From assembly GCA_947381435.1 (NCBI GenBank), contig CANCVE010000009.1:1-64000 (forward strand): DNA of 64,000 bases, read 5' to 3'. Source of the stretch: Chitinophagaceae bacterium (GTDB lineage Bacteria; Bacteroidota; Bacteroidia; Chitinophagales; Chitinophagaceae). The notes below the pieces were generated by a model, which saw only the letters and a list, made by a program, of their open reading frames with translations, had not been told where the DNA came from and searched no databases. Below, in pieces: positions 1 through 64,000 of this stretch (position 1 is its first letter; the number at the start of each line of letters is the position of its first letter). Made by a program: the position numbers and the translations under genes.

Positions 1-89
1 AAAAAGGACTTGAAAGTCCAAGAGTTGAAAACTTTGATTTTGACGCACATTTGACCAAACTGAAATCTTCAAAAATGGAAAATGCTTAA
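1..89 (+). CDS. ParD-like antitoxin, C-terminal fragment (5' end outside window)
   Basis: Reading from base 3, the frame encodes about 28 residues with the segment GLESPRVENFDFDAHLTKLK and ends with TAA at 87-89. An ending of this kind, with acidic/aromatic residues then basic helices, is typical of ParD-family antitoxins whose C-terminus wraps the ParE toxin. The stop overlaps the start of the downstream toxin frame (ATG 82-84), the usual translational coupling in type II toxin-antitoxin operons. Only the tail is visible, so family assignment leans on the toxin next door. Confidence 0.6.
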   Translation, partial: KGLESPRVENFDFDAHLTKLKSSKMENA

Positions 90-381
90 ACTAACATTAA
101 GACAAGAGGCAATTGATGATTTAAATGACATTTGGAACTACACAAAAACGCAATAGTCAGAGAATCAAGCTGAAAAATATTATCAAACAATTAAATCTTC
201 GTGTAAGCTAATTGCAGAAAATCCAAATATTGGAAAAAGCTACAATGAAATAAGTAGACATTTGTTTGGACTAAAAACAGGTAACCATATAATCTTTTAT
301 AGCATATTATCAGGAGTTGAAATAGAAGTCATTAGAATTCTTCATGAAAGAATGGATTTGATTAATCGATTTGCTGAATAA
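82..381 (+). pseudogene. ParE/RelE-type toxin gene interrupted by a nonsense codon
   Basis: From ATG 82 the frame reads MLKLTLRQEAIDDLNDIWNY, then TAG at 154-156 after residue 24, then continues open in the same frame to TAA 379-381 (99 codons in all). The post-stop part contains SENQAEKYYQTI and ends with a strand-rich region (HIIFYSI, IEVIRILHERMD) typical of ParE toxins. Family members usually have Trp just before the Ser-Glu-x-Gln-Ala segment, so TGG to TAG is the likely lesion (inference). No frameshift is needed. A 24-residue peptide would be inactive, so the antitoxin may be an orphan. Confidence 0.75.
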
Positions 382-520
382 AAATACAGGCAACATATAG
401 TTTGGCATTATTGGGGCTTGACGAATATAGCCTCAACATTTGTTGTCTGTCTTGGATAGTATGACAAGAACCGAGAATTGATAACTAGTTTAATATTAAA
501 ACCATGGCATTAATGTTAAA

Positions 521-1474
521 CTAAACTCCAAACTCCTCCACAGGTTCTATCAATTCATAAAAGTCTTCGTGGGCTTCTCCTATGTGTTCTAACAAAATTT
601 GTAGTTTGGCAGATAACTGTAAAGTAAAACTCCTCATTTCTTTTGCCGTGATTTTCATGTCGGGTAGTTTGGCATTATCCATAAAAATACCTGCTTCATC
701 GGCGGCGTCTGAAGCAAAAATCTTTTGGTAAATATTGTTTACCATAAACAATACAAAAGTATCCTCTAGCGTAAACTGTAGATAATAATCGGGCTGTAAG
801 AGAGCATCTTCTGTGGCTTTTATTATCCTTTCGCGTACGGCTTTTATATCTTTAATGCAATAGAAATCGGCTTCCCTAACGCGCTCACTGAAGGTGGATT
901 TTCCTAAAACAATGAATGCTTCAAAGAAATTGAAAAGGTTAAGGAAAAAGTAGCTGTAAAAAGGGTCTTTTAAAGACATCCCGTTTAATATCTTCACATT
1001 ATCTAGGCTCATTGTTTTTCTTTCGGCAGCTTCCTTCTTTCTAATAATTTCTGCATTTGCGAATATTTCATTTATTTCTGGGAAAGCTTCGGTCATTTCT
1101 TCTTTTACCTGAGTAATCATTTCGACTAAGCTTACTGACATCTCATAATTTTCCCTTTCAAATTCAGTCATCTCTTCCTCCTTCTCCTTGAAATTAGGGA
1201 GGGTAACCTGAAAAACAGTTTCTATACGGCTCATCATGTCTAATAAGAGCAAACATTCTCCGTAGTGCATCTCAAAAAAAGCCTCATTCTTTTCTTCATC
1301 TGCCCTTTTAATTATTGCAGCACCACCTGCCTTGAAAGTTTCACTGAATGGCGGCAACCAACCACTATCCGTAAATTGATTAGCTATTATATAGACAGTA
1401 TGCAAAAAACTGTGCTGCAATACTTCTGGTAAATAGTATTTTGATTGTTCAGACTCGTTGTTCTCGTATGACAT
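521..1474 (-). CDS. Hypothetical helical protein, about 317 aa
   Basis: Not recognised. The frame can be opened at 1492, but the ATG at 1474 (MSYENNES) is a natural start six codons later. The product is acidic and mostly alpha-helical by composition, with a Glu-rich central part (residues about 95-150) likely to form a coiled coil. There is no signal peptide, membrane segment or catalytic motif. It stands alone between the broken toxin gene and a divergent outer-membrane protein gene. The length of the open frame and normal codon use support a real gene, probably cytoplasmic; function unknown. Confidence 0.7.
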   Translation of the reverse strand: MSYENNESEQSKYYLPEVLQHSFLHTVYIIANQFTDSGWLPPFSETFKAGGAAIIKRADEEKNEAFFEMHYGECLLLLDMMSRIETVFQVTLPNFKEKEEEMTEFERENYEMSVSLVEMITQVKEEMTEAFPEINEIFANAEIIRKKEAAERKTMSLDNVKILNGMSLKDPFYSYFFLNLFNFFEAFIVLGKSTFSERVREADFYCIKDIKAVRERIIKATEDALLQPDYYLQFTLEDTFVLFMVNNIYQKIFASDAADEAGIFMDNAKLPDMKITAKEMRSFTLQLSAKLQILLEHIGEAHEDFYELIEPVEEFGV

Positions 1475-1803
1475 TATATTAATTTGGTGCAATGTATGCT
1501 TTAAATTATCCTTTAAACAAAATGGTTTAATTGACTTGTGCTTTACTAACAGTTGAACACATTTTTAATGACTAATAGGTAACAGATATGAGCTTTGGGG
1601 GTTTGTATTCTTTTGGGATTTGTTGGAGTAGCGTTAATACTTGTGGAATTAGGTTCTTACATTTGGCTTTTGCAGTAGGAAATAAGGTTATGAAATACGG
1701 AGAAAAGAACAAACTTTCTAGGCAAAATTTATAATCCATTTTTAATGGTGATCATTGCAAAAAGATAACCAACATACATTGAACAAATACAAAACACTAA
1801 CAA
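1475..1803. other. Divergent intergenic region, no gene seen
   Basis: This gap separates the divergently transcribed genes starting at 1474 (minus) and 1804 (plus), so it must hold both promoters. No perfect TAnnTTTG box was found. A 48-codon frame beginning near 1590 has no recognisable features and is not called. Confidence 0.4.
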
Positions 1804-2568
1804 ATGGCTAAATACCTTATCACATTAGTAATTTACTTTGCAGCAACGACGTACCATTTGTTTGGACAAAGCTTGCCTTCAATACAATTAGACAGACCCG
1901 ACCAAACGGAGTGTCCATTTATTACACCTAAAAAATATATACAAATTGAAAACGGGTTTACAGTAGAGAATATTGACAAAAACCAAAAGTCTTATACTTA
2001 TCCTTCAACACTGTGGAAATATGGCGTTAACGAAAAGTTTGAACTTAGACTAATTACAGAATTGGTTTCACAAAAAACTGTTGCAAGTACAAATACAGGA
2101 TTATCGCCAATAACTATTGGATTTAAAACTTCACTATTTGAAGAGAAAGGTTTTATACCAAAAACCTCATTTATTGGACATATTACAACCTCCAAAATGG
2201 GAAGTAAAGAATTTCGGACCCAATATATTGCCCCTTCATTTAGGTTTACCATGCAGCATACACTTTCTGAAAAAATATCACTTGCTTATAACTTAGGGGC
2301 AGAATGGAATGGCGAAAGTGCTGAACAAAACTATATCTACACATTGACAACAGGGTTTAGTTTGACAGATAAAATTGGTTGTTATACAGAATTGTACGGA
2401 TTTATACCTGCCGAAAATAACGCCGACCATAGATTTGACGGCGGTTTTACTTACTTAATAAACGATGATTTAATTGCTGATATTTCGGGCGGCTTTGGTC
2501 TTACTAGCAATGCACCCAAGAACTATATTTCACTTGGACTATCTTACAGATTTAAAGCATTAAAATAA
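1804..2568 (+). CDS. Outer-membrane beta-barrel, MetA-pathway-of-phenol-degradation/transporter family
   Basis: The 254-residue product has a Sec signal peptide (hydrophobic stretch at about residues 3-20, cleavage after FGQ) followed by amphipathic beta-strands to the end and a C-terminal aromatic strand (LGLSYRFKALK). The N-terminal mature segment DRPDQTECPFITPKKYIQIE matches the conserved start of the 'putative MetA-pathway of phenol degradation' beta-barrel family common in Bacteroidota. Such proteins are thought to be outer-membrane channels, but substrates are mostly unknown and no aromatic-degradation genes lie nearby, so a role in phenol metabolism should not be assumed. Confidence 0.8.
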   Translation: MAKYLITLVIYFAATTYHLFGQSLPSIQLDRPDQTECPFITPKKYIQIENGFTVENIDKNQKSYTYPSTLWKYGVNEKFELRLITELVSQKTVASTNTGLSPITIGFKTSLFEEKGFIPKTSFIGHITTSKMGSKEFRTQYIAPSFRFTMQHTLSEKISLAYNLGAEWNGESAEQNYIYTLTTGFSLTDKIGCYTELYGFIPAENNADHRFDGGFTYLINDDLIADISGGFGLTSNAPKNYISLGLSYRFKALK

Positions 2569-2640
2569 ACCTTTAATCGCTAATTTCTATGTTTTTGTTG
2601 CAACTGTAGGGCATCTACATAAAATCTGCAGAATGAAAAC

Positions 2641-2658
2641 AACTGGTTATTGCCAGTT
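2641..2658 (+). terminator. Possible short hairpin after the beta-barrel gene
   Basis: AACTGG and CCAGTT form a 6-bp stem around TTATTG, about 70 bp after the stop at 2568. There is no T-run, so termination is weakly supported. The rest of the 376-bp gap (2569-2944) shows no gene or other structure. Confidence 0.25.
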
Positions 2659-2944
2659 TATAATATCTTAACGTGCAATACTCTCTAGGATGATTTGTGT
2701 ATATCTGTAGAACCATTTGGTAACATTAATATACTTATGTACTTTGCTTATGAATCATGACTAATGCAATACATCTCAATAAAACTGGGGCTGCTAACTC
2801 ATCATTCATGGGTTTAGCTGTAAAGAATGATAATAGTACTGGTTAATGTATTAACAGTAATATTTATTATCACTTAAACCCAAATTCCCCAAAAGCTTTT
2901 CACTTATAGTAATCCCTTTCGATGTTTATAGTCTATTTTAGACT

Positions 2945-4204
2945 ATGATGAATATCAAAAAGAAAATAATAGTGGTTGGTGGTGGCTTTGCGGGGTTGCA
3001 AATAGTGCGTAATCTTGATGAACAAATGTTTGATGTGCTGCTGATAGACAGGTTAAACCACCATCAGTTTCAGCCCTTGTTTTACCAAGTGGCAACATCG
3101 CAATTGGAACCATCTAGTATTTCTTTCCCGCTGCGAAATGTTTTTAAGAGAAAGAATAACGTTCAGATAAGAATGGCTGAAGTGCTGAACGTTCAAACAG
3201 ATAAAAACACTATCATCACCTCAATCGGTAATTTTGAGTATGACTATCTAATAATTGCCATTGGGTGTAAAACAAACTTTTTTGGAAATGACTCTATCGC
3301 TAAAAATTCCCTCACCCTAAAAACAACCTACGATGCTATAATGATACGCAACCACATATTAAAAACATTTGAGAATATCATCTCGGCAAACGAGGAAGAA
3401 AAAGCAGCATTGCTAAACCTAGTAATTGTAGGTGCAGGACCAACAGGCGTAGAACTTTCGGGGGCTTTTGCTGAAATTAAAAAGTATATATTGCCTAAAG
3501 ATTACCCTGGCATCGACTTTTCTACATTCAATATCACTCTTTTGGAGGGTAGCAAAAACACCCTGAATAGCATGAGCGAATCGGCTAGGATTGCCTCAAG
3601 AAAATATCTAACTCTTTTGGGCGTAAATGTACGCACTGAAACAGTAGTTGAAAACTATGATGGCAATATATTAGCGTTGACAAATGGCGAAACTATCCAT
3701 ACCAAAACAGTTATCTGGGCGGCTGGAGTAACGGGTAATAGTATTGAGGGGCTGCCAGAAGTAGCACATACCTTTGGCAATAGGCTTAAAGTGGATAGAA
3801 TAAACAGACTTGAAGGGACAAAAAATATATTTGCTCTTGGTGATATTGCACTGATGATAACCCCCAAATACCCCAAAGGCCATCCTCAACTTGCTAATGT
3901 GGCCATAAACCAAGCAAAAAACTTAGCCAAGAACCTAAAGAGTTTATTGAAAAATAAAGAGACAACAGAATTTGAATATAAAGACCTAGGCTCTATGGCT
4001 ACCATTGGCACAAACAAAGCAGTGGTAGACTTACCTTTTATTCAATTTAAAGGATACTTTGCGTGGGTAATCTGGATGTTCCTACACCTGATGCTGATAT
4101 TGAGCGTGCGAAACAAGCTTATCATATTCATCAACTGGGCTTGGGCGTATATTTCTAAAGATACTTCTTTGAGGTTGATTTTAACTCCAGATAAGAAAGA
4201 CTAA
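2945..4204 (+). CDS. ndh: Type II NADH dehydrogenase (NDH-2), NAD(P)/FAD-dependent
   Basis: The 419-residue protein has an N-terminal FAD-binding Rossmann motif GGGFAG at residues 12-17, a second dinucleotide-binding motif GAGPTG at 163-168 for NADH, the FALGDIA motif near residue 300 that contacts FAD, and an amphipathic/hydrophobic C-terminus (about 364-397) for membrane attachment. This is the layout of NDH-2, which passes electrons from NADH to quinone without pumping protons. Two tandem ATG codons open the frame; the second (2948) is equally possible. It is monocistronic and converges on the lyase gene downstream. Confidence 0.9.
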   Translation: MMNIKKKIIVVGGGFAGLQIVRNLDEQMFDVLLIDRLNHHQFQPLFYQVATSQLEPSSISFPLRNVFKRKNNVQIRMAEVLNVQTDKNTIITSIGNFEYDYLIIAIGCKTNFFGNDSIAKNSLTLKTTYDAIMIRNHILKTFENIISANEEEKAALLNLVIVGAGPTGVELSGAFAEIKKYILPKDYPGIDFSTFNITLLEGSKNTLNSMSESARIASRKYLTLLGVNVRTETVVENYDGNILALTNGETIHTKTVIWAAGVTGNSIEGLPEVAHTFGNRLKVDRINRLEGTKNIFALGDIALMITPKYPKGHPQLANVAINQAKNLAKNLKSLLKNKETTEFEYKDLGSMATIGTNKAVVDLPFIQFKGYFAWVIWMFLHLMLILSVRNKLIIFINWAWAYISKDTSLRLILTPDKKD

Positions 4205-4294
4205 TTTGCACATTCATCGCTTATGGCGCATTCTTTTAGAAGACTTGTACATTCCATTCTAATCAGTTTATAAATGGAATTGCTTTTATAAAAA

Positions 4295-4323
4295 GGGAGG
4301 CATCACTTTTAGCGATGTCTCCC
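4295..4323. terminator. Bidirectional terminator between convergent genes
   Basis: GGGAG-G-CATC (4295-4304) pairs with GATG-T-CTCCC (4314-4323), giving a 9-bp stem with one internal mismatch and a short loop. It lies between the stops of ndh (4204) and the lyase gene (4349), and has an A-run upstream that becomes a T-run on the minus strand, so it likely serves both. Confidence 0.65.
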
Positions 4324-4348
4324 TACATAACATAAAAAATTATTATCA

Positions 4349-6847
4349 TTACAATTTCTCGAACCTACTAGAAATACTTTGTGTGTTGTTCCTTACTATA
4401 ATGGTATAATTACCTGCTGCTAAGCCATCAACACTTACTGGATGACTATTTTGCCCGGTAACTGCATTTATAGTAATCGTTTTTTCAACCGTACCTTTTG
4501 TATTAACAACTGTGGCTAATAAAACGCCTTGTTCTTTTGCATTAAAACTAAGTGTAACAATGGCTTTGGCTGGGTTTGGATATAACTTGAGGGCATTGTC
4601 TTTAGCAGTAAAGTTTACTGAAACTACATTGCTATACGCTGTTTTTCCGCTCTTATCTACTTGTTTGATGCGGTAATAACTTAATCCTGCTAATGGGGAA
4701 TTATCTGTAAAACCATAATCTACCTTTTCTGTACTATTACCTTTTGCAATTACTTTATTGATACTGGTAAAGCTTGATCCATTAGCAGAACGCTGCACTT
4801 CGAAGTGGTCATTGTTCTGCTCAGTAACTGTTGCCCAATGCAATACAGCAGTTGTGTTTTCTTTAGTAATGGTAAGCGGAAGGAATTTGATAGGTAATGG
4901 ATCGCCAATTGTTGTACCCGGTGCTTCTAATCGCAGATAATCGAACATTATATCTCCAGAATTAGCACCGCCCGCAGTTCGGATGGAAAATTCTACTAAA
5001 TTGGTTCCTGCTTTCAATAGGTTTCCATTAAACAATAATCTTAAATCAGCGAAAGCTCCATGAATACCTTTTCTTATTTTGGCATTAGATGAGTTAGCAG
5101 GAATTATTCCTGTGGCGGAGGTAATTAGTGTACCATTTACTTTTACAATTAGGGCAGAAGTAAATGCAGCAGCAACCGCCACATAGAGTGCTGAATTTCT
5201 GTTACCAACTTTTGGTACATTGGCAAGATTAAAATTAACTTTCCAAACAGGACTGGCAGAAGATATACTTTTATTGAAGTCCATTACAAAGTTCCAGTCT
5301 GTAGCAACATTACTTTTACCAATTGTAAAATCTATACCATTCGGAAACTCATCAGGATAGTCCATGAACTTACCCCAATGCGTGCTAGGAAAAGTGTTAC
5401 TAGTCCACCAATCTTTACCATGAAAATATTCACTAGCGGTTCGGTCTGGCACACCTATTTCCCATACTGTTGGTGCAGTTCTAGTTGGTATCCATACCAC
5501 ATCACCCAGCGCACTTATACTATCTGCAGCAACCGTGAGATAATTTATTTTGGTCATTTGCCCTGCCGCACATGATCCAAAAGCATAGATATTATATAAT
5601 CCTGGATGCACATTTGGAATCGTAAAATTTCCTACACTATCTGTCTGTACCCAAAACTGATAATTCTTTCCCCACAACTGGAAGTCGGTAATACCCGCAC
5701 TAGATTTTGGTGTTGCAGCTACCCCTACCCACATTTTATTAGCTACCACACCCGGAGTTGTTGTGTCGCTTATTATTAGCTTACCCGTTACAGTACCTCT
5801 TTGGCTTTTCTTTACATAGTCTGGGATAGTAAACCAATCGTATGGCCAAGCGCTTTGTTCTGCTTTTGTTTGTGCTTGTGCATCTGCATACAAAGCTGCG
5901 GCGGCATTTGGTGTGCCAACGGGCAAGCTGTTGCAATAAATTAAGAATGGACCATACACTTTTTTAAATTCTTCTGTAGAGTCCATTCCAAAATCGTTAC
6001 CCATACTGTAATGTTCTCCATTCAGCATATTTAAAAGAGTAGGGCCTTGATGACAAGTAAGTTCTCGTTTCATTGGACCACCATTATAATATTCTTTACT
6101 AGGCGAGGTAACCCAAATCCCTAGATTTCTGGTAGTACTACTCCACCCCCATACATCCGTGTAGCCAAAGTCGGCGCTGTAGTCGTACTTACATTCATAG
6201 TTATTTTTATAAATGCCACTAGTCCACATAGAAACTTCTTTAGGCGCTCCCGTTACAGCAACTGATGAATCAGTGGGATTTGCCATCTTTCTATTTCTTA
6301 AACTATCCACGCTCAGCCAATTAAAAGTGCTTCCCACATAACTTGCCATTCTCCATTCTCCACCAGGGCATTTTGGGTAAGACGCAGGATGTGTGAGCAT
6401 TGCGGCGGCGTAAATACCCTGTGCACCACGCGTTAGCGAATAATAGATAGTTACATTAATGGCGGCTGTTGTAGTAGTGCCTGGCCATTTCATGTGTAAT
6501 TGCACTTCGGCATAATCGCCATTATTATTGGCAGGATTAGCATTTAATGCGTAGATGCAGCCAGAAGGGTTTTGGTAATTGGGCATATTCCAACTCCAAT
6601 AAATTGAACCTCCCCTATAACCACCCGCGAGCATGTTGTAGCCATTAAAACTGTAATTACTGATATTTGCCCCTGACTTATTAATAGTGGCAGAAACAAT
6701 ACCGTTACTTAATACAACTGTAGTACCCTTATCGGTAATGGTAACATCTGGACCTGTGCCTGTTCCGCCACCAGGAATATTGGCAAAGGATATATTTGCA
6801 ATAAAAGAAGCAAACAAAAGAATAATAATAGTATTGTATTTTTTCAT
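4349..6847 (-). CDS. T9SS-secreted rhamnogalacturonan lyase (polysaccharide lyase family 4)
   Basis: The 832-residue protein has a Sec signal peptide (1-22), an N-terminal PL4 beta-sandwich (about 33-330; GTTVVLSNGIVSATINKSGA and NGYNMLAGG are typical), an fn3_3 module starting near RGTVTGKLII (about 350-450), and a carbohydrate-binding C-terminal lyase domain (about 460-645). It then has an Fn3-like linker (about 650-745) and a T9SS type A sorting domain starting at KLYPNP (about 750). PL4 enzymes cut the rhamnosyl-galacturonosyl backbone of pectic rhamnogalacturonan I by beta-elimination. Lys and His catalytic residues are known in fungal PL4; candidates here (YECKYDYSADF, LTCHQGP, GEHYSMG) were not assigned. 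The T9SS tail predicts cell-surface attachment or release. Confidence 0.85.
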   Translation of the reverse strand: MKKYNTIIILLFASFIANISFANIPGGGTGTGPDVTITDKGTTVVLSNGIVSATINKSGANISNYSFNGYNMLAGGYRGGSIYWSWNMPNYQNPSGCIYALNANPANNNGDYAEVQLHMKWPGTTTTAAINVTIYYSLTRGAQGIYAAAMLTHPASYPKCPGGEWRMASYVGSTFNWLSVDSLRNRKMANPTDSSVAVTGAPKEVSMWTSGIYKNNYECKYDYSADFGYTDVWGWSSTTRNLGIWVTSPSKEYYNGGPMKRELTCHQGPTLLNMLNGEHYSMGNDFGMDSTEEFKKVYGPFLIYCNSLPVGTPNAAAALYADAQAQTKAEQSAWPYDWFTIPDYVKKSQRGTVTGKLIISDTTTPGVVANKMWVGVAATPKSSAGITDFQLWGKNYQFWVQTDSVGNFTIPNVHPGLYNIYAFGSCAAGQMTKINYLTVAADSISALGDVVWIPTRTAPTVWEIGVPDRTASEYFHGKDWWTSNTFPSTHWGKFMDYPDEFPNGIDFTIGKSNVATDWNFVMDFNKSISSASPVWKVNFNLANVPKVGNRNSALYVAVAAAFTSALIVKVNGTLITSATGIIPANSSNAKIRKGIHGAFADLRLLFNGNLLKAGTNLVEFSIRTAGGANSGDIMFDYLRLEAPGTTIGDPLPIKFLPLTITKENTTAVLHWATVTEQNNDHFEVQRSANGSSFTSINKVIAKGNSTEKVDYGFTDNSPLAGLSYYRIKQVDKSGKTAYSNVVSVNFTAKDNALKLYPNPAKAIVTLSFNAKEQGVLLATVVNTKGTVEKTITINAVTGQNSHPVSVDGLAAGNYTIIVRNNTQSISSRFEKL

Positions 6848-7042
6848 ATAAACAAGCGTTCAACACGCAAGCTAAGTGGCATATACAAACAACTGTTATA
6901 TACTATCCTAGGCTCGATAAAAGTGTATACTTTATTTACTAGTAACTGCGAATATTATTTAACAAGAAGTAAACGAGAAACAATTTTTTTCTTAAATAAT
7001 AAATTTCTAAACACTGCTTACAATGTAAACAAACAGAAAGGA

Positions 7043-7873
7043 TTAATGCTGCGGACGATAGTATTTAGTTACCGTTTCGTTCATGATACTTTGCAATTGA
7101 GCAATTCTGTTTTCATTGCTTGGGTGCGTACTTAAAAACTCAGGTGGTTTCTGACTGCCCGCAAATTGATCCATTCTTTTCCAGAAGTTAATGGCCTCAT
7201 GCGGATCGTATCCTGCTAAAGCTGTAAATGCTAGTCCGAACTTATCTGCCTCATATTCATCATTACGGCTAAAGGGCAACATGATGCCATATTGTGTACC
7301 AAGGCCATAAGCAGTACCAAAAAGTTGTTGTGTTTCTTTTGGTTTATTAGCTAATGCCATTGATAATGCCTGACCACCAAACTGTTGTATTAACCCCTGG
7401 CTCATGCGTTCTTTACCATGTTTTGCCAATGCATGCGTTACTTCATGGCCTATCACTACGGCAAGCGATGCTTCATTTTGGGTGATAGGCAATATACCAG
7501 TATATACAACTATTTTACCTCCTGGCATACACCATGCATTGGCTTCGGCGCTTTGCACCGTATTTATCTCCCACGCATAGCCATCCAGTTCGCTCGATTT
7601 GCCAAGGTCGGCATAATATTGTTTTACGGCAGCAATTATCTTAGAACTCACTTTGTTTACTATTGCTGCGTCTTTACTACCTCCCTTTACTGGCACAACC
7701 TTATTGGTACTGATAAATTGTTTGTATTGGGTGGCAGACGAGCTCATTATTTCATCGTCAGAAACCAAGCTCAATTGGCTGCGATGGGTAAGTGTATTGT
7801 TTGAACAACTGGTTGAGAAGGCAAGAACCGTAACGAGTACTGCTGGTGTTATATACTTTTTTAAATTCATCAT
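7043..7873 (-). CDS. M48-family zinc metallopeptidase, lipoprotein
   Basis: The product carries the zincin motif HEVTHALAKH and a downstream EYEADKFG glutamate as third zinc ligand, as in periplasmic M48 peptidases (LoiP/BepA-like) that degrade misfolded envelope proteins. A lipoprotein signal ends at Cys23 (AFSTSC) when the ATG at 7873 is used. A longer frame opening at 7891 uses TTG and begins inside a perfect -7 promoter box (7889-7896), so the internal ATG start (7873, or 7870) is preferred. The catalytic His pair and Glu are all present, so it should be active. It stands alone; no partner gene is evident. Confidence 0.88.
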   Translation of the reverse strand: MMNLKKYITPAVLVTVLAFSTSCSNNTLTHRSQLSLVSDDEIMSSSATQYKQFISTNKVVPVKGGSKDAAIVNKVSSKIIAAVKQYYADLGKSSELDGYAWEINTVQSAEANAWCMPGGKIVVYTGILPITQNEASLAVVIGHEVTHALAKHGKERMSQGLIQQFGGQALSMALANKPKETQQLFGTAYGLGTQYGIMLPFSRNDEYEADKFGLAFTALAGYDPHEAINFWKRMDQFAGSQKPPEFLSTHPSNENRIAQLQSIMNETVTKYYRPQH

Positions 7874-7888
7874 CTGTAATTTATTGAG

Positions 7889-7896
7889 CAAATATA
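7889..7896 (-). promoter_or_regulatory. -7 promoter box for the M48 gene
   Basis: The minus strand reads TATATTTG, a perfect TAnnTTTG box. Its position about 15 bp before ATG 7873 rules out the upstream TTG start. No clear -33 TTG was found. Confidence 0.6.
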
Positions 7897-7909
7897 TATC
7901 TACCTTTTG

Positions 7910-8308
7910 CTACAGCCTACTCTTTTCTACTAAGTAGTTATACCATTTTTCATTGTCAAAATAAATGTTCTTAAGTTTTGGTGGCATTAAGTTTATCAAC
8001 GATTTCATTTTATCCGCACATTCACCTAATAGTAAAGCCTCGCAATACGATACAACCAAAGCATTCCTTAAGTGGGGAGTCATTAAGCTAATATTTGCTT
8101 CTTGAAAACTAAAGCATTTGTTGAGTTCAGTTATGTTGCCTGTTTTAATTTGCTCAAGTGTGTAGTCTGCAAATATTTCCATACGAAAGTGAACCATTTC
8201 GGCGTACTCTTCCATAATTTTTGATTTCAATAATGGAAATTCAGTGACTAGGTCGTTAAAATAGTTGTCATTTGTCATAGCAGGGAACTTAAATTGTAGA
8301 TGCATCAT
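7910..8308 (-). CDS. Small cytoplasmic protein of unknown function, 132 aa
   Basis: An acidic, helical protein without signal peptide. The C-terminal part (RNALVVSYCEALLLGECADK, then LMPPKLKNIY) loosely recalls uncharacterised Bacteroidota proteins of the DUF7674 kind, often found in polymorphic-toxin immunity settings, but no toxin lies here, so this is only a resemblance from memory. The frame opens with Met-Met at 8308; an internal ATG at 8278 (MTNDNYF) is an alternative start. The gene end lies 14 bp beyond the M48 promoter. Confidence 0.6.
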   Translation of the reverse strand: MMHLQFKFPAMTNDNYFNDLVTEFPLLKSKIMEEYAEMVHFRMEIFADYTLEQIKTGNITELNKCFSFQEANISLMTPHLRNALVVSYCEALLLGECADKMKSLINLMPPKLKNIYFDNEKWYNYLVEKSRL

Positions 8309-8349
8309 CGCCTAGATTCTTATCTTTCTATCTTAGAGTGAGATTCCTA

Positions 8350-8808
8350 TTAATTAATCAACTTTAATGTGTCTAATTCAATTACTACACTATCATTTCT
8401 TATATATCTATAACTATGGCTATTTAAATCATTCCATTTATTTTTGGTAGTATCAAAAGCTCTAACATCTTTAATTTTAAAGGTATTTATTTCTTTTCCT
8501 TCTTTGTAATCATTTGTTATTTCAAGATTAAAGGGCTTAAATCCCTCTTTAGTGACTTCAATTAAATGTCCCACTTTGAGTCCAGGCATTTCAAACTGCC
8601 CCTTTTCATCGGTTAATACAGATACTCCATATTTAGTGTCTGTTACTTTAACATTAGATATTGGTAATTTAGTAGTTTGGTTTATTACTTGTCCCTGTAT
8701 TGATTCTTGTTCATAATCATAAATACATCTAGAGAATGTACTGACGATAATTATTGCAAAAAGAAATTTTAAACCTATTCTCATTCGGTTCCTTGTATTT
8801 GTTTCCAT
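8350..8808 (-). CDS. Carboxypeptidase-regulatory-like domain protein, secreted or lipoprotein
   Basis: From ATG 8808 the product has 152 residues. A hydrophobic segment (about residues 10-26) is followed by Cys28, an imperfect lipobox (STFSRC). Next comes one carboxypeptidase-D regulatory-like beta-sandwich (QGQVINQTTKLPISNVKVTD ... VLTDEKGQFEMPGLKVGHLI), then a short tail. Such domains in Bacteroidota sit in the periplasm or on the surface and bind or scaffold. ATG 8808 is preferred to the frame's first start at 8853 because an AGGAGA stretch precedes it, unusual for this genome. A start at 8787 is also possible. Function unknown. Confidence 0.7.
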   Translation of the reverse strand: METNTRNRMRIGLKFLFAIIIVSTFSRCIYDYEQESIQGQVINQTTKLPISNVKVTDTKYGVSVLTDEKGQFEMPGLKVGHLIEVTKEGFKPFNLEITNDYKEGKEINTFKIKDVRAFDTTKNKWNDLNSHSYRYIRNDSVVIELDTLKLIN

Positions 8809-8941
8809 TCTCCTATGTGTTTCAGTAAAATCATTTAATAAACCAATAAACAACCTTCCGAATCAAAACTCTATAAGGGCATTTAGCCCTTTATAGAGTT
8901 AGTGGGCCGTTGCCGATTATCGGATAATCCTTATAAATGGA

Positions 8942-9511
8942 TTAATATCCGTATAAACTTTGAGTCGCATCCTTTATTAATTCTAATTCAATTCCATAAA
9001 GAATCATTCTTACACCTAGTGGCTCTGTAAGCTCAAAAAATTGCCTTTTTGTCTCCTCAGTGTAAGTATCACGTTCTTTTCTTAACCTTGATTTAGATGT
9101 GTCTGTAAGCGCAACGTCAATGGTATAAGTATATGATTGTTTTACTCTATTAAAAACGCTGTCACCAATTCCTTCATTAAGGAATTTATTTTTAATCAAG
9201 TCGGTATTCTTTAAATCTTTATTGTCAAGTTTATTCATTTCTGACTTTAAACTGTCTATATATTTTAATGTTTCATTTACACTGCAATAAAGATTTGTTA
9301 CTCTTTTGATAACTAACGAGTCTATCGATCTCTTCTTTACTTTTTTATATTTCTCCCTAAATGTCCCAACTAAGATTTCTACATCTGTTATCATTTCAGT
9401 TTCTGAGTTTTTAATATCATTATTGACCCTATCATTAATGTTATCAAAAAAATTATTACACCCTACGAATGTTAGAGCAATTAATAAGATTATTGTTATT
9501 TGTTTTGTCAT
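8942..9511 (-). CDS. Lipoprotein of unknown function with GldM-N-like segment
   Basis: A clear lipoprotein signal peptide ends LTFVGC at Cys18. The 189-residue product is mainly helical and charged. The pattern of a helical SLKSEMNKLDN segment, a LIKNKFLNEGIGDSVFNRVKQ segment and a Ser/Thr-rich spacer before a second helical part recalls the periplasmic N-domain of GldM, but it lacks the GldM membrane helix and the rest of that protein. The match is by eye and weak. It shares direction with the neighbour at 8350 but is separated by 133 bp. Confidence 0.65.
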   Translation of the reverse strand: MTKQITIILLIALTFVGCNNFFDNINDRVNNDIKNSETEMITDVEILVGTFREKYKKVKKRSIDSLVIKRVTNLYCSVNETLKYIDSLKSEMNKLDNKDLKNTDLIKNKFLNEGIGDSVFNRVKQSYTYTIDVALTDTSKSRLRKERDTYTEETKRQFFELTEPLGVRMILYGIELELIKDATQSLYGY

Positions 9512-9594
9512 TACTTATTGTTTTTCCTTGCTCTTGTTTGTGTTATACTTTCTCCATCACAATAATACAACATTTAATAACCCAATATTCGGAC

Positions 9595-9695
9595 TGTTTG
9601 AATCAGGATTAGAATGATTTAAGGATTTATAAGATTAGGAGTATCAATACTACTAATCCAATAATCACTCTAATCTTCTAATCTCGATTCAGACA
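9595..9695. repeat. REP-like imperfect palindrome
   Basis: The left arm starting TGTTTGAATCAGGATTAGAA (9595) is nearly complementary to the right arm ending at 9695 (minus strand TGTCTGAATCGAGATTAGAA). A second pair of GATTAG/CTAATC blocks lies inside. The arms are long enough to form a large hairpin. Elements of this look (TCTGAATC...GGATT) recur in Bacteroidota intergenic DNA; it may act as a terminator for neighbours or be a mobile palindrome. Confidence 0.6.
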
Positions 9696-9738
9696 CCCTT
9701 ATTACTTGAACAGTGGCTATATTAATCCCAAAAATCTC

Positions 9739-9906
9739 ACTTATTGCCATATTTGGTGTACTTATCTCTCGCAATATATGTCCTAAATTTTTATACAGCA
9801 CACATTTGTCGCGAATAATATGCCCTAAATTTTTGTACAGCACACATTTGTCGCAAATAATATGCCCTAAACTTTTATACAGGGCACTTATTTTCTGCTA
9901 TATTTA
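9739..9906. repeat. Tandem array, eight 21-bp units in alternating types
   Basis: Eight successive 21-bp blocks start at 9739, 9760, 9781, 9802, 9823, 9844, 9865 and 9886. Blocks at 9781, 9823 and 9865 begin T/CCCTAAA and contain TACAG; those at 9802 and 9844 begin ACATTTGTCGC; the outer ones begin ACTTATT or ACTTATC. The composite period is 42 bp. The block at 9865 has a GCCCT...AGGGC dyad with its neighbour base. Two more degenerate blocks may precede (from 9697). The array sits 70 bp before the GH2 gene. Confidence 0.8.
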
Positions 9907-9975
9907 AACTTTTTTATCGCTTGCTATTCAATTAGTCTTTAGAAAGTGATATATATTTACAAACAATAATAACTA

Positions 9976-12930
9976 ATGAAGAAGATTTCCGCTCTGTCAC
10001 TGCTTTGTTTACTATCTATAACCGCTGTGATTGCCCAGAAAGGTGAACGGGTAAAATTTAATTTTAATAGTGATTGGAAAGTAAGAGTGGGCGACACCAC
10101 CGGTGCAGATGCGCCTAGCTTTAATGATGAATCGTGGAAGGGCGTTACCTTACCTTATGCCTGGAATGAGAATGATGCCTTTAAGGTTTCGATAGACCAA
10201 TTGAGTACAGGCATTGCTTGGTATAGAAAGCATTTTACCATTGATGAATCTAAAAAAGGACAAAAGATATTCTTAGAGTTTGAAGGTATCAGGCAAGCTG
10301 GAGAGTTCTTTTTGAATGGAAAGTCTATTGGCTTGAGCGAGAATGGCATCATGGCTTTTGGTTTTGATATTACCAATGATGTGTTGTTTGGAAAAGACAA
10401 TGTGCTTTCTGCCAAGATAGATAATGCCTGGAACTATCACGAAAAAGCATCCAAGAGTGGCTTTCAGTGGAATGATAAGAACTTTTATGCCAACTACGGC
10501 GGCATCAATAAGAACGTTTTTATCCATATAATGAATCCTGTTTATCAAACCTTGCCGTTGTTTAGTAACCTCGGTACCACAGGCGTTTATGTATATGCCG
10601 ACAACTTTAATATTGCGCAGAAAACTGCCACCATTCATACTTCTTCGCAGGTAAAGAATGAAAGCGGTAAGACACAGACTGTTGGATATGAATTGGCGAT
10701 TATAGACAGGGATGGCAAGACAATTCAAACTGCTAAGGGGAATACTTTTACGATTAATGCTGGCGAAACGAAGACCGTTGAAGCAGCTACCAATGCAAGC
10801 GGACTAAACTTTTGGAGTTGGGGTTATGGTTATCTCTACACCGTGCAAACAACTTTGAAGATAGATGGCAAGACGGTTGATGTAGTGAATACTAAAACAG
10901 GCTTTAGAAAAACAGCTTTTACAAATGGAGTGCTTACCCTAAACGATAGGGTAATACAAGTGCATGGATACGCACAACGTACTACCAATGAGTGGCCTGC
11001 TATTGGCAATTCGGCGCCTGCTTGGTTGAGCGATTATAGTAATAACCTGATGGTAAAAAGCAATGCCAACCTTGTACGTTGGATGCACGTAACCCCTTGG
11101 AAACAAGATGTGGAAAGCTGTGACCGTGTAGGTTTGATTGAGGCAATGCCTGCTGGTGATGCTGAAAAAGATGTGGAAGGCAGACGATGGGAGCAACGCA
11201 AGGAAGTAATGCGTGATGCCATTATTTATAACAAAAACAATCCTAGCATCATATTTTATGAGTGTGGTAACGCGCCAATAAGTGAGAAACACATGGCTGA
11301 AATGAAGCAGATTAGAAACCAATACGATCCAAATGGTGGCAGGGCAATTGGCTCTAGAAATATGCTAGATAGTAAGGAAGCTGAGTATGGTGGCGAAATG
11401 CTATACATAAACAAAAGTGCTACCAAACCCATGTGGATGATGGAATACAGCCGTGATGAAGGTTTGCGTAAATATTGGGATGAGTTTACACCGCCGTATC
11501 ATAAAGATGGTGATGGTCCGCTACACCAAGGACAAAATGCTTCGGCCTACAACCGCAACCAAGATAGCCATGCCATTGAAAACATTGTGCGTTGGGAAGA
11601 ATATTATAATGCGCGTCCCGGTACTGGTAAGCGTGTAAATGGTGGAGGGGTTAAGATTATATTTAGTGAAAGCAATACACACCATCGTGGTGCAGAGAAC
11701 TATAGAAGAAGTGGTGGGGTTGATGCCTTGCGTATTATAAAAGACAACTTTTATGCCAACCAGATTATGTGGGATGGCTGGGTTGATGTAGAACATCCGG
11801 GCATACACATAATAGGTCACTGGAACTATGAGAGTGGTGTAAAGAAGAATGTATATGTAATCTCATCGGCTGACAAAGTAGAGTTGAAGATTAATGGCAA
11901 GTCGATTGGCTTTGGTGTACGGAGCAATCATTTTCTGTTCACATTTAAAGACATTGCCTACAAAGAAGGAACTATTGCCGCAACAGGTTTTGATGCTGCT
12001 GGCAAAGAAATATGTGCAACAAGTATGACCACTGCCGGTGATCCTGTGGCCATTAAACTAACGCCAATCGTTAGTCCGAAAGGGTTGGTGGCAAATGGTC
12101 AGGACTTAGCATTGGTAGAGTTTGAAGTGGTGGATGCAAAAGGCAACAGATGCCCTACTGCCTTAAACACGGTAAAGTTTACTGTTAATGGCCCTGCCGA
12201 ATGGCGTGGAGGTATGGCACAAGGTCCTGATAATTATATTTTGGCACAAGAGTTTCCTGTAGAGTGTGGGGTAAATAGGGCGTTTATACGTACTACCACA
12301 AAGGCTGGTAATATTGTTATTAAAGCAACTTCTGATGGACTAAAGGAAGGAACACTTACACTTACGTCCTTACCATTTTTATCTAATAAAGGCTTGAGTA
12401 CTACTTTGCCTGATGAAGGGCTTACAGGCAATTTAGCTAAAGGCCCAACACCTTCAACACCATCTTACAAAATAGTTAGAAAAGCATTGAACATTGTAAG
12501 CGCTACAGCAGGTTCTAACAGTGATAGTGCTTACAAGAGTTATGATGATAATGAGGCAACAGACTGGATAAATGATGGCGATGCTTCTACAGCTTGGATA
12601 CAGTACAATGTAGAAAAGCCAGACATGATAAATCAGGTTTCGTTAAAGCTAAACAACTTTAGAACTAGGGTTTACAATTTGAATATCTATGTAGATGATA
12701 AGCTAATGTTTAAAGGTGCTACCACACCAAACCTTGGTTATTTCACGGCTTCATTTGCGCCCACAAAAGGTAGTAAGGTTAAGATAGCGTTGGCAGGAGC
12801 AAGTACAGATAACCAAGATACAGGTGTAGAAGTAAACGGAAAGAAACTAGATGATGGCATTATGCGTGATAATAAAGGCGGTAAAGGGAAGCTAAGCATT
12901 ATTGAGGCGGAGCTATACGCAGTACCTTAA
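9976..12930 (+). CDS. Secreted glycoside hydrolase family 2 enzyme (beta-galactosidase-like)
   Basis: The 984-residue protein has a signal peptide (1-20, AIA/Q), a GH2 sugar-binding jelly roll (about 30-190), an Ig-like sandwich (about 210-310), a TIM barrel (about 320-600), further Ig-like modules and a C-terminal discoidin-like sugar-binding domain (about 840-984). The expected nucleophile is Glu490 in WMMEYSRDEG. At the acid/base site the usual Gly-Asn-Glu is replaced by YECGNAPIS (Glu429, then Gly431-Asn432-Ala433), suggesting Glu429 or another residue serves. There is no T9SS tail, so a periplasmic location is likely. With the PL4 lyase nearby, a role in pectin side-chain removal is plausible but unproven. 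Confidence 0.85.
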   Translation: MKKISALSLLCLLSITAVIAQKGERVKFNFNSDWKVRVGDTTGADAPSFNDESWKGVTLPYAWNENDAFKVSIDQLSTGIAWYRKHFTIDESKKGQKIFLEFEGIRQAGEFFLNGKSIGLSENGIMAFGFDITNDVLFGKDNVLSAKIDNAWNYHEKASKSGFQWNDKNFYANYGGINKNVFIHIMNPVYQTLPLFSNLGTTGVYVYADNFNIAQKTATIHTSSQVKNESGKTQTVGYELAIIDRDGKTIQTAKGNTFTINAGETKTVEAATNASGLNFWSWGYGYLYTVQTTLKIDGKTVDVVNTKTGFRKTAFTNGVLTLNDRVIQVHGYAQRTTNEWPAIGNSAPAWLSDYSNNLMVKSNANLVRWMHVTPWKQDVESCDRVGLIEAMPAGDAEKDVEGRRWEQRKEVMRDAIIYNKNNPSIIFYECGNAPISEKHMAEMKQIRNQYDPNGGRAIGSRNMLDSKEAEYGGEMLYINKSATKPMWMMEYSRDEGLRKYWDEFTPPYHKDGDGPLHQGQNASAYNRNQDSHAIENIVRWEEYYNARPGTGKRVNGGGVKIIFSESNTHHRGAENYRRSGGVDALRIIKDNFYANQIMWDGWVDVEHPGIHIIGHWNYESGVKKNVYVISSADKVELKINGKSIGFGVRSNHFLFTFKDIAYKEGTIAATGFDAAGKEICATSMTTAGDPVAIKLTPIVSPKGLVANGQDLALVEFEVVDAKGNRCPTALNTVKFTVNGPAEWRGGMAQGPDNYILAQEFPVECGVNRAFIRTTTKAGNIVIKATSDGLKEGTLTLTSLPFLSNKGLSTTLPDEGLTGNLAKGPTPSTPSYKIVRKALNIVSATAGSNSDSAYKSYDDNEATDWINDGDASTAWIQYNVEKPDMINQVSLKLNNFRTRVYNLNIYVDDKLMFKGATTPNLGYFTASFAPTKGSKVKIALAGASTDNQDTGVEVNGKKLDDGIMRDNKGGKGKLSIIEAELYAVP

Positions 12931-12941
12931 GCTAGATATTA

Positions 12942-12981
12942 GATATTAGTTATGAGATATGATAGAATAATAACTAATATC
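12942..12981. terminator. Bidirectional hairpin between GH2 gene and rluF
   Basis: GATATTAGTTAT (12942-12953) pairs perfectly with ATAACTAATATC (12970-12981) around a 16-nt loop, between two convergent stops (12930 and 13009). Flanking copies of AGATATTAG and CTAATATCT can extend or rearrange the pairing. It is AT-rich with no strong T-run. Confidence 0.5.
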
Positions 12982-13008
12982 GCATATCTAATATCTCATA
13001 TCTAAAGA

Positions 13009-13746
13009 TTAGTTCTTACTAGAATCTGAAAGCATATCCATCATTTGTTTTAACTCTACTTCACTAAGGTTATGCCATTTGCCGGGGGCAAGGCTTTCTA
13101 GTTTTATATTCATTATACGGATACGTTGTAGGCTTTGCACCTTGTTGCCAAGGGCTTCACACATGCGGCGTATTTGTCTATTTAGGCCTTGTGTAAGAAC
13201 AATCTTAAAGTTGTGGGTACTTAGTCTTTTTACCACGCAAGGTTTGGTCATACCATCTTTTATGCGGACACCACTAGCCATTCTTTGTATAAAGTGCGTA
13301 TCTATTGGGCTACTTACCCGTACAATATATTCCTTCTCGTGGTTATTGCCTGCGCGCAATATCTTATTTACAATGTCGCCATCATTAGTAAGAAGTATTA
13401 ATCCCTCAGAATCTTTGTCCAATCTTCCAATAGGAAATATTCTTTTGGGATGATTAATAAAGGAAATAATATTACCCGGAATCTTTTCTTCAGTAGTAGT
13501 GGTTATTCCAACGGGTTTATTGAAGGCAATGTAAAGTAGTTTCTCTTTCTTTTTAGATTGTGATGGAGTAGTAATAATACTTCCATCTACCTCAACCGTG
13601 TCTCCAGGTTTGTAGCGATTGCCTAACTGTGCAGGCTGATCATTCAGCAAAACCCTTCCTTTGGTTATCAAATTATCTGCTTCCCTTCTGGAACAATAAC
13701 CTGTATCACTGATAAACTTATTTAAACTAATGGATGCGTCTTGCAA
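13009..13746 (-). CDS. rluF: 23S rRNA pseudouridine synthase, RluF type
   Basis: The 245-residue protein has an N-terminal S4 RNA-binding domain (about 1-60; LNKFISDTGYCSRREADNLI) and a RsuA/RluB-type catalytic domain with the signature GRLDKDSEGL, where Asp110 is the nucleophile. RluF isomerises a uridine in 23S rRNA helix 75 (U2604 in E. coli). The closing RQIRRMCEALG motif fits RluF better than RluB or RsuA. The first codon is TTG (complement of CAA at 13744-13746); no ATG lies upstream in frame, and downstream ATGs would cut the S4 domain. It is convergent with the GH2 gene. Confidence 0.88.
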   Translation of the reverse strand: MQDASISLNKFISDTGYCSRREADNLITKGRVLLNDQPAQLGNRYKPGDTVEVDGSIITTPSQSKKKEKLLYIAFNKPVGITTTTEEKIPGNIISFINHPKRIFPIGRLDKDSEGLILLTNDGDIVNKILRAGNNHEKEYIVRVSSPIDTHFIQRMASGVRIKDGMTKPCVVKRLSTHNFKIVLTQGLNRQIRRMCEALGNKVQSLQRIRIMNIKLESLAPGKWHNLSEVELKQMMDMLSDSSKN

Positions 13747-13939
13747 TGTCTGTTTATTAATTCTATTAAACGAATAGTTGCAAAGAAAACTAAAAGTCGG
13801 GAGTTAGTCGAAAGTTTAAAGTTGTAAGTCAGGAGTTGGGAAATGGGAATCGTGAGTCCATAAGTAAAACGTTAGTCGCAAGTTACAGCTCTGGGCTCAT
13901 GTATAACGAATAATAACTCACGATTAACGATTACTGACT
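13747..13939. repeat. Low-complexity intergenic repeat with dyad
   Basis: The gap is built of GTTAGTCG/AAGTTGTAAGTC-like words. AATCGTGAGT (13848-13857) is complementary to ACTCACGATT (13916-13925). Similar AGTTACT/GTAAGT word patches occur at 28800-28985 and 35830-35900. Confidence 0.45.
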
Positions 13940-15445
13940 CTAATGCTGATGCATTAATTTTGTAATGCTATTAAACAAAGTATTGGTACTAGTCAGTATT
14001 ACTAACAGCCCCACTCCAATCAATACCTTCTTTACAGGTATCTTGCCTACTAATCTTGCAGCAATAGGTGCAGCAATTACGCCCCCAATGATTAATCCCA
14101 ATACATCAAAAATTGGAATGTGTTTTAATAGAATAAAGAAAGTAGTAGCACTGGCAAAAACCACAAAGAACTCTGCCAAGCAAACAGATCCTATTACATA
14201 ACGGGTACTTTTACGTTTTGATATTAGCGTACTCGTAACCAAAGCACCCCATCCGCCACCGGCAAATGCATCCATAAAGCCACCTGCACTTGCTAGCCAT
14301 CCAGCGCCCTTTACCTTATCATGCTGTATGTGTTTACTAAATGCTTTACGGATGATGTAATAGCCTAGATAAATAGTATAAAATGAAAGGGGAATACGTA
14401 CATAGGTAGAGTATTCTTTGGCATAAACCGCCAATGTAGCACCTGCAATGGCACCTACAACACCCGGGATAACTAATGCCCTAAATAGTTTTTTATTGAT
14501 ATTGCCAAAACGATGGTGACTATAGCCAGAAACACCACTACTAAACACCCTTGCCGAGTGTACCCTGCTACTTACAACGGCAGGATTAACCCCAATTGCC
14601 AATAAGAAAGTGGTAGAGATAGTGCCATAGCCCATACCCAAACTACCATCCGTCATTTGGGCAATAAACCCTGCAACCATCATTAATAAAAAAGAATTGA
14701 CATCTATATAATTCGGAATTGATTTGAATCCATTTTCAATAGCATTATAAGGTAGAAATGTAAAGATTGCATGCCCCACAATCATTAACACAAAAGCTAA
14801 TAAGCACCATTTTACTATTTCCTGCCATTTCTTCTGCTCAGGCTTATCAGATTCTAAATCCTGCTGTTTAGCAACCAACGATTTGGTTACTTCGTTCAAT
14901 GTATTCACCTTGTTTTCGAAATCACCTTTCAGCAGGTTGCGATATTTTTGCATATTGTCTAACAAATCATCTATTTGTTCTGGCAAAACATCATTCATCA
15001 ACTCCTTCACCCGCTTAGCAACCGTAGGCGATTTGCCATTAGTAGAGATAGCTATCTTCAAATTTCCTTTCTTTACGATACTTCCCAAGTAAAAGTCGCA
15101 CAAGTCTGGTTTGTCGGCTGCATTAATCAACAAGCCCTTTTCTTTTGTATCAGCCGTAATAATTGTAGCTAATTCAATATCATTAACAGCGGCAATTACC
15201 AAATCCTTATTATCTAAATCAGAAAAATGGTAAGGCTTTTCTACTAATAAGATGTTAGGATAATTGCTTGCAAGCGCCTTAATGTCGTCACTAATGGTAA
15301 TACCCACAAGGGTAATATTAGTAGCAGGAGAATTGTTTACTACAGCCTGTAGCTTTTCGAGACCAATAAAGCCACCACCAACGATTAAAAGGCGAAGTTT
15401 TTCTAACTTAATAAAAACTGGGAATAACGTGTTTGTCTGCTTCAA
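13940..15445 (-). CDS. Fusion: precorrin-2 dehydrogenase (CysG N-domain) plus TSUP/TauE-SafE transporter
   Basis: Residues 1-145 form a Rossmann NAD-binding domain like the CysG/Met8 N-terminus (LLIVGGGFIGLEKLQAV; INAADKPDLCDFYLGSIVKK), which oxidises precorrin-2 to sirohydrochlorin for siroheme. After a helical linker (about 146-205), residues 206-501 are a multi-helix TauE/SafE (TSUP) permease (AQMTDGSLGMGYGTISTTF; ARVFSSGVSGYSHH), a family moving sulfite, sulfonates or sulfate. Siroheme serves sulfite reductase, so a single protein linking sulfur uptake and cofactor supply is a reasonable inference. The start is TTG 15445; a perfect -7 box (15465-15472) lies just upstream and no ATG precedes it in frame. 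Confidence 0.85.
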   Translation of the reverse strand: MKQTNTLFPVFIKLEKLRLLIVGGGFIGLEKLQAVVNNSPATNITLVGITISDDIKALASNYPNILLVEKPYHFSDLDNKDLVIAAVNDIELATIITADTKEKGLLINAADKPDLCDFYLGSIVKKGNLKIAISTNGKSPTVAKRVKELMNDVLPEQIDDLLDNMQKYRNLLKGDFENKVNTLNEVTKSLVAKQQDLESDKPEQKKWQEIVKWCLLAFVLMIVGHAIFTFLPYNAIENGFKSIPNYIDVNSFLLMMVAGFIAQMTDGSLGMGYGTISTTFLLAIGVNPAVVSSRVHSARVFSSGVSGYSHHRFGNINKKLFRALVIPGVVGAIAGATLAVYAKEYSTYVRIPLSFYTIYLGYYIIRKAFSKHIQHDKVKGAGWLASAGGFMDAFAGGGWGALVTSTLISKRKSTRYVIGSVCLAEFFVVFASATTFFILLKHIPIFDVLGLIIGGVIAAPIAARLVGKIPVKKVLIGVGLLVILTSTNTLFNSITKLMHQH

Positions 15446-15464
15446 AAGAAAGTTTGTTAGCCTA

Positions 15465-15472
15465 CAAAAATA
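15465..15472 (-). promoter_or_regulatory. -7 promoter box for the siroheme/TSUP fusion gene
   Basis: The minus strand reads TATTTTTG, a perfect TAnnTTTG, 19 bp before the TTG start at 15445, which supports that start. Confidence 0.55.
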
Positions 15473-15670
15473 GTGGGTTAGAGTGAAATAAGTTTATCTA
15501 ATCAGAAAAGAAAAAAAGAACGCCATTTATAATTAACAAAGCATGAACATTTGTAGTTAAAACCTTACCTAAATATTTTTTAGAGAAGAAGACTTTATAG
15601 CTGTAATTACATGGCAATTTTTACAAACTCCCTCAATTCAGCCGCGCAATCTAATTTGCATAATTGACGT

Positions 15671-15752
15671 GCTACTTATAATAGTTATAAGAATACTACC
15701 AGCAATGGGAAGTCAAATATTTCAAATATAAGTACCCTCCCGGTACTGGTAG
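15671..15752 (-). repeat. Two 41-bp units of the palindrome array family (second copy)
   Basis: On the minus strand the units 15752-15712 and 15711-15671 each measure 41 bp. They match the array at 60853-61016: the first begins CTACCAGTAC and carries GGGTACTTAT; the second contains GCTGGTAG and ends TTATAAGTAGC like the last unit of that array. The dyad is partly decayed. The bases from 15752 to about 15840 also match the DNA between the other array and its gene. Confidence 0.8.
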
Positions 15753-15881
15753 GATGGTTATTTTTTGAAGAATTAATCCAAATAAAAAAAAACAAATCGT
15801 TTCAAATGGATGGATAATAAAATTTGAACTGTTGCTAAATAAACAAGTTCAAACATTACAGCATGAAATAGACCGTGCTAA

Positions 15882-16187
15882 ATGGTAGAACCAAGATTAT
15901 GGGGCATACGCTATGTGAATAATAGTATACCAACTGAATTGTCAGGCGTTTGTTCAGACAGTGTAACTCATCTCCCACTGTTTAATGCACAGCTATACCT
16001 TTTAGGTGTGAGCCATAGGATAATGATTGATAACGAAGGTAACTTTCTGTTTAATACCATTCTATTTCATGACCTTACACATAACGCTACTCTTGCTGGC
16101 AACGAAGACTTTACTATAGATTTTATAAAGGAAGGTAGTGTACAAATGGCAGTAAATGTGGCAATGGTGAAGAAGATTGTAGTGTAG
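15882..16187 (+). pseudogene. 5'-truncated copy of the 314-aa repeat-linked gene
   Basis: The 101-residue frame aligns without gaps to the last 101 residues of the protein encoded at 59664-60608: RLWG, SG, QLYL, LAG, EDFTIDF and VMVKK-VV are shared, about half the positions by eye. The roughly 210 N-terminal residues of the full protein are missing, while flanking upstream DNA (repeat array and AT-rich stretch) is conserved. The frame itself is intact with an ATG, so a short protein consisting only of the carboxypeptidase-regulatory-like C-domain might still be made. Homology stops at the stop codon. Confidence 0.75.
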
Positions 16188-16692
16188 TTTGAGTGGTTGG
16201 TGATTAACCCTTTCTTCACATGTAAATTGCTTTTTTATGCTTAAGCTCATTTAAATTTTAATGAAGAGATATTTTTTTAAAGTTAAATGTTAAAATATTC
16301 CATAAAATACAAAAACAACCGAACTACCCAAAAAACATTTCTCTACTCAAATAACTGACTAAATTCAGATTTTATCGGTGATTAAGCTTATTTTAATGTC
16401 GTTCTGACACTTTTGCGCAACATTTAATGTAACAGGTTTAAAAATAAAATAAATTCATTTTATTAAAAAAGAAAAAAAAGATTGACATACAAAACTAAAT
16501 AAAAAAAGAAAGAGTAATTTGAACAGCGACATCGTTATATTTGCGCAAAGATTTAAGTAACGGTTGTGTGCTGAAATATTTTGCATTGCTTACGCCATTC
16601 ACAACAAACATTGTAATGGAAAGTGGTTCTTACACAACAACTAGTTAAATCGATTAATTATTTTGTTTCATTATTAATTTAAAAAGCTTTTT
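16188..16692. other. Long AT-rich promoter/leader region of the T9SS surface gene
   Basis: No gene seen. A strong -7 box lies at 16536-16543, leaving an untranslated leader of roughly 145 nt before ATG 16693. The leader has no structure recognised as a riboswitch. Confidence 0.5.
16536..16543 (+). promoter_or_regulatory. -7 promoter box for the T9SS surface protein gene
   Basis: TATATTTG is a perfect TAnnTTTG. A TTTG at 16518-16521 lies only 14 bp upstream, shorter than the usual 17-23 bp, so the -33 element is uncertain. Confidence 0.6.
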
Positions 16693-19455
16693 ATGAAAAA
16701 GATTTACACACAAGGGCTTGCAAGCCTAGTTGTTACTCTTGCAAAAAAGCAGACCACGAAAAAAATCGGGTTTGTTGCAGGATTGTTATTAGCGTTTGGT
16801 ATGACATCATTCAGCCAAACAAGTTATTATTTAAGAACCGATACTGCTACAATTGTAAACAAGAAAGCCGCTAAAATTGACCCTTCACTTTTAGTAGCTT
16901 GGACAACTGATCTTAATGGATTGGCTGCTGCAACTCCCGCTGACTTTACAAGTGACAATCAAATATTCTACGCACAAACTAATGGTTATACACTAGGATC
17001 TGTAGCAGATGCTTCTTTAACTATTTCTGGTAAAGGATCTAAATTGGTAGTAGGCCCTGTAGGAACTACTGACTCTGCTATCACATTTGCATTGGGCAAT
17101 TTTGCTCATTTCACTGGTACAGTAGATGTAGCTCCGTTTACGCCTACAAATAAATCGTCTGTATTTTACATTCAACAAGGAAATACTTCTACTATTACTT
17201 TAGGTACTTTAGGTTTCGGTAGCACCGTAAGGTATGCGGGAAATTCTAATGGAGAAGTTCAACATGTGATTCCTTTTGATTATTACTCTTTAAGCTTGGC
17301 TGCAAACGCTGCAACAACTTCTGCAACAGTTGCTTTACCAGCAACTAGAATAGGTATTGCGGGTGGCTTTACTTCTAGAGTTTCAAGTATAGCAGGCTCA
17401 ACCTTAGATTTTAATGGTACTGGTGGTCAAACAATCCCTGCAGGAACTTACTACAATTTAACTATTTCTGGTACTAAATCTACTCCAGATAGTTTAAAAG
17501 GAGCTGTAAACATAGCTGGTACATTTACAAATACATCAAATGCAGAAGCTATATCTTTTACAAGGGCAGGAACAACAACAACATACGGCACGTTTACACT
17601 TCTAGGCTTAAATCCACAATCAGTTGGAAATGACAAAGTATTTGCCAACGTTACTTTTGCTGAAGGATATTCAATTCCGGTTACAGCATTCGACTATGCT
17701 AACAGCACAATCACTTTGGCTCAAGCAAATAGCGACTTGAAAGTTGGTCAAAAAATAGGTACAAATCAATTAACTGCTGCAAGTAACTCACTTACTCTTG
17801 ATACTGCTAGTACAATTACTGCAATTAATGATACAATAATTACATTAAGTTCACCTGTAAAACTTAGACTTTTTGTAAGTCAGTTTGCACACCCACAAGC
17901 AGGAACAAACATTGATACAGTTTATGCAATCAGTTGGAATGCAGAAACAAAAGAAGTTACACTAGATCCAAGTAAGACTTACCCAACTTACAATAGTGTG
18001 GGTGCTGACACTATTAAAGGTTCTATTATTGCAACAAACGGCTTTATTACTGCACAAAATGCAAATGTTTTAACACTTAAAGCTGCGTTAATCAGTGTAC
18101 ATAACCCAGGTTTAATTGCTTTCCGCAACCCAACTCCTGCTACAAAATCTATTGTTGGTAACTTACGTTTAATAGGTACCGGTGCGTTCAACTCAAGTGT
18201 ACCAGTTACTACAGAAGGTTCAACTGTAATTCTTCAAGGTCAAGGAAACAGAATTGGAGGTGGAAACAACTGGTCTTACAACAACTTATTAATCAACCAA
18301 GTAGCAGCTGCAAGTACTGTAGTTTCATCTCCTGCTTATGTTAGTGGAACATTAACTTTACAAAGTGGTAAAATTACTTCTACGAGTAATGCTAGATATT
18401 TAATTCTGAATGAAAATGCGACATTTACAGCTCCTGATGTAGATTCTAATTATGTATCTTGTCCTTTTGCTAAGAAATTTAATTCAACTACTCCATTTAC
18501 TTACTATATGGGTGGGGCAATAGCAGGTGCTGGTAATGGTAGAAAAATCACCATAACACCAAAAACAGCAGATGCTAAAACTTACACTGTTACTTACGCA
18601 AATGCAAAAACTAACAACAGCACTAAAGTTGATTTAAATACGCTTAACGCAATTGACTTTGCATCTTATTACAACGTAGCTCTTTCTGCATACACACCTG
18701 GTGCTGATACAGCAGCTAAAATTTCAGCTAATTTCTATCCAACCGCTGCTTATATGGATTCAAGCATAGTGTTGGCTCATTATTTCCAAGGTTTGTACAC
18801 TGCCGAATCTGCTCCAGTAACTTTTACTGGTCAAATTCCTTTAACACTTACTACTTCAGATTATGACACCACTTTCGGTCGCTATGTATTCGGTACTGCA
18901 GGCCCAATTACTGTTCCAGTTAAACTAAGCGCTGTTGCTGCAACTGCATTAGTAAACAGAACTATCAAAATTAACTGGTCTAGTGCAAACGAGTTAAGCG
19001 TTGGTAAATATGTAGTTGAAGGTTCTGTAGATGGTGTTAAGTTCTCTGCAAAAGGAACTGTTGCTGCTAAGGGTTCTTCTAGCTACTCTTTCATCGATGC
19101 TACTCCAAGTGCAGGTGTAAACTACTACAGAATTAAAGCAATTGATATTGATGGTAAAGTAATTTACAGTTCAATCGTCTCTGCTAAACAAGCAGTTTCT
19201 ATCAATAACATCTCTGTTAATCCAAACCCAGTTAAAAACAAACAATTAAGTTTTGTATTAAGCAATGATGCTGCTAACTACACATTGAAAGTAACAAACA
19301 TTTTAGGTAAAACAGTTGTAGCTAAAGCAATTGCTCACGTTGGTGGTACTGCCACTTACAATGTAAGTTTACCTACAAGCGCTTCTGCTGGTACTTATTT
19401 TGTTGAATTATCAAATGGTAACAGCAATACAACAAAAACTATCGTAGTAGAATAA
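16693..19455 (+). CDS. Large T9SS-secreted surface protein, 920 aa
   Basis: After a basic N-region, a hydrophobic signal segment (about 25-42; GFVAGLLLAFGMTSFS) is followed by a long Ser/Thr/Ala/Gly-rich beta-helical or beta-sandwich body with few charged residues and no Cys-rich or enzymatic motif. An Fn3-like module (about 741-836; SVGKYVVEGSVDGVKF, VNYYRIKAIDIDGK) and a T9SS type A sorting domain (about 836-920; VNPNPVKNK) end it. This suggests an abundant cell-surface or adhesin-like protein. A strong promoter, long leader, strong terminator and a uniform codon set rich in GCT/ACT/GGT differ from neighbours and point to high expression (inference). Confidence 0.75.
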   Translation: MKKIYTQGLASLVVTLAKKQTTKKIGFVAGLLLAFGMTSFSQTSYYLRTDTATIVNKKAAKIDPSLLVAWTTDLNGLAAATPADFTSDNQIFYAQTNGYTLGSVADASLTISGKGSKLVVGPVGTTDSAITFALGNFAHFTGTVDVAPFTPTNKSSVFYIQQGNTSTITLGTLGFGSTVRYAGNSNGEVQHVIPFDYYSLSLAANAATTSATVALPATRIGIAGGFTSRVSSIAGSTLDFNGTGGQTIPAGTYYNLTISGTKSTPDSLKGAVNIAGTFTNTSNAEAISFTRAGTTTTYGTFTLLGLNPQSVGNDKVFANVTFAEGYSIPVTAFDYANSTITLAQANSDLKVGQKIGTNQLTAASNSLTLDTASTITAINDTIITLSSPVKLRLFVSQFAHPQAGTNIDTVYAISWNAETKEVTLDPSKTYPTYNSVGADTIKGSIIATNGFITAQNANVLTLKAALISVHNPGLIAFRNPTPATKSIVGNLRLIGTGAFNSSVPVTTEGSTVILQGQGNRIGGGNNWSYNNLLINQVAAASTVVSSPAYVSGTLTLQSGKITSTSNARYLILNENATFTAPDVDSNYVSCPFAKKFNSTTPFTYYMGGAIAGAGNGRKITITPKTADAKTYTVTYANAKTNNSTKVDLNTLNAIDFASYYNVALSAYTPGADTAAKISANFYPTAAYMDSSIVLAHYFQGLYTAESAPVTFTGQIPLTLTTSDYDTTFGRYVFGTAGPITVPVKLSAVAATALVNRTIKINWSSANELSVGKYVVEGSVDGVKFSAKGTVAAKGSSSYSFIDATPSAGVNYYRIKAIDIDGKVIYSSIVSAKQAVSINNISVNPNPVKNKQLSFVLSNDAANYTLKVTNILGKTVVAKAIAHVGGTATYNVSLPTSASAGTYFVELSNGNSNTTKTIVVE

Positions 19456-19481
19456 TATTTCGATAAGTCTTTAATAATTAG

Positions 19482-19512
19482 CAGCCTCACTTTTTAGTGG
19501 GGCTGTTTTTTT
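19482..19512 (+). terminator. Intrinsic terminator of the surface protein gene
   Basis: CAGCCTCAC (19482-19490) pairs with GTGGGGCTG (19497-19505) with loop TTTTTA, followed by seven T. A textbook terminator 27 bp after the stop. Confidence 0.9.
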
Positions 19513-19602
19513 GTGTACCAACTTCGGTAAATGATATTTGGTAATTGACAATTGTGAATTGATGTTCATCATTATATCATTGCTATAAATTACTTTTACC
19601 GC

Positions 19603-20412
19603 ATGAATAGAAAGGAACTCGTTAATCAAATTAGAACCAAAGAATCTTTTTTATGTGTTGGATTGGATACCGACATTACCAAAATACCAAAGCACCTTCA
19701 AACACATCCAGATGCAATCTTTGAATTTAATAAAGCAATCATTGATGCTACAAAAGATTACTGTGTTTCGTATAAAATTAATACCGCCTTCTACGAATCT
19801 ATGGGTATGAAAGGATGGGAGACAATGGAAAAGACCTTGTATTACATTCCGCAAACACACTTTAAAATAGCTGATGCCAAACGTGGAGACATAGGCAATA
19901 CCTCGGCACAATATGCGAAAACCTTTTTTGAGGTACTTCCTTTTGATGCAGTTACTGTAGCACCTTACATGGGAGAGGATAGTGTAAAGCCTTTTTTGGA
20001 ATATGAGAATAAATGGACCATTGTATTGGGGCTCACCTCGAATATTGGTGCAAACGATTTTCAAAAACAGAAATTAGCTAATGGGAAGACTAATATATAC
20101 GAAGAGGTATTAACTACAGTATCCGGTTGGGGGACACCAAACAACCTGATGTTTGTAATTGGCGCTACAAAAGCAAATCAGTTGGCACATATTCGCAATA
20201 TAATTCCTAATCATTTTTTATTGGTTCCAGGTGTTGGTGCACAAGGAGGAAGCTTGGAAGAAGTAGCCAATTATGGATTGAATAATGATTGTGGCTTACT
20301 AGTAAACGCAAGCAGAGCCGTTATATATGCTGATAGTACCGAACAATTTGCCACAGTAGCAGGCTCTGTTGCTAAAGAATATCAATTAGAAATGGCTACT
20401 TACTTAAGATAA
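19603..20412 (+). CDS. pyrF: Orotidine 5'-phosphate decarboxylase, type 2
   Basis: The 269-residue protein has the PyrF hallmarks: FLCVGLDTD near the N-terminus (substrate binding), the catalytic Lys/Asp cluster in [10 protein letters not shown], and the phosphate-binding GVGAQGG near the C-terminus. It converts OMP to UMP, the last step of pyrimidine synthesis. The length fits the long type 2 (archaeal/myxococcal/Bacteroidota) group. TACTTTTA, one mismatch from the -7 box, ends only four bases before the ATG, so the mRNA may be leaderless. The next gene begins 38 bp downstream. Confidence 0.93.
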
Positions 20413-20417
20413 TTGAC

Positions 20418-20435
20418 AATTGATAATTATCAATT
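20418..20435. repeat. AATTGATAATTATCAATT palindrome between pyrF and the next gene
   Basis: A perfect 18-bp palindrome. Related AATTGATAATT/CAATTATCAATT words recur at 19540-19565, 26021-26045 and 34690-34760, always between genes. Confidence 0.6.
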
Positions 20436-20450
20436 ATAAACTAGTTTATT

Positions 20451-21533
20451 ATGAACGAACAAACATTTTCATACGAACAACTATATCAATTTACCCATTC
20501 TGTTTTCTCTAAAATGGGTTGCAGTGAGGCTGATGCTACTATTGCTACAAATACGTTACTCTCCGCCGACATTAGAGGTATAGACAGTCATGGTGTGGCA
20601 CGATTAGGAGGCTATGTTCGCTTATGGGAGGCAAAGCGAATTAATGCAACTCCTTCAATCAAAATAGTCCATGAAACGCCTTCCACCGCTGTTGTTGATG
20701 GTGGAGCAGGATTAGGGTTGGTAGTTGCTCCATTTGCCATGCAATTGGCTATAGATAAAGCTAAAAATGTTGGCACTGGCTGGGTAAGTGTAAAGAATAG
20801 TAATCATTTTGGCATTGCCGGCTATCATGCCATGATGGCTTTGGAACATGATATGATTGGTATTGCCATGACAAATGCAAGTGCATTGGTAGCACCGACA
20901 TTTAGTGTAGAGAAGATGTTGGGGACAAACCCAATTGCTGTTGCCATACCCGCCGGTAAAGAACCCCCATTTGTTGCCGATTTTGCTACAACTACTGCTG
21001 CCAATGGAAAGCTAGAAATATTGCAGAGAAAGAATGCCGATACACCAATTGGTTGGGTTCAGGATAAAGACGGTAATCCAAGTACGGATGCCAATGCCTT
21101 AAAGAAACAAGGCGCCTTATTGCCTTTGGGAAGTGATAGAGAGCATGGAAGCCATAAGGGCTATGCATTGGGTAGCATTGTTGATATATTTTCTGCCGTA
21201 CTTAGTGGCGCTAGTTATGGCCCTTGGGCACCGCCTTTTCCGGCCTATATTCCCATGCCAGAGAATATGCCGGGAGAAGGATTAGGGCATTTCTTTGGTG
21301 CTATGCGTATCGATGCCTTTAGATCAGCAGAGGATTTTAAATCTAATATGGATAATTGGATTACCAGATTTCGTGCTGCAAAGCCAGCAGATAGGTATGA
21401 TAGGGTATTAATTCCTGGTGATCCTGAAAGAGAGATGGAAGCTATCCGAATGAAAGAAGGTATCCCTATTGTTCAATCAGTTATCAACGATTTATTGGAG
21501 GTAGGAGAAAGTTTTAAGATTCAATTATTGTAA
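20451..21533 (+). CDS. Ldh-family (malate/L-lactate-type) NAD(P)-dependent oxidoreductase
   Basis: The 360-residue protein belongs to the malate/L-lactate/ureidoglycolate dehydrogenase family (a non-classical fold unrelated to LDH/MDH). Seen motifs: ADIRGIDSHGVARLGGYV near residue 40, SNHFGIAGYHA with the conserved His around 118, ATTTAANGK, and GSHKGYALGSIVDIFSAVLSG around 225. The substrate of the subgroup cannot be told; malate, lactate, 2,3-diketogulonate and ureidoglycolate are all handled by relatives. It may be co-transcribed with pyrF (38 bp apart), and a terminator follows. Confidence 0.85.
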   Translation: MNEQTFSYEQLYQFTHSVFSKMGCSEADATIATNTLLSADIRGIDSHGVARLGGYVRLWEAKRINATPSIKIVHETPSTAVVDGGAGLGLVVAPFAMQLAIDKAKNVGTGWVSVKNSNHFGIAGYHAMMALEHDMIGIAMTNASALVAPTFSVEKMLGTNPIAVAIPAGKEPPFVADFATTTAANGKLEILQRKNADTPIGWVQDKDGNPSTDANALKKQGALLPLGSDREHGSHKGYALGSIVDIFSAVLSGASYGPWAPPFPAYIPMPENMPGEGLGHFFGAMRIDAFRSAEDFKSNMDNWITRFRAAKPADRYDRVLIPGDPEREMEAIRMKEGIPIVQSVINDLLEVGESFKIQLL

Positions 21534-21596
21534 GAAAAACATCTAACCAATACATCCCTCAGCTTACTTCAATCAGGCTTATTTTAATATACAAGA

Positions 21597-21629
21597 GAAG
21601 GTTTCCTTAACTGCGAAGCCTTCTTTTTT
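21597..21629 (+). terminator. Intrinsic terminator after the Ldh-family gene
   Basis: GAAGGTTTC (21597-21605) pairs with GAAGCCTTC (21615-21623), including one G-U, followed by seven T. Confidence 0.85.
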
Positions 21630-21773
21630 ATAAATGATTATCGCATTTTCAACGTTATCAACGCCTGTTAGTTATATTATCCCTTAAAATATTTTACTAA
21701 AGAATACATTTGAATAATCTGGCATAGGGCAGTTTAAAATTTTAGTAGACTGTTTAAACTGATAAAATATTTT

Positions 21774-24700
21774 ATGATTGAATTAAGCGATAAAAAAAAA
21801 GAAATACTTAAGGAATTTAATAGGGTCGAAATTAGCAAAACAATTCTATCGAGGGGTAAAACCGTTATTAACCGTATAAAAGAAATTAAACTTCTTGACG
21901 GAGATAAAATACAAGCTAATATAAAAGGTTCTAGTTCTGAAAATTATCAAGTTAAGATTGAAGTAGATGAAAAGGCGGAAGTAGTTCATGCTACCTGTAC
22001 TTGCTTTTATTATTTAGAATCATACGAACCCTGCAAACATATTGCTGCCGTATCATTTGAGTGCATAAATCCATCTAAAGAGGCAAAAGAAGCAAAGAAA
22101 GCTATTGATGGGATGTTAAAAGAGGGTATTGTAAAACCAGCTTCCTCATTAGCTAAAAAGAAAATTGAAGAAGAAAGGCCTCTATTGGGAATGGAATATT
22201 ATATGGAATACCTGCCAGATATATGGACGATGTACCACGCTATTCCACACTCCACCTTGCAAAAAGCAAAGACTATTTATAATGGAAGACGTGAATATTT
22301 GGTTTCAAAAGCCGCTGATGGTCAGCGTTTTGATATGCGGCATATCAAAAGTAAATACCATACCTTTTTACAGAAAGCAAGCAAGAGAAATGAGTTTGTG
22401 GTAGGCTGTAACTGTGAAATATTTCAAGGTAAAGAACCCTGTTTTCATATTTTAGGTTTAATTCTATCGCTTAATGAAAGTGTAGGAAGGTATTATTTTA
22501 AGCAGTTTGAAGATTTTACCATTGAGAAAAACAGGATGCTATCTGCCTATGGAATCAATATAAAAGACGAATTGGCTAAGGAGTTTATCTTTAAACTTGA
22601 TTTTCGTGGCGAGTTAGTTTTAGCTGAAAAGCCAAAAGGCTTGTTGCCTATTTTTTCTGAAACTAATGGCGAATGGATTCAGATAACTAAGAAACTTCCT
22701 GTAAAAAAGATAAAAACTATCGCCGATGTGTCTATTGATGAAAGCAATCTTGATGCTGATGGCAAACCTGTTGTACCTTTTGATACAGGTATTCTTTTCA
22801 ACCTAAATAATAGTGCTTTACAAGGTTTCAGGATTGATAGCTTTAAGATTACTCAGAAGGGGGCAACGGTTTCTTATGCTAACAATAAGTTGAAATCGAA
22901 GGAGAATCTAGATGTATTTAACAATGCACCGATAGCCTTGCAGAATGCCCTTTTTAATATTGTAGAAGATAATTTGGTGCAATTAATAAGGGAAAATACA
23001 AGGGCATATAATATTTACGACACCAATCCTTTCAGAAGCTTGGATGCGGAACAAAGGGATTTGATTGATGCTGAATATGCGAATACATTGAAAGAAATTG
23101 CACCTTACCTGGCTCAATGGAAACAGCTTTATTATCTGCCCGAAGGAAGCAATTTTAAAAAGGCTGCTGTAATGCCTTGCAAGTTTGACAATACCCCATT
23201 AAGCTATCGAATAGTACTTAAACAAACTGAAAAGACAGTATCGCTAGAGGTAGAAATATATAACAAGGAGCAAGATATTGCTATAACAAATTATACAACT
23301 CACAGGTTTGTGCTATTGCACAACAATACTTTTTACCTTATTCCAGAAGGCATCAATAAAACAAAGTCGTACATGCCAGATGGCAAACTGATGGTGCCTA
23401 TTGCCAGTAAATATGACTTTATAAACAAGGTAGTGCTACCGCTTTCTACAAAGTTCCCTATTGATATGGGCGATGTAATTAAAACAGAAACCATTGCCCC
23501 TTTTCCTGATCCGCGTATTTATCTCAGTGAACTGAATGAAAAATACCTCATGATTACGCCTAAATGGTTGTATGAGGATTATGAAATGGATAACGATCAA
23601 GATGAAGTAACTACGCTTGAACTTGGAGATAAACTGCTGAACATAACACGGAATCCACTAGAAGAAAATAAATTGGTGGAGAACCTAAGGGAATTACATC
23701 CATTGTTCAAAACGCAGAATAACCAACACTTTTACTTGCATTTTGATGAGGTGATGAAACAGAATTGGTTTCTGAACATGTACCAACAATTGCAAGAGAT
23801 GGACATTCCAATCTTTGGGATGAATAACCTACATAAGTTCAAGTACAACACCAACAAACCAATAATGGATTTCAAGACGGGTAGCGGCACCGATTGGTTT
23901 GACATAAGGATGCAGGTAAGCTATGGCGACCAGATTGTACCATTAGCTACGCTACGAAAAGCCATCATTAATAAACAACAATTTATCTTGTTGAGCGATG
24001 GCACATTGGGAATGTTGCCTGATGAATGGATTAAGAAGTTTGCCTCCATCATGCGGATGGGTACGGTAAAAGACGACTCGATGCAGGTAAGCAAACTACA
24101 CTGGACGGTGATAGACCAACTGCATGAACAAGTTAGTGAAGAGGGTATTTTGAATGAGATATTGGCTAAGAAGGAAAGACTTAAAAACATAAATAATGTA
24201 AAGAAACTTAAGTTGCCTACCAATATAAAAGCAACGTTGAGAGATTACCAAAAGTCGGGCTTTCAATGGATGACCATGTTGGATGATATGGGTTGGGGTG
24301 GTTGTTTGGCAGATGATATGGGATTGGGGAAAACATTGCAAACACTTACCTTCTTGAGTGCTATGCAACAAAAGCACAAGGGAGAAACGCATCTTATTGT
24401 TTGCCCTACATCTCTTATTTATAACTGGCAAACGGAAATAGATAAGTTTACGCCCCACCTTAGTTATTATATTCATTATGGCAGCGAAAGAGTACTTCAG
24501 GAGCATGATGTATTGAATGCAGATATCGTTATTACCAGTTATGGCATATTGCGCAGCGATATAGAATTGTTGTTGCCTTATAAATTTGGGTACATCATCT
24601 TGGATGAAAGTCAGGCAATAAAAAACCATTTATCGCAGACTGCCAAGGCTTGTCAATTGATAAATGCCCGTAACAGGTTGATATTGAGTGGTACGCCTGT

Positions 24701-25625
24701 GCAGAATAATACGTTCGATTTATATTCCCAATTCAACTTTATCAATCCGGGGTTATTGGGCAATATGGAGTTCTTTAAAACAGAATTTGCCAACCCAATT
24801 GATAGGGATAATAATAAAGAAAAAACGGACGAACTACGCAAGCTCATTTATCCTTTCATGCTGCGCCGAACCAAGGAACAAGTGGCAAAGGATTTACCAG
24901 AGAAAACGGAAACAATACTTTGGTGCGAAATGGAGGGTAAGCAACGAACTATTTACAATAGTTTTAAGGATGAGTACCGCAAGAACATCATGAAGAAGAT
25001 TGAGGAGGAAGGCTTTGCCAAGGCGGGCATTTATATTTTGAGTGGACTTACCAAACTTCGTCAGATATGTGATAGTCCGGCGATATTGAATGAGGAAGAA
25101 GCGTATCCAAATGTGAGTATAAAGATTGATGAACTAATGCGCGAAATAGAAGAAAACTCCAGCAACCATAAGGCATTGGTGTTTAGTCAGTTTACGAGTA
25201 TGCTGGATTTGATAGGCAAAGAACTTACTAAACGAAAGACAGCATTTTATTACCTTGACGGAAGTACAAAAGCCGCCGACAGGCAAAAAGCGGTGGCAGA
25301 CTTTCAGGCTAATGAGGAAGTAAAGATATTCTTGATAAGCCTGAAAGCGGGCGGCGTAGGACTGAATCTTACTGCTGCGGATTATGTGTATATGGTGGAT
25401 CCTTGGTGGAATCCTGCTACTGAACAACAGGCAATAGACAGGACGCATCGTATTGGGCAAAAGAAAAGTGTGTTTGCCTATAAGTTAATCTGTAAGGATT
25501 CTATCGAAGAAAAGATATTGCAACTACAACAGAAGAAGAAATCGCTTAGTGCTGATTTGATAAGTGACGAAAATGGTTTTGTAAAAAAACTGACCAAGGA
25601 TGATGTGGCGTATCTGTTTAGTTAG
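21774..25625 (+). CDS. SNF2-family DNA-dependent ATPase with two SWIM zinc fingers
   Basis: The 1283-residue protein begins with a SWIM motif (Cys75-x-Cys77 ... Cys87-x-His89) and has a second one at Cys212-x-Cys214 ... Cys223-x-His225. After a large linker domain it carries a complete SNF2/HepA helicase core: DYQKSGFQWM, Walker A DDMGLGKT (to about 854), DESQ box near 945, SGTPVQN, and C-terminal motif DRTHRIGQ near 1225. Such proteins translocate on DNA and remodel nucleoprotein or transcription complexes; the bacterial SWIM-bearing group has no settled role. It is a single-gene unit followed by a strong hairpin. Confidence 0.88.
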   Translation: MIELSDKKKEILKEFNRVEISKTILSRGKTVINRIKEIKLLDGDKIQANIKGSSSENYQVKIEVDEKAEVVHATCTCFYYLESYEPCKHIAAVSFECINPSKEAKEAKKAIDGMLKEGIVKPASSLAKKKIEEERPLLGMEYYMEYLPDIWTMYHAIPHSTLQKAKTIYNGRREYLVSKAADGQRFDMRHIKSKYHTFLQKASKRNEFVVGCNCEIFQGKEPCFHILGLILSLNESVGRYYFKQFEDFTIEKNRMLSAYGINIKDELAKEFIFKLDFRGELVLAEKPKGLLPIFSETNGEWIQITKKLPVKKIKTIADVSIDESNLDADGKPVVPFDTGILFNLNNSALQGFRIDSFKITQKGATVSYANNKLKSKENLDVFNNAPIALQNALFNIVEDNLVQLIRENTRAYNIYDTNPFRSLDAEQRDLIDAEYANTLKEIAPYLAQWKQLYYLPEGSNFKKAAVMPCKFDNTPLSYRIVLKQTEKTVSLEVEIYNKEQDIAITNYTTHRFVLLHNNTFYLIPEGINKTKSYMPDGKLMVPIASKYDFINKVVLPLSTKFPIDMGDVIKTETIAPFPDPRIYLSELNEKYLMITPKWLYEDYEMDNDQDEVTTLELGDKLLNITRNPLEENKLVENLRELHPLFKTQNNQHFYLHFDEVMKQNWFLNMYQQLQEMDIPIFGMNNLHKFKYNTNKPIMDFKTGSGTDWFDIRMQVSYGDQIVPLATLRKAIINKQQFILLSDGTLGMLPDEWIKKFASIMRMGTVKDDSMQVSKLHWTVIDQLHEQVSEEGILNEILAKKERLKNINNVKKLKLPTNIKATLRDYQKSGFQWMTMLDDMGWGGCLADDMGLGKTLQTLTFLSAMQQKHKGETHLIVCPTSLIYNWQTEIDKFTPHLSYYIHYGSERVLQEHDVLNADIVITSYGILRSDIELLLPYKFGYIILDESQAIKNHLSQTAKACQLINARNRLILSGTPVQNNTFDLYSQFNFINPGLLGNMEFFKTEFANPIDRDNNKEKTDELRKLIYPFMLRRTKEQVAKDLPEKTETILWCEMEGKQRTIYNSFKDEYRKNIMKKIEEEGFAKAGIYILSGLTKLRQICDSPAILNEEEAYPNVSIKIDELMREIEENSSNHKALVFSQFTSMLDLIGKELTKRKTAFYYLDGSTKAADRQKAVADFQANEEVKIFLISLKAGGVGLNLTAADYVYMVDPWWNPATEQQAIDRTHRIGQKKSVFAYKLICKDSIEEKILQLQQKKKSLSADLISDENGFVKKLTKDDVAYLFS

Positions 25626-25683
25626 AATAACCCATAAAGGACACAAAGAAATGCACTAAGGAACACAAGGGAAAGGATATGCT

Positions 25684-25718
25684 AACGGTCAACAAGCTTC
25701 ATAAGCTTGTTGACCGTT
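25684..25718. terminator. Long perfect hairpin after the SNF2 gene
   Basis: AACGGTCAACAAGCTT (25684-25699) is perfectly complementary to AAGCTTGTTGACCGTT (25703-25718) with a CAT loop. There is no long T-run, so it may be a palindromic repeat as well as a terminator. Confidence 0.65.
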
Positions 25719-25740
25719 GTTATTATGACAAGAATGCAGC

Positions 25741-25904
25741 TAGAACTTTGTTGTATGCCATCCTCGTTAAAAAGAATGAGTAAAAACTTTGTTTTATGTC
25801 ATCGCAGTCAAAAAGGACGAGTAAAAACTTTGTTGTATGCCATCCTCGTTAAAAAGGATGAGTAAAAACATTGTTTTATGCCATCGTAGCAAAAAAGGAC
25901 TAGT
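25741..25904. repeat. Tandem array, four 41-bp units
   Basis: Units start at 25741, 25782, 25823 and 25864. Each begins with an AACTTTG-like word (AACATTG in the last), then T(G/T)TATG(C/T)CATC, an A-rich block, and ends GAGT or TAGT. Units 1 and 3 are almost identical; 2 and 4 resemble each other. CATCCTCG and AAGGATGAG give an internal dyad. It lies between the SNF2 gene and alaS, which converge. Confidence 0.85.
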
Positions 25905-25985
25905 AAAATAGAATATTACATAGAACCCGACAATGACTCTTCAAACAAAAAAGAGTTAAGAAGCTTGCTGACTGTTACCATCGAA

Positions 25986-26019
25986 TAAAAAAAGTCCATC
26001 TGAAACAACAGATGGACTT
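25986..26019 (-). terminator. Intrinsic terminator of alaS
   Basis: AAGTCCATCTG (25992-26002) and CAGATGGACTT (26009-26019) form an 11-bp perfect stem; on the minus strand it is followed by a run of T (A-run 25987-25993), 28 bp after the alaS stop. Confidence 0.9.
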
Positions 26020-26046
26020 CTCAATTATCAATTAAAAAATATCAAT

Positions 26047-28716
26047 TTAAATTAGTGCTTTCACTTTTTCAATCACTATTGCAAGATTGCTTGCATCTTG
26101 TCCTCCAGCTGTAGCAAGTAATTTCTGACCACCACCACCACCTTTGATTAATGGGGCAACAATTTCCTTTATTATCTTTTGTGCATCCAATCCTTTACCC
26201 GCATTGATGGTTTCTTCTATTGATACCGCTACAAATGCTTTCCCTTCCACATTGGCAGTAAGCACAATTACAAAGCTTGTAAGGGAAGTTTTTAGATCAA
26301 TACAAAGCTTCTTCAAAGCATCGCCATTGCTTACTTCAACATTACTTCCAATAAAGGAAACACCATTGATGGTCTCTACTATTTGTGCCAATTCTTTAGC
26401 AACTACTGCCAATTGTTTTGCTTCCAGGCTTTCAATCTTCTTGCGTAGTTCACTGTTTTCTGCCAATAAAGTATCAACAGCCTTAATAATGTCCTTAGGA
26501 TTTTTCAATGTGCTGCGTAATGAACCAAGCGTAGTAGATTCTTCTTTAGCCAACGCTTCTGCTACACTTCCGCTAACCGCTTCTATACGACGAACACCAG
26601 CAGCAACGGCTGTTTCATGCTTTATTTTAAAGAAACCAAGTTGACCAGTATAGCCAACATGTGTACCTCCACAAAGTTCTATTGAATAGGCAGGATCCAT
26701 TATAACCACCCTGACTATATCACCATATTTTTCTCCAAACAAAGCCATCGCACCCAGCTTAACTGCTTCATCCTTGTTCATTTCTTTTAAAACTACAGGC
26801 ACATTCTCCCGAACCTTTTCGTTTACAATGGCTTCTATTTCTGCAATCTCTTCATCGGTTACTTTGCTGAAATGAGAAAAGTCGAAACGCAATTGTTCTT
26901 CATTTACCAAACTACCTTTTTGTGCCACGTGCGTACCCAAAACTTGTCTGAGTGCAGCGTGCAACAAGTGCGTGGCACTATGATGAATAGAAGTTGCAAC
27001 CCTCAAATGCGTATATACCTTTGCCACTACAGGTGCATCAATCTGCTCTGGCAATACTTCTGTAAAATGAATAGTCAGGTTATTTTCCTTCTTGGTATCA
27101 TTCACAATAATGTGTTCCCCATCAAAATTCAGTGTGCCTTTATCGCCCACTTGTCCACCACTTTCTGCATAGAAAGGCGTTTCTGCCAATACAAGTTGAT
27201 ATCCTTCCTTACCCTTTGCCTTTACTTTTCTATACTTAATAACGCTTGTTACCGCATCCAAATCAGTATACCCAACAAACTTAGAAGTAGCATTTTCTTG
27301 CAGATTAACCCAATCTTCAGTATCAACAACAGCGGCTGCACGAGAGCGAGTCTTTTGTTTTTGAAGGGATATTTCATATCCTGCCATATCTACTTTCCAA
27401 CCAATTTCAGAAGCCATTAGTTGAGTTAAGTCAATAGGAAATCCGAATGTATCAAATAATTCAAAAGCAAATACTCCATGAATTATTTGTTTTTCCCTCA
27501 TTTCTATTAAATCAGCCATTTCCTCAATCGAGCCAGATTGAACTAACCCATCTGGTCTGATAAACATTTCAAAACGAGAAATTCCTTTTTCTAATGTCTT
27601 TAAAAAGCTGTCTTCTTCTTCCTTCACCACCTTACTAACAAAGTCTAACTGACTGGTTAATTCAGGGAATACCGTTTCAAATTGCTTTGCCAAGGTTGGC
27701 ATCAATTGAAACAATAACGGTTGTTTATAATCCAGATAAGAATAATAATATCTAACTGCACGGCGAAGAATACGACGGATTACATAGCCCGCCCCATTGT
27801 TACTAGGTAATTGACCGTCGGCAATAGTGAAAGCGATTGCACGGATATGATCAGCCAATACCCTAAAAGCTATCGCTTGTTTGGTATTGCCAAAGTCGTA
27901 AACCTTGCCCGTAATCTTTTCTATTTCTGCAATAGTTCCAGTAAAAACATCGGTATCGTAATTAGAAGTCTTCTTTTGTATTACCCGTACCAAACGCTCA
28001 AAGCCCATCCCAGTATCTACGTGTTGCGCAGGCAATGGTTGCAACGAACCATCCTTTAAACGGTTGAATTGCATGAATACATTGTTCCATATTTCTATCA
28101 CCTGCGGATGGTCATTGTTTACCAATGTTGCGCCATCAATCAATTTCCTTTCTTCATCAGGGCGGCAATCCACGTGTATTTCGGTACATGGTCCACAAGG
28201 GCCAGTATCGCCCATCTCCCAAAAATTATCTTTCTTATTACCCAATAAAATCCTATCCTCTGCAATCACTTTCTTCCATTCATCGTACGCCTCTTGGTCT
28301 TTTGGCAGTCCTTCTTTTTCATCTCCCTGAAAAATGGTTACATACAAACGGTCTTTATCCAGCTTATAAACTTCAGTCAATAATTCCCAACTCCAAGCAA
28401 TGGCTTCCACCTTAAAATAATCGCCAAAACTCCAGTTGCCCAGCATTTCAAACATGGTATGGTGGTAAGTATCCACGCCCACTTCTTCCAAATCGTTGTG
28501 CTTTCCACTCACGCGTAAACACTTTTGAGTGTCGGCAATACGGTTGTGCACCGGCTTTCCATTTCCCAAAAACAAATCCTTAAACTGGTTCATACCCGCA
28601 TTGGTAAACAACAAAGTAGGGTCATTTTTTATCACTATTGGAGCCGAAGGAACTATCTGGTGTTGCTTGCTTTTAAAGAAGTCTAAGTACTGTTGACGTA
28701 TTTCTGCGCTTGTCAT
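26047..28716 (-). CDS. alaS: Alanyl-tRNA synthetase
   Basis: The 889-residue class II synthetase charges tRNA-Ala. Seen: class II catalytic core (1-about 450; HTMFEMLGNWSFGDYFK; NNGAGYVIRRILRRAVRYY), the editing domain with the metal-binding HHSATHLLH and CGGTHVGYTG motifs, and a C-terminal glycine-rich C-Ala end (KGGGGGQKLLATAGG). The length is normal and no lesion is visible. It is a single gene with its own terminator. Several long open frames on the opposite strand are shadows. Confidence 0.97.
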   Translation of the reverse strand: MTSAEIRQQYLDFFKSKQHQIVPSAPIVIKNDPTLLFTNAGMNQFKDLFLGNGKPVHNRIADTQKCLRVSGKHNDLEEVGVDTYHHTMFEMLGNWSFGDYFKVEAIAWSWELLTEVYKLDKDRLYVTIFQGDEKEGLPKDQEAYDEWKKVIAEDRILLGNKKDNFWEMGDTGPCGPCTEIHVDCRPDEERKLIDGATLVNNDHPQVIEIWNNVFMQFNRLKDGSLQPLPAQHVDTGMGFERLVRVIQKKTSNYDTDVFTGTIAEIEKITGKVYDFGNTKQAIAFRVLADHIRAIAFTIADGQLPSNNGAGYVIRRILRRAVRYYYSYLDYKQPLLFQLMPTLAKQFETVFPELTSQLDFVSKVVKEEEDSFLKTLEKGISRFEMFIRPDGLVQSGSIEEMADLIEMREKQIIHGVFAFELFDTFGFPIDLTQLMASEIGWKVDMAGYEISLQKQKTRSRAAAVVDTEDWVNLQENATSKFVGYTDLDAVTSVIKYRKVKAKGKEGYQLVLAETPFYAESGGQVGDKGTLNFDGEHIIVNDTKKENNLTIHFTEVLPEQIDAPVVAKVYTHLRVATSIHHSATHLLHAALRQVLGTHVAQKGSLVNEEQLRFDFSHFSKVTDEEIAEIEAIVNEKVRENVPVVLKEMNKDEAVKLGAMALFGEKYGDIVRVVIMDPAYSIELCGGTHVGYTGQLGFFKIKHETAVAAGVRRIEAVSGSVAEALAKEESTTLGSLRSTLKNPKDIIKAVDTLLAENSELRKKIESLEAKQLAVVAKELAQIVETINGVSFIGSNVEVSNGDALKKLCIDLKTSLTSFVIVLTANVEGKAFVAVSIEETINAGKGLDAQKIIKEIVAPLIKGGGGGQKLLATAGGQDASNLAIVIEKVKALI

Positions 28717-28794
28717 TATTGCAACCTATTTATTAAAAATTATGAGTAATACCTTAAAAAATTATCTTTGAAGGCGGCGAAGTTAATTGTCTCA

Positions 28795-28990
28795 ACGGAA
28801 AAATAGCCATTAGTTACTGGATACACGTTACAAGTTACCGGATACAAGTTGCAAGTTTGGGTCTAACTTCATCGAAGGGAGTTCTTAAATTGATAGAAAC
28901 ATAACTAAGGTTGCAGGATTCTTAGTTATGATTTAGGCAGTTACTGGTAACTAGTAACCTGCAACTAGTAACTAAAAACCTGCACATTTT
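28795..28990. repeat. AGTTACTGG-type low-complexity intergenic patch
   Basis: The patch between divergent alaS and the M23 gene is made of repeated GTTACTGGATAC, GTTACAAGTTACCGG and GTAACTAGTAAC-like words; the left and right halves are partly complementary. It resembles patches at 13800-13925 and 35830-35900. No gene. Confidence 0.45.
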
Positions 28991-29000
28991 AAAAGTTTTT

Positions 29001-29972
29001 ATGAAGAAAATAAAATATTTCTACAACACAAACACCCTTCGATTCGAGAAGATAGAAACACCTTTCAGGGTGCGAATGCTGAAAGTGTTTGGTTTTGTGG
29101 CGGCATCCTTGGTAACGGCATTTATCTGTGTAAACCTAATCTACCATTACTTTCCTTCGGCTAATGAGAAAAAGTTAATGGATCAAAATAAGAGTCTGAA
29201 AGATGATTACACCGTTTTACAAGACAAGGTGATGCAATTGCAACAGCAAATGGATGAACTTGAAAACAGGGATAACACTGTGTATAGAGCCATTTTTGAA
29301 TCGACGCCGATACCAGATAGTGTCCGCGTGAAGACAATGGAGAAGAGTAAAGAAGTGAAACTGGTGCAAGGACTTAGCGAAAACCAATTAATTGCAGGCA
29401 TTAAAGACCAATTGAATAAACTTGCCTTACGTTCTGCTTTTATGGATAAAAGCTATAATGAAATTACGGGTATGGTGAAGAATAAGGAGAAACTGTTGCT
29501 TGCAATTCCTGCCATTCAACCCGTTAGTAATAAGGACTTAACACGTGTGGCGAGTGGTTTTGGTTACCGGATAGACCCAGTTTATAAAGTAAGAAAATTT
29601 CATGCTGGATTAGATTTCACGGCACCGCAAGGAACACCCATTTATGCTACTGCCGATGGAAGAATTAAGATGGCAGGCTTTGATAATAGTGGTTTTGGTA
29701 ACCACGTAATCATTAATCATGGTTATGGTTACGAAACTTTATATGGGCACATGGTGCGAGTGAAAGCACGTTCTGGCAATACCATTAAGCGTGGGGAAGT
29801 GATAGGTTATGTGGGTAGTACTGGTAAAAGTACGGGGCCACACTGCCACTATGAAGTACACAGAAACGGGCAACCAGTAGATCCTATCTATTACTTTTAT
29901 AATGATGTTGATCCTGCACAGTTTGACAGATTGCAGAAGCTAGCGGCTAGTGCCAATCAGAGTTTTGATTAG
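29001..29972 (+). CDS. Membrane-anchored M23 (LytM-type) peptidase with coiled coil
   Basis: The 323-residue protein has one membrane segment (about 28-48), a coiled coil (about 55-90; QDKVMQLQQQMDELENRD) and a C-terminal M23 domain with the zinc-binding HxxxD in FHAGLDF (His about 201) and HCHYEVH (about 280). M23 enzymes cleave peptide cross-links in peptidoglycan. The coiled coil plus LytM layout resembles cell-division or growth hydrolases (EnvC/MepM-like). All metal ligands are present, so it should be active rather than a regulator. Confidence 0.88.
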   Translation: MKKIKYFYNTNTLRFEKIETPFRVRMLKVFGFVAASLVTAFICVNLIYHYFPSANEKKLMDQNKSLKDDYTVLQDKVMQLQQQMDELENRDNTVYRAIFESTPIPDSVRVKTMEKSKEVKLVQGLSENQLIAGIKDQLNKLALRSAFMDKSYNEITGMVKNKEKLLLAIPAIQPVSNKDLTRVASGFGYRIDPVYKVRKFHAGLDFTAPQGTPIYATADGRIKMAGFDNSGFGNHVIINHGYGYETLYGHMVRVKARSGNTIKRGEVIGYVGSTGKSTGPHCHYEVHRNGQPVDPIYYFYNDVDPAQFDRLQKLAASANQSFD

Positions 29973-29994
29973 GAGGATGGAAAAGATAAAGTTT

Positions 29995-30073
29995 AACACA
30001 TAGAAACATAGGGAAATAGTAAACATAGATTTTGGATAACTATGTTTACTTTATTTCTATGTTTCTATGTGTT
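29995..30073. terminator. 34-bp imperfect palindrome between M23 gene and mutL
   Basis: Arms 29995-30028 and 30040-30073 are complementary save a few mismatches (AACACATAGAAACATAG / CTATGTTTCTATGTGTT), loop 11 nt. It lies between convergent stops, so it probably ends both transcripts. Confidence 0.65.
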
Positions 30074-30140
30074 GAAAAAAGAACTAAAATTAATTTTCTT
30101 TGTGCCTCTTTGAGCCTTCGAGACTTTGTGGCACAAAAAT

Positions 30141-32103
30141 CTACATCAATCGCTGAAACATTCTGTCTATCTGATTTTCAGTATAAGCCACATAAGTAGG
30201 GCTACCCGTTGGCGTAACATTCGGAGTAGTACAAGCAAATAACTTTTCAATAAGGGTCTGCATCTCATGTTCAGTAAGTGATTGACCCGCCTTGATGGAT
30301 TGCTGACGAGCCATACAACGAACCAATTTTTCTCTATTGCTAAACTTTACATCGCTATTAAAATGCTTAAATTGCTCCAACAATAGCTCAATGCTATTCT
30401 TTTCGTTGCCCTTTAATATATCGGCAGGAACCCCCTGAATGATGAAGGTGTTATTGCCAAAAGGTTCAATGGCATAGCCTATTACTTGAATTGAAGGTAG
30501 TAAATCTTGCAGTAAGGCGGCATCGGGGGCAGATAATTCCAATGTTACAGGAAAAAGACTTTGCTGGGTAATCATCTGTGTGCCGTGCGATGCGGCACTA
30601 TACATATCGTACAAAATACGTTCGTGCGCTAGTTGTTGATGTACCAACAGAAAACCACTTTCGGCAGTAGCCAGAATGTAGGTGTTATGAACCTGAATGC
30701 AACGCATAGAGGCATATTTAGATAATGGAGACGTAGTGTTTACCAATGGTGGGTCATCATCTATCGGTAATTGTAAACCATAAGTTGGTATGGGTTTACT
30801 AGCAGGCACACCACCAATCAATTCATCAGTATTTAATTCATTAGGCTGAAAAAAGTCTTTCCAATGTTTCAATTCGCTTTTATTGGTAGGCTCCATTAAA
30901 TGTGCTTGTCCCTTTTGAGAAAAAGTTTTAAATAAATTTGATGAAGAAGTTTCTTCCTGTTGGCGATCAGTAAATGGCTTACTTACCGCATCAAGACCTT
31001 GTATCTCTGGATTCAATGTAAAATCGAGCGATGGGGCAATGCTAAACTGTGCCCCATCGCTCGATTTTACATTGACTCCAGAGATACAAGGTAAAATCGA
31101 GCGATGGGGCAATGCTAAACTGTGCCAAGGCATGTTTTACGGCTGCTTGCACAAACGCGTATACTATCCGTTCATCCTCAAACTTTATTTCCTGTTTAGT
31201 TGGGTGTACGTTAATATCAATCTGTGCAGGATCTAAATCAATAAATAAAACATAGCTGGCAAAGCTATCCTTGGCAATCATATCACTAAACGCACTGCTA
31301 ACTGCATGGTTGAGGTAGGCACTCTTTATAAATCTATTGTTCACAAAAAAGTATTGGTCGCCCCGCGTTTTCTTAGCAGTTTCTGGTTTGCCCACAAAGC
31401 CATACACGTTTACATAGTCCATTTCTTCCTTTACACTTACCAATTTGGTATTGTAATTATTCCCTAAAAGCTGAACAATCCTTTGTTTAATGCTACCCGA
31501 TTCCAAATGAAATTGTTCCAGCCCATTAATGGTAAGCGAGAAGAAAATTTGTGGGTAGGCCATTGCTACCCGTGTAAACTCATCAATAATGTGCCTTGTT
31601 TCTACTGCATTTGTCTTTAGGAAATTCCTGCGTGCGGGCACATTAAAAAACAGGTTCTTCATGCTAATACTTGTGCCTGTGTTAGCAGCACAAGGCTCTT
31701 GTTTAGTTACCACACTGTTTTCTACCGTAATAAAAGTGCCTAGTTCATCCTCAGCCCTTCTTGTCTTTAGTTCCACCTGAGCCACCGCCGCAACACTAGC
31801 CAATGCCTCTCCCCTAAAACCCATTGTTTTAATGCTAAACAGGTCGTCTATATTTCTTATCTTACTGGTGGCATGTCTTTCAAAGCTCATTCTAGCGTCG
31901 GTTTCGCTCATGCCTTTGCCATTGTCTATTACCTGTACAAGGGCTTTACCTGCGTCCGAAACAATCAGTTGAATGTTTGTGGCACCAGCATCTATTGCAT
32001 TTTCCAATAGTTCCTTCACAGCACTAGCGGGTCGTTGTATCACTTCTCCCGCTGCTATTTGGTTGGCTATATTATCGGGTAATAATTGTATGATGTCTGC
32101 CAC
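30141..32103 (-). pseudogene. mutL: DNA mismatch repair gene mutL, split by a 73-bp insertion
   Basis: From ATG 32103 the N-terminal ATPase half is complete ([51 protein letters not shown]). It runs into foreign frame and stops at 31042 just after [17 protein letters not shown]. The same [11 protein letters not shown] sequence then reappears and continues in another frame through the linker and dimerisation/endonuclease domain (HQQLAHERILYD; MARQQSIKAGQSL) to 30141. Removing 73 bp (the offset of the 36-bp direct repeat at 31018-31053 and 31091-31126) restores one continuous frame of about 630 residues. As written the gene cannot make full MutL, implying a mutator strain, a heterogeneous population or an assembly artefact. 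Confidence 0.85.
30997..31126. repeat. Fold-back insertion inside mutL (inverted plus direct repeat)
   Basis: A 42-bp inverted repeat (30997-31038 against 31050-31091, one mismatch, 11-nt loop) overlaps a 36-bp direct repeat (31018-31053 and 31091-31126). This geometry is what a local template switch or a chimeric read would make, and differs from any insertion sequence. Confidence 0.9.
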
Positions 32104-32164
32104 TCGTTCCTATTGTTTATTTAATTAGTCGGCGAAAATAAAGCATCCTGCCAATAGAATTTCA

Positions 32165-32374
32165 CTAGCTAGCTAGAATGTTTGTCTGGCAAGCTAGAGT
32201 GTTTGTCAAGCCAGCCAGAAAGTTTATCTAGCTAGCTAGAATGTTTCTCTAGCCAGCTAGAATGTTTGTCTAGCTAGCTAGAATGTTTCTCTAGCCAGCT
32301 AGAAAGTTTGTCTAGCTAGCCAGAAAGTTTATCTAGCTATCTGAAATGTATGTCTAGCTAGCTAGAATTGTTTT
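32165..32374. repeat. Tandem array, ten 21-bp CTAG-rich units
   Basis: Ten 21-bp units run from 32165 to 32374 with starts every 21 bp. Most begin CTAGCTAGCTAGAA or CTAGCCAGCTAGAA and end TGTTTGT, TGTTTCT or AGTTTAT; every CTAGCTAG half is self-complementary. Units alternate between CTAGCTAG and CTAGCCAG types. It fills the gap between ispE and the mutL start and could affect the mutL promoter. Confidence 0.9.
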
Positions 32375-32422
32375 GTGATTGGCTAGATTGATAGTGTAGA
32401 TGGTATAACAAAATATTCTTTG

Positions 32423-33358
32423 TTACTTATTAGAAGCATTAGAAGTGTTGTACACAAAATAATGTTCTGGAAAAGAAAGTTTTGGATTGATATCCTTCTC
32501 AAAAATGCCAAATACCGTACTGCCACTACCCGTCATACTACTATAAACGGCTCCTTGTTTATATAATTCTTGTTTGATCGTACCAATTTCTGGATAATGA
32601 TTAATGGCAGGCAATTCAAAATCGTTCAGCAACGTGTCCTTCCAAATATGTATCGGTTGAGTAATAATATTTTTTATTGATTGAGAAGGAATCTTCGGTG
32701 TAATGTTTCCAAATGCCCATCCTGTGCCAATATGTATTTTAGGATTAATGATTACAAATTGGTATGCTGACAAATCCAATGCTATTTCTTCCATCAATTC
32801 ACCCCTGCCTGTAGCAAAACAAGGTTTGTTAAGGATAAAAAAGGGACAATCGCTACCCAATTGCAAGGCGTAATTAATTAATTGTTCTTTAGATAAGTTT
32901 AGGTGGAAGGTATCATTCAATAGTTTCAAAGCAAAAGCCCCATCAGCACTTCCGCCGCCCAATCCTGCACCCATCGGAATCACCTTGTGCAAGTGCATTT
33001 GTATATTCGGTAAAGAAGGAAAGTCTTTTTTAAGAAGATAATAGGCTCTAATACAGAGGTTGTCTTCGCTACTGCCGTTTATGATTAATCCAGAAGTGGT
33101 GAACCGTTGACCGTTGACAGTTGACCGTTGATTATGGAGAGTAGATTCAGTTATATTTATTTCTTCGCTTCGTTCATCGGTTAACGGAATGCGGTTAACG
33201 GTTGACTGCTCACTGTTAACTGTTGACTGACGGATTACTTCCAACCCATCTCTTAATGGTATAGGATAAAAGACAGTTTCCAAGTCATGATAACCATCCT
33301 CTCTTTTACGAAGAATATTAAGTCCGAGATTTATTTTACAGTTAGGAAAAACAATCAT
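32423..33358 (-). CDS. ispE: 4-diphosphocytidyl-2-C-methyl-D-erythritol kinase with in-frame insert
   Basis: IspE phosphorylates CDP-methylerythritol in the MEP isoprenoid pathway. The GHMP-kinase layout is clear: NCKINLGLNILRKREDGYHD at the N-terminus, ATP-binding PMGAGLGGGSADGA, and SMTGSGSTVFGIF near the end. Residues about 44-85 (LEVIR, then QSTVNSEQSTVNR ... STVNGQR) interrupt the domain between VIR and FTTSGLII. Their DNA (about 33104-33229) is made of repeated GTTGAC/GTTAAC words like intergenic patches elsewhere. The insert keeps the frame and falls in a surface loop region, so activity may persist. The length (311 aa) exceeds the usual about 270-290. Confidence 0.92.
   Translation of the reverse strand: MIVFPNCKINLGLNILRKREDGYHDLETVFYPIPLRDGLEVIRQSTVNSEQSTVNRIPLTDERSEEINITESTLHNQRSTVNGQRFTTSGLIINGSSEDNLCIRAYYLLKKDFPSLPNIQMHLHKVIPMGAGLGGGSADGAFALKLLNDTFHLNLSKEQLINYALQLGSDCPFFILNKPCFATGRGELMEEIALDLSAYQFVIINPKIHIGTGWAFGNITPKIPSQSIKNIITQPIHIWKDTLLNDFELPAINHYPEIGTIKQELYKQGAVYSSMTGSGSTVFGIFEKDINPKLSFPEHYFVYNTSNASNK
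33104..33229. repeat. GTTGAC/GTTAAC-word repeat insert within ispE
   Basis: About 126 bp with several copies of CCGTTGAC, CAGTTGAC, GGTTAACGG and ACTGTTAACTGTTGAC, flanking a less repetitive core. Intergenic DNA upstream of 35971 holds similar ACAGTGAACAGTAAACAG words. Confidence 0.65.
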
Positions 33359-33467
33359 TTAGTTGTTAGTTATTAGTGTTTAGTTGTTAGATAATGCCGA
33401 TTAGTTAAATTTTGTATCGGAGAAAGCAAATGCCTTATTCTAACCACTAATAACTAATCACTAACAA

Positions 33468-34058
33468 CTACTTTCTCTTATTTATCTCATCTCTAATGGC
33501 TATAGCCCTAATGTAGTCCTCATTTTCAAGCACTTCATTCAATAGTGATTCCAAGTCCGAAAGGCTCATTGAAGTAAGGTCATCACGTTCTCCGCCACCT
33601 GTTTCTTCAATGCCCACTGCATCACCTTTACTCTTTTGGGGTGTAGTATCGCCCATCATTATGCCGGCGCTATCTAGAATATTTTCGTAGGTATATATTG
33701 GGCAACTAAAGCGTACTGCCAATGCTAAGGCATCGCTAGTACGGCTATCTATTTCTACAGTGTCATGTTCTGTAAAGCAAACTAGCTTAGAAAAGAATAT
33801 GCCCTCTTGCAAATCTGTAATAATTATTTCTTGAAGCTGAACATCAAATGCGTTCATAAAGTTTTTCATCAGGTCATGAGTGAGTGGGCGGCTAGGGCTC
33901 ATACGTTCCAAGGCAACTGCAATTGCTTGCGCCTCAAATCCACCAATAACTATCGGCAAACGACGTAGTCCGTTCACTTCTCCCAACACCACTGCATAAG
34001 AGTGTGTTTGTGTAATACTATGTGAAAGGGCAACAATTTCTAATTCAATTTTCTTCAT
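33468..34058 (-). CDS. Bifunctional nuclease (BFN/DUF151) domain protein with C-terminal UVR motif
   Basis: The 196-residue protein has a DUF151/BFN domain (about 1-135; VVLGEVNGLRRLPIVIGGFEAQAIAVALE; DSRTSDALALAVRF), named after plant bifunctional nucleases and common in bacteria. A short UvrB/UvrC-type helical hairpin ends it (about 160-196; LSDLESLLNEVLENEDYIRAI). The UVR motif usually mediates protein contacts in repair or Clp-related proteins. The biochemical role in bacteria is unsettled. A perfect -7 box at 34090-34097 precedes it; ispE lies 109 bp downstream in the same direction across an imperfect AGTTGTTAG palindrome. Confidence 0.88.
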   Translation of the reverse strand: MKKIELEIVALSHSITQTHSYAVVLGEVNGLRRLPIVIGGFEAQAIAVALERMSPSRPLTHDLMKNFMNAFDVQLQEIIITDLQEGIFFSKLVCFTEHDTVEIDSRTSDALALAVRFSCPIYTYENILDSAGIMMGDTTPQKSKGDAVGIEETGGGERDDLTSMSLSDLESLLNEVLENEDYIRAIAIRDEINKRK

Positions 34059-34089
34059 AACGAACCCTAATTTATCTTTGGTAGGATAG

Positions 34090-34097
34090 CAAAAATA
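34090..34097 (-). promoter_or_regulatory. -7 promoter box for the BFN gene
   Basis: The minus strand reads TATTTTTG (TAnnTTTG), about 31 bp before ATG 34058. Confidence 0.55.
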
Positions 34098-34322
34098 AGG
34101 TCTAAAACCTTAGATAGATTAGATACAAGTTATTAGTTGTAAGTTTTAGTGTGACAATGTACTATTATTTGAATGTTTGTGTAAAGCATTCGTCTAATTT
34201 GTACTTAACTAAATTCTGATTTTAATGTGCCTAAAATCCGTAACAAATGATTTATTTAAAGCATTGCTACTTCAATACTTACAAAAATCGTTTATTTGCC
34301 GCCATCAACTAAGAGTATAATT

Positions 34323-34685
34323 ATGGGCAAATACGAAGAACTAGTAAAGAATCAATCTGGGGCATTGATAGAACAATTGTTGAGACATGTAATTAGCCAA
34401 GACCCTGTAGAGGTGTTGTTTAACTTCTTCGAAAAGGATCAGTGGGCAATTATTTCTATGCACAATTATGATGAAGATTTAGAAGTTTCAATCCGTTTAC
34501 ATTTTAATAACTTCTACGATCTCTATGTAGGCTATTATGATGATGAAGATGAATTTATAGAGATAATACACCCACTTACAGAAGAAGAAAAAGATATGTT
34601 GCCAGAAGGATTAAAGAAGATTATGGCTAAAGTATTAGTAGACGAGAGAGGTATGCGTTTGTCTGGTAAGTTTTTATCGAAATAG
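34323..34685 (+). CDS. Small acidic protein of unknown function, 120 aa
   Basis: Not recognised. A longer frame could open at TTG 34296, but that TTG is part of a TTTATTTG promoter-like box and ATG 34323 (MGKYEELVKNQSG) is the better start. The protein is very acidic (DEDLEV, YYDDEDEFIEI, LTEEEKDMLPEG), globular alpha/beta by pattern, with no signal peptide or membrane segment. It stands between the divergent BFN gene and the convergent rlmN. Confidence 0.75.
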   Translation: MGKYEELVKNQSGALIEQLLRHVISQDPVEVLFNFFEKDQWAIISMHNYDEDLEVSIRLHFNNFYDLYVGYYDDEDEFIEIIHPLTEEEKDMLPEGLKKIMAKVLVDERGMRLSGKFLSK

Positions 34686-34703
34686 GTAACCAATTGATAA
34701 GTA

Positions 34704-34759
34704 ATAATTGATAATTGATAGGTATTCTTACTGATGAATAACTTTCAATTATCAATTAT
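34704..34759. terminator. AT-rich bidirectional hairpin between convergent genes
   Basis: ATAATTGATAATTGA (34704-34718) pairs perfectly with TCAATTATCAATTAT (34745-34759) around a 26-nt loop, between stops 34685 and 34769. It belongs to the AATTGATAATT word family. Confidence 0.55.
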
Positions 34760-34768
34760 AAATTAACC

Positions 34769-35809
34769 CTATCCTTTATTTGCCAACTGTCCGCAAGCGG
34801 CATCAATATCTTTACCACGGCTGCGGCGAAGTCTTGCATTCACGCGGTTCTTGTCCAATAAATTCATGAAGTTTTCTACCACATCCTCATCGGGCTTATA
34901 AAACTTGAAGGCATCGATGGTATTATATTCGATGATATTCACCAAATCGGCAGGCACCTGACGGTATAGTTTTATCAAATCTTCTGCATCTTTTTGAGAG
35001 TCGTTAAAGCCTTTCAACAAAATGTATTCAAATGTTATCTCATTGCCAGTCTCTTTATAAAAATAATTTAACGCTTCCACCAATGCCTCAATATTGTTAC
35101 TCTCATTGATAGGCATTATCTCATTACGCTTTTTATCTGTAGCGGCATGTAGCGAAAGGGCAAGTTTAAATCTCACTTTATTATCTCCTAGATGCTTTAT
35201 CTGTTTGGCCACACCCGCAGTAGAAACTGTGATACGTTTAGGACTCATAAACAATCCATCTTCGGCACTAATTCTTTCTATCGCAGCCAATACATTGTTG
35301 TAATTAAGCAATGGTTCTCCCATGCCCATGAATACAATATTGGTCAATTTTTGCTGATAGGCAGCCTCGCTTTGCTTGTTTATAAGCACCACCTGATCGT
35401 ATATTTCGTCGAAAGTAAGATTCCTCTTTCTTTCCATATATCCTGTAGCGCAGAACTTGCAAGTTAGGCTACAGCCAATTTGTGAGGAAACACAAGCGGT
35501 TTTTCTTTCTTCGGTAGGAATTAGAACGCCTTCTATAAAGTGATCATCATGTGTTTTGAACCTGCTTTTAATCGTTCCATCTTCGCTATGCTGAGATGTT
35601 TCTACAGTAAGTGCTGGCAACGTAAACTCTTGGGCAAGTTTTGTACGTAATGCCTTGCTAACATTACTCATATCATCAAAACTATGTGCATGCTTTTGCC
35701 ATAGCCATTCATGAACTTGTTTTACACGAAACTTTGGTTCGCCAATGGAAATAAAATAATTCTCTAATTCTTTCAGCGATAAATGCCGAATATTTTGTTG
35801 AGTAGACAT
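34769..35809 (-). CDS. rlmN: Dual-specificity 23S rRNA/tRNA adenine-C2 methyltransferase
   Basis: RlmN is a radical-SAM enzyme that methylates C2 of A2503 in 23S rRNA and A37 in some tRNAs. The CxxxCxxC cluster (Cys113, Cys117, Cys120 in GCSLTCKFCATG) binds the iron-sulfur centre, and Cys339 near the C-terminus (DAACGQLANKG) is the catalytic cysteine that carries the methylene intermediate. Length (346 aa) is normal. TACCTTCG, one mismatch from the -7 consensus, ends four bases before the ATG, so the message may be leaderless. Confidence 0.95.
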   Translation of the reverse strand: MSTQQNIRHLSLKELENYFISIGEPKFRVKQVHEWLWQKHAHSFDDMSNVSKALRTKLAQEFTLPALTVETSQHSEDGTIKSRFKTHDDHFIEGVLIPTEERKTACVSSQIGCSLTCKFCATGYMERKRNLTFDEIYDQVVLINKQSEAAYQQKLTNIVFMGMGEPLLNYNNVLAAIERISAEDGLFMSPKRITVSTAGVAKQIKHLGDNKVRFKLALSLHAATDKKRNEIMPINESNNIEALVEALNYFYKETGNEITFEYILLKGFNDSQKDAEDLIKLYRQVPADLVNIIEYNTIDAFKFYKPDEDVVENFMNLLDKNRVNARLRRSRGKDIDAACGQLANKG

Positions 35810-35970
35810 GCCGCGAAGGTAAAGGCTTTCTTACAGTGAACAGTAAACAGTTAGCAGTAATTAGTTACGTCCACTGTTCGATACTTGGAAACGTTACCGT
35901 AGAAAAATAGATATAATAGGTTAAACTAAACAGATATTCGCTTATCAATTGCCAACAAATTAACCTTTTT

Positions 35971-38271
35971 ATGCACTGCAGTACCTTTATTATTAAATCA
36001 CTTTTTGTAAGTGTTTTTGCTTTATTTTCTATTAATCAAGCCATTGCATTCTCAAATAATCCTGTTACAATGCCTAGCCATCCTAGGCTTTTAGTTACTA
36101 AAGAAGAGATACCGTTTATTAAAGCAAGAATTATTCATCCCGACTTTAGTGTGCTGAAGGAAGCCTATGAGAAGCAAAAGCACTTTAGTACCTCGGGCGT
36201 TTCTGCAAATGGAGAGCCTGATGAAGATATCAGACAGAAAATAGAAGCACTGGCTTTTAGTTATCTGATAGATAATAAAAAGAGCAAACAAGACGGGTTG
36301 GATGCCATTGATTTGATTAATAAATATTTGCCCTCTATCAGTAAAACAAAGGGATATCACCAAAACTCTAGTGCTTATGAAGCCGCTTTTACCGCAGCAT
36401 TGGTGTACGATTGGTGCTATTATTTGATGGATGCAACAACCAAAGCAACCCTAATGACGAACATGAAAAACGAAAGTTGTTTGGCTGAATATTGCATCTT
36501 TAAGAATACACCAAAGCAGTATTTATCTGGCCATTATGGAGAATATGCCCCAACGGTTTTCTTGGCGATGGGCATTGCTATTTATGACGAGGAAAAAGAA
36601 ATATTCGACTTTGCTTACAAAGAGCAATTGCAATCTTTTGTTCCTTCTCGCAATCCTTGGTATGCTTCTGGGGCGCATCATCAAGGAAGTCAATACTTGC
36701 ATGTTCGGTTTGGCAATGAAGTATTGCAAGCATTTATCTTAGATAAATTGGGACTAAATCCTTACTCTAAGGATATGGGGAATGTGGCATTTAGAGATAT
36801 GTACGATAATATTCCTCAGGCAAAAGATATGGATGGAATGCCAGAAGGCGATTGCCATAACAACATCACAATGGGCAATAATTATCTTGAGTTTATGCCT
36901 CTTGCAGCATCTCTTTCCAAAAACCCTTTCCTTCAATCGTATGCTAAACTGCACTTAAATAAGTTAGAAAATTTATGTGCGCGTGCCTTTATCTTTTATA
37001 ATCCTAATCTTCCCTCCTCTTCATTTGATAGCTTGAAATTGAGTAGATTCTTTCCTTCCCCATCAGGATTGATGATTGCTAGAACCAAGTGGGACTTGGA
37101 AAAGAAGAGCTACTCATCTAATGCGATGGTGGTGTTTATGAATATGAAAGAGTACTATGCTAAGAACCATACACATCTGGATATTGGTCATTTTGGCATT
37201 TATTACAAAGGACATTTGGCCTTGGACGCAGGTATTTACCAGGGAAAAGATGCGGATAATGAATGGGGGAAGCTAAACTATGTAAACTATTATGCACGTA
37301 CGGTTGCACATAATTCAATACTAATTCTTGATCCAAACGAACCTACTCCTTTTGAAGGATCTAATAAGAAAGCAGCATCTAGGGATGGGGGACAATTCTC
37401 TTTTAAAAACAGGGCTTGGGATAGTACGCAAGAGATGTTATCGGCGGGTAAGTCGGCAAATATTATGGCTGAAGATATTGCTGATGGTTTGGCACCAGAC
37501 TATTCTTACCTAAAAGGAGATATGACGCGGGCATACAACATTCCACCCAATGTGGCGGTTTATCCTGCCAAAGCAGATACGGTAAGGCGAAGCTTTGTAT
37601 TCCTCAATTTGAAGAATGAAAAAATACCAGGGGCATTGATTGTTATGGATAAGGTGGTATCTAAAAATGCTTCTTTCAAGAAGACATGGTTATTGCATTC
37701 GCAAAATGAACCATCTATTAAGAATGGTAAAATTTCTTTCGAGAATACCAATGAAGGAAGAAACGGCAAGTTGGTTGATGATGTTTTATTGCCTGAAATA
37801 AATAATCAATCTATAGAAAAGATTGGTGGGGAAGGAAAAGAGTATTGGGTGGATGGAAAAAACTGGGGAACAGTAACGCAGGAAGATGCGGGAAGATGGC
37901 GCACAGAACTGTCACCAAAAACTGCTTCAGCATCAGATAATTTTTTGAATGTAATACAAGTAATGGATGCCAAACCTTCGCCAACGCCATTGGTAGTAAC
38001 AAAGGCTTTTGCTACAAAAGGAAACTATGTGGCGGTAACAATTGGTAACAGGATTGTTGCCCAACAGCTTACACTTGATAGAAATGGTGGTGATATTGAG
38101 TTTTTTATTGGCGAAGCAAATAAAGAATATGAAGTTTTAATAACTGATTTAAAAGCGGGCAAGTGGACGATAGTTTCCCCTTCAGGAAAGATGAGTAAGA
38201 TGGTAGTTGAAACGGCAGGTACGGTTTATTTTAAGATTAAAGGAGGGAAATTTATATTGAAGAAGGGGTAA
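35971..38271 (+). CDS. Secreted heparinase II/III-family polysaccharide lyase
   Basis: The 766-residue protein has a signal peptide (about 1-26), a helical toroid domain (about 40-360; LAFSYLIDN, YEAAFTAALVYDWCYY, SGHYGEYAPTVFLAMG) and a C-terminal heparinase II/III beta-sandwich (KNHTHLDIGHFGIYYKGHLALDAGIY around 400-430, TVAHNSILI). Family members eliminate uronic-acid polysaccharides (heparin, heparan, alginate or related). The precise substrate cannot be set from sequence. No T9SS tail is present, so it is probably periplasmic. Candidate catalytic His/Tyr residues lie in HHQGSQYLH and YYAKNHTH. Confidence 0.82.
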   Translation: MHCSTFIIKSLFVSVFALFSINQAIAFSNNPVTMPSHPRLLVTKEEIPFIKARIIHPDFSVLKEAYEKQKHFSTSGVSANGEPDEDIRQKIEALAFSYLIDNKKSKQDGLDAIDLINKYLPSISKTKGYHQNSSAYEAAFTAALVYDWCYYLMDATTKATLMTNMKNESCLAEYCIFKNTPKQYLSGHYGEYAPTVFLAMGIAIYDEEKEIFDFAYKEQLQSFVPSRNPWYASGAHHQGSQYLHVRFGNEVLQAFILDKLGLNPYSKDMGNVAFRDMYDNIPQAKDMDGMPEGDCHNNITMGNNYLEFMPLAASLSKNPFLQSYAKLHLNKLENLCARAFIFYNPNLPSSSFDSLKLSRFFPSPSGLMIARTKWDLEKKSYSSNAMVVFMNMKEYYAKNHTHLDIGHFGIYYKGHLALDAGIYQGKDADNEWGKLNYVNYYARTVAHNSILILDPNEPTPFEGSNKKAASRDGGQFSFKNRAWDSTQEMLSAGKSANIMAEDIADGLAPDYSYLKGDMTRAYNIPPNVAVYPAKADTVRRSFVFLNLKNEKIPGALIVMDKVVSKNASFKKTWLLHSQNEPSIKNGKISFENTNEGRNGKLVDDVLLPEINNQSIEKIGGEGKEYWVDGKNWGTVTQEDAGRWRTELSPKTASASDNFLNVIQVMDAKPSPTPLVVTKAFATKGNYVAVTIGNRIVAQQLTLDRNGGDIEFFIGEANKEYEVLITDLKAGKWTIVSPSGKMSKMVVETAGTVYFKIKGGKFILKKG

Positions 38272-38396
38272 TGGTCTTCTGGTTTATAGTTGCTTTGTCA
38301 ACGTTTTATCAGTTTGTCCTTTACAATTTCAGCAATCACTTACAGAAGTAAGTAATTTAAAAGAAAAAATGGGGATGATTTGACCGAAAAGTTTAC

Positions 38397-38480
38397 GAAG
38401 GAGCAACCTTCCTTCATGAAGGAAAGACAAGAATTCACGAAAGAGCAGCCTTCCTTCACGAAGAAACAACCTTATGTCTC
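38397..38480. repeat. Tandem array, four 21-bp GAAGGAGCAACC-type units
   Basis: Blocks start at 38397, 38418, 38439 and 38460. Blocks 1 and 3 read GAAGGAGCAACCTTCCTTCA and close variants with an internal GAAGG...CCTTC dyad; blocks 2 and 4 are more diverged. A degenerate fifth block may precede (38376-38396). It lies after the heparinase-like gene. Confidence 0.75.
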
Positions 38481-38529
38481 GTTCTAAAAAAGTAATGGGA
38501 TATTTTATTTCACTTGAATTACTTTATTA

Positions 38530-38568
38530 AACTAACAAAGGCAACCCATTGGGCTGCCTTTGTTAGTT
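38530..38568. terminator. Strong bidirectional terminator
   Basis: AACTAACAAAGGCAACCC (38530-38547) pairs with GGGCTGCCTTTGTTAGTT (38551-38568), one mismatch, 3-nt loop, between convergent stops 38271 and 38588. Confidence 0.85.
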
Positions 38569-38587
38569 TATTATCAAAGAAATTTAA

Positions 38588-39151
38588 TTATGCAACAAGC
38601 AACTTACGTTCGCTTTTAGTAATGAAATTATATGAAAACAAGAACACTAGAAGGAAAACGAAAGTAGCTATTAATGAATGCAGGTAAAAAGGCAAAGCTG
38701 CTACATAACACTCAGTCAATCCATTTAAATCCTTCGTGTAAAAAGAAGCACTAAACCAGACTGTAAGATTAGAAAGAGCAAAGAAAAGAGTAGGCGCAAT
38801 GATTGCACCACCAATTACACGACTGATTTTGTTTCCTTTCATCAACCATCCTACTAGCGTTGTAACTAGCAAAAGTGCATAGTTTAGCAGTTGGTAACCA
38901 TAGAATCCTTCGTAAGGAAATAGTTTGAATCGAAATAAAACTTCAATGATTATATCGCTAATAAACAAAGAAGCCAAGGGAAGTAAGAAAGAAGCCGATT
39001 TGTCTTTGATAATCATGCCTGCTAGTAAAGCAATTGCCATAATGGGCGAAAAACCAGACCACTCTAACTTAGTAGAGAAGTATAATTTGGAGAATACAGC
39101 GGCCACAACTAGCAAAGCAGTGAACAAGATAAGCTTATAATTCAATTTCAT
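38588..39151 (-). CDS. Integral membrane protein, DUF6580-like
   Basis: A 187-residue protein with about six hydrophobic helices (for example LILFTALLVVAAVFSKLYF, LLNYALLLVTTLVGWL, LIATFVFLLVFLFSYNFI). The GFSPIMAIALLAG segment near residue 34 recalls the (N/G)F(T/S)P signature of DUF6580 membrane proteins, which look like substrate-binding S components of ECF vitamin transporters; this family link is from memory and tentative. A perfect -7 box lies upstream. No riboswitch is present to suggest a substrate. Confidence 0.72.
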   Translation of the reverse strand: MKLNYKLILFTALLVVAAVFSKLYFSTKLEWSGFSPIMAIALLAGMIIKDKSASFLLPLASLFISDIIIEVLFRFKLFPYEGFYGYQLLNYALLLVTTLVGWLMKGNKISRVIGGAIIAPTLFFALSNLTVWFSASFYTKDLNGLTECYVAALPFYLHSLIATFVFLLVFLFSYNFITKSERKLLVA

Positions 39152-39167
39152 CGTTTGTTATTTGAGG

Positions 39168-39175
39168 CAAAAATA
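39168..39175 (-). promoter_or_regulatory. -7 promoter box for the DUF6580-like gene
   Basis: The minus strand reads TATTTTTG (TAnnTTTG), 16 bp before ATG 39151. Confidence 0.55.
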
Positions 39176-39229
39176 GGGTTAATCATCATCTTAAAGAACC
39201 CTATTTATCTACATAAAATAATATCTTCA

Positions 39230-40441
39230 TCAAGCAGGAACAAAGGCTTTGTATAAAACACACTTACCCGTAGACTCGATGGTATATTCCTCGGAGGGGA
39301 GAATGGCCACCACTTCGCCTTGTTTTATTACCAGATTATTGGTACTACTATTTAATACTGCACCGCCTTCTATCGCAATTATTATTTCGAGAGAAGTAGC
39401 AGTAGACTGGTGTTTATTGGCATTTAATGAAATCTTCTTGATACCAAAATCAGGCACTGGGCATGGGTACAACACTTCATTATTGCCAACATCATTGCCT
39501 GTCATTACATTAGGAATAACGGGTTCGAATGCGGTATGCTTCATTAGTTCGGGTACATCAACATGCTTTGGCGTTAATCCACCACGAAGTACATTATCGC
39601 TATTAGCCATCAATTCCACATTCTGCCCTTCTAGATATGCATGAGGAATACCAGCCCCCTGAAAGACAGCTTCTCCTGGATTAGCTTTCACAATATTGAA
39701 GAAATAGATAGAGAATATACCCCTGTCGATGTTCTTTATTTCCTGACCACCTTCAAATAATTTACACACCCACCAACCTGGTTCAGCTTTTGTTAATTCG
39801 CCATCACCTTTTCTTCTAATCTCCCTTTCTACCAATGGGGTCAGCATATTATCAACATCTGCTTGATCCATTTCCATTACAAATTGATACAAGCCCTTGT
39901 ATCCATTAAACTTAAAAAGTCCAATCAGCACTGTAAATTCCTTAGTGTCCTGCAAAACTTTCAGAAGTTCATTGCTAGTTTTAAAACCATGCAACAACCA
40001 AAATTCGCTAAGTGCCACCATTACTTCGGGCTTATGGTTTCTGTCTTTATAATTTCTGTTAGGTGCACTAATAGGTATTCCAGCAGCTTCTTCTGCATCA
40101 AAACCTTTAGCCGCTTCTGCCTTTGTGGGATGCACTTGAATAGAAAGCATGTCTTTTACATCCAATATTTTGAATAGATAAGGCAACTCGCCAAACCGAT
40201 TAAAAACTATATCGTTAATAGTTTTAGAGGGATTGCTTTTAATATACTCGTTTAATGATTCACTGTTTTTACCATCTGTAATGATAGAAGAAGCAGATGG
40301 GTGCGCGCCCATCCAATATTCTGCACAAGGTTTATGCTCCTTATTATCAAATCCTATCAAGTTTGGGATATAATCGAACCCGCCCCATGCATAATGTTGT
40401 ACTTTCCCTGCTAAATGAAAAGATTTTCCTGAAAGTTCCAT
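39230..40441 (-). CDS. manA: Mannose-6-phosphate isomerase, class I
   Basis: The 403-residue enzyme interconverts mannose 6-phosphate and fructose 6-phosphate. Type I PMI motifs: KPCAEYWMGAHPSASS, the zinc ligands in LSIQVHPTKAEAAKGF, KPEVMVALSEFWLLHGF and GAGIPHAYLEGQNVELMANSDN. The open frame extends upstream to 40507 but that extension would overlap the divergent yraN gene and lacks homology; ATG 40441 (MELSGKSFHLAG) is chosen. It is divergent from yraN with 29 bp between starts. Confidence 0.92.
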   Translation of the reverse strand: MELSGKSFHLAGKVQHYAWGGFDYIPNLIGFDNKEHKPCAEYWMGAHPSASSIITDGKNSESLNEYIKSNPSKTINDIVFNRFGELPYLFKILDVKDMLSIQVHPTKAEAAKGFDAEEAAGIPISAPNRNYKDRNHKPEVMVALSEFWLLHGFKTSNELLKVLQDTKEFTVLIGLFKFNGYKGLYQFVMEMDQADVDNMLTPLVEREIRRKGDGELTKAEPGWWVCKLFEGGQEIKNIDRGIFSIYFFNIVKANPGEAVFQGAGIPHAYLEGQNVELMANSDNVLRGGLTPKHVDVPELMKHTAFEPVIPNVMTGNDVGNNEVLYPCPVPDFGIKKISLNANKHQSTATSLEIIIAIEGGAVLNSSTNNLVIKQGEVVAILPSEEYTIESTGKCVLYKAFVPA

Positions 40442-40470
40442 ATTAAAATAATTAAAAACGTCGAATATAC

Positions 40471-40821
40471 ATGAAGAATAAACACACTGGTGACAAAGGA
40501 GAAACAATTGCTGCGAACTTTTTGCAAAAAAGGGGTTTTAACATTATAGAAAGGAATTGGCGATACAAACATTTGGAAATCGACATCATTGCTAGCCTTA
40601 ATGAGAAGCTTCATTTTGTGGAAGTAAAGACAAGAACTAACCAGAAATTTGGGATGCCTGAGGAGAGTGTGAGCCAAGCTAAGATGAATAGATTGAAGAT
40701 TGCTGCCGAAGCTTTTCTGTATTTACACCCTGAGTGGGAATTGATACAGTTTGATGTTATAGCTATAATGATTGGAAAAGACAAGGAGGATGTACTACTA
40801 ATTGACGATGTTTTCTTCTGA
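40471..40821 (+). CDS. yraN: YraN-family (UPF0102) endonuclease-like protein
   Basis: The 116-residue protein matches UPF0102: GDKGETIAANFLQKRGFNII, the nuclease-fold core LEIDIIASLNEKLHFVEVKTR (Glu-x-Asp ... Glu-x-Lys of the Holliday-junction-resolvase/restriction-like fold), and a late FDVIAI. The catalytic residues are intact. Its cellular role is uncertain, though relatives act in DNA processing. The 3' end overlaps the convergent gene at 40798 by 24 bp. Confidence 0.92.
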   Translation: MKNKHTGDKGETIAANFLQKRGFNIIERNWRYKHLEIDIIASLNEKLHFVEVKTRTNQKFGMPEESVSQAKMNRLKIAAEAFLYLHPEWELIQFDVIAIMIGKDKEDVLLIDDVFF

Positions 40822-41154
40822 TATATTCTCTGATTTTTTTGCTTCGAAGCGTTTTTTCTTTGCCATTAATTCTAAGTATTGTTGCTCATTCTGTTCCCAT
40901 TTATAATTCTGAGAAAACCAAGCCATAAATACCGCTATTCCCAACAGTGCAATAACGAAAACAGCTGTGCTCATCTTACTATTCACCTCCATGTTGGCCC
41001 TCTTATACCAACCACTTATAATAATGAGCACAATGGCTACTCCCATGCCAATGCCTTTAGAAAACCCTTGAACATACTGGCCAAAACTCTTTTTCTGTTT
41101 ATCTCTATTTGCTTCCCACCAAGTAATAAATTTGCTTTCCTGTTCTGTAAACAT
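40798..41154 (-). CDS. Small two-helix membrane protein, 118 aa
   Basis: Not recognised. It has a soluble N-terminus (MFTEQESKFITWWEANRDKQ), two hydrophobic segments (about 33-48 and 63-80) and a charged, Lys/Glu-rich C-terminus. A perfect -7 box (41159-41166) ends four bases before the ATG, so translation may be leaderless. The tail overlaps yraN on the other strand by 24 bp. Confidence 0.72.
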   Translation of the reverse strand: MFTEQESKFITWWEANRDKQKKSFGQYVQGFSKGIGMGVAIVLIIISGWYKRANMEVNSKMSTAVFVIALLGIAVFMAWFSQNYKWEQNEQQYLELMAKKKRFEAKKSENISEENIVN

Positions 41155-41158
41155 GCCG

Positions 41159-41166
41159 CAAATTTA
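41159..41166 (-). promoter_or_regulatory. -7 promoter box abutting a start codon
   Basis: The minus strand reads TAAATTTG, then CGGC, then ATG (41154). Transcription would begin at or next to the start codon. Confidence 0.55.
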
Positions 41167-41253
41167 CTTGTAATTACTACGTCAAATAATGGAGATAATT
41201 ATTTTTATTCATTTAGATTTATTCTGATATTTTCGCAGACCTAAACTCTTTTC

Positions 41254-41967
41254 ATGGAATCTGTAAAAGGGCTACTGCAATTATTATATTGGATTGTATT
41301 ACTTGCTGGCTGTATACTGTTATTTAATGCTAACTATTTATTGGCGTCTATATTACGAGATATACTTATGCCAATTTTAGTTGTTTACCTTTTTGTTAGC
41401 TTAAAGCCAACACATTCTAGGACTTTAAAGACTTATTTTTTATGTGCACTTTTCTTCCTTTGGATTGCAGATATTCTAAATGGATTCATTAGTCTAGACT
41501 ACTATGAACCCAATGTAAAAGACCCTTACTTGTATGCTTTTTTGGGAGTTTATGGCATTGCAAATTTGTTTTACGTTCTGGCATATAACAGAATAAGAAA
41601 GATAGATTTTAAGCAAGCGGTTAAGGCTTCATTTACGCTTTTACTAGGCATTATCCTAGTTTATGTGGTATATTTTAGGTTTATAAGTGCAGGAATTATA
41701 CAAGGAAATAAACCTCCATTTATTGCTTTCACCTTTTCATTAGTAGCAGCTGCTTCGATGGCAGCAAACATAACCGACAGTAATACCAAAAAGAAACTAG
41801 CCTTTAATTATTTTATACCAGCCGCAGTGTTAGCAATTTTATCCTCAACTATTTATGTGTTTAATAAATACGGATTACGAGAAAATAGAGTAGACACAAT
41901 AGTGTTATTAACCTATGGTTATGCCCAGATACTAAACATTAATGGATTTAGAAAGACATCGAGATAG
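41254..41967 (+). CDS. YhhN/lysoplasmalogenase-like integral membrane protein
   Basis: The 237-residue protein has about eight hydrophobic helices. MPILVVYLFVSLK in the second helix, LFFLWIADILN in the third and FLGVYGIANLFYVLAYNR in the fourth follow the pattern of YhhN/TMEM86 proteins, where conserved acidic residues in helices act in lysoplasmalogen cleavage. The match is by eye, and conserved Asp is present in the third helix. A near-consensus box TATTTTCG precedes the ATG by about 20 bp. Activity unproven. Confidence 0.72.
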   Translation: MESVKGLLQLLYWIVLLAGCILLFNANYLLASILRDILMPILVVYLFVSLKPTHSRTLKTYFLCALFFLWIADILNGFISLDYYEPNVKDPYLYAFLGVYGIANLFYVLAYNRIRKIDFKQAVKASFTLLLGIILVYVVYFRFISAGIIQGNKPPFIAFTFSLVAAASMAANITDSNTKKKLAFNYFIPAAVLAILSSTIYVFNKYGLRENRVDTIVLLTYGYAQILNINGFRKTSR

Positions 41968-41989
41968 TTGTAAGGAGTTAGTTATTGCT

Positions 41990-43264
41990 TTACACAACCC
42001 AATCTAGAATTTGGTTTGCCCATTCCTTTCTAAATGGTGTTGAAACCCGTATATAGTTGTCTGTATAACCTTCCATCATCCCATTCTTATCAAATATTTC
42101 AAATAACGCCTTTCTAGTTTCACCAACATGCTGCTGAGTAAAATATTGCAGCTTCATAAAGCTAAGATTACGAAGGGTTTTGTTACGTTCATTCCTAATA
42201 TTTATGGGCACAACAGGTTTTATGTCCAAAGCTGTAGTATTTGGTCTCTCAGAATAAGTAAATACATGCAAATAAGAAACATCAAGACTGTGCAAAAAAT
42301 CGAATGTCTCCTTAAATAGTTCCTCTGTTTCTCCAGGAAAACCAACTATTACGTCTACTCCAATACAGCAATGGGGCATTACTTTCTTTATCAAAGCAAC
42401 TCTTTCTGCATAAAGTTCTCTTTTATAACGTCTGCGCATCGCACCCAAAATAGTATTGCTTCCACTTTGCAATGGAATATGAAAATGAGGCATAACCTTT
42501 TTACTCTGGGCAACAAACTCTATTATTTCATCCGTTAAAAGATTGGGTTCTATCGAAGAAATGCGGTATCTATCAATACCTTCAACCTTATCTAGTTCCT
42601 TCAATAGACTTAAAAAGTTTTCTTCATTCTTCTTGTTTCCGTCGGGCCCCTTTCCAAAATCACCAAGATTTACACCCGTAAGAACAATCTCCTTTGCATC
42701 GGTTTTGGCAATTTCTTCTACGTTCTTCAACACATTTGCAACGGTATCGCTCCTGCTTTTTCCCCTAGCCATCGGAATGGTACAGAATGAGCAGGTATAA
42801 TCGCATCCATCCTGTACTTTTAAAAAAGTACGTGTACGATCATTTGCCGAAAAGGATGCATTAAAACCCGTAACATCACCTATCTCGCAGCTACAAATTT
42901 TTGTACTATCACCCTTTGATAGCTCTGCAATATGCTTTACAATATTAAACTTTTCGGATGCCCCAAGTACTAAATCAACTCCTGGGATAGAGGCTATTTC
43001 GGTTGGTTTTAATTGTGCATAGCACCCTGTAATAACAACGAAACTTTCTGGTGCTTCTCGCTGAATCTTTCTTACCAAATACCTGCATTCTTTATCTGCA
43101 TTATCGGTTACAGAACAAGTATTGATTACATAAACATCTGCCTTTTCATCGAAGTGCTTTTTTTCGAAACCTTCTGCCTCTAGCAATCTAGATAAGGTAG
43201 AAGTTTCCGAGAAATTTAGCTTGCACCCAAGCGTATGAAAAGCCACTGAACGTTGTTTCTGCAT
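41990..43264 (-). CDS. mtaB: tRNA t6A37 methylthiotransferase
   Basis: MtaB converts t6A to ms2t6A at tRNA position 37. The 424-residue protein has the MTTase N-domain with Cys14, Cys50 and Cys81 for the second iron-sulfur cluster, the radical-SAM motif Cys154-x3-Cys158-x2-Cys161 (GCDYTCSFC), and a C-terminal TRAM-like region. FHTLGCKLNFSET at the start points to MtaB instead of MiaB or RimO. A perfect -7 box ends four bases before the ATG. Confidence 0.93.
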   Translation of the reverse strand: MQKQRSVAFHTLGCKLNFSETSTLSRLLEAEGFEKKHFDEKADVYVINTCSVTDNADKECRYLVRKIQREAPESFVVITGCYAQLKPTEIASIPGVDLVLGASEKFNIVKHIAELSKGDSTKICSCEIGDVTGFNASFSANDRTRTFLKVQDGCDYTCSFCTIPMARGKSRSDTVANVLKNVEEIAKTDAKEIVLTGVNLGDFGKGPDGNKKNEENFLSLLKELDKVEGIDRYRISSIEPNLLTDEIIEFVAQSKKVMPHFHIPLQSGSNTILGAMRRRYKRELYAERVALIKKVMPHCCIGVDVIVGFPGETEELFKETFDFLHSLDVSYLHVFTYSERPNTTALDIKPVVPINIRNERNKTLRNLSFMKLQYFTQQHVGETRKALFEIFDKNGMMEGYTDNYIRVSTPFRKEWANQILDWVV

Positions 43265-43268
43265 TGCG

Positions 43269-43276
43269 CAAAAGTA
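43269..43276 (-). promoter_or_regulatory. -7 promoter box abutting the mtaB start
   Basis: The minus strand reads TACTTTTG, then CGCA, then ATG (43264), suggesting a leaderless message. Confidence 0.55.
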
Positions 43277-43392
43277 ATTGTTAGAGTTGAGATGAAAGTT
43301 AAAAGTAGAAAGTTGATTGTAATGAACCGAGAATCAAGAATAGGAAGTGTAAACCCTGTTTTTTTTGCAGCCCCCCAAGTTCGTGTTCAATA

Positions 43393-43421
43393 ACCCTAGT
43401 TTCTTGCTAAGAAACTAGGGT
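43393..43421 (-). terminator. Hairpin after the PBP gene
   Basis: ACCCTAGTTTCTT (43393-43405) and AAGAAACTAGGGT (43409-43421) form a perfect 13-bp stem with GCT loop, 22 bp past the PBP stop. The T-run is weak. Confidence 0.7.
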
Positions 43422-43442
43422 CGTTGAAATAAATGTAGCTGA

Positions 43443-45890
43443 TTACTTTTTAGGCATTACTGCTTTTGCTTGAGGCTTTACCTTATTATTATCGGGAAGT
43501 ACTGCTGCAGGTTTAACTACAGGAGGTACTTTCGACTTATCAGTTGGCGCCTTTGGTGCTTTTGAAGCTGACTTATGGTTGTCATCAATTCCAGATAACG
43601 CAGAATCAAGCTTTGAATCAGTACTTATATCTGCTACAGGTTTTATTCCTGTTGGTATACCATAATCAGAGGAGTTTCCATTGCCTTCATCTATACCCTC
43701 TGCCCCCAATTGTGGTTTAATACCATTCAATTCTTCAAAACGATAATCGTCTTTCATCAATTCGGGCTTAACAAAACTAGCATTTGGGTCGATACCAACA
43801 ATATTTCTGTCATTTTGAACTTTCTCGTAAAAATAGGCCCAAATAGGCATCGCTGCTTGAGAACCCTGACCTAAATTAGTATTCTGAATACGTATAAATC
43901 GGTCGTCATTACCCACCCAAGCACCACAAAGCAATTGAGGCGTATATCCCATAAACCATGCATCACTATTGTCGTTTGTAGTACCTGTTTTGCCAGCAAT
44001 ATCTCCACGAATATCATAGTTGGCAATACTTCGGCCTGTACCAAACTGCATAACCCCTTGCATCATCTTGATAACAGAATAAGCCGTTACATCGCTAATA
44101 ACTTCTTTTCTCTGAGGCAAAAAGCTTTGTAGTGTGTTGCCATTTTTGTCTTCAATTCTAGATAAAAATATTGGTTTTACATTAAAGCCTCTACCCGGAA
44201 ACATGCTATAAGCCTGCATCATCTCGAACAAGGATATTTCACAAGCACCCAATGCGATAGAAGGGTTAGGATCAATCTTGGTTTGCAATCCACATTTATT
44301 ATTCAAGAAATCAACAAATCGTTTAGCAGAGTTATTACCCACCCTGTCCAACTGTTTCATGATGTAAGCAGTAGCACAGTTTTTAGACCTAGCCAACGCT
44401 TCTGCCATCGGCATGGATGCTCCACTACAAGATTTTGGTGTAGCAGGAACCATTCCATAAGCACCAAAGTCTTGCTGTTGATCATAAACGGTAGTTCCTG
44501 GTGTAAAGCCTGCTTCTTCAATTGCCAAGCTATACAACAATGGTTTCATGGTAGAACCCACCTGACGTTTAGTATTGAAGTTTACGTGATCATATTTAAA
44601 GGTTTTAAAGTCAATTCCTCCTACCCATGCCCTCACTTCGCCACTAGCCGCATCCATTGCCATAAAGCCACTCTCCATCAATTGTCTGTGGTATTTAATG
44701 GAATCCATTGGTGTCATGATCGTATCGGTGGAACGTTTACTATTCCATGCAAAGACTTTCATTTTAACAGGAACATAGAATGACTTTTCTACGTCTTCTT
44801 CTTTCATGCCCTTGTTTAGCAAGTTTTTCCAACGGTCGCTTTGCCTCATTCCAGCTTTCAACACATTCTCGAAACCCTTCCATACAGAGCCATCTTTTAT
44901 GTAAGATTGTGCATTCATTATCTGCTGCATATAGCTCATGTGCTTGGCAACAGCTTCCTCGGCATACAACTGCATTCGAGGGTTGATGGTGGTGTAAATC
45001 TTTAGACCATCCTTATATAAATCATAGTTATCACCATTGCTTTTCTTGTGTTCTTTACACCACTTCTTCATTTCCTCACCCAATATCATCCTAAAATAAG
45101 GCCCTAAACCAGTGGTTTCGTCTAGTTTCTTATAGTTTAGTTCAATGGGTTTCATTTTAAGTTGCTTGGCTAAGTTTTCATTTAATACCTTGTTTCTAAC
45201 CATCTGGTCAAGAACAACATTTCTTCTATCTAATGCTTTCTTAGGATTAACCCTTGGATTATAAAGATTAGAACCTTTAAGCATACCAATCAAAACCGCA
45301 GCTTCTTCTACATTAAGTCTATCAGGTTCTTTTTGAAAGAATGTTTTAGACGCATTTCGTATGCCATAAACATTATCTCCAAAAGGAACGGTGTTTAGGT
45401 ATAGGGTAATAATTTCATCTTTAGTAAAATTCTGCTCTAGTTTGATGGCAATTATGGCTTCCTTTAGCTTTTGCAACGAACGGATTACTTTGTTGCGCTT
45501 GTAGCTAGTAAACAAGTTCTTTGCCGTTTGCATGGTGATGGTACTTGCCCCACCTTGCCTACCCAAAAATGCAAAAGCACGCATCAAAGAGCGTCCATCA
45601 ATACCGCTATGGTCATAAAAGCGCTCATCTTCAGTAGCCACAAGTGCATTTATTACATCTTTGCTAATGTCTTTATAGGCAACATTGATTCTATCTTCCA
45701 AATAAAACTTACCCATCAGCGTGCCATCTTGCGCATAAACCTGCGTAGATTGTTTGGCAGAAGGATTCTCTAATTCAGCAATGGAAGGCATTTCTCCTAA
45801 AAGACCAAAATTGGCCATCAGTATTATCAGAATGAATAATCCTACCAATCCGAAGAAAACTCTCCAAAATATCTTTACCGATTTACTCAT
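43443..45890 (-). CDS. Class A penicillin-binding protein (PBP1A)
   Basis: A bifunctional peptidoglycan synthase. From ATG 45890 (MSKSVKIFW) the 815-residue protein has a membrane anchor (about 8-28), a GT51 transglycosylase domain (ATEDERFYDHSGID with catalytic Glu87; TITMQTAKNLF; LYLNTVPFGDNVYG) and a transpeptidase domain with Ser446 in STMK, then SKN and KTGTT. The C-terminus is a Pro/Lys-rich tail. A GTG at 45914, directly after the stop of the upstream gene, is an alternative start. It is the second gene of an operon with the PorW/SprE gene. Confidence 0.92.
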   Translation of the reverse strand: MSKSVKIFWRVFFGLVGLFILIILMANFGLLGEMPSIAELENPSAKQSTQVYAQDGTLMGKFYLEDRINVAYKDISKDVINALVATEDERFYDHSGIDGRSLMRAFAFLGRQGGASTITMQTAKNLFTSYKRNKVIRSLQKLKEAIIAIKLEQNFTKDEIITLYLNTVPFGDNVYGIRNASKTFFQKEPDRLNVEEAAVLIGMLKGSNLYNPRVNPKKALDRRNVVLDQMVRNKVLNENLAKQLKMKPIELNYKKLDETTGLGPYFRMILGEEMKKWCKEHKKSNGDNYDLYKDGLKIYTTINPRMQLYAEEAVAKHMSYMQQIMNAQSYIKDGSVWKGFENVLKAGMRQSDRWKNLLNKGMKEEDVEKSFYVPVKMKVFAWNSKRSTDTIMTPMDSIKYHRQLMESGFMAMDAASGEVRAWVGGIDFKTFKYDHVNFNTKRQVGSTMKPLLYSLAIEEAGFTPGTTVYDQQQDFGAYGMVPATPKSCSGASMPMAEALARSKNCATAYIMKQLDRVGNNSAKRFVDFLNNKCGLQTKIDPNPSIALGACEISLFEMMQAYSMFPGRGFNVKPIFLSRIEDKNGNTLQSFLPQRKEVISDVTAYSVIKMMQGVMQFGTGRSIANYDIRGDIAGKTGTTNDNSDAWFMGYTPQLLCGAWVGNDDRFIRIQNTNLGQGSQAAMPIWAYFYEKVQNDRNIVGIDPNASFVKPELMKDDYRFEELNGIKPQLGAEGIDEGNGNSSDYGIPTGIKPVADISTDSKLDSALSGIDDNHKSASKAPKAPTDKSKVPPVVKPAAVLPDNNKVKPQAKAVMPKK

Positions 45891-45914
45891 ACTATTCTTT
45901 GTCTTTGTTATCAC

Positions 45915-48900
45915 TTAAAATTTATTGGGTAATACTTTATTTAAAAACTTATTATAACCTGACACGTTCTTGTTGTCTTGCAACAAAAGCAAATTGCGTT
46001 CACTAATGATACTGTATCGATAAACCGATTTTGGCAACCATGGAATGATGGTTTTAGCCACATAAGGTTTTATCTTATCGAGGTAATCTATTGCAGCTTT
46101 TGCATTCATAAAAGGACCGAAATACACAAATGAGTACCTATCATCAATTTTGTTTGCAGCAATCTCTATATCATCCTTAAAGCTAGAAGCATTGAACTTA
46201 TTGAATGCGCTTGCTGCTGTGTTGATAAACGTCTTCATCACATCATCTAGCTGAATATTTGCATAATGTGGTGCATTTGGATCCCAAATAAATGAGGTGT
46301 CTGAACTATTTGGATTCAATCTTCGTAATGAATCTGCAATTCTTGCCTTACGAATAGCCTCATACATCTTTATTTTATTCAATGAATCGGTTAGATGCTT
46401 CCTCGATGCAGCATCCATCATATTTATTTTCCGCAAAGAATCTTCAACAAAAGCTTTACGTTTAAGTGCATCGGCAAGGCTTTGTTTACTCAATGAATCT
46501 GCTATATGTTTTCTCCGTAAAGCATCCGCCAATGAGGCATTGCGTAACGAATCTGCTAAGTGTTGCTTTCTTAATGCTTCTGCCAGACGTGCATTCTTCA
46601 AGGAATCTGCCAAGTGTTGTTTCCGCAGGGCATCTGCAAGGCTTGCCTTTCGGAGCGAATCTTCCAATTGCTTCTTCCTTAGCGCATCCGCCAAACTAGC
46701 ATTACGCAACGAATCTGCAATATGCTGCTTGCGCAAGGCATCCGATAAACCAGCATTTTTGAGCGAGTCTGCCAAATGTTGTTTACGCAATGTTTCTGCA
46801 TAATTAGCTTTATTAAGCGAATCATTTTTGTGTGCACGAAGTATTGAATCGGCTATAAACAGCTTTCGCAATGAATCAGACAAATGAATCATTCTAAGGG
46901 AGTCATAGTTGATATGCAACAGACTGTCTGCAATTCTTTTTGCGGCTACAATGGCAGCCAAACTATCGGCTCTACGCATTCCTCTTAAACGCAAAAACTC
47001 AATCATTCTATGTGCCTTGTCTACCATATTGGTATCAGGCTTCATACTTATTAAGGTTTCTAACTTATTGATTGCCTTAAAATCATCTTGTTGATCAATG
47101 TAATAAACAGACTCTATCAACAACAATTGAGGCGTCCAATGCGATGGACCATATTTTGTATCGACAGCAGTCTTGGCGGTTCTTGCTTCTGTATATTTTG
47201 CTTCTAAAAACTGATCATATATCTTCTTATAAACCTGCGTAGTATCATCTTCCACCACATCTTTACGGTGTTCATTTAGCAAGTTTGCAGTAAACTCTCC
47301 ATCTGGATACTTTTTCTTAAGGTAATGTGCTATGGAATCTGCCCTTAGTTCTAAACCAAGTTGTTCGTAGCAATAGATTAGGTTATAATTGGCTTGTTCT
47401 ATTTTTTTGTGAGAAGGGAAACGCGCAATAAAGGGCTCATAACTATCAATAGCTGGTTTAAATTGCCTTAAATCATTTTGAAAAACAACCCCATTGGTAA
47501 ATAAAGCATTTGCCAATAAGCTATCCGACTTCTGCTTTTGTTCAGGCATCAAGGGTAAGTTACGCATCAATCCCTCATAGGTAAGTTCCAATTTAGTAGT
47601 GTCTTCATTAGATGCTGGTTTTGCAGGAACATCTACTGGGTCAACATCATTACCCACAGCCATATTCATATCGCCCGGCCCAGCATCAGGATCTACAGGA
47701 GCCGCAGCCGCAGGTTTTGCAGCTTTAGGTTTGTTGGTTGCTTGCTGAGTAGGTGCTTTAGAAATAGCTTCTTGTCGTTGCCAATTATCGGCATTTGGCC
47801 GGTTGCCCCACCTCGATTTAAACTCTTTACCTCCTTGTAATACCAATGTTGGATTATTGAAATAAAAGTCTCCAGCTTTCGTATTGTCAAATAGTGTAGT
47901 GGCAGTGGGTACTACATCCTGGGGGTTATCACTACCAAAATCTATAGTCTCTTCTTCCTTTGCACCTTGCTCCTTTCGTAGTTTACGTAATATCTTTTTA
48001 ATCAATGAGCGCTGTTCTGCATCAGTCATATTGGCCACACGCTGCAAACTATCCTGTGTTGCAATGACTGTAAGATTATTAGTGATAATTTTAAGTGCAG
48101 GTTTACGTTCCTCTACCCTTCTCTTTTCCTCAGCCGTAAGCGATTCGGTAGAATTTATACTATCGTAGAAGTTGTAAGACAACTTAAACTCGCGGCTATC
48201 GAAGTAAGTATCTGCTAACAGAAGAAAAGTCTTTTGCTTCTGCACAGGGTTGTCAGTATTGTACTTCAAGCTTCTATTCAAGGCTTTGATGGCAGCAGGT
48301 TTATTGTTGTTTTGAAGTTCCAATTGGCCAGCCACATGATAAATTACATCTCTATAGGCAGCAAACTTATCTCTTCTGCCAAGGTGATATATCTCCGAAA
48401 TATTATCTTGAATAGTATATCCTTTGTTGTTGGAATGAAGGGAAACTAAGTTTAATCTAGCAAAGATTTCCATCAAGGGGTCGGTAGTTGTCTTGATACT
48501 TTTACCATAATAAACGGCAGCTAACGAATCATTGTGTTTGCTACGTTGCAACATTTGCCCTATTAAAAACTCCCAACGCGCTCTTTCGAGTGGACCATCA
48601 GCTCCATCCAATGCCTTTTCTAAATGGTATGCCGAGCTATCCCATTGCTGACTCTTGTAACAAGAATAGGCAATCATTTCATGCAGCGGAATTGCTAATC
48701 TTTTCGGAAATAATATATCACTTTTCAATAAGGCAATCAATGCATCGGCACGTGCTACCTGATCGCGCTCTAAGTAGGTACGAACTTGCCACAAAAAGCT
48801 TTCGTTACGGCTTGGTGGATTTGTCATCAAGTATTGAATCCTTTTCGTTTTCTCGATGGTAGAAATACTAAAGATGCCTTTATCGTTGCTAATATTACTT

Positions 48901-49436
48901 CCTATTGGTATATCGTAACCATCATCTTTTGGTGACCAAGCATAGTTTACGTACTGAAACACATATCCTGCCGAGTCGAAGTTGTTTTTCAACAGAAAAG
49001 CCCTTCCCATCAGCATATACATATTATCTATCCAGTCGTTGCGCAAATCATGGAGCAACACTCCAGCCGTAACCTTGTACATCAGGGAATCTATTTGTAC
49101 AGTTTCCTTTGCTGTGTTGCTATAACTGAAGTTGTAAAAAGGAAGAAGCTGTGTATAATCGTCTTTATGCAATTCTTTAGCCCGCTCTATTATCTCATTC
49201 AGTTTATTGTTTGCATTAAAGAAGTAATTGTAGTGCGTAAACATATTCTGAAAGAAATGTTTTGCACTAGAGAAACCAGTTTCGCCAGACTTTTCAGAAA
49301 CTAAAGTTCTATTTACATATTGAGGGGGTTTCTTACCGTATAAATCGACGGTGGAATAGGGTTGCGCATGTATTAGTGCTGTCATTGCAAACAGACAGAC
49401 AAGTATTAATACAAAAAAACGGACGCATTTTATCAT
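45915..49436 (-). CDS. T9SS accessory protein PorW/SprE with 18-residue tandem repeats
   Basis: The large protein (1173 aa from ATG 49436) has a signal peptide (to about 24) and TPR-like helical repeats through about residue 800, including AAIKALNRSLKYNTDNPVQK and FPSHKKIEQANYNLIYCYEQ, as in the SprE/PorW lipoprotein family needed for gliding and type IX secretion. Residues about 878-1000 are six to seven tandem 18-residue units (ALRKQHLADSLKNAGLSD type), predicted as one long alpha-helix, followed by a C-terminal SPOR-like part. No lipobox Cys was found in place. ATG 49463 lies within the -7 box (49457-49464), so 49436 is the start. The PBP gene follows directly. Confidence 0.82.
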   Translation of the reverse strand: MIKCVRFFVLILVCLFAMTALIHAQPYSTVDLYGKKPPQYVNRTLVSEKSGETGFSSAKHFFQNMFTHYNYFFNANNKLNEIIERAKELHKDDYTQLLPFYNFSYSNTAKETVQIDSLMYKVTAGVLLHDLRNDWIDNMYMLMGRAFLLKNNFDSAGYVFQYVNYAWSPKDDGYDIPIGSNISNDKGIFSISTIEKTKRIQYLMTNPPSRNESFLWQVRTYLERDQVARADALIALLKSDILFPKRLAIPLHEMIAYSCYKSQQWDSSAYHLEKALDGADGPLERARWEFLIGQMLQRSKHNDSLAAVYYGKSIKTTTDPLMEIFARLNLVSLHSNNKGYTIQDNISEIYHLGRRDKFAAYRDVIYHVAGQLELQNNNKPAAIKALNRSLKYNTDNPVQKQKTFLLLADTYFDSREFKLSYNFYDSINSTESLTAEEKRRVEERKPALKIITNNLTVIATQDSLQRVANMTDAEQRSLIKKILRKLRKEQGAKEEETIDFGSDNPQDVVPTATTLFDNTKAGDFYFNNPTLVLQGGKEFKSRWGNRPNADNWQRQEAISKAPTQQATNKPKAAKPAAAAPVDPDAGPGDMNMAVGNDVDPVDVPAKPASNEDTTKLELTYEGLMRNLPLMPEQKQKSDSLLANALFTNGVVFQNDLRQFKPAIDSYEPFIARFPSHKKIEQANYNLIYCYEQLGLELRADSIAHYLKKKYPDGEFTANLLNEHRKDVVEDDTTQVYKKIYDQFLEAKYTEARTAKTAVDTKYGPSHWTPQLLLIESVYYIDQQDDFKAINKLETLISMKPDTNMVDKAHRMIEFLRLRGMRRADSLAAIVAAKRIADSLLHINYDSLRMIHLSDSLRKLFIADSILRAHKNDSLNKANYAETLRKQHLADSLKNAGLSDALRKQHIADSLRNASLADALRKKQLEDSLRKASLADALRKQHLADSLKNARLAEALRKQHLADSLRNASLADALRRKHIADSLSKQSLADALKRKAFVEDSLRKINMMDAASRKHLTDSLNKIKMYEAIRKARIADSLRRLNPNSSDTSFIWDPNAPHYANIQLDDVMKTFINTAASAFNKFNASSFKDDIEIAANKIDDRYSFVYFGPFMNAKAAIDYLDKIKPYVAKTIIPWLPKSVYRYSIISERNLLLLQDNKNVSGYNKFLNKVLPNKF
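46435..46803 (-). repeat. 54-bp (18-codon) tandem repeat within the PorW/SprE gene
   Basis: Six clear and one diverged units encode ALRKQHLADSLKNAGLSD-type blocks; each unit is two related 9-residue halves (RKQHLADSL / NAGLSDALR). Eighteen residues equal five alpha-helical turns. Confidence 0.85.
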
Positions 49437-49456
49437 TGTTACCTCTATAGAGTCCA

Positions 49457-49464
49457 CAAACATA
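49457..49464 (-). promoter_or_regulatory. -7 promoter box for the PorW/SprE-PBP operon
   Basis: The minus strand reads TATGTTTG (TAnnTTTG), 20 bp before ATG 49436. Confidence 0.6.
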
Positions 49465-49702
49465 AATTATTTAACTACAAGACTGTATAATAAAATATTA
49501 AACCTTTCACAATCAGTGGAATTTTAAACTTATAAAATGTTGTCTTTGTATATGCTCCACTAAAGTTGAAGCATTTTATAAAGATGAAGCAAGAATAACT
49601 TCGGCAATTTCCTGCAAGTAGTTTATGCACTTTTTGTTCTTTTCTGAATAGGTAATATCTTTTGATAAATTTAGTCAAAAAGTTACTCATTTATCCAATA
49701 AC

Positions 49703-49968
49703 AATGGCAAACATCGCTTCATTTATTGCCTCTTTCTTCCTAACAACGGCAAACAATACCCCTTCCTATTGCCGTTTATGATCCGGAAACGGCAAACAAC
49801 ACCCCTTCCTATTGCCGTTTTTGATTCAGAAACGGCAAACAATACCCCTTTCTATTGCCGTTTATGTTCCAGAAACGGCAAACAACACCCCTTCCTATTG
49901 CCGTTTATGCTCCGGAAACGGCAAACAATACCCCTTATCATTGCCGTTTATGCGCCAGAAACGGCAAT
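49703..49968. repeat. Tandem array, about six 43-bp units with AAACGGCAA/TTGCCGTTT dyads
   Basis: Units start at 49745, 49788, 49831, 49874, 49917 and 49960 (partial), exactly 43 bp apart, with a diverged unit before them (49703-49744). Each contains AACGGCAAACAA, then ACCCCTT, then TATTGCCGTTT, so each can fold into a hairpin with a 9-bp AAACGGCAA/TTGCCGTTT stem. The remaining sequence (TATGATCC, TGATTCAG, TATGTTCC) varies slightly. It sits in the 741-bp gap between the divergent PorW/SprE and Crp/Fnr genes. The rest of that gap (49465-49702 and 49969-50177) shows no certain gene. Confidence 0.9.
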
Positions 49969-50177
49969 CGGAAGACCTTAAAATTTTTAATATTTTCCTT
50001 TTCGCCCCTTTTTATTTTAAATGCAATCGGGAATATATTTGTAAAAACTAGCACCTTCTCTTTACTTGCTTGCAAAGCCCTGTATTCTGAGAAGCATTTA
50101 ACTGAGTTTATATCTGAAAACAAATTCTTCATTCTTAAAATGAACTCACCTTAACTTTATCCACTTCATTAATAACT

Positions 50178-50756
50178 ATGTACGATTTATTTTTTCAGAA
50201 ACTCAATGATAAAATCGGTTTAACAGCCGACGAACAAGCTATCATCAGTAGCTATCTCACCATAAAGAGGGTGCGAAAGAAACAATATTTATTGCAAGAA
50301 GGGGATGTTTGCAAAACGATTGCCTTTGTACAGAGGGGAGCTTTGAGGGCTTATTACGTAGATAAAAAAGGTAGTGACCACATTCTTCAATTTGCGCTTG
50401 AAGGGTGGATTATTTCGGATTTATATAGCTTTATGACGGGCGAACCTGCTTCGTATAACATTGATGCACTGGAAGATACTGAAGTAATATTAATAACCAA
50501 AGCTGCTCAGGAAGAAATATTTGCACGCGTACCTAAATACGAAACCTACTCTAGAATGCAGATTACCGGGGCTTACTTGGCCATGCAAAAAAGGGTGACA
50601 TCGCTACTCGGACTATCATTGGAAGAACGATATTTAGGCTTCACTAAACTTTACCCCAATATTGTTCAGCGGGTACCCCAACACATGATTGCTTCCTACT
50701 TAGGACTAACACCCGAAACTGTTAGTCGCATCAGGAAAAGGCTTGCTGCAAAATAA
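50178..50756 (+). CDS. Crp/Fnr-family transcription regulator
   Basis: The 192-residue protein has a cyclic-nucleotide-binding-like beta-barrel (about 20-120; RVRKKQYLLQEGDVCKTIAFVQRGALRAYYV) and a C-terminal winged helix whose recognition helix is SYLGLTPETVSRIRKRL. There is no N-terminal Cys cluster, so it is not an oxygen-sensing FNR; the ligand is unknown. A perfect FNR/CRP-type inverted repeat lies 5 bp after its stop, in front of the yceI gene, which makes that gene a likely target. Many such regulators in Bacteroidota are paired with the genes they control. Confidence 0.87.
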   Translation: MYDLFFQKLNDKIGLTADEQAIISSYLTIKRVRKKQYLLQEGDVCKTIAFVQRGALRAYYVDKKGSDHILQFALEGWIISDLYSFMTGEPASYNIDALEDTEVILITKAAQEEIFARVPKYETYSRMQITGAYLAMQKRVTSLLGLSLEERYLGFTKLYPNIVQRVPQHMIASYLGLTPETVSRIRKRLAAK

Positions 50757-50761
50757 AAACA

Positions 50762-50775
50762 TTGATTTCAATCAA
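50762..50775. promoter_or_regulatory. FNR/CRP-type operator TTGAT-N4-ATCAA
   Basis: TTGAT TTCA ATCAA matches the FNR-box consensus exactly (and extends by one A/T pair on each side). It lies between the Crp/Fnr gene and yceI, its centre about 54 bp upstream of the -7 box at 50822-50829. Confidence 0.7.
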
Positions 50776-50821
50776 TACTTTTTCTTGCTTTACCTCAACG
50801 AGACAAGAATGTATGCCTCCT

Positions 50822-50829
50822 TAGCTTTG
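50822..50829 (+). promoter_or_regulatory. -7 promoter box for the yceI gene
   Basis: TAGCTTTG is a perfect TAnnTTTG. No TTG at the -33 distance was found, which would suit an activator-dependent promoter. Confidence 0.55.
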
Positions 50830-50855
50830 CATCATTAATTAAAAATAATAACAAC

Positions 50856-51428
50856 ATGAAAAAAGTAGTAACATTAGTAGCATTTTTAGCAATTGGGTTT
50901 TCAGTTCTAGCACAAACAAAATGGTCTGTAGACCCTGTACATTCAACGGTTGGCTTTTCTATTAAGCACTTAAGCATCTCGGAAGTAAATGGTAATTTTA
51001 AGAAATTTGATGGTAGTTATACTTCTGCAAAAACAGATTTTAGCGACATTAAAATCAACTTCAATATTGATGCATCAAGTGTGAATACCGGAGAAGACAA
51101 GAGAGATGAACACATTAAAGGGGATGATTTTTTTAGTGTTCAGAAGTATTCTTCTTTGAAGTTTGAAAGTACATCTTTCAAGAAAGTAAAAGGAAATAAC
51201 TACCTATTAACTGGTAAATTGACCATTAAAGATGTAACTAAAGACGTAACCTTTACCGTAGTTTATGGTGGTTCGGCAAAAGATCCTTGGGGTAATAACA
51301 GAGCAGGTTTTGCTGCAACAACTGTTATAAACAGGTTCGATTACAACATTAAATACGATCCAACAGGATTGGCTGTAGGTAAAGAAGTTACTTTGAAATT
51401 AAACTTAGAGTTTATTCAAGCTAAATAA
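50856..51428 (+). CDS. Secreted YceI-family lipid-binding protein
   Basis: The 190-residue protein has a signal peptide (1-19, VLA/QT) and a lipocalin-like YceI barrel: WSVDPVHSTVGFSIKHL at the start, DASSVNTGEDKRDEHIKGDDFF and the final KLNLEFIQAK are typical. YceI proteins bind polyisoprenoids or other long apolar molecules in the periplasm; some respond to osmotic, acid or oxidative stress. Control by the adjacent Crp/Fnr regulator is inferred from the operator between them. A long hairpin terminator follows. Confidence 0.9.
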   Translation: MKKVVTLVAFLAIGFSVLAQTKWSVDPVHSTVGFSIKHLSISEVNGNFKKFDGSYTSAKTDFSDIKINFNIDASSVNTGEDKRDEHIKGDDFFSVQKYSSLKFESTSFKKVKGNNYLLTGKLTIKDVTKDVTFTVVYGGSAKDPWGNNRAGFAATTVINRFDYNIKYDPTGLAVGKEVTLKLNLEFIQAK

Positions 51429-51467
51429 GCTGATAGCAATAATAGGAAAAGGTTTACACCCCACGCC

Positions 51468-51520
51468 GCCACAGAGGCAAAAAGAGAATACTGTTCTCTT
51501 TTGCTTTTGTGGCTTTTTTA
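51468..51520 (+). terminator. Terminator of the yceI gene
   Basis: GCCACA...GGCAAAAAGAGAA pairs with TTCTCTTTTGC...TGTGGC (51468-51513), followed by seven T. Confidence 0.85.
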
Positions 51521-51600
51521 TGTGGTATGCTTAATGAAAAACTGTCTTCCTTTTCATTTTCTAGATAATATAGAATTCCTGTAGAAAATAGTATTTAGGC

Positions 51601-51802
51601 AATTAGCAAAAGGGTGCATAAAAGATTTTCGCTTTTAAGACGCATTGATATGCGTCTCTACATTCGTAACATAATTTATAGAGCGAAAAACTCTTATGCC
51701 CCTAGCAAAAGACAAAACCTTGAACCCTAATGAAATAACTTACCTTCTGCACCGGCAAATTCTGCTATTTTATTAAAAACTAAGATTCTCCTTTTGCTAA
51801 TT
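51601..51802. repeat. MITE-like nested inverted-repeat element
   Basis: The ends AATTAGCAAAAGG (51601-51613) and CCTTTTGCTAATT (51790-51802) are perfect 13-bp inverted repeats. Inside, GCATAAAAGATTTTCGCT (51617-51634) faces AGCGAAAAACTCTTATGC (51682-51699), and at the centre GACGCAT-TGAT-ATGCGTC (51639-51656) forms a hairpin. No coding capacity. GACGCAT...ATGCGTCTCTAC-like palindromes are widespread in Bacteroidota intergenic DNA (recollection). The rest of the gap up to 52076 shows no certain gene. Confidence 0.55.
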
Positions 51803-52076
51803 CTTATTTTTTGAATAATTAAGGGAATTATACTTACGGTATAAAGTTCTCAAAAGGTTGTGTACCGAATGAGCTATTCTTGAAAGATGGTAAGCCAAAA
51901 AGTTGTGAGGCATTTGAAGTGATTCCCCTATTTTTGATTTTGTTATCAATTTATAAGGGGCATTGCAAGGCTTTAAAAATTATTATAACAAAGCCTTTAT
52001 CAACTCAAAATCGATTTAGGTTTAAGCTTATTTGCTATTAATTCATATTTTTCAATCAACAACAATAATTACAAAA

Positions 52077-52532
52077 ATGAGTAAACAAAAAATGGTTCTT
52101 GTGTTACTAATGGCTTTCGTACTAAACATTTATGGATGGAGTGCAGTGCCTATTATGAAGGAAAGCCTGCCATACACAACAAACAAATCTCAGGAATTAA
52201 AAACCGACAGTGCAAAAATTAATCAAATAAAAATGCTTTCCTCTTTATCAGCAGCAAAATATGGGGAGATTAAAGGCAAAAAATTAAATGCTTTGCAAAG
52301 ACTTGCTTTTAATTTATCTAAGCAACGAATGAGAAGTTTGCTAAAACAACTTAGTGCTGAACCTAACATACTCTCTAAAATCAGTTGGTTATTGAAAGGG
52401 GTTTTATTAGGGCCAATTGCTTTAGCGATAGGCTATCTAATTTTTAAAGATGAAGATAGAGAGCTAATAAAGTGGATATGGTTTGGCTGTATAGGGTTTG
52501 CAATAATTGCTGCCATCATACTTCTAGCTTAA
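52077..52532 (+). CDS. Exported protein with two C-terminal membrane helices, unknown function
   Basis: From ATG 52077 (MSKQKMVLVLL) the 151-residue product has a signal-like N-terminus (to about 23), a helical basic middle and two hydrophobic helices (about 110-128 and 134-150; LLKGVLLGPIALAIGYLIF; IWFGCIGFAIIAAIILLA). The frame can be extended to TTG 52032, which is less likely. Small proteins with this layout are common and uncharacterised in Bacteroidota. A hairpin terminator follows the stop. Confidence 0.72.
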   Translation: MSKQKMVLVLLMAFVLNIYGWSAVPIMKESLPYTTNKSQELKTDSAKINQIKMLSSLSAAKYGEIKGKKLNALQRLAFNLSKQRMRSLLKQLSAEPNILSKISWLLKGVLLGPIALAIGYLIFKDEDRELIKWIWFGCIGFAIIAAIILLA

Positions 52533-52551
52533 TTTGCAAACATAAACAACG

Positions 52552-52591
52552 AAAAAGGTTGATGATTTCATATAATCATCAACCTTTTTTT
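52552..52591 (+). terminator. Intrinsic terminator after the small membrane protein gene
   Basis: AAAAAGGTTGATGATT pairs with AATCATCAACCTTTTTT, ending in a T-run; 20 bp after stop 52532. Confidence 0.88.
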
Positions 52592-52687
52592 ATTATACGT
52601 ATTAATCTTTCCATCCCATTTCCAAAACATCTTAGCTTTGATTTTGTCATTGATTACCGATGAAGATTTATTTATTAATTAAGGATT

Positions 52688-53383
52688 ATGCTACACGATA
52701 GTAAGAAACTAGTGGTGCTTACGGGCGCTGGAATAAGTGCCGAAAGTGGACTAAAAACATTTAGAGATAGTGATGGATTATGGGAAGGTTATGACGTGTA
52801 TGAGGTAGCTACACCCCGAGGATTTAAGGCAAACCCCGAACTTGTACTTCGTTTTTATAATGACAGAAGACGCGATGTGGCGAAGGCGCAACCCAACGAA
52901 GCGCACAAGGCTCTTGCAGCATTGGAGGAGCATTTTGATGTTCACATCATTACCCAAAACATTGATGATCTGCACGAGCGTGGCGGCAGTACCAAAGTAA
53001 CACATTTGCACGGAGAAATATTTAAAATGCGCAGTGTGAAGGACACAACCAAAACTTATCCCATCACGGGCGATATAAATGTGGGAGACCTAGCAGAAGA
53101 TGGTGGTCAGCTCCGCCCCTTTATAGTATGGTTTGAGGAAGATGTGCCAATGATAGAAGTGGCCGCAAGAATAGTGAGGCAAGCAGACATTTTTGTTGTA
53201 ATAGGCACTTCGCTTCAAGTATATCCGGCAGCAGGATTGGTGAATTATGCACCATATCAAACACCAAAATTTATTATTGATAAGAAAATACCTTACACCG
53301 CATCCTTGTATAACCTAACTGTTATAGAAAATAGTGCTGTGGATGGTGTAAAGGAACTGAAGGAGAGGTTAAGAGAGTTGTGA
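52688..53383 (+). CDS. cobB: Sir2-family NAD-dependent deacylase (class III sirtuin) without zinc cysteines
   Basis: The 231-residue sirtuin has the NAD-binding GAGIS (13-17) and TQNIDDLHERG (89-99) motifs and catalytic His108 (THLHGE). Tyr57 and Arg60 (FYNDRRR) form the Y-x-x-R pair that in SIRT5/CobB binds succinyl or malonyl lysine, so desuccinylase activity is likely. The small domain (about 112-145) lacks all four zinc-binding Cys found in most CobB proteins; the segment RSVKDTTKTYPITGDINVGD stands in for it. Zinc-free sirtuins of this kind are reported in some lineages. It is monocistronic. Confidence 0.9.
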   Translation: MLHDSKKLVVLTGAGISAESGLKTFRDSDGLWEGYDVYEVATPRGFKANPELVLRFYNDRRRDVAKAQPNEAHKALAALEEHFDVHIITQNIDDLHERGGSTKVTHLHGEIFKMRSVKDTTKTYPITGDINVGDLAEDGGQLRPFIVWFEEDVPMIEVAARIVRQADIFVVIGTSLQVYPAAGLVNYAPYQTPKFIIDKKIPYTASLYNLTVIENSAVDGVKELKERLREL

Positions 53384-53411
53384 TGTATTAGATTTTGAAT
53401 TTTAATTTCCA

Positions 53412-54002
53412 TTAGCCGAATGGGTCTTCTTTAGCAATCTTGTTTTCAATCCTTTTGTCGGGAATAAACCACATTCCTGCTACAAAAACATAGCATAAAA
53501 CACCCAACCAAGGATTGATGAAGGCAAGCCCAATACCTAAAGCATAAACTACCACCGATGTAATGCCTTTTTTATCTTTTCCAAGGGCAATGGCTAACGT
53601 AGACTTCTTGCCATTTACAGCAATAAGACATTGTGCCAAAAGGTAATAGGCCACACCCGACATTAATGAAACAAAACCATAGAGCGCCACAGGAATTGTA
53701 GCATAATGGTTTTCGCCCATGAAAGCGGTAACGAAAGGGAAGAGAGACAACCAAAATAGCAAGTGGATATTGGCCCAAAGCACACTGCCATTTACGTGTT
53801 TAGTAGCGTGAATCATGTGGTGATGATTGTTCCAATAGATGCCCACATTGATAAAACTAAATACATAACTAAGAAACACAGGCAGTAAAGGCTTCAATGC
53901 TTCGAACGAATCGCCGTGGGGCACTTTCATTTCTAGCACCATTATCGTAATAATAATAGCAATCACACCATCACTAAACGCTTCTAATCTTCCTTTCTCC
54001 AT
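53412..54002 (-). CDS. TMEM175/DUF1211-type potassium channel-like membrane protein
   Basis: The 196-residue protein has the signature RLEAFSDGVIAIIITIMVLE in the first helix; FSD near the helix start marks TMEM175 family channels, in which it lines the ion pore. About six helices follow (including SYVFSFINVGIYWNNHHHMI with the second conserved Trp/His part). Bacterial homologues are weakly K+-selective tetrameric channels. It lies 18 bp downstream of the response-regulator kinase gene's stop in the same direction, so read-through from that operon is possible. Confidence 0.85.
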   Translation of the reverse strand: MEKGRLEAFSDGVIAIIITIMVLEMKVPHGDSFEALKPLLPVFLSYVFSFINVGIYWNNHHHMIHATKHVNGSVLWANIHLLFWLSLFPFVTAFMGENHYATIPVALYGFVSLMSGVAYYLLAQCLIAVNGKKSTLAIALGKDKKGITSVVVYALGIGLAFINPWLGVLCYVFVAGMWFIPDKRIENKIAKEDPFG

Positions 54003-54020
54003 GTTTCTTTCAAGCTTGGT

Positions 54021-55445
54021 TTACCATAATAAGGGGAAGTTGATGGTTAACTCGAAACCATTACCCGGGCTAGATTCAATATTTACTTTACCATCATGCA
54101 ATGCGGCTCTAGTCATGATGTTTTGTATGCCCACACCATTTCTTTCAGCAGACAAATCGCAGCCTTTGCCATTATCTTTAATAGAAAGTTGGAGAAACCC
54201 ATCGAGTTTATAAAGACTGATGTTTATCAAGGTAGCTTCAGAGTGCTTAATTATATTGTTGAGTTGTTCTTGTGAAATTCTGTAAATCATTAGCTTCAAA
54301 TCTTCCGAAATCATGTCTTCATCATATTCATCAAATGAGGCAGTAACGGTAAGGTTATCCAATATTCTGATGTTGCTGAGCACGCCATCTAATGCGGCAA
54401 TCAGCCCAATGTTATCCAATGATGGTGGTACAAGCCCCTTAGTTAGCTTGCGTATTTCTTTTATTGATTCAGAAATAATACTTTTTATGTAACGAAGCTT
54501 TTCTAAGTCATTACTCTTTGTAGCAATTACGTTATCTAAAAACAAAAGAGCCGTAACAAGTATCTGGTTGATGTTATCATGCAGTTCGCGACCAAGTTCA
54601 GCACGTTCTGTTTCCTGTGCAATAATGGTTGCGGCAGTAATTGATCGCTGCTTTTCGACTTGTTGGAGTTGTAATTCCCTTTGTAATCTTAACTTCTCAG
54701 TTACATCATTTATTTGTATTTGTCTTACCCGTTTACCACTCATTTCAATATGGTAAAAGGAGATTTCAACCATCATTATCTCCCCATTCTTCTTAGTATG
54801 TGGCAAGGGATTAGCCAAATATTTGGCCAATTCTTCTGTATCCTGAAGCACAGGCAAATCTCTATTTTCTGGAACCCGCAGATCTATTACTGAAAGCTGA
54901 GTAAACTCTTCTCTAGTGTATTGGTAGGTACGAACAGCTGCTTGGTTAGACTCCAATATTTGTAAGGTATCAATATCGTAAATAAACATTGGCGAAGGAT
55001 TGTTATCAAAAACTTGCCTATACTTAGCCTCAGATGCCTGCAATTGCAATTCTGCTTTCTTTCGTTCAATACTGTAGCGGACAGTTTTCTCTAATATTCT
55101 TTCATCAAACTCACCTTTTACTAAATAGTCTTCTGCACCCAATGCTAATGTTTCCAAAGTAATATTCAGGTCTGACAGACTAGAAATAACAATGATAGCA
55201 GCAGTTTTTATTTTGCTTTGAATGAGTGTATAAGAGGACAAACCTTCGCTGTCTGGCAAAAACAAATCGAGAAAGATTATATGTGGTCGTTCTTCTTCTA
55301 ATATCTCCTCAGCTTCTGCAATAGAGCCTGCTTTAAATATATTGCCTATTCGTAGTGAGGAAAAGTTTAAATATTGATCGAGTAAGTATAGATGAATCTC
55401 ATTATCCTCAATAACTAATATATCTAAAGGAGGCGTATTATTCAT
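54021..55445 (-). CDS. Hybrid receiver-PAS-histidine kinase (HisKA_3/NarX type)
   Basis: Layout of the 474-residue protein: a receiver domain at 1-125 with phosphoacceptor Asp60 (IIFLDLFLPDS) and Asp14/Glu13, a PAS domain (about 140-260), a HisKA_3 dimerisation domain with His289 (ERAELGRELHDNINQIL), and a HATPase_c domain to the end (DNGKGCDL; GVGIQNIMTRAAL). A receiver at the N-terminus means the kinase is itself likely controlled by phosphotransfer, perhaps from the kinase encoded just upstream (9 bp between genes). No DNA-binding output lies in either protein, so the final response regulator is elsewhere. Confidence 0.88.
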   Translation of the reverse strand: MNNTPPLDILVIEDNEIHLYLLDQYLNFSSLRIGNIFKAGSIAEAEEILEEERPHIIFLDLFLPDSEGLSSYTLIQSKIKTAAIIVISSLSDLNITLETLALGAEDYLVKGEFDERILEKTVRYSIERKKAELQLQASEAKYRQVFDNNPSPMFIYDIDTLQILESNQAAVRTYQYTREEFTQLSVIDLRVPENRDLPVLQDTEELAKYLANPLPHTKKNGEIMMVEISFYHIEMSGKRVRQIQINDVTEKLRLQRELQLQQVEKQRSITAATIIAQETERAELGRELHDNINQILVTALLFLDNVIATKSNDLEKLRYIKSIISESIKEIRKLTKGLVPPSLDNIGLIAALDGVLSNIRILDNLTVTASFDEYDEDMISEDLKLMIYRISQEQLNNIIKHSEATLINISLYKLDGFLQLSIKDNGKGCDLSAERNGVGIQNIMTRAALHDGKVNIESSPGNGFELTINFPLLW

Positions 55446-55454
55446 AAAATGATT

Positions 55455-57884
55455 TTAGATTTGTTTTGGAATAGTGAAATAAAATGTACAGCCTTCCCCA
55501 GGTGTTGAGGTTAACCAAATTCTACCTTTATGTTTTTCAATTACTTTTTTACAAATAGCCAACCCAATTCCTGTTCCAGAAAACTGTGTTTTGCTATGCA
55601 GCCTTTGAAAAATGACAAATATCTTATCAAAATACTTGGCATCAATACCAATACCATCATCTTTTACAAAGAACTCCCATTCTGTTTCTCTTTCCTCTGC
55701 TCCGATAAAGATGTGTGGCGGTGTATTGGGTTTATGGTACTTCATACCATTGCCAATTAAATTCTGAAACAGTTGCATCATCTGCGTCTTTACTGCGAAA
55801 ATCTTTGGTAAATTGTCAGCAACATTTATTATAGCATCTGATAATTTTATTTTACCCGAAAAATTAAATAGCACTTCATTCACAACCTGCTTCATATCTA
55901 CTTCTTCGTTAAGCTTTATCTGCGTATTTACCCTAGAATACTCTAGCATATCCATAATAAGCTGCTTCATTCTGTCGGCTCCATCTACTGTAAAGTTGAT
56001 ATAATTCTCGGCAGTATCATCTAATTGTCCTGCATACTTTCTTTTCAGCAACTGTAAAAAACTTGTAATTGTTCTGAGTGGTTCTTGCAAATCATGAGAA
56101 GCCACATAAGCAAATCTTTCCAACTCTGTATTTGAAACTGCCAATTGTTGCGCCCGTTCCTCTAGCGTTTCATTAAGTTGCCTAAGCTGTAGTTCTTTCA
56201 TCTTTTGATCAGTTACATCTTGCAATGCCCCAATCAATCTAATGGCTGATCCAGTTTTTGGATCACACAGAATGAATACTTTATTTAATACATACTTATA
56301 AGTTCCATCTGCACATAAACACCTAAACTCATCGCTATAGGTATTGCTTCCTTTATGAAGGTGCATAGCCAATTTTGCTATTGCCACACCTCTATCTGCG
56401 GGATGCACTTTTAGCCATCCCCATTCTATTCTATCATTTACTTTTTCGGGCTTATACCCAAATATGGAAGTGATACCATTATTCCAGATTATCTTTCTAG
56501 CAACTAAATCACAATCAAATATGGCATCATTGGTAGCTTTTGCCACAATATCATAGCGTTCCTTACTTAAAAGAATTTCCTCTTCCGCTTGTTTATTATT
56601 AAGTATGGTAGTTAAAATATTTTTCACACGCTCCATACTGTTCATCTCGGCAGGATGGGTTTTTTTTATCGTTTTATAATAAATGCCAAATGTGGCAAAT
56701 ACCTCTTTATCCTTGTTCAATAACGGCATAGACCAGCAAGCCTTAAAGCCAAAATTTTCTGCTATATCTCTATACTTCTTCCAAACATTACTTGTTGAAA
56801 TGTTCTCAACAATTATGTTTGATTTAAAATGCGCAGCCGTACCACACGATCCTTGGTTCTCCCCTACCAATACGCCATCAATTAGCTTTTTATATTCATT
56901 GGGCAAATTGGGCGCATACCAATTATAAAGTGCCCCATTATTTACCTTCAAGATGCTACAAATCATATCGGGATGAATTTCCTCCAAACCATCTAACAAG
57001 TAAGCAATAATTTCATCAGCAGATACTTTTATGTTGGTATTTAACTCTAAGGCGCCTTTTTCTAAATTAAAGATGTACTCCAACCGCTTCTCTTCGTTAA
57101 TTACTTTTACAATACTTGATAGTCCATTATCATTTGGATAAGCAGAAATATCTAGCCACATTTTAAAAGGGGGATAATACATTTCAAAGTTCACCCTAAC
57201 CCTTGTATCCATTGCCTTTCTAAACTCTAAAAGCAGCAAAGGTGCATTGGCCATATCTATCAAATCCCAGAAGTTCTTTCCTACTATTTGTTGTTTTTCT
57301 AATCCCCAAATATTTTCTACCACCCTATTACAATACACAAAGTTCCAAGCGGTATCTATAGCAAAAAATCCTTCGGTAATGCTCTCTAGTATATTATCTT
57401 TTTCTACGTAAGCTTTTGCTAGATGGTCTAACACTTCCTTCACCTCAAGTTCTATTTTTAGCCTATTCGTAATGTCGGTAGCAATACCATAACCACCAAT
57501 AATTTCTCCATCTACATAAATGGGCAAACTTTTAATGGTCATATCTATTAAATTCCCTTTAGTAGAAACGAATTTCATCTGATATTCTTTCACTTTTCCC
57601 TTTCCTACATCTTCCAATAATTGAGATGACAGATTTGAAGTGATATCATGAATAAAATCAGAAAATTTAAGTTTTAATATGGTTTCTAAGGTACACTCAG
57701 ACTTAGAAAGCATTACATCGTTGGCGCTAGTAAATTTTCCATCAAGAGAAAAAGAGAAAACAGCTTCTGGGTTGTGGCTAAACAAGGATTGGTAAACCTG
57801 AAGATTTCGATTATACGACTCTTCAATCTTTTTATAATGCAGCAAAATAGATTCATGTATATCTTTACTTGGGTTCCCTTTCAT
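55455..57884 (-). CDS. Multi-PAS/GAF sensor histidine kinase, 809 aa
   Basis: Cytoplasmic kinase with no membrane segment. Order: PAS (about 20-140; YQSLFSHNPEAVFSFSLDGKF), second PAS (about 165-280), GAF-like domain (about 290-430), third PAS (about 445-570; SDEFRCLCADGTYKYV), HisKA with His597 (FAYVASHDLQEPLRT) and HATPase_c (DDGIGIDAKYFDKIF; GTGIGLAICKKVIEKHKGR). This resembles phytochrome-like/cyanobacterial-type kinases, but the GAF lacks an evident chromophore Cys motif. It is the first gene of an operon with the hybrid kinase. Confidence 0.88.
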   Translation of the reverse strand: MKGNPSKDIHESILLHYKKIEESYNRNLQVYQSLFSHNPEAVFSFSLDGKFTSANDVMLSKSECTLETILKLKFSDFIHDITSNLSSQLLEDVGKGKVKEYQMKFVSTKGNLIDMTIKSLPIYVDGEIIGGYGIATDITNRLKIELEVKEVLDHLAKAYVEKDNILESITEGFFAIDTAWNFVYCNRVVENIWGLEKQQIVGKNFWDLIDMANAPLLLLEFRKAMDTRVRVNFEMYYPPFKMWLDISAYPNDNGLSSIVKVINEEKRLEYIFNLEKGALELNTNIKVSADEIIAYLLDGLEEIHPDMICSILKVNNGALYNWYAPNLPNEYKKLIDGVLVGENQGSCGTAAHFKSNIIVENISTSNVWKKYRDIAENFGFKACWSMPLLNKDKEVFATFGIYYKTIKKTHPAEMNSMERVKNILTTILNNKQAEEEILLSKERYDIVAKATNDAIFDCDLVARKIIWNNGITSIFGYKPEKVNDRIEWGWLKVHPADRGVAIAKLAMHLHKGSNTYSDEFRCLCADGTYKYVLNKVFILCDPKTGSAIRLIGALQDVTDQKMKELQLRQLNETLEERAQQLAVSNTELERFAYVASHDLQEPLRTITSFLQLLKRKYAGQLDDTAENYINFTVDGADRMKQLIMDMLEYSRVNTQIKLNEEVDMKQVVNEVLFNFSGKIKLSDAIINVADNLPKIFAVKTQMMQLFQNLIGNGMKYHKPNTPPHIFIGAEERETEWEFFVKDDGIGIDAKYFDKIFVIFQRLHSKTQFSGTGIGLAICKKVIEKHKGRIWLTSTPGEGCTFYFTIPKQI

Positions 57885-58225
57885 AGCTAGCTATTTAATT
57901 TGAGATATATGTGGATTTTTGTCACGAGGGTTAAACTATTTATACAACGGTTAAAAGACGACACTGTTTAAACTTATCAAAACAAATCAATCCATTCAAG
58001 GTTAATACTCAGTAACACAACTATTTATTTTCGTATTTAGCGTATAATAAAGAAGAAACTATTACACAAATATTATATTTAGCGTAAATATAGTAGATTG
58101 AAAAGTAATGGGCAAAAGAAAAGTGACAAACCGCACTTAAACATTAATAATGTTTAAGTGCTGTTTGTCACTTTTTTAGAACAATTATACTTAGGTAAGC
58201 CTATGTCAGAAGATAAGTTATCTAA
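57885..58225. other. Upstream region of the kinase operon with paired TATTTAGCGTA motif
   Basis: TATTTAGCGTA occurs at 58034-58044 and 58076-58086, 42 bp apart. No gene. The gap also holds the hairpin at 58119-58175 next to the OmpA stop. The motifs could be regulator sites for the kinase operon (minus) or chance AT-rich repeats. Confidence 0.35.
58119..58175 (-). terminator. Terminator of the OmpA-type lipoprotein gene
   Basis: AAGTGACAAAC-CG-CACTTAAACATT (58121-58145) pairs with AATGTTTAAGTG-CT-GTTTGTCACTT (58149-58173), a 23-bp stem with one 2-nt internal loop and a 3-nt loop, T-rich on both sides. Confidence 0.88.
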
Positions 58226-58900
58226 TTATTTAGTACTTGCTTCCTTTGTTGCGTCTGCTTTCATTTTATCATTGGCAGATATTACAAACTTTACATTACG
58301 ATTTTGACTACGTCCTTCTTCAGTATCGTTACTATATTGAGGAGAAGCTTCGCCAAATCCTTTACTTGTAAGTCTTGTAGCATCGATACCTTTTGTAGAT
58401 AAATATGCAGTAACAGCATCAGCTCTTTTTTGAGATAATTTAAGATTTAGTGCGTCAGTTCCAGTATTGTCGGTATGACCTTGAATTTCTATGTTGGTAT
58501 CAGGATATTTTACCAACAATGCAAATAGTTTATCTAAACTAGACTTAGAAGCAGCTGATAAATCTGATTTCCCTACAGAAAACAAAACCTTATCACTAAA
58601 CTCAATTACAATACCTTCTCCTACCCTTTCTACTTTTGCACTTGGTATATCTTTTTGAATTTCTGCAGCTTGTTTATCCATTTTATGACCAATAATAGCC
58701 CCTGCTCCTCCACCTACAGCGGCACCAATTATGGCACCTACACCTACGTGACCAGATAGGCTACCAATTAATCCACCCAATACTGCACCAGCACCTGCGC
58801 CAATAGCACTACCTTTTGTTGTTTTGTTTGCACTACTACAACTAAAAAGTGCAAAGGAACACAACATTAAAACTACCGTAAACTGTTTCATTAATCTCAT
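58226..58900 (-). CDS. OmpA-family lipoprotein with glycine-zipper region
   Basis: The 224-residue protein has a lipoprotein signal with Cys21 (FALFSC), a glycine-rich zipper (about 31-75; SAIGAGAGAVLGGLIGSLSG) like YMGG/SlyB-type membrane-associated segments, and a C-terminal OmpA peptidoglycan-binding domain (about 95-210; IQGHTDNTGTDALNLKLSQKRADAV; SNDTEEGRSQNRNVKFV). It likely links the outer membrane to peptidoglycan. A second in-frame ATG (58891) is close. A perfect -7 box lies upstream. Confidence 0.9.
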   Translation of the reverse strand: MRLMKQFTVVLMLCSFALFSCSSANKTTKGSAIGAGAGAVLGGLIGSLSGHVGVGAIIGAAVGGGAGAIIGHKMDKQAAEIQKDIPSAKVERVGEGIVIEFSDKVLFSVGKSDLSAASKSSLDKLFALLVKYPDTNIEIQGHTDNTGTDALNLKLSQKRADAVTAYLSTKGIDATRLTSKGFGEASPQYSNDTEEGRSQNRNVKFVISANDKMKADATKEASTK

Positions 58901-58943
58901 AACTTTTCTTTTTAAACTTAAATAAATTTGTCAATCCCAACAT

Positions 58944-58951
58944 CAAAAATA
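58944..58951 (-). promoter_or_regulatory. -7 promoter box for the OmpA-type gene
   Basis: The minus strand reads TATTTTTG (TAnnTTTG), 43 bp before the start codon. Confidence 0.55.
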
Positions 58952-59036
58952 CAGTACTAAACTTGCATTCAGCTATTTGGGGAAGGCAAATATATGACTA
59001 TGGATATTAATAGTTAACGTAGAAATATTTACAACA

Positions 59037-59066
59037 AAACAGGCCACTCATCTGAGCAGCCTGTTT
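59037..59066 (-). terminator. Terminator of the Spy-like gene
   Basis: AAACAGGC (59037-59044) and GCCTGTTT (59059-59066) form an 8-bp stem with an inner CTCA/TGAG pair, about 70 bp past the stop at 59137. Confidence 0.65.
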
Positions 59067-59136
59067 AAAACTGTTTTTACGCAAAATTATTTTTGTAATC
59101 AATCATTTCGTAGTAATATATCTCTTACACAGACAC

Positions 59137-59556
59137 CTATTCCTTTCCACGTGGCGGTTGTTCACCATGAGGATGTTTGGGGCGTAGTGTTTTCTCTATT
59201 TCCACATACTTATTGTATTGTTCTGGTGTTAATGCTTGTTTTATTTTGGCATCTCTTTCTCCAGACAATTTATCTGCTATTTCCTTTTTTACTGGCGGTG
59301 GCGGTGGTGGTGGCGCATCCCTATCAATGTTTTTATCCATATCTGTAAAGAATGTTTTGTAGGCTACCAAAATTTTTTGTTTTTGTTCGGGCGTAAGCTG
59401 CAATTGTTTATTCAGTTCTGTACTCACCCTGTTCAATCGTTGTTCTAAAGTAGGTGGTTTGGGTGGTTGTGGTCTATTATTATCTTCTTTTTCTTGAGCC
59501 ATACATACGCTCACAAACAGTAGCATAATACCTACTAATACAGTGTTCTTTTTCAT
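59137..59556 (-). CDS. Spy/CpxP-like periplasmic protein
   Basis: The 139-residue product has a signal peptide (1-20, CMA/QE) and two LTPEQ motifs (LTPEQKQKI near residue 55; LTPEQYNKY near 110) as in the Spy/CpxP/LTxxQ family of periplasmic chaperones and stress sensors. Between them lies a Pro-rich stretch (APPPPPPPV). The C-terminus is His/Pro/Arg-rich (RPKHPHGEQPPRGKE), which might bind metal. No regulator is adjacent. Confidence 0.78.
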   Translation of the reverse strand: MKKNTVLVGIMLLFVSVCMAQEKEDNNRPQPPKPPTLEQRLNRVSTELNKQLQLTPEQKQKILVAYKTFFTDMDKNIDRDAPPPPPPPVKKEIADKLSGERDAKIKQALTPEQYNKYVEIEKTLRPKHPHGEQPPRGKE

Positions 59557-59663
59557 GATGATAAAATTTATTTAGTGAATCAATACAATATCAGAAGAGG
59601 AAACTAGCTAAAACCTTTGCCGATAGATGTTAAAAAACACTAAACAAATTGTATAATGGCAAT

Positions 59664-60608
59664 CTACACTACTACCTTCTTCACCATTACCACATTTACC
59701 ACCAATGCCACACCATCTTCCTTTACAAAGTCTATTGTAAAGTCTTCATAGCCAGCAAGTTTGGCAGTCAGCGTCAGCACATCATAAAGCGATGTATTGA
59801 TGATATAATTACTATCGGCATCACTTAGTACGCGCTTACCTACACCCACAAGGTATAGCTGCACATTGGGCAATAATGTGTTTGTAATACTTTCCATACA
59901 TAAACCTGAAATTAATGATGGTAAGCCAATACTTATAAATTGCATTCCCCATAAACGCCCCTGCACCCTTATACTCGATGCATCGTCGAGACTGTAAAAT
60001 GCTTCTATTTCGTTCCAGATGTGTTTGATGAGGTCTTTTATTTCGGCATTCTGTTTCTTTAGTTTACTTATTGCCGTTGTAACTACTGTTTTAGCATTAC
60101 TTACGGCCCTAATAATAGGCGTTGCGTCATTTATTATTGTGGTAATCTCCGCAATAGTAGGAGATGCTATTGCAATGCCACCATCGGCTATGCGGGCAGC
60201 ATCGCCGGTAAGTAACAGTTCTGCTGCGGCAAGCAAAGTGGCATCGGTACGCATGTTGGGCATCTTTCTGTTGGTAATTTCAAGTCCATAAAATGCCCTT
60301 GCCGATGCCAATATTGTGTTCAGGTCTATGCAATTATTAATGCTGGTATAAAAACTTTTTATATATTTTCTTAGCAACTTCCGCTGCGGTCTTGCAAGTT
60401 CCACAGCTTTGTGAAAAACCTGCCATGCCGCTACTATGGCTGCCTTACCAGCATTGTATGCGGCAATATCAGTATCCAATCTGGCAGAAGTAGCATCTGA
60501 GAGTATATTATCTGCGGGGATGACGGCACCATCCTTCTTGGCTTTTGCAGTGTTTAATGCCTTTATGGTTGCGATGATAGATTGAGGTAAGCGTCTAGTA
60601 ATGCCCAT
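59664..60608 (-). CDS. Repeat-linked protein of unknown function, 314 aa (full-length copy)
   Basis: Not recognised as a named family. Residues 1-about 210 are helical and Ala-rich (KALNTAKAKKDGAVIPADN; AELLLTGDAARIADGGIAI; AISKLKKQNAEIKDLIKHIW). Residues about 215-314 form a beta-rich domain with carboxypeptidase-regulatory-like pattern (SGLCMESITNTLLPNVQLYL ... YEDFTIDF). There is no signal peptide. The upstream DNA holds a 41-bp palindrome array (60853-61016) and an AT-rich stretch that are both conserved beside the truncated copy at 15882-16187. Such gene-plus-array units appear to be a recurring genomic element; a link between protein and palindromes is inferred from synteny only. Confidence 0.75.
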   Translation of the reverse strand: MGITRRLPQSIIATIKALNTAKAKKDGAVIPADNILSDATSARLDTDIAAYNAGKAAIVAAWQVFHKAVELARPQRKLLRKYIKSFYTSINNCIDLNTILASARAFYGLEITNRKMPNMRTDATLLAAAELLLTGDAARIADGGIAIASPTIAEITTIINDATPIIRAVSNAKTVVTTAISKLKKQNAEIKDLIKHIWNEIEAFYSLDDASSIRVQGRLWGMQFISIGLPSLISGLCMESITNTLLPNVQLYLVGVGKRVLSDADSNYIINTSLYDVLTLTAKLAGYEDFTIDFVKEDGVALVVNVVMVKKVVV

Positions 60609-60852
60609 AACATATAGATAATTCGTGATGAAAACTGATTAATAAAATCATTTTAACCAACCATCGCGATATCCCCTGTTGCGGCTACACTTTTGATTTA
60701 GTGGAGTAATAACCTAATAAGTAACGACAATCTTTTTAGAAAGGGTGAAGTTATGTATTAATCAACAGTTCAAACTTTATTATTCGATCTATTTAAAAAG
60801 ATTTATTTTCTATTATTTTTCATTTGGATTAATTCTACAAAAAACAACCATG

Positions 60853-61016
60853 CTACCAGTACTGGTAGGACACTTATAAAGGAAATAATCGACCTACCAG
60901 CGCTGGTAAGCCACTTATTCAATAAATAAATAACCTACCAGTGCTGGTAAGGCACTTATGGCAGAAATAAAGAATCTACCAACGCTGGTAGGGTAGTTAT
61001 TACTTTTATAAGTAGC
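60853..61016. repeat. Tandem array, four 41-bp palindrome units (CTACCAG-NN-CTGGTAG)
   Basis: Units start at 60853, 60894, 60935 and 60976. Each opens with a dyad: CTACCAGTACTGGTAG (perfect, 16 bp), CTACCAGCGCTGGTAA, CTACCAGTGCTGGTAA and CTACCAACGCTGGTAG. The first three then read GACACTTAT, GCCACTTAT or GGCACTTAT before an AT-rich tail; the last reads GGTAGTTAT. The rest of the 546-bp gap holds the AT-rich stretch shared with 15752-15840 and no gene. Confidence 0.9.
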
Positions 61017-61154
61017 ACGTTATTGAAAGCAATTAATAATAAAAGCAAAAATGTTTGTGATATACTAAAAAGAGCAGCGGAGAAATGCAAGAACAAGCTT
61101 ACAAATCGCAGAATCATTCTAATCTTGATTAAGATAATATGATCAAAAAGAACA

Positions 61155-61811
61155 TTACTCTTTAATGGTGTATTCTAAGGGATTTAGAAGTTCATTCGCA
61201 CCGGAATAATAGTCAGCGCTAATATTCGTAAAAATCACTTTATCGTTAGTTCTTAAATTAGCAAATTCAGCTTTTGTGGTTTCGGAAAAAATAGCACCTT
61301 TTGTTTTTTCTGTGAATATTACCGAATCGTTTCGTAGTATTATAGTAGTGAATCCTGTTATAATATGTTTAAAGCCTTCTGTACAAACAACAACCCCCAT
61401 TAAATCTGACCGAATGCCTTTTTGCACCATAAATTCATTTTTATAAACAGTATCTTCATTATGATAATAGTTTCCAACAAAAGCGGTTGGCCTAGGAAGT
61501 TTTTTTACACTGAAGTAGTTTTCTCCCATTTTAATTTTTTTATGCCCAATAGTTTTATATATGGATATTATTGCTGTTCCAATGCTGTCTGCTTGATAAT
61601 TATATTGGCATTCACCTATTTTAGTAATCTTCCCTTGATTAACTTTTAGTTCAATTTGATTGCAGTGAACGTTTGAAGCAAATGCACTTAATGAGTTAAT
61701 AATTCCAAAATATACGACGTTGGATTGAAGGCCTACTGAAAAAATTCCGCTTTGAGCATTTACTAAGAGGATATTCAAAAAAAGAGAAAATAGAATAAAT
61801 GGTCTTTTCAT
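61155..61811 (-). CDS. Secreted protein resembling GldM C-terminal domains
   Basis: The 218-residue product has a signal peptide (1-19, VNA/QS) and two beta-sandwich-like parts: VVYFGIINSLSAFASNVHCN, ... IKMGENYFSVKKLPRPTAFVG then FMVQKGIRSDLMGVV. The 'Y.G..N.L...' and 'F.VK..P.P.A.VG' patterns match the D3/D4 domains of GldM, the periplasmic stalk of the T9SS motor, though the membrane helix and N-domains are absent. It may be a stand-alone GldM-domain protein of unknown role. A perfect -7 box lies 18 bp before the ATG. Confidence 0.72.
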   Translation of the reverse strand: MKRPFILFSLFLNILLVNAQSGIFSVGLQSNVVYFGIINSLSAFASNVHCNQIELKVNQGKITKIGECQYNYQADSIGTAIISIYKTIGHKKIKMGENYFSVKKLPRPTAFVGNYYHNEDTVYKNEFMVQKGIRSDLMGVVVCTEGFKHIITGFTTIILRNDSVIFTEKTKGAIFSETTKAEFANLRTNDKVIFTNISADYYSGANELLNPLEYTIKE

Positions 61812-61828
61812 AACATAATTTTATCTAC

Positions 61829-61836
61829 CAAATATA
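61829..61836 (-). promoter_or_regulatory. -7 promoter box for the GldM-like gene
   Basis: The minus strand reads TATATTTG (TAnnTTTG). Confidence 0.55.
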
Positions 61837-62006
61837 ATTGCTAAAACCTGTTGTTATTTAAATTTCAATGTTTTATTTCATTGCATTTCAGTACTTGAAT
61901 AGTTGGGAAAATCAATAAATATGAAATCACAAAAAAATATTTTATTTCAAAATGCGCAGACTTTTATTTTACTAAATGCTGCAACTTATAAACTGAATTT
62001 TATTAA

Positions 62007-64000
62007 TTATTGCTTCACAATCTCCGCAGTACTTACATTCCCATCAATTGTTTGCAAACGAATATGATATACCCCAATAGGCAAATTACGAATAGATAAA
62101 GTAGGATTAGTTGCATCTTTATAAGAAACAAACTTTATCATTCTACCTACATTATCTACCACTTGTATAGATGCTATATGATTGCACAGAATGGTAATAT
62201 TGTCCTTACTTGGGTTTGGATAAACAACTAGTTTCTTACTAACTGCAACCCCCTGACAACTAACAATTTTACTGAAAGTGCTAGTACGATCTTTATCTGC
62301 AATGCATAAACGGTAAAAATTAGTGCCTTTTACGGGGCTGTTATCTTTAAAACTATAACTATTTGCTCCTGTGCCTCGGGCTTGTACCGAACCTATATTT
62401 TTAAAAGAAGTTCCATCTAGGCTGTGTTGAATAATAAAATGACTGCTGTTTGTTTCTGTGGATGTTTGCCAGTTGAGTTGTATAATATTGTTATCAATTG
62501 GAAATGCAGTGAAGCTATTTAGTGTAATTGGCGTTACTATAGAAGTACCATATTTAGCTACATAACTAGTGTAATCTGTTGCCGTTTTTATATTATAAAT
62601 TCCACCAGTAAATACATTGCCACTTGCATCGGTAGTTAATGAATAAATGGAATTAGAAAAACCAGAAGTATTTTTGCCGCCCAATTCACTCCAATTACTT
62701 CCATTCCATTTAGCAACATAATTTTTAGAACTATCATTTCTAAAAAAGCCAGCAACATAAACATTGGCTTTTTTATCGATGGCAACACTAAAAATTTGGT
62801 TATTAAAAGTAGAACTGTCTTTGCCACCCACCTCACTCCAGGTATTGCCGTTCCATTGGGCTACATATTTTTTTCCTTTATTATTGGTAAAATTACCCAT
62901 AGCATATAGGTTGCCCTTGGCATCGGTAATTAAATTATTGATGGTACCATTAAAGGTAGACTTTAAAGCACCACCTAATTCTAAGAACCCTCCTCTACCA
63001 ACTGTTGAATATTTTGAAACAGTTTTACTGTTATCAACAACATAAATATTGCCATTTGCATCGGTTGCAAAAGAGCCATTATAAGTAAAAAGACCAGAGT
63101 CTAATGAATTCCAAACGATTCCATTCCACTTTTTTACAAAAAAATCAGTTTCGGCAAATACATTCCCTTTGTTGTCTGGAGTAAGCGTTAGTATTCTTCG
63201 GTTCCATGTGCTATCGATAGCCCAAGGTAACTCTGTCCAGCTATTACCATTCCATTTAGCTACATAATACTTTCCTTTATCGTTTGTAAAATAGCCGCCA
63301 GCATATAGATTTCCTTTAATATCGAAACAAATAGAATTTACCCAACCATTAAAAGTCGATTTGTTTTTGCCCCCTACCTCACTCCAACTAGTGCCATCCC
63401 ATTTGGCTACAAAGTTCTTACCGCTATCATTTGTGGATCGTGGCGCTGCATACACATTGCCACTATTATCGGTGGTAACACAATTTATTCCTGACTTAAA
63501 AAGCGTTAACACATTTTTTACCCCCAACTCGCCCCAGCTAATTCCGTCCCATTTATTTACAAAATAGTTACCAACATAATTTTTGAAAAGGCCACCAGTA
63601 TAAATGTTTCCATTATCATCACCTATAATACAAGTTGTTGGATAAAGGTAAACACCGCCCAAACTGTTCCATTTGCCACCCTTCCAAAGTCTTATATATT
63701 GTTCAGCACCAGAACCCACACCGGCACAAATATTTCCATAGGAGTCTATGGCAAGGTTTGCGATAGTTACTGAATTACTAATATTAAAATTGGTACTGTC
63801 TTTTCCCCCTAACTCGCTCCAACTATTGCCCTCCCATTTAGCTACATACACACTTCTTTTGGCGTTCATAAATGTTCCACCCACATACAAAGTACCCTTT
63901 GCATCTATTGTCATTGCAGTTATTTCATTCCTCGAAGCTGGATTGTTTGCGCCGCCCAATTCCACCCAATTGTTACCGTTCCATTTAGCTATATACTTAA
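62007..64000 (-). CDS. T9SS-secreted beta-propeller-like protein, 5' end outside window
   Basis: The frame is open to the window edge (KYIAKWNGNNWVELGG is encoded upstream of the first possible start at 63965), so the N-terminus is missing. At least ten repeats of about 50 residues of the form YVAKWNGNSWSELGGK ... VYAGGxFxN suggest a beta-propeller or delta-60-like repeat protein. They are followed by an Fn3-like module (SSHFIIQHSLDGTSF; TNFYRLCIADKD) and a T9SS type A sorting domain (VVYPNPSKDN to the end). It is likely an adhesin or surface structural protein. Confidence 0.8.
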   Translation of the reverse strand, partial: KYIAKWNGNNWVELGGANNPASRNEITAMTIDAKGTLYVGGTFMNAKRSVYVAKWEGNSWSELGGKDSTNFNISNSVTIANLAIDSYGNICAGVGSGAEQYIRLWKGGKWNSLGGVYLYPTTCIIGDDNGNIYTGGLFKNYVGNYFVNKWDGISWGELGVKNVLTLFKSGINCVTTDNSGNVYAAPRSTNDSGKNFVAKWDGTSWSEVGGKNKSTFNGWVNSICFDIKGNLYAGGYFTNDKGKYYVAKWNGNSWTELPWAIDSTWNRRILTLTPDNKGNVFAETDFFVKKWNGIVWNSLDSGLFTYNGSFATDANGNIYVVDNSKTVSKYSTVGRGGFLELGGALKSTFNGTINNLITDAKGNLYAMGNFTNNKGKKYVAQWNGNTWSEVGGKDSSTFNNQIFSVAIDKKANVYVAGFFRNDSSKNYVAKWNGSNWSELGGKNTSGFSNSIYSLTTDASGNVFTGGIYNIKTATDYTSYVAKYGTSIVTPITLNSFTAFPIDNNIIQLNWQTSTETNSSHFIIQHSLDGTSFKNIGSVQARGTGANSYSFKDNSPVKGTNFYRLCIADKDRTSTFSKIVSCQGVAVSKKLVVYPNPSKDNITILCNHIASIQVVDNVGRMIKFVSYKDATNPTLSIRNLPIGVYHIRLQTIDGNVSTAEIVKQ

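Follow-up and report, generated by a model that had tools for sequence, protein, structure and literature searches.

Several described systems resemble, in one respect or another, the repeat arrays considered here. In Escherichia coli, BIME-2/REP arrays have been proposed to be strong gyrase sites that act independently of transcription and might contribute to genome organisation, the gyrase motif spanning 130 bp with a 10.75-bp GC periodicity (PMC6379681). In Porphyromonas gingivalis, BrickBuilt and 464/PgRS are described as minisatellite MITEs built of direct repeats that measure 23 nt (the intergenic ones) and 41 nt (PMC4596501). In the F plasmid centromere parS_F (sopC), a 43-bp unit is repeated twelve times in tandem, and ParB binds to ten inverted repeats of 16 bp (PMC6238139). 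Finally, the BldC protein forms head-to-tail oligomers along direct repeats, with distortion of the DNA (PMC5859096).

Here we describe intergenic tandem arrays in a Chitinophagaceae bacterium and its relatives, on the basis of a window of 64,000 nucleotides (the whole stretch of DNA that was analysed) and of genome samples. We propose, with a probability of slightly above 40%, that these arrays serve as docking sites at which a putative DNA-wrapping architectural protein, gyrase- or HU-like, binds with little sequence specificity and under a constraint on spacing.

Six tandem arrays in the window

9739..9906, no strand assigned: A1, 42-bp tandem array of about 3-4 units, divergent intergenic region
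25741..25908, no strand assigned: A2, 41-bp array of 4 alternating A and B units (higher-order unit of 82 bp), convergent intergenic region adjoining alaS
32165..32374, no strand assigned: A3, 21-bp array of 10 units with the palindromic core CTAGCTAGCTAG, ispE-mutL intergenic region
38395..38480, no strand assigned: A4, 21/42-bp array, 4 x 21, with the core CCTTCAYGAAGG, convergent intergenic region
49703..49968, no strand assigned: A5, 43-bp array of 5.2 clear units plus a degenerate edge, divergent intergenic region
within 49703..49968, no strand assigned: inverted arms of A5, AACGGCAA/TTGCCGTT
60853..61016, no strand assigned: A6, 41-bp array of about 4 units with the palindromic core TACCAGYRCTGGTA

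All six arrays are intergenic. The earlier note had located them, correctly so: for every array, none of 200 shuffles reaches its best lag identity (TRF was also run). Two of the periods given there call for revision. A1, previously read as 8 x 21, has its best lag at 42 (identity 0.67), with lag 21 outside the top eight lags, so that it is better described as about 4 x 42. For A4, taken to be 4 x 21, lag 21 is present (identity 0.57), whereas the main period is 42 (0.71). The best lags of A3, A5 and A6 are 21 (identity 0.79, along with multiples), 43 (0.80) and 41 (0.72), respectively, and the lags of A2, 41 (0.80) and 82 (0.89), represent a true A/B alternation. The flanking ORFs, named by reading, include alaS, ispE and mutL along with putative proC, dut, ruvC and sulfatase genes, so that no single pathway stands out.

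A common quantum of unit length in one clade

The shared spacing, which the earlier note had claimed for the six arrays, extends well beyond them. A sample of 1.20 Mb from ten related Chitinophagaceae genomes (G000-G003, G005-G007 and G009-G011; the samples of G004, G008 and G012 contain none of these arrays) yielded 86 noncoding arrays, ten of which, with periods of 7 or 14 (heptads), were set aside. Among the remaining 76, 71 have a period of 20-22, 41-43 or 63 bp, and one more a period of 84. In the 9% sample of the own genome and in the relatives, the period distribution peaks sharply at 21 and 41-42, much as had been foreseen. None of the 76 non-heptad arrays of the ten genomes has a period of 31-32 or 52-53 bp. 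Three- or five-turn periods of this kind would also keep the phase, yet they are absent; simple helical phasing, as invoked previously, thus falls short, and the quantum is 21 bp with its multiples rather than one helical turn. Nine of the 24 arrays of the 41-43 class have 41-bp units, off by one base per unit, which counts against the docking-site model. A single genome holds 29 lattice arrays in the 9% sampled, and such tandem-repeat patches probably number in the hundreds per genome.

The same pipeline found no 21-lattice arrays in 0.79 Mb sampled from 12 sister or outgroup genomes, where other periods occur. Together with the agreement of ten separately assembled genomes and with simulated arrays, which, when recovered, nearly always give the true period, this makes it hardly credible that the arrays are due to chance or were created by the repeat finder or the assembly, even though nearly all the genomes are drafts and several of the array matches are at the ends of contigs. 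A neutral minisatellite with drifting unit length and random positions was likewise rejected, given that 72 of the 76 periods are on the lattice and that even spacing (see below) was obtained twice at P ~0.004. Among the matches listed for open-licence PMC titles and abstract starts, we found none that describes intergenic arrays of unrelated sequence on a 21/42-bp lattice.

The main rival to the docking-site model is a process peculiar to this clade, whether slippage, recombination or an enzyme, that would generate repeats by duplicating DNA in 21-bp steps, the products being neutral and tolerated between genes only. The single, sharply defined quantum and its one onset for the whole clade are in line with such a process, and 21-bp steps would also yield 42, 63 and 84. 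However, in-frame 21/42-bp arrays should be tolerable in genes, yet in clade ORFs over 250 aa just one of the 12 arrays is on the lattice. Furthermore, we know of no enzyme with a 21-bp duplication step, and Y1 (RAYT-type) transposases do not track the clade: PF01797 matches are found in nine of the ten clade genomes and in all eight genomes without arrays, a lack of phyletic correspondence on which the RAYT transposase was rejected as the cause. Overall, we regard neutral duplication as a serious but unlikely explanation. The situation is different in ORFs no longer than 224 aa, where 14 of 15 arrays are on the lattice; because 21 bp keeps the frame open, these short ORFs are best read as products of the array itself, and protein-coding repeats were dismissed.

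Sequence turnover with spacing mostly kept

That arrays diverge while their spacing is preserved, one of the possibilities raised at the outset, can be observed directly where sister species carry orthologous arrays, in several cases but not in all. The A1 site in G005 carries a 42-bp array of ~2.2 units with a replaced 12-bp interior (L174); the A2 orthologue in G003 is a 41-bp array of ~5 units (L274); the A3 site is occupied by 21-bp arrays of different sequence in both G005 (L287) and G003 (L286, at a contig end); and the A4 orthologue in G003 is a 42-bp array (L282). In G005, no array was seen at either flank of A2 (L051, L284). Counter to a kept period, arrays of another period stand at the corresponding place for A1 in G003 (21 x 2.3, L175), for A5 in G005 (21 x 3.2, upstream of the orthologous gene and not alignable to A5) and for A6 in G006 (21 x 8.7, beside a homologous gene with 57% identity and not alignable to A6).

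Relative to substitutions, indels are about three-fold rarer inside arrays (31/885) than in interspecies alignments of other noncoding DNA (80/815; Fisher p=7e-7). The pipeline recovers the true ratio on simulated arrays, and the test is conservative in that all 31 gap positions were kept, up to 15 of which stem from a consensus that differs in length by one base from the units. Towards their edges the arrays look more degenerate than in the middle, some contain higher-order dimers, and 4 units face ~5 in an orthologue; these features favour neutral duplication in 21-bp steps.

Sequence families

Similar sequence exists elsewhere in the sample for nine of 55 arrays, and the sample understates how common sequence families are: whole-genome searches with A2, A3, A4 and the L016 array detected related arrays elsewhere for all four. 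The A2 family occupies three sites in G000 and is matched six times in G003, over five contigs; A3- and A4-type arrays are present elsewhere in G005 and G003; and members of the L016 family occur in G000 (six contigs) and G007 (one contig). These relatives also fit dispersal, such as would be expected of MITE-like mobile minisatellites that depend on a transposase acting in trans, for which the 23-nt and 41-nt direct-repeat elements of P. gingivalis provide a precedent (PMC4596501). Nevertheless, we consider such mobility decidedly unlikely: the proportion of arrays with similar sequence elsewhere in the sample is small, a transposon sets no single unit length for unrelated sequences, and copies of the A2 and A3 families at different sites, compared by eye, have the units in common and no shared leader, tail or terminal inverted repeat. 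One L016-family pair, L298/L299, does have a common flank.

Unit structure, composition and folding

The earlier claim that units often hold a dyad stands as a tendency, not as a rule. The consensus unit has a significant dyad in A3, A4 and A5 and, by the same test, none in A1, A2 and A6; overall, 12 of 55 arrays reach p<=0.02 (mean score 5.1 versus 4.1), and whole-unit symmetry is significant (p<0.05) in 12 of 71, so that dyads were rejected as a common feature. An origin of the 21-bp units from three degenerate heptads was discarded because circular identity at lag 7 (0.265) barely differs from that at other lags (0.256). Neither is the 42-bp class made up throughout of 21-bp dimers: half similarity is present in four of 18 units of the 41-43 class, all four of them 42-bp, and in none of the seven 41-bp units or the one 43-bp unit.

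GC content at 10.5 bp is enriched in the 41-43 class only; with z=3.7, this is the strongest result among 20 tests. In the 21-bp class, neither GC nor AA/TT shows a 10.5-bp signal (z -1.2 and -0.7), which weakens the case for gyrase-type wrapping in that class; phased A-tracts were rejected for want of an AA/TT signal. HU copy number was also rejected as the cause, there being no gain in the array clade. As a possible lead to a gene gained or altered where the array clade arose, each of the eight array-free genomes searched encodes, besides the best PF00216 match, an HU-type copy at 85-96 bits; in eight clade genomes there is instead an HU-type copy at 70-78 bits, orthology being assumed, and in G003 it is the sole hit.

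The arrays might alternatively function at the RNA level, as transcribed hairpin chains that protect or terminate transcripts, with the unit length reflecting the hairpin module. Folding is somewhat better than in shuffled-unit arrays (mean z -1.0 and -1.2 for the two strands, below -2 in 14 and 18 of 55 arrays), and several arrays occupy the short intervals that separate genes of the same direction. Conversely, the two strands fold about equally, many arrays do no better than the null, and the context shows no clear bias (29 tandem, 17 divergent and 5 convergent, compared with 160, 77 and 45 for all intergenic regions of at least 150 bp). Within the window, no Rfam match was obtained at gathering score, i.e., no known structured RNA family. 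The even spacing described below would also be left unexplained by an RNA element, and we rate this explanation as improbable.

Even spacing along the chromosome

The mean distance between arrays is ~11 kb, with a CV of 0.48 versus 0.80 by chance (35-38 gaps within stretches of 10-76 kb). In the own genome, where the evenness was found by looking, 20 gaps give a CV of 0.50 versus 0.78 random (P=0.0036); the relatives alone, which constitute the replication, give 0.45 versus 0.78 over 18 gaps (P=0.0034), or P=0.0048 over 15 gaps when overlapping pieces are removed. Under a length-weighted null, the respective values are P 0.009 and 0.005, and none of 5000 random sets is as even as the pooled 35 gaps. 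Neighbours of unlike class (21 versus 41-43) likewise remain apart, with a smallest distance of 2.5 kb over 19 gaps. Both controls, long intergenic regions without arrays (P=0.33) and heptad arrays (P=0.97), are not even. The count of gaps under 3 kb, taken alone, is not clearly low (P 0.04-0.14). Even spacing, including that between arrays of unlike class, argues against neutral duplication in 21-bp steps.

A proposed model of spacing-constrained docking

Under the docking-site model, the arrays would form one class of chromosomal element in all ten sampled clade genomes, defined by unit length (21, ~42, 63 or 84). Whole units could be gained and lost and, along with homogenisation, this would rewrite the sequence and mostly keep the spacing. 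Selection on the spacing would be imposed by a wrapping or polymerising protein (gyrase-like, or of the HU/IHF type) that docks with one contact per two turns; this ligand, its identity and its architectural role are putative. The docking points, placed between genes approximately every 11 kb, might be borders or topological anchors. In favour of the model stand the observed lattice, its confinement to one clade among the samples, its scarcity in long genes, the several cases of turnover with the period retained, the depletion of indels and the even spacing. In a more far-reaching version, which we put forward tentatively and consider doubtful as a whole, a few hundred intergenic arrays per genome would act as sequence-independent punctuation, read by repeat geometry (a contact every 21 bp) and serving to mark topological domains; selection would maintain intervals of ~11 kb between them, and their sequences would turn over like eukaryotic satellites.

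Bacterial chromosomes are thought to be split into domains of about 10 kb, and, to our knowledge, sequence markers of such domain borders are mostly unknown. The combination of fixed unit length, free sequence, even spacing and presence in one clade with close array-free sisters makes the arrays possible markers of domain borders, a question that can be tested. If this proves true, they would represent a bacterial case of satellite-like DNA selected on period alone, and the even ~11-kb pattern hints at a sequence-free organisation of the chromosome.

Comparison with known systems

BIMEs have REP sequences in common, whereas the arrays described here agree in unit length and only partly in sequence. 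Unlike BIME/REP elements, they are without one conserved REP palindrome and their families are small, and Y1 transposases do not track them. The likeness to BIME-2 is that both are intergenic and contain palindromes, and that the median array length of 139 bp (with a 50-bp minimum) compares with the 130-bp gyrase motif (PMC6379681). As to binding of gyrase or IHF, this length and the 10.5-bp GC signal of the 41-43 class are at most indirect indications.

The elements of P. gingivalis, also a member of Bacteroidota, are similar in being direct repeats without spacers and in having units of 23 and 41 nt (PMC4596501). They are, however, a few sequence families, and BrickBuilt has a leader, a tail and small inverted-repeat ends (PMC4596501), in contrast to the arrays considered here, where the period is a rule throughout the clade and no common ends were seen in the A2 or A3 family.

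Among the six arrays, A5, with its 43-bp units, resembles sopC. Nevertheless, sopC is one site with one sequence-specific protein, whereas here there are many sites of mostly different sequence; a ParB/sopC-type centromere was accordingly rejected, the lattice arrays of the sampled 9% of one genome being both too numerous and, for the most part, without a similar array in the sample. With respect to BldC, the protein of our model would also line up on direct repeats, the difference being that each BldC subunit recognises the sequence of the 9-bp site to which it binds (PMC5859096).

Arrays of the window and their periods

The earlier note had described six intergenic tandem arrays of unrelated sequence with periods of 21 or 41-43 bp and proposed a common process behind them. 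All six were recovered with TRF, by lag identities against 200 shuffles and by inspection of the sequences, and the ORF list agrees with their intergenic location; the periods required correction, as listed here.

Tandem arrays of the window (positions, name, period)
9739-9906, A1, 42 bp
25741-25908, A2, 41 bp, with a higher-order period of 82 bp
32165-32374, A3, 21 bp
38395-38480, A4, 42/21 bp
49703-49968, A5, 43 bp
60853-61016, A6, 41 bp

According to the ORF list, two of these arrays lie between divergent, two between convergent and two between co-directional genes; from their translations, we take alaS, ispE and mutL to be among the flanking genes. Neither tRNA genes (ARAGORN) nor Rfam matches were found in the window. 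The source genome (G000) is a draft of 4.88 Mb in 231 contigs, and when named relatives are ranked by MutL, the best 80 come mostly from Chitinophagaceae assemblies, metagenome bins being the nearest.

The period distribution was examined in a 1.20-Mb sample of ten array-bearing genomes (G000-G003, G005-G007 and G009-G011, hereafter the clade), consisting of 456 kb of G000 (the window and 20 other stretches) and stretches of nine relatives of the same genus, drawn from large contigs or contigs matched in protein searches, some of them known beforehand to hold an array. Nearly all the genomes are drafts, and genes were called by ORF length. With a TRF score of at least 60, a length of at least 50 bp and at least half of the array outside ORFs of at least 100 aa, 86 arrays were retained.

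Retained arrays of the clade by period (bp, count in brackets)
7 (9), 14 (1), 20 (1), 21 (43), 22 (1), 26 (1), 29 (2)
41 (9), 42 (14), 43 (1), 63 (2), 84 (1), 181 (1)

Once ten arrays built of 7-bp units (heptads) are set aside, 71 of the 76 noncoding arrays have periods of 20-22, 41-43 or 63 bp (the lattice), one more is a multiple of 21 (84 bp) and four are off the lattice (26, 29, 29 and 181 bp), so that the distribution in these samples of the genome and its relatives is not flat. Periods of 31-32 and 52-53 bp are represented by none of the 86 arrays. Helical phasing, which the earlier note had invoked, is thus insufficient by itself because the 31-32 bp periods are missing, whereas a two-turn subunit step suffices. 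The lattice is also accounted for by a neutral alternative, in which a 21-bp duplication step generates the arrays.

The density of lattice arrays is 2.1-8.2 per 10 kb of noncoding DNA in each of the ten clade genomes, and extrapolation from the 456 kb of G000, which hold 29 noncoding lattice arrays, gives ~300 per genome. No lattice arrays were found in samples, totalling 793 kb, of twelve genomes outside the clade (three from the same genus, G004, G008 and G012, and nine from the family, G013, G014, G015, G016 and G018-G022), which yielded 13 arrays with other periods and two with a period of 9 or less. The 80 named mutL loci from across the family, 1.33 Mb in total, contain 13 arrays, three of them in lattice classes; the 21-bp consensus units at two of these loci (L083 and L132) look heptad-built. 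From presence and absence in the samples, the simplest reading is that lattice arrays originated once within this genus.

Of the 27 clade arrays inside ORFs, 15 are in ORFs no longer than 224 aa, where 14 are on the lattice, and most of these short ORFs, in our reading, were created by the array itself. Among the 12 in ORFs of more than 250 aa, a single one is on the lattice (42 bp), the other periods being 6, 14, 23, 27, 51, 54, 54, 87, 153, 156 and 180 bp. Outside the clade, 28 coding arrays are spread over 18 periods, including 21 (3) and 42 (1). The near-absence of lattice arrays from long genes is left unexplained by a 21-bp duplication step.

Spacing between and within arrays

In the contiguous stretches of G000, arrays occupy 29 of 159 intergenic regions of at least 100 bp, and the 20 gaps between them (mean 11.6 kb) are more even than under random choice among the same intergenic regions (CV 0.50 vs 0.78, P=0.0036). 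The relatives, with arrays in 43 of 283 intergenic regions, behave in the same way (18 gaps, mean 11.0 kb, CV 0.45 vs 0.78, P=0.0034), also after removal of 8 of 29 stretches that overlapped a stretch already kept by more than 4 kb (15 gaps, CV 0.44, P=0.0048). With intergenic regions weighted by length, P is 0.009 for G000 and 0.005 for the relatives; taken by itself, the number of gaps shorter than 3 kb yields P of 0.04-0.14. For G000 and the de-overlapped relatives together (35 gaps), none of 5000 random sets was equally even; the spacing test comprises 35-38 gaps in total. Neither control was evenly placed, be it array-free long intergenic regions (84 gaps, CV 0.90 vs 0.93, P=0.33) or heptad repeats (31 gaps, CV 1.19 vs 0.94, P=0.97). 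Gaps between neighbours of like and unlike class (19 each) behave alike, so recombination between similar arrays is no obvious cause of the even spacing, and a 21-bp duplication step does not explain it either.

Spacing within arrays is constrained as well. Units of 55 arrays from six genomes differ from their own consensus by 885 substitutions and 31 gap positions, whereas 73 alignments of G000 with relatives in noncoding DNA free of repeats, comprising 5811 columns, show 815 substitutions and 80 gap openings (Fisher p=7e-7). This indel deficit is limited as a test by the different kinds of set compared, namely units within arrays and alignments between species. In simulated arrays, a true ratio of 0.098 was measured as 0.100, so the deficit is not due to detection bias.

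Turnover and dispersed families

At orthologous places, arrays turn over with the period mostly kept. A1 and its counterpart in G005 (only ~2.2 units) have alignable flanks, and in both the 42-bp unit has (A)TGCCCT and AG(A)GCA as its arms; the 12 bp between the arms are almost wholly different across the species, with little variation within each. A2 and its G003 counterpart, again with alignable flanks, have 4 and ~5 units, which alternate in one of the two species and are homogeneous in its counterpart. At the place of A3, both G000 and G005 have 21-bp arrays, as does G003, where the array is at a contig end; the last units are common to G003 and G005, and most of the G005 array and the whole G000 array differ. 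A4 shares with G003 a 42-bp unit of the same family. Such cases bear out the suggestion of divergence with preserved spacing, and others go against it: G003 has a 21 x 2.3 array at the A1 place, the 21-bp arrays at the A5 place in G005 and the A6 place in G006 cannot be aligned with their window counterparts of period 43 and 41 bp, and G005 has no array at either flank of the A2 place (L051, L284).

The arrays also make up dispersed families. Similar sequence elsewhere within the sample was found for 9 of 55 arrays. Searches of six whole genomes located relatives of the array at locus L016 on six G000 contigs and a single G007 contig. The A2 family occupies three sites in G000 and has, in G003, six matches (one only 29 bp) distributed over five contigs; none were found in the whole genomes of G005, G006, G007 and G010. 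G005 and G003 have units of the A3 and A4 types at further sites as well, so all arrays subjected to such searches have relatives elsewhere. Two G000 loci, L298 and L299 (contigs C131 and C86), have near-identical units and ~100 bp of common upstream flank, followed by different downstream sequence, and represent either a segmental duplication that took the array along or a single place assembled as variant contigs.

Other repeats of the window

Additional features of the window
12933-13005, 28812-28984 and 34692-34765, heptad repeats of the same kind as the 33359/33440 pair
25684-25718, perfect hairpin with a 16-bp stem directly before A2
29978-30076, palindromic element with an 8-bp period (ACATAGAA.../...CTATGTTT)
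31042-32103 and 30141-31133, minus strand, two overlapping ORFs of mutL
31030-31115, within mutL, a short stretch, then its inverted copy, then a direct copy
33100-33230, in-frame heptad insertion in IspE (~residues 43-85)
33359-33390 and 33440-33470, intergenic heptad repeats in facing inverted orientation
45915-49463, large protein P0004 with a charged repeat region near the C-terminus

The heptad pairs are a separate dispersed palindromic element; among the matches listed, the 33359/33440 pair recurs at dozens of other places in relatives, and the 29978-30076 element has many dispersed matches there on both strands. The position of the IspE insertion is taken in several relatives by heptad repeats or gaps and in G012 by a 21 x 10.9 array, apparently heptad-built. 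The 31030-31115 pattern is as after a fold-back template switch. G005 (L287) and G003 (L286) have a single ORF of ~629 aa at this place, and the split of mutL is either a mutation in the organism or an error of assembly. A hairpin similar to that before A2 is present at the orthologous place in G003. The P0004 orthologues in G001, G003, G005 and G010 contain 54-bp (18-residue) coding repeats, which are not on the 21-bp lattice.

Possible function of the arrays

The arrays obey a rule of length but no single rule of sequence, are nearly confined to intergenic DNA and are evenly placed, a combination that fits a wrapping or polymerising protein recognising their geometry. HU-type proteins are one candidate. 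Clade genomes have no more copies of them than array-free genomes (1-2 vs 2-4). All eight clade genomes searched have an HU-type copy scoring 70-78 bits against PF00216 (in G000, C40:30209-30475), and eight of eight array-free genomes have one at 85-96 bits beside the best one; this score difference amounts to one phylogenetic event and is only a lead.

DNA gyrase is another candidate. The gyrase motif extends over ~130 bp with GC periodicity of 10.75 bp, and gyrase sites include BIME-2 arrays (PMC6379681). A 10.5-bp GC signal is absent from the 21-bp class and present in the 41-43 class (z=3.7). The median array length is 139 bp (clade arrays, 50-bp minimum), compared with ~130 bp for the gyrase motif.
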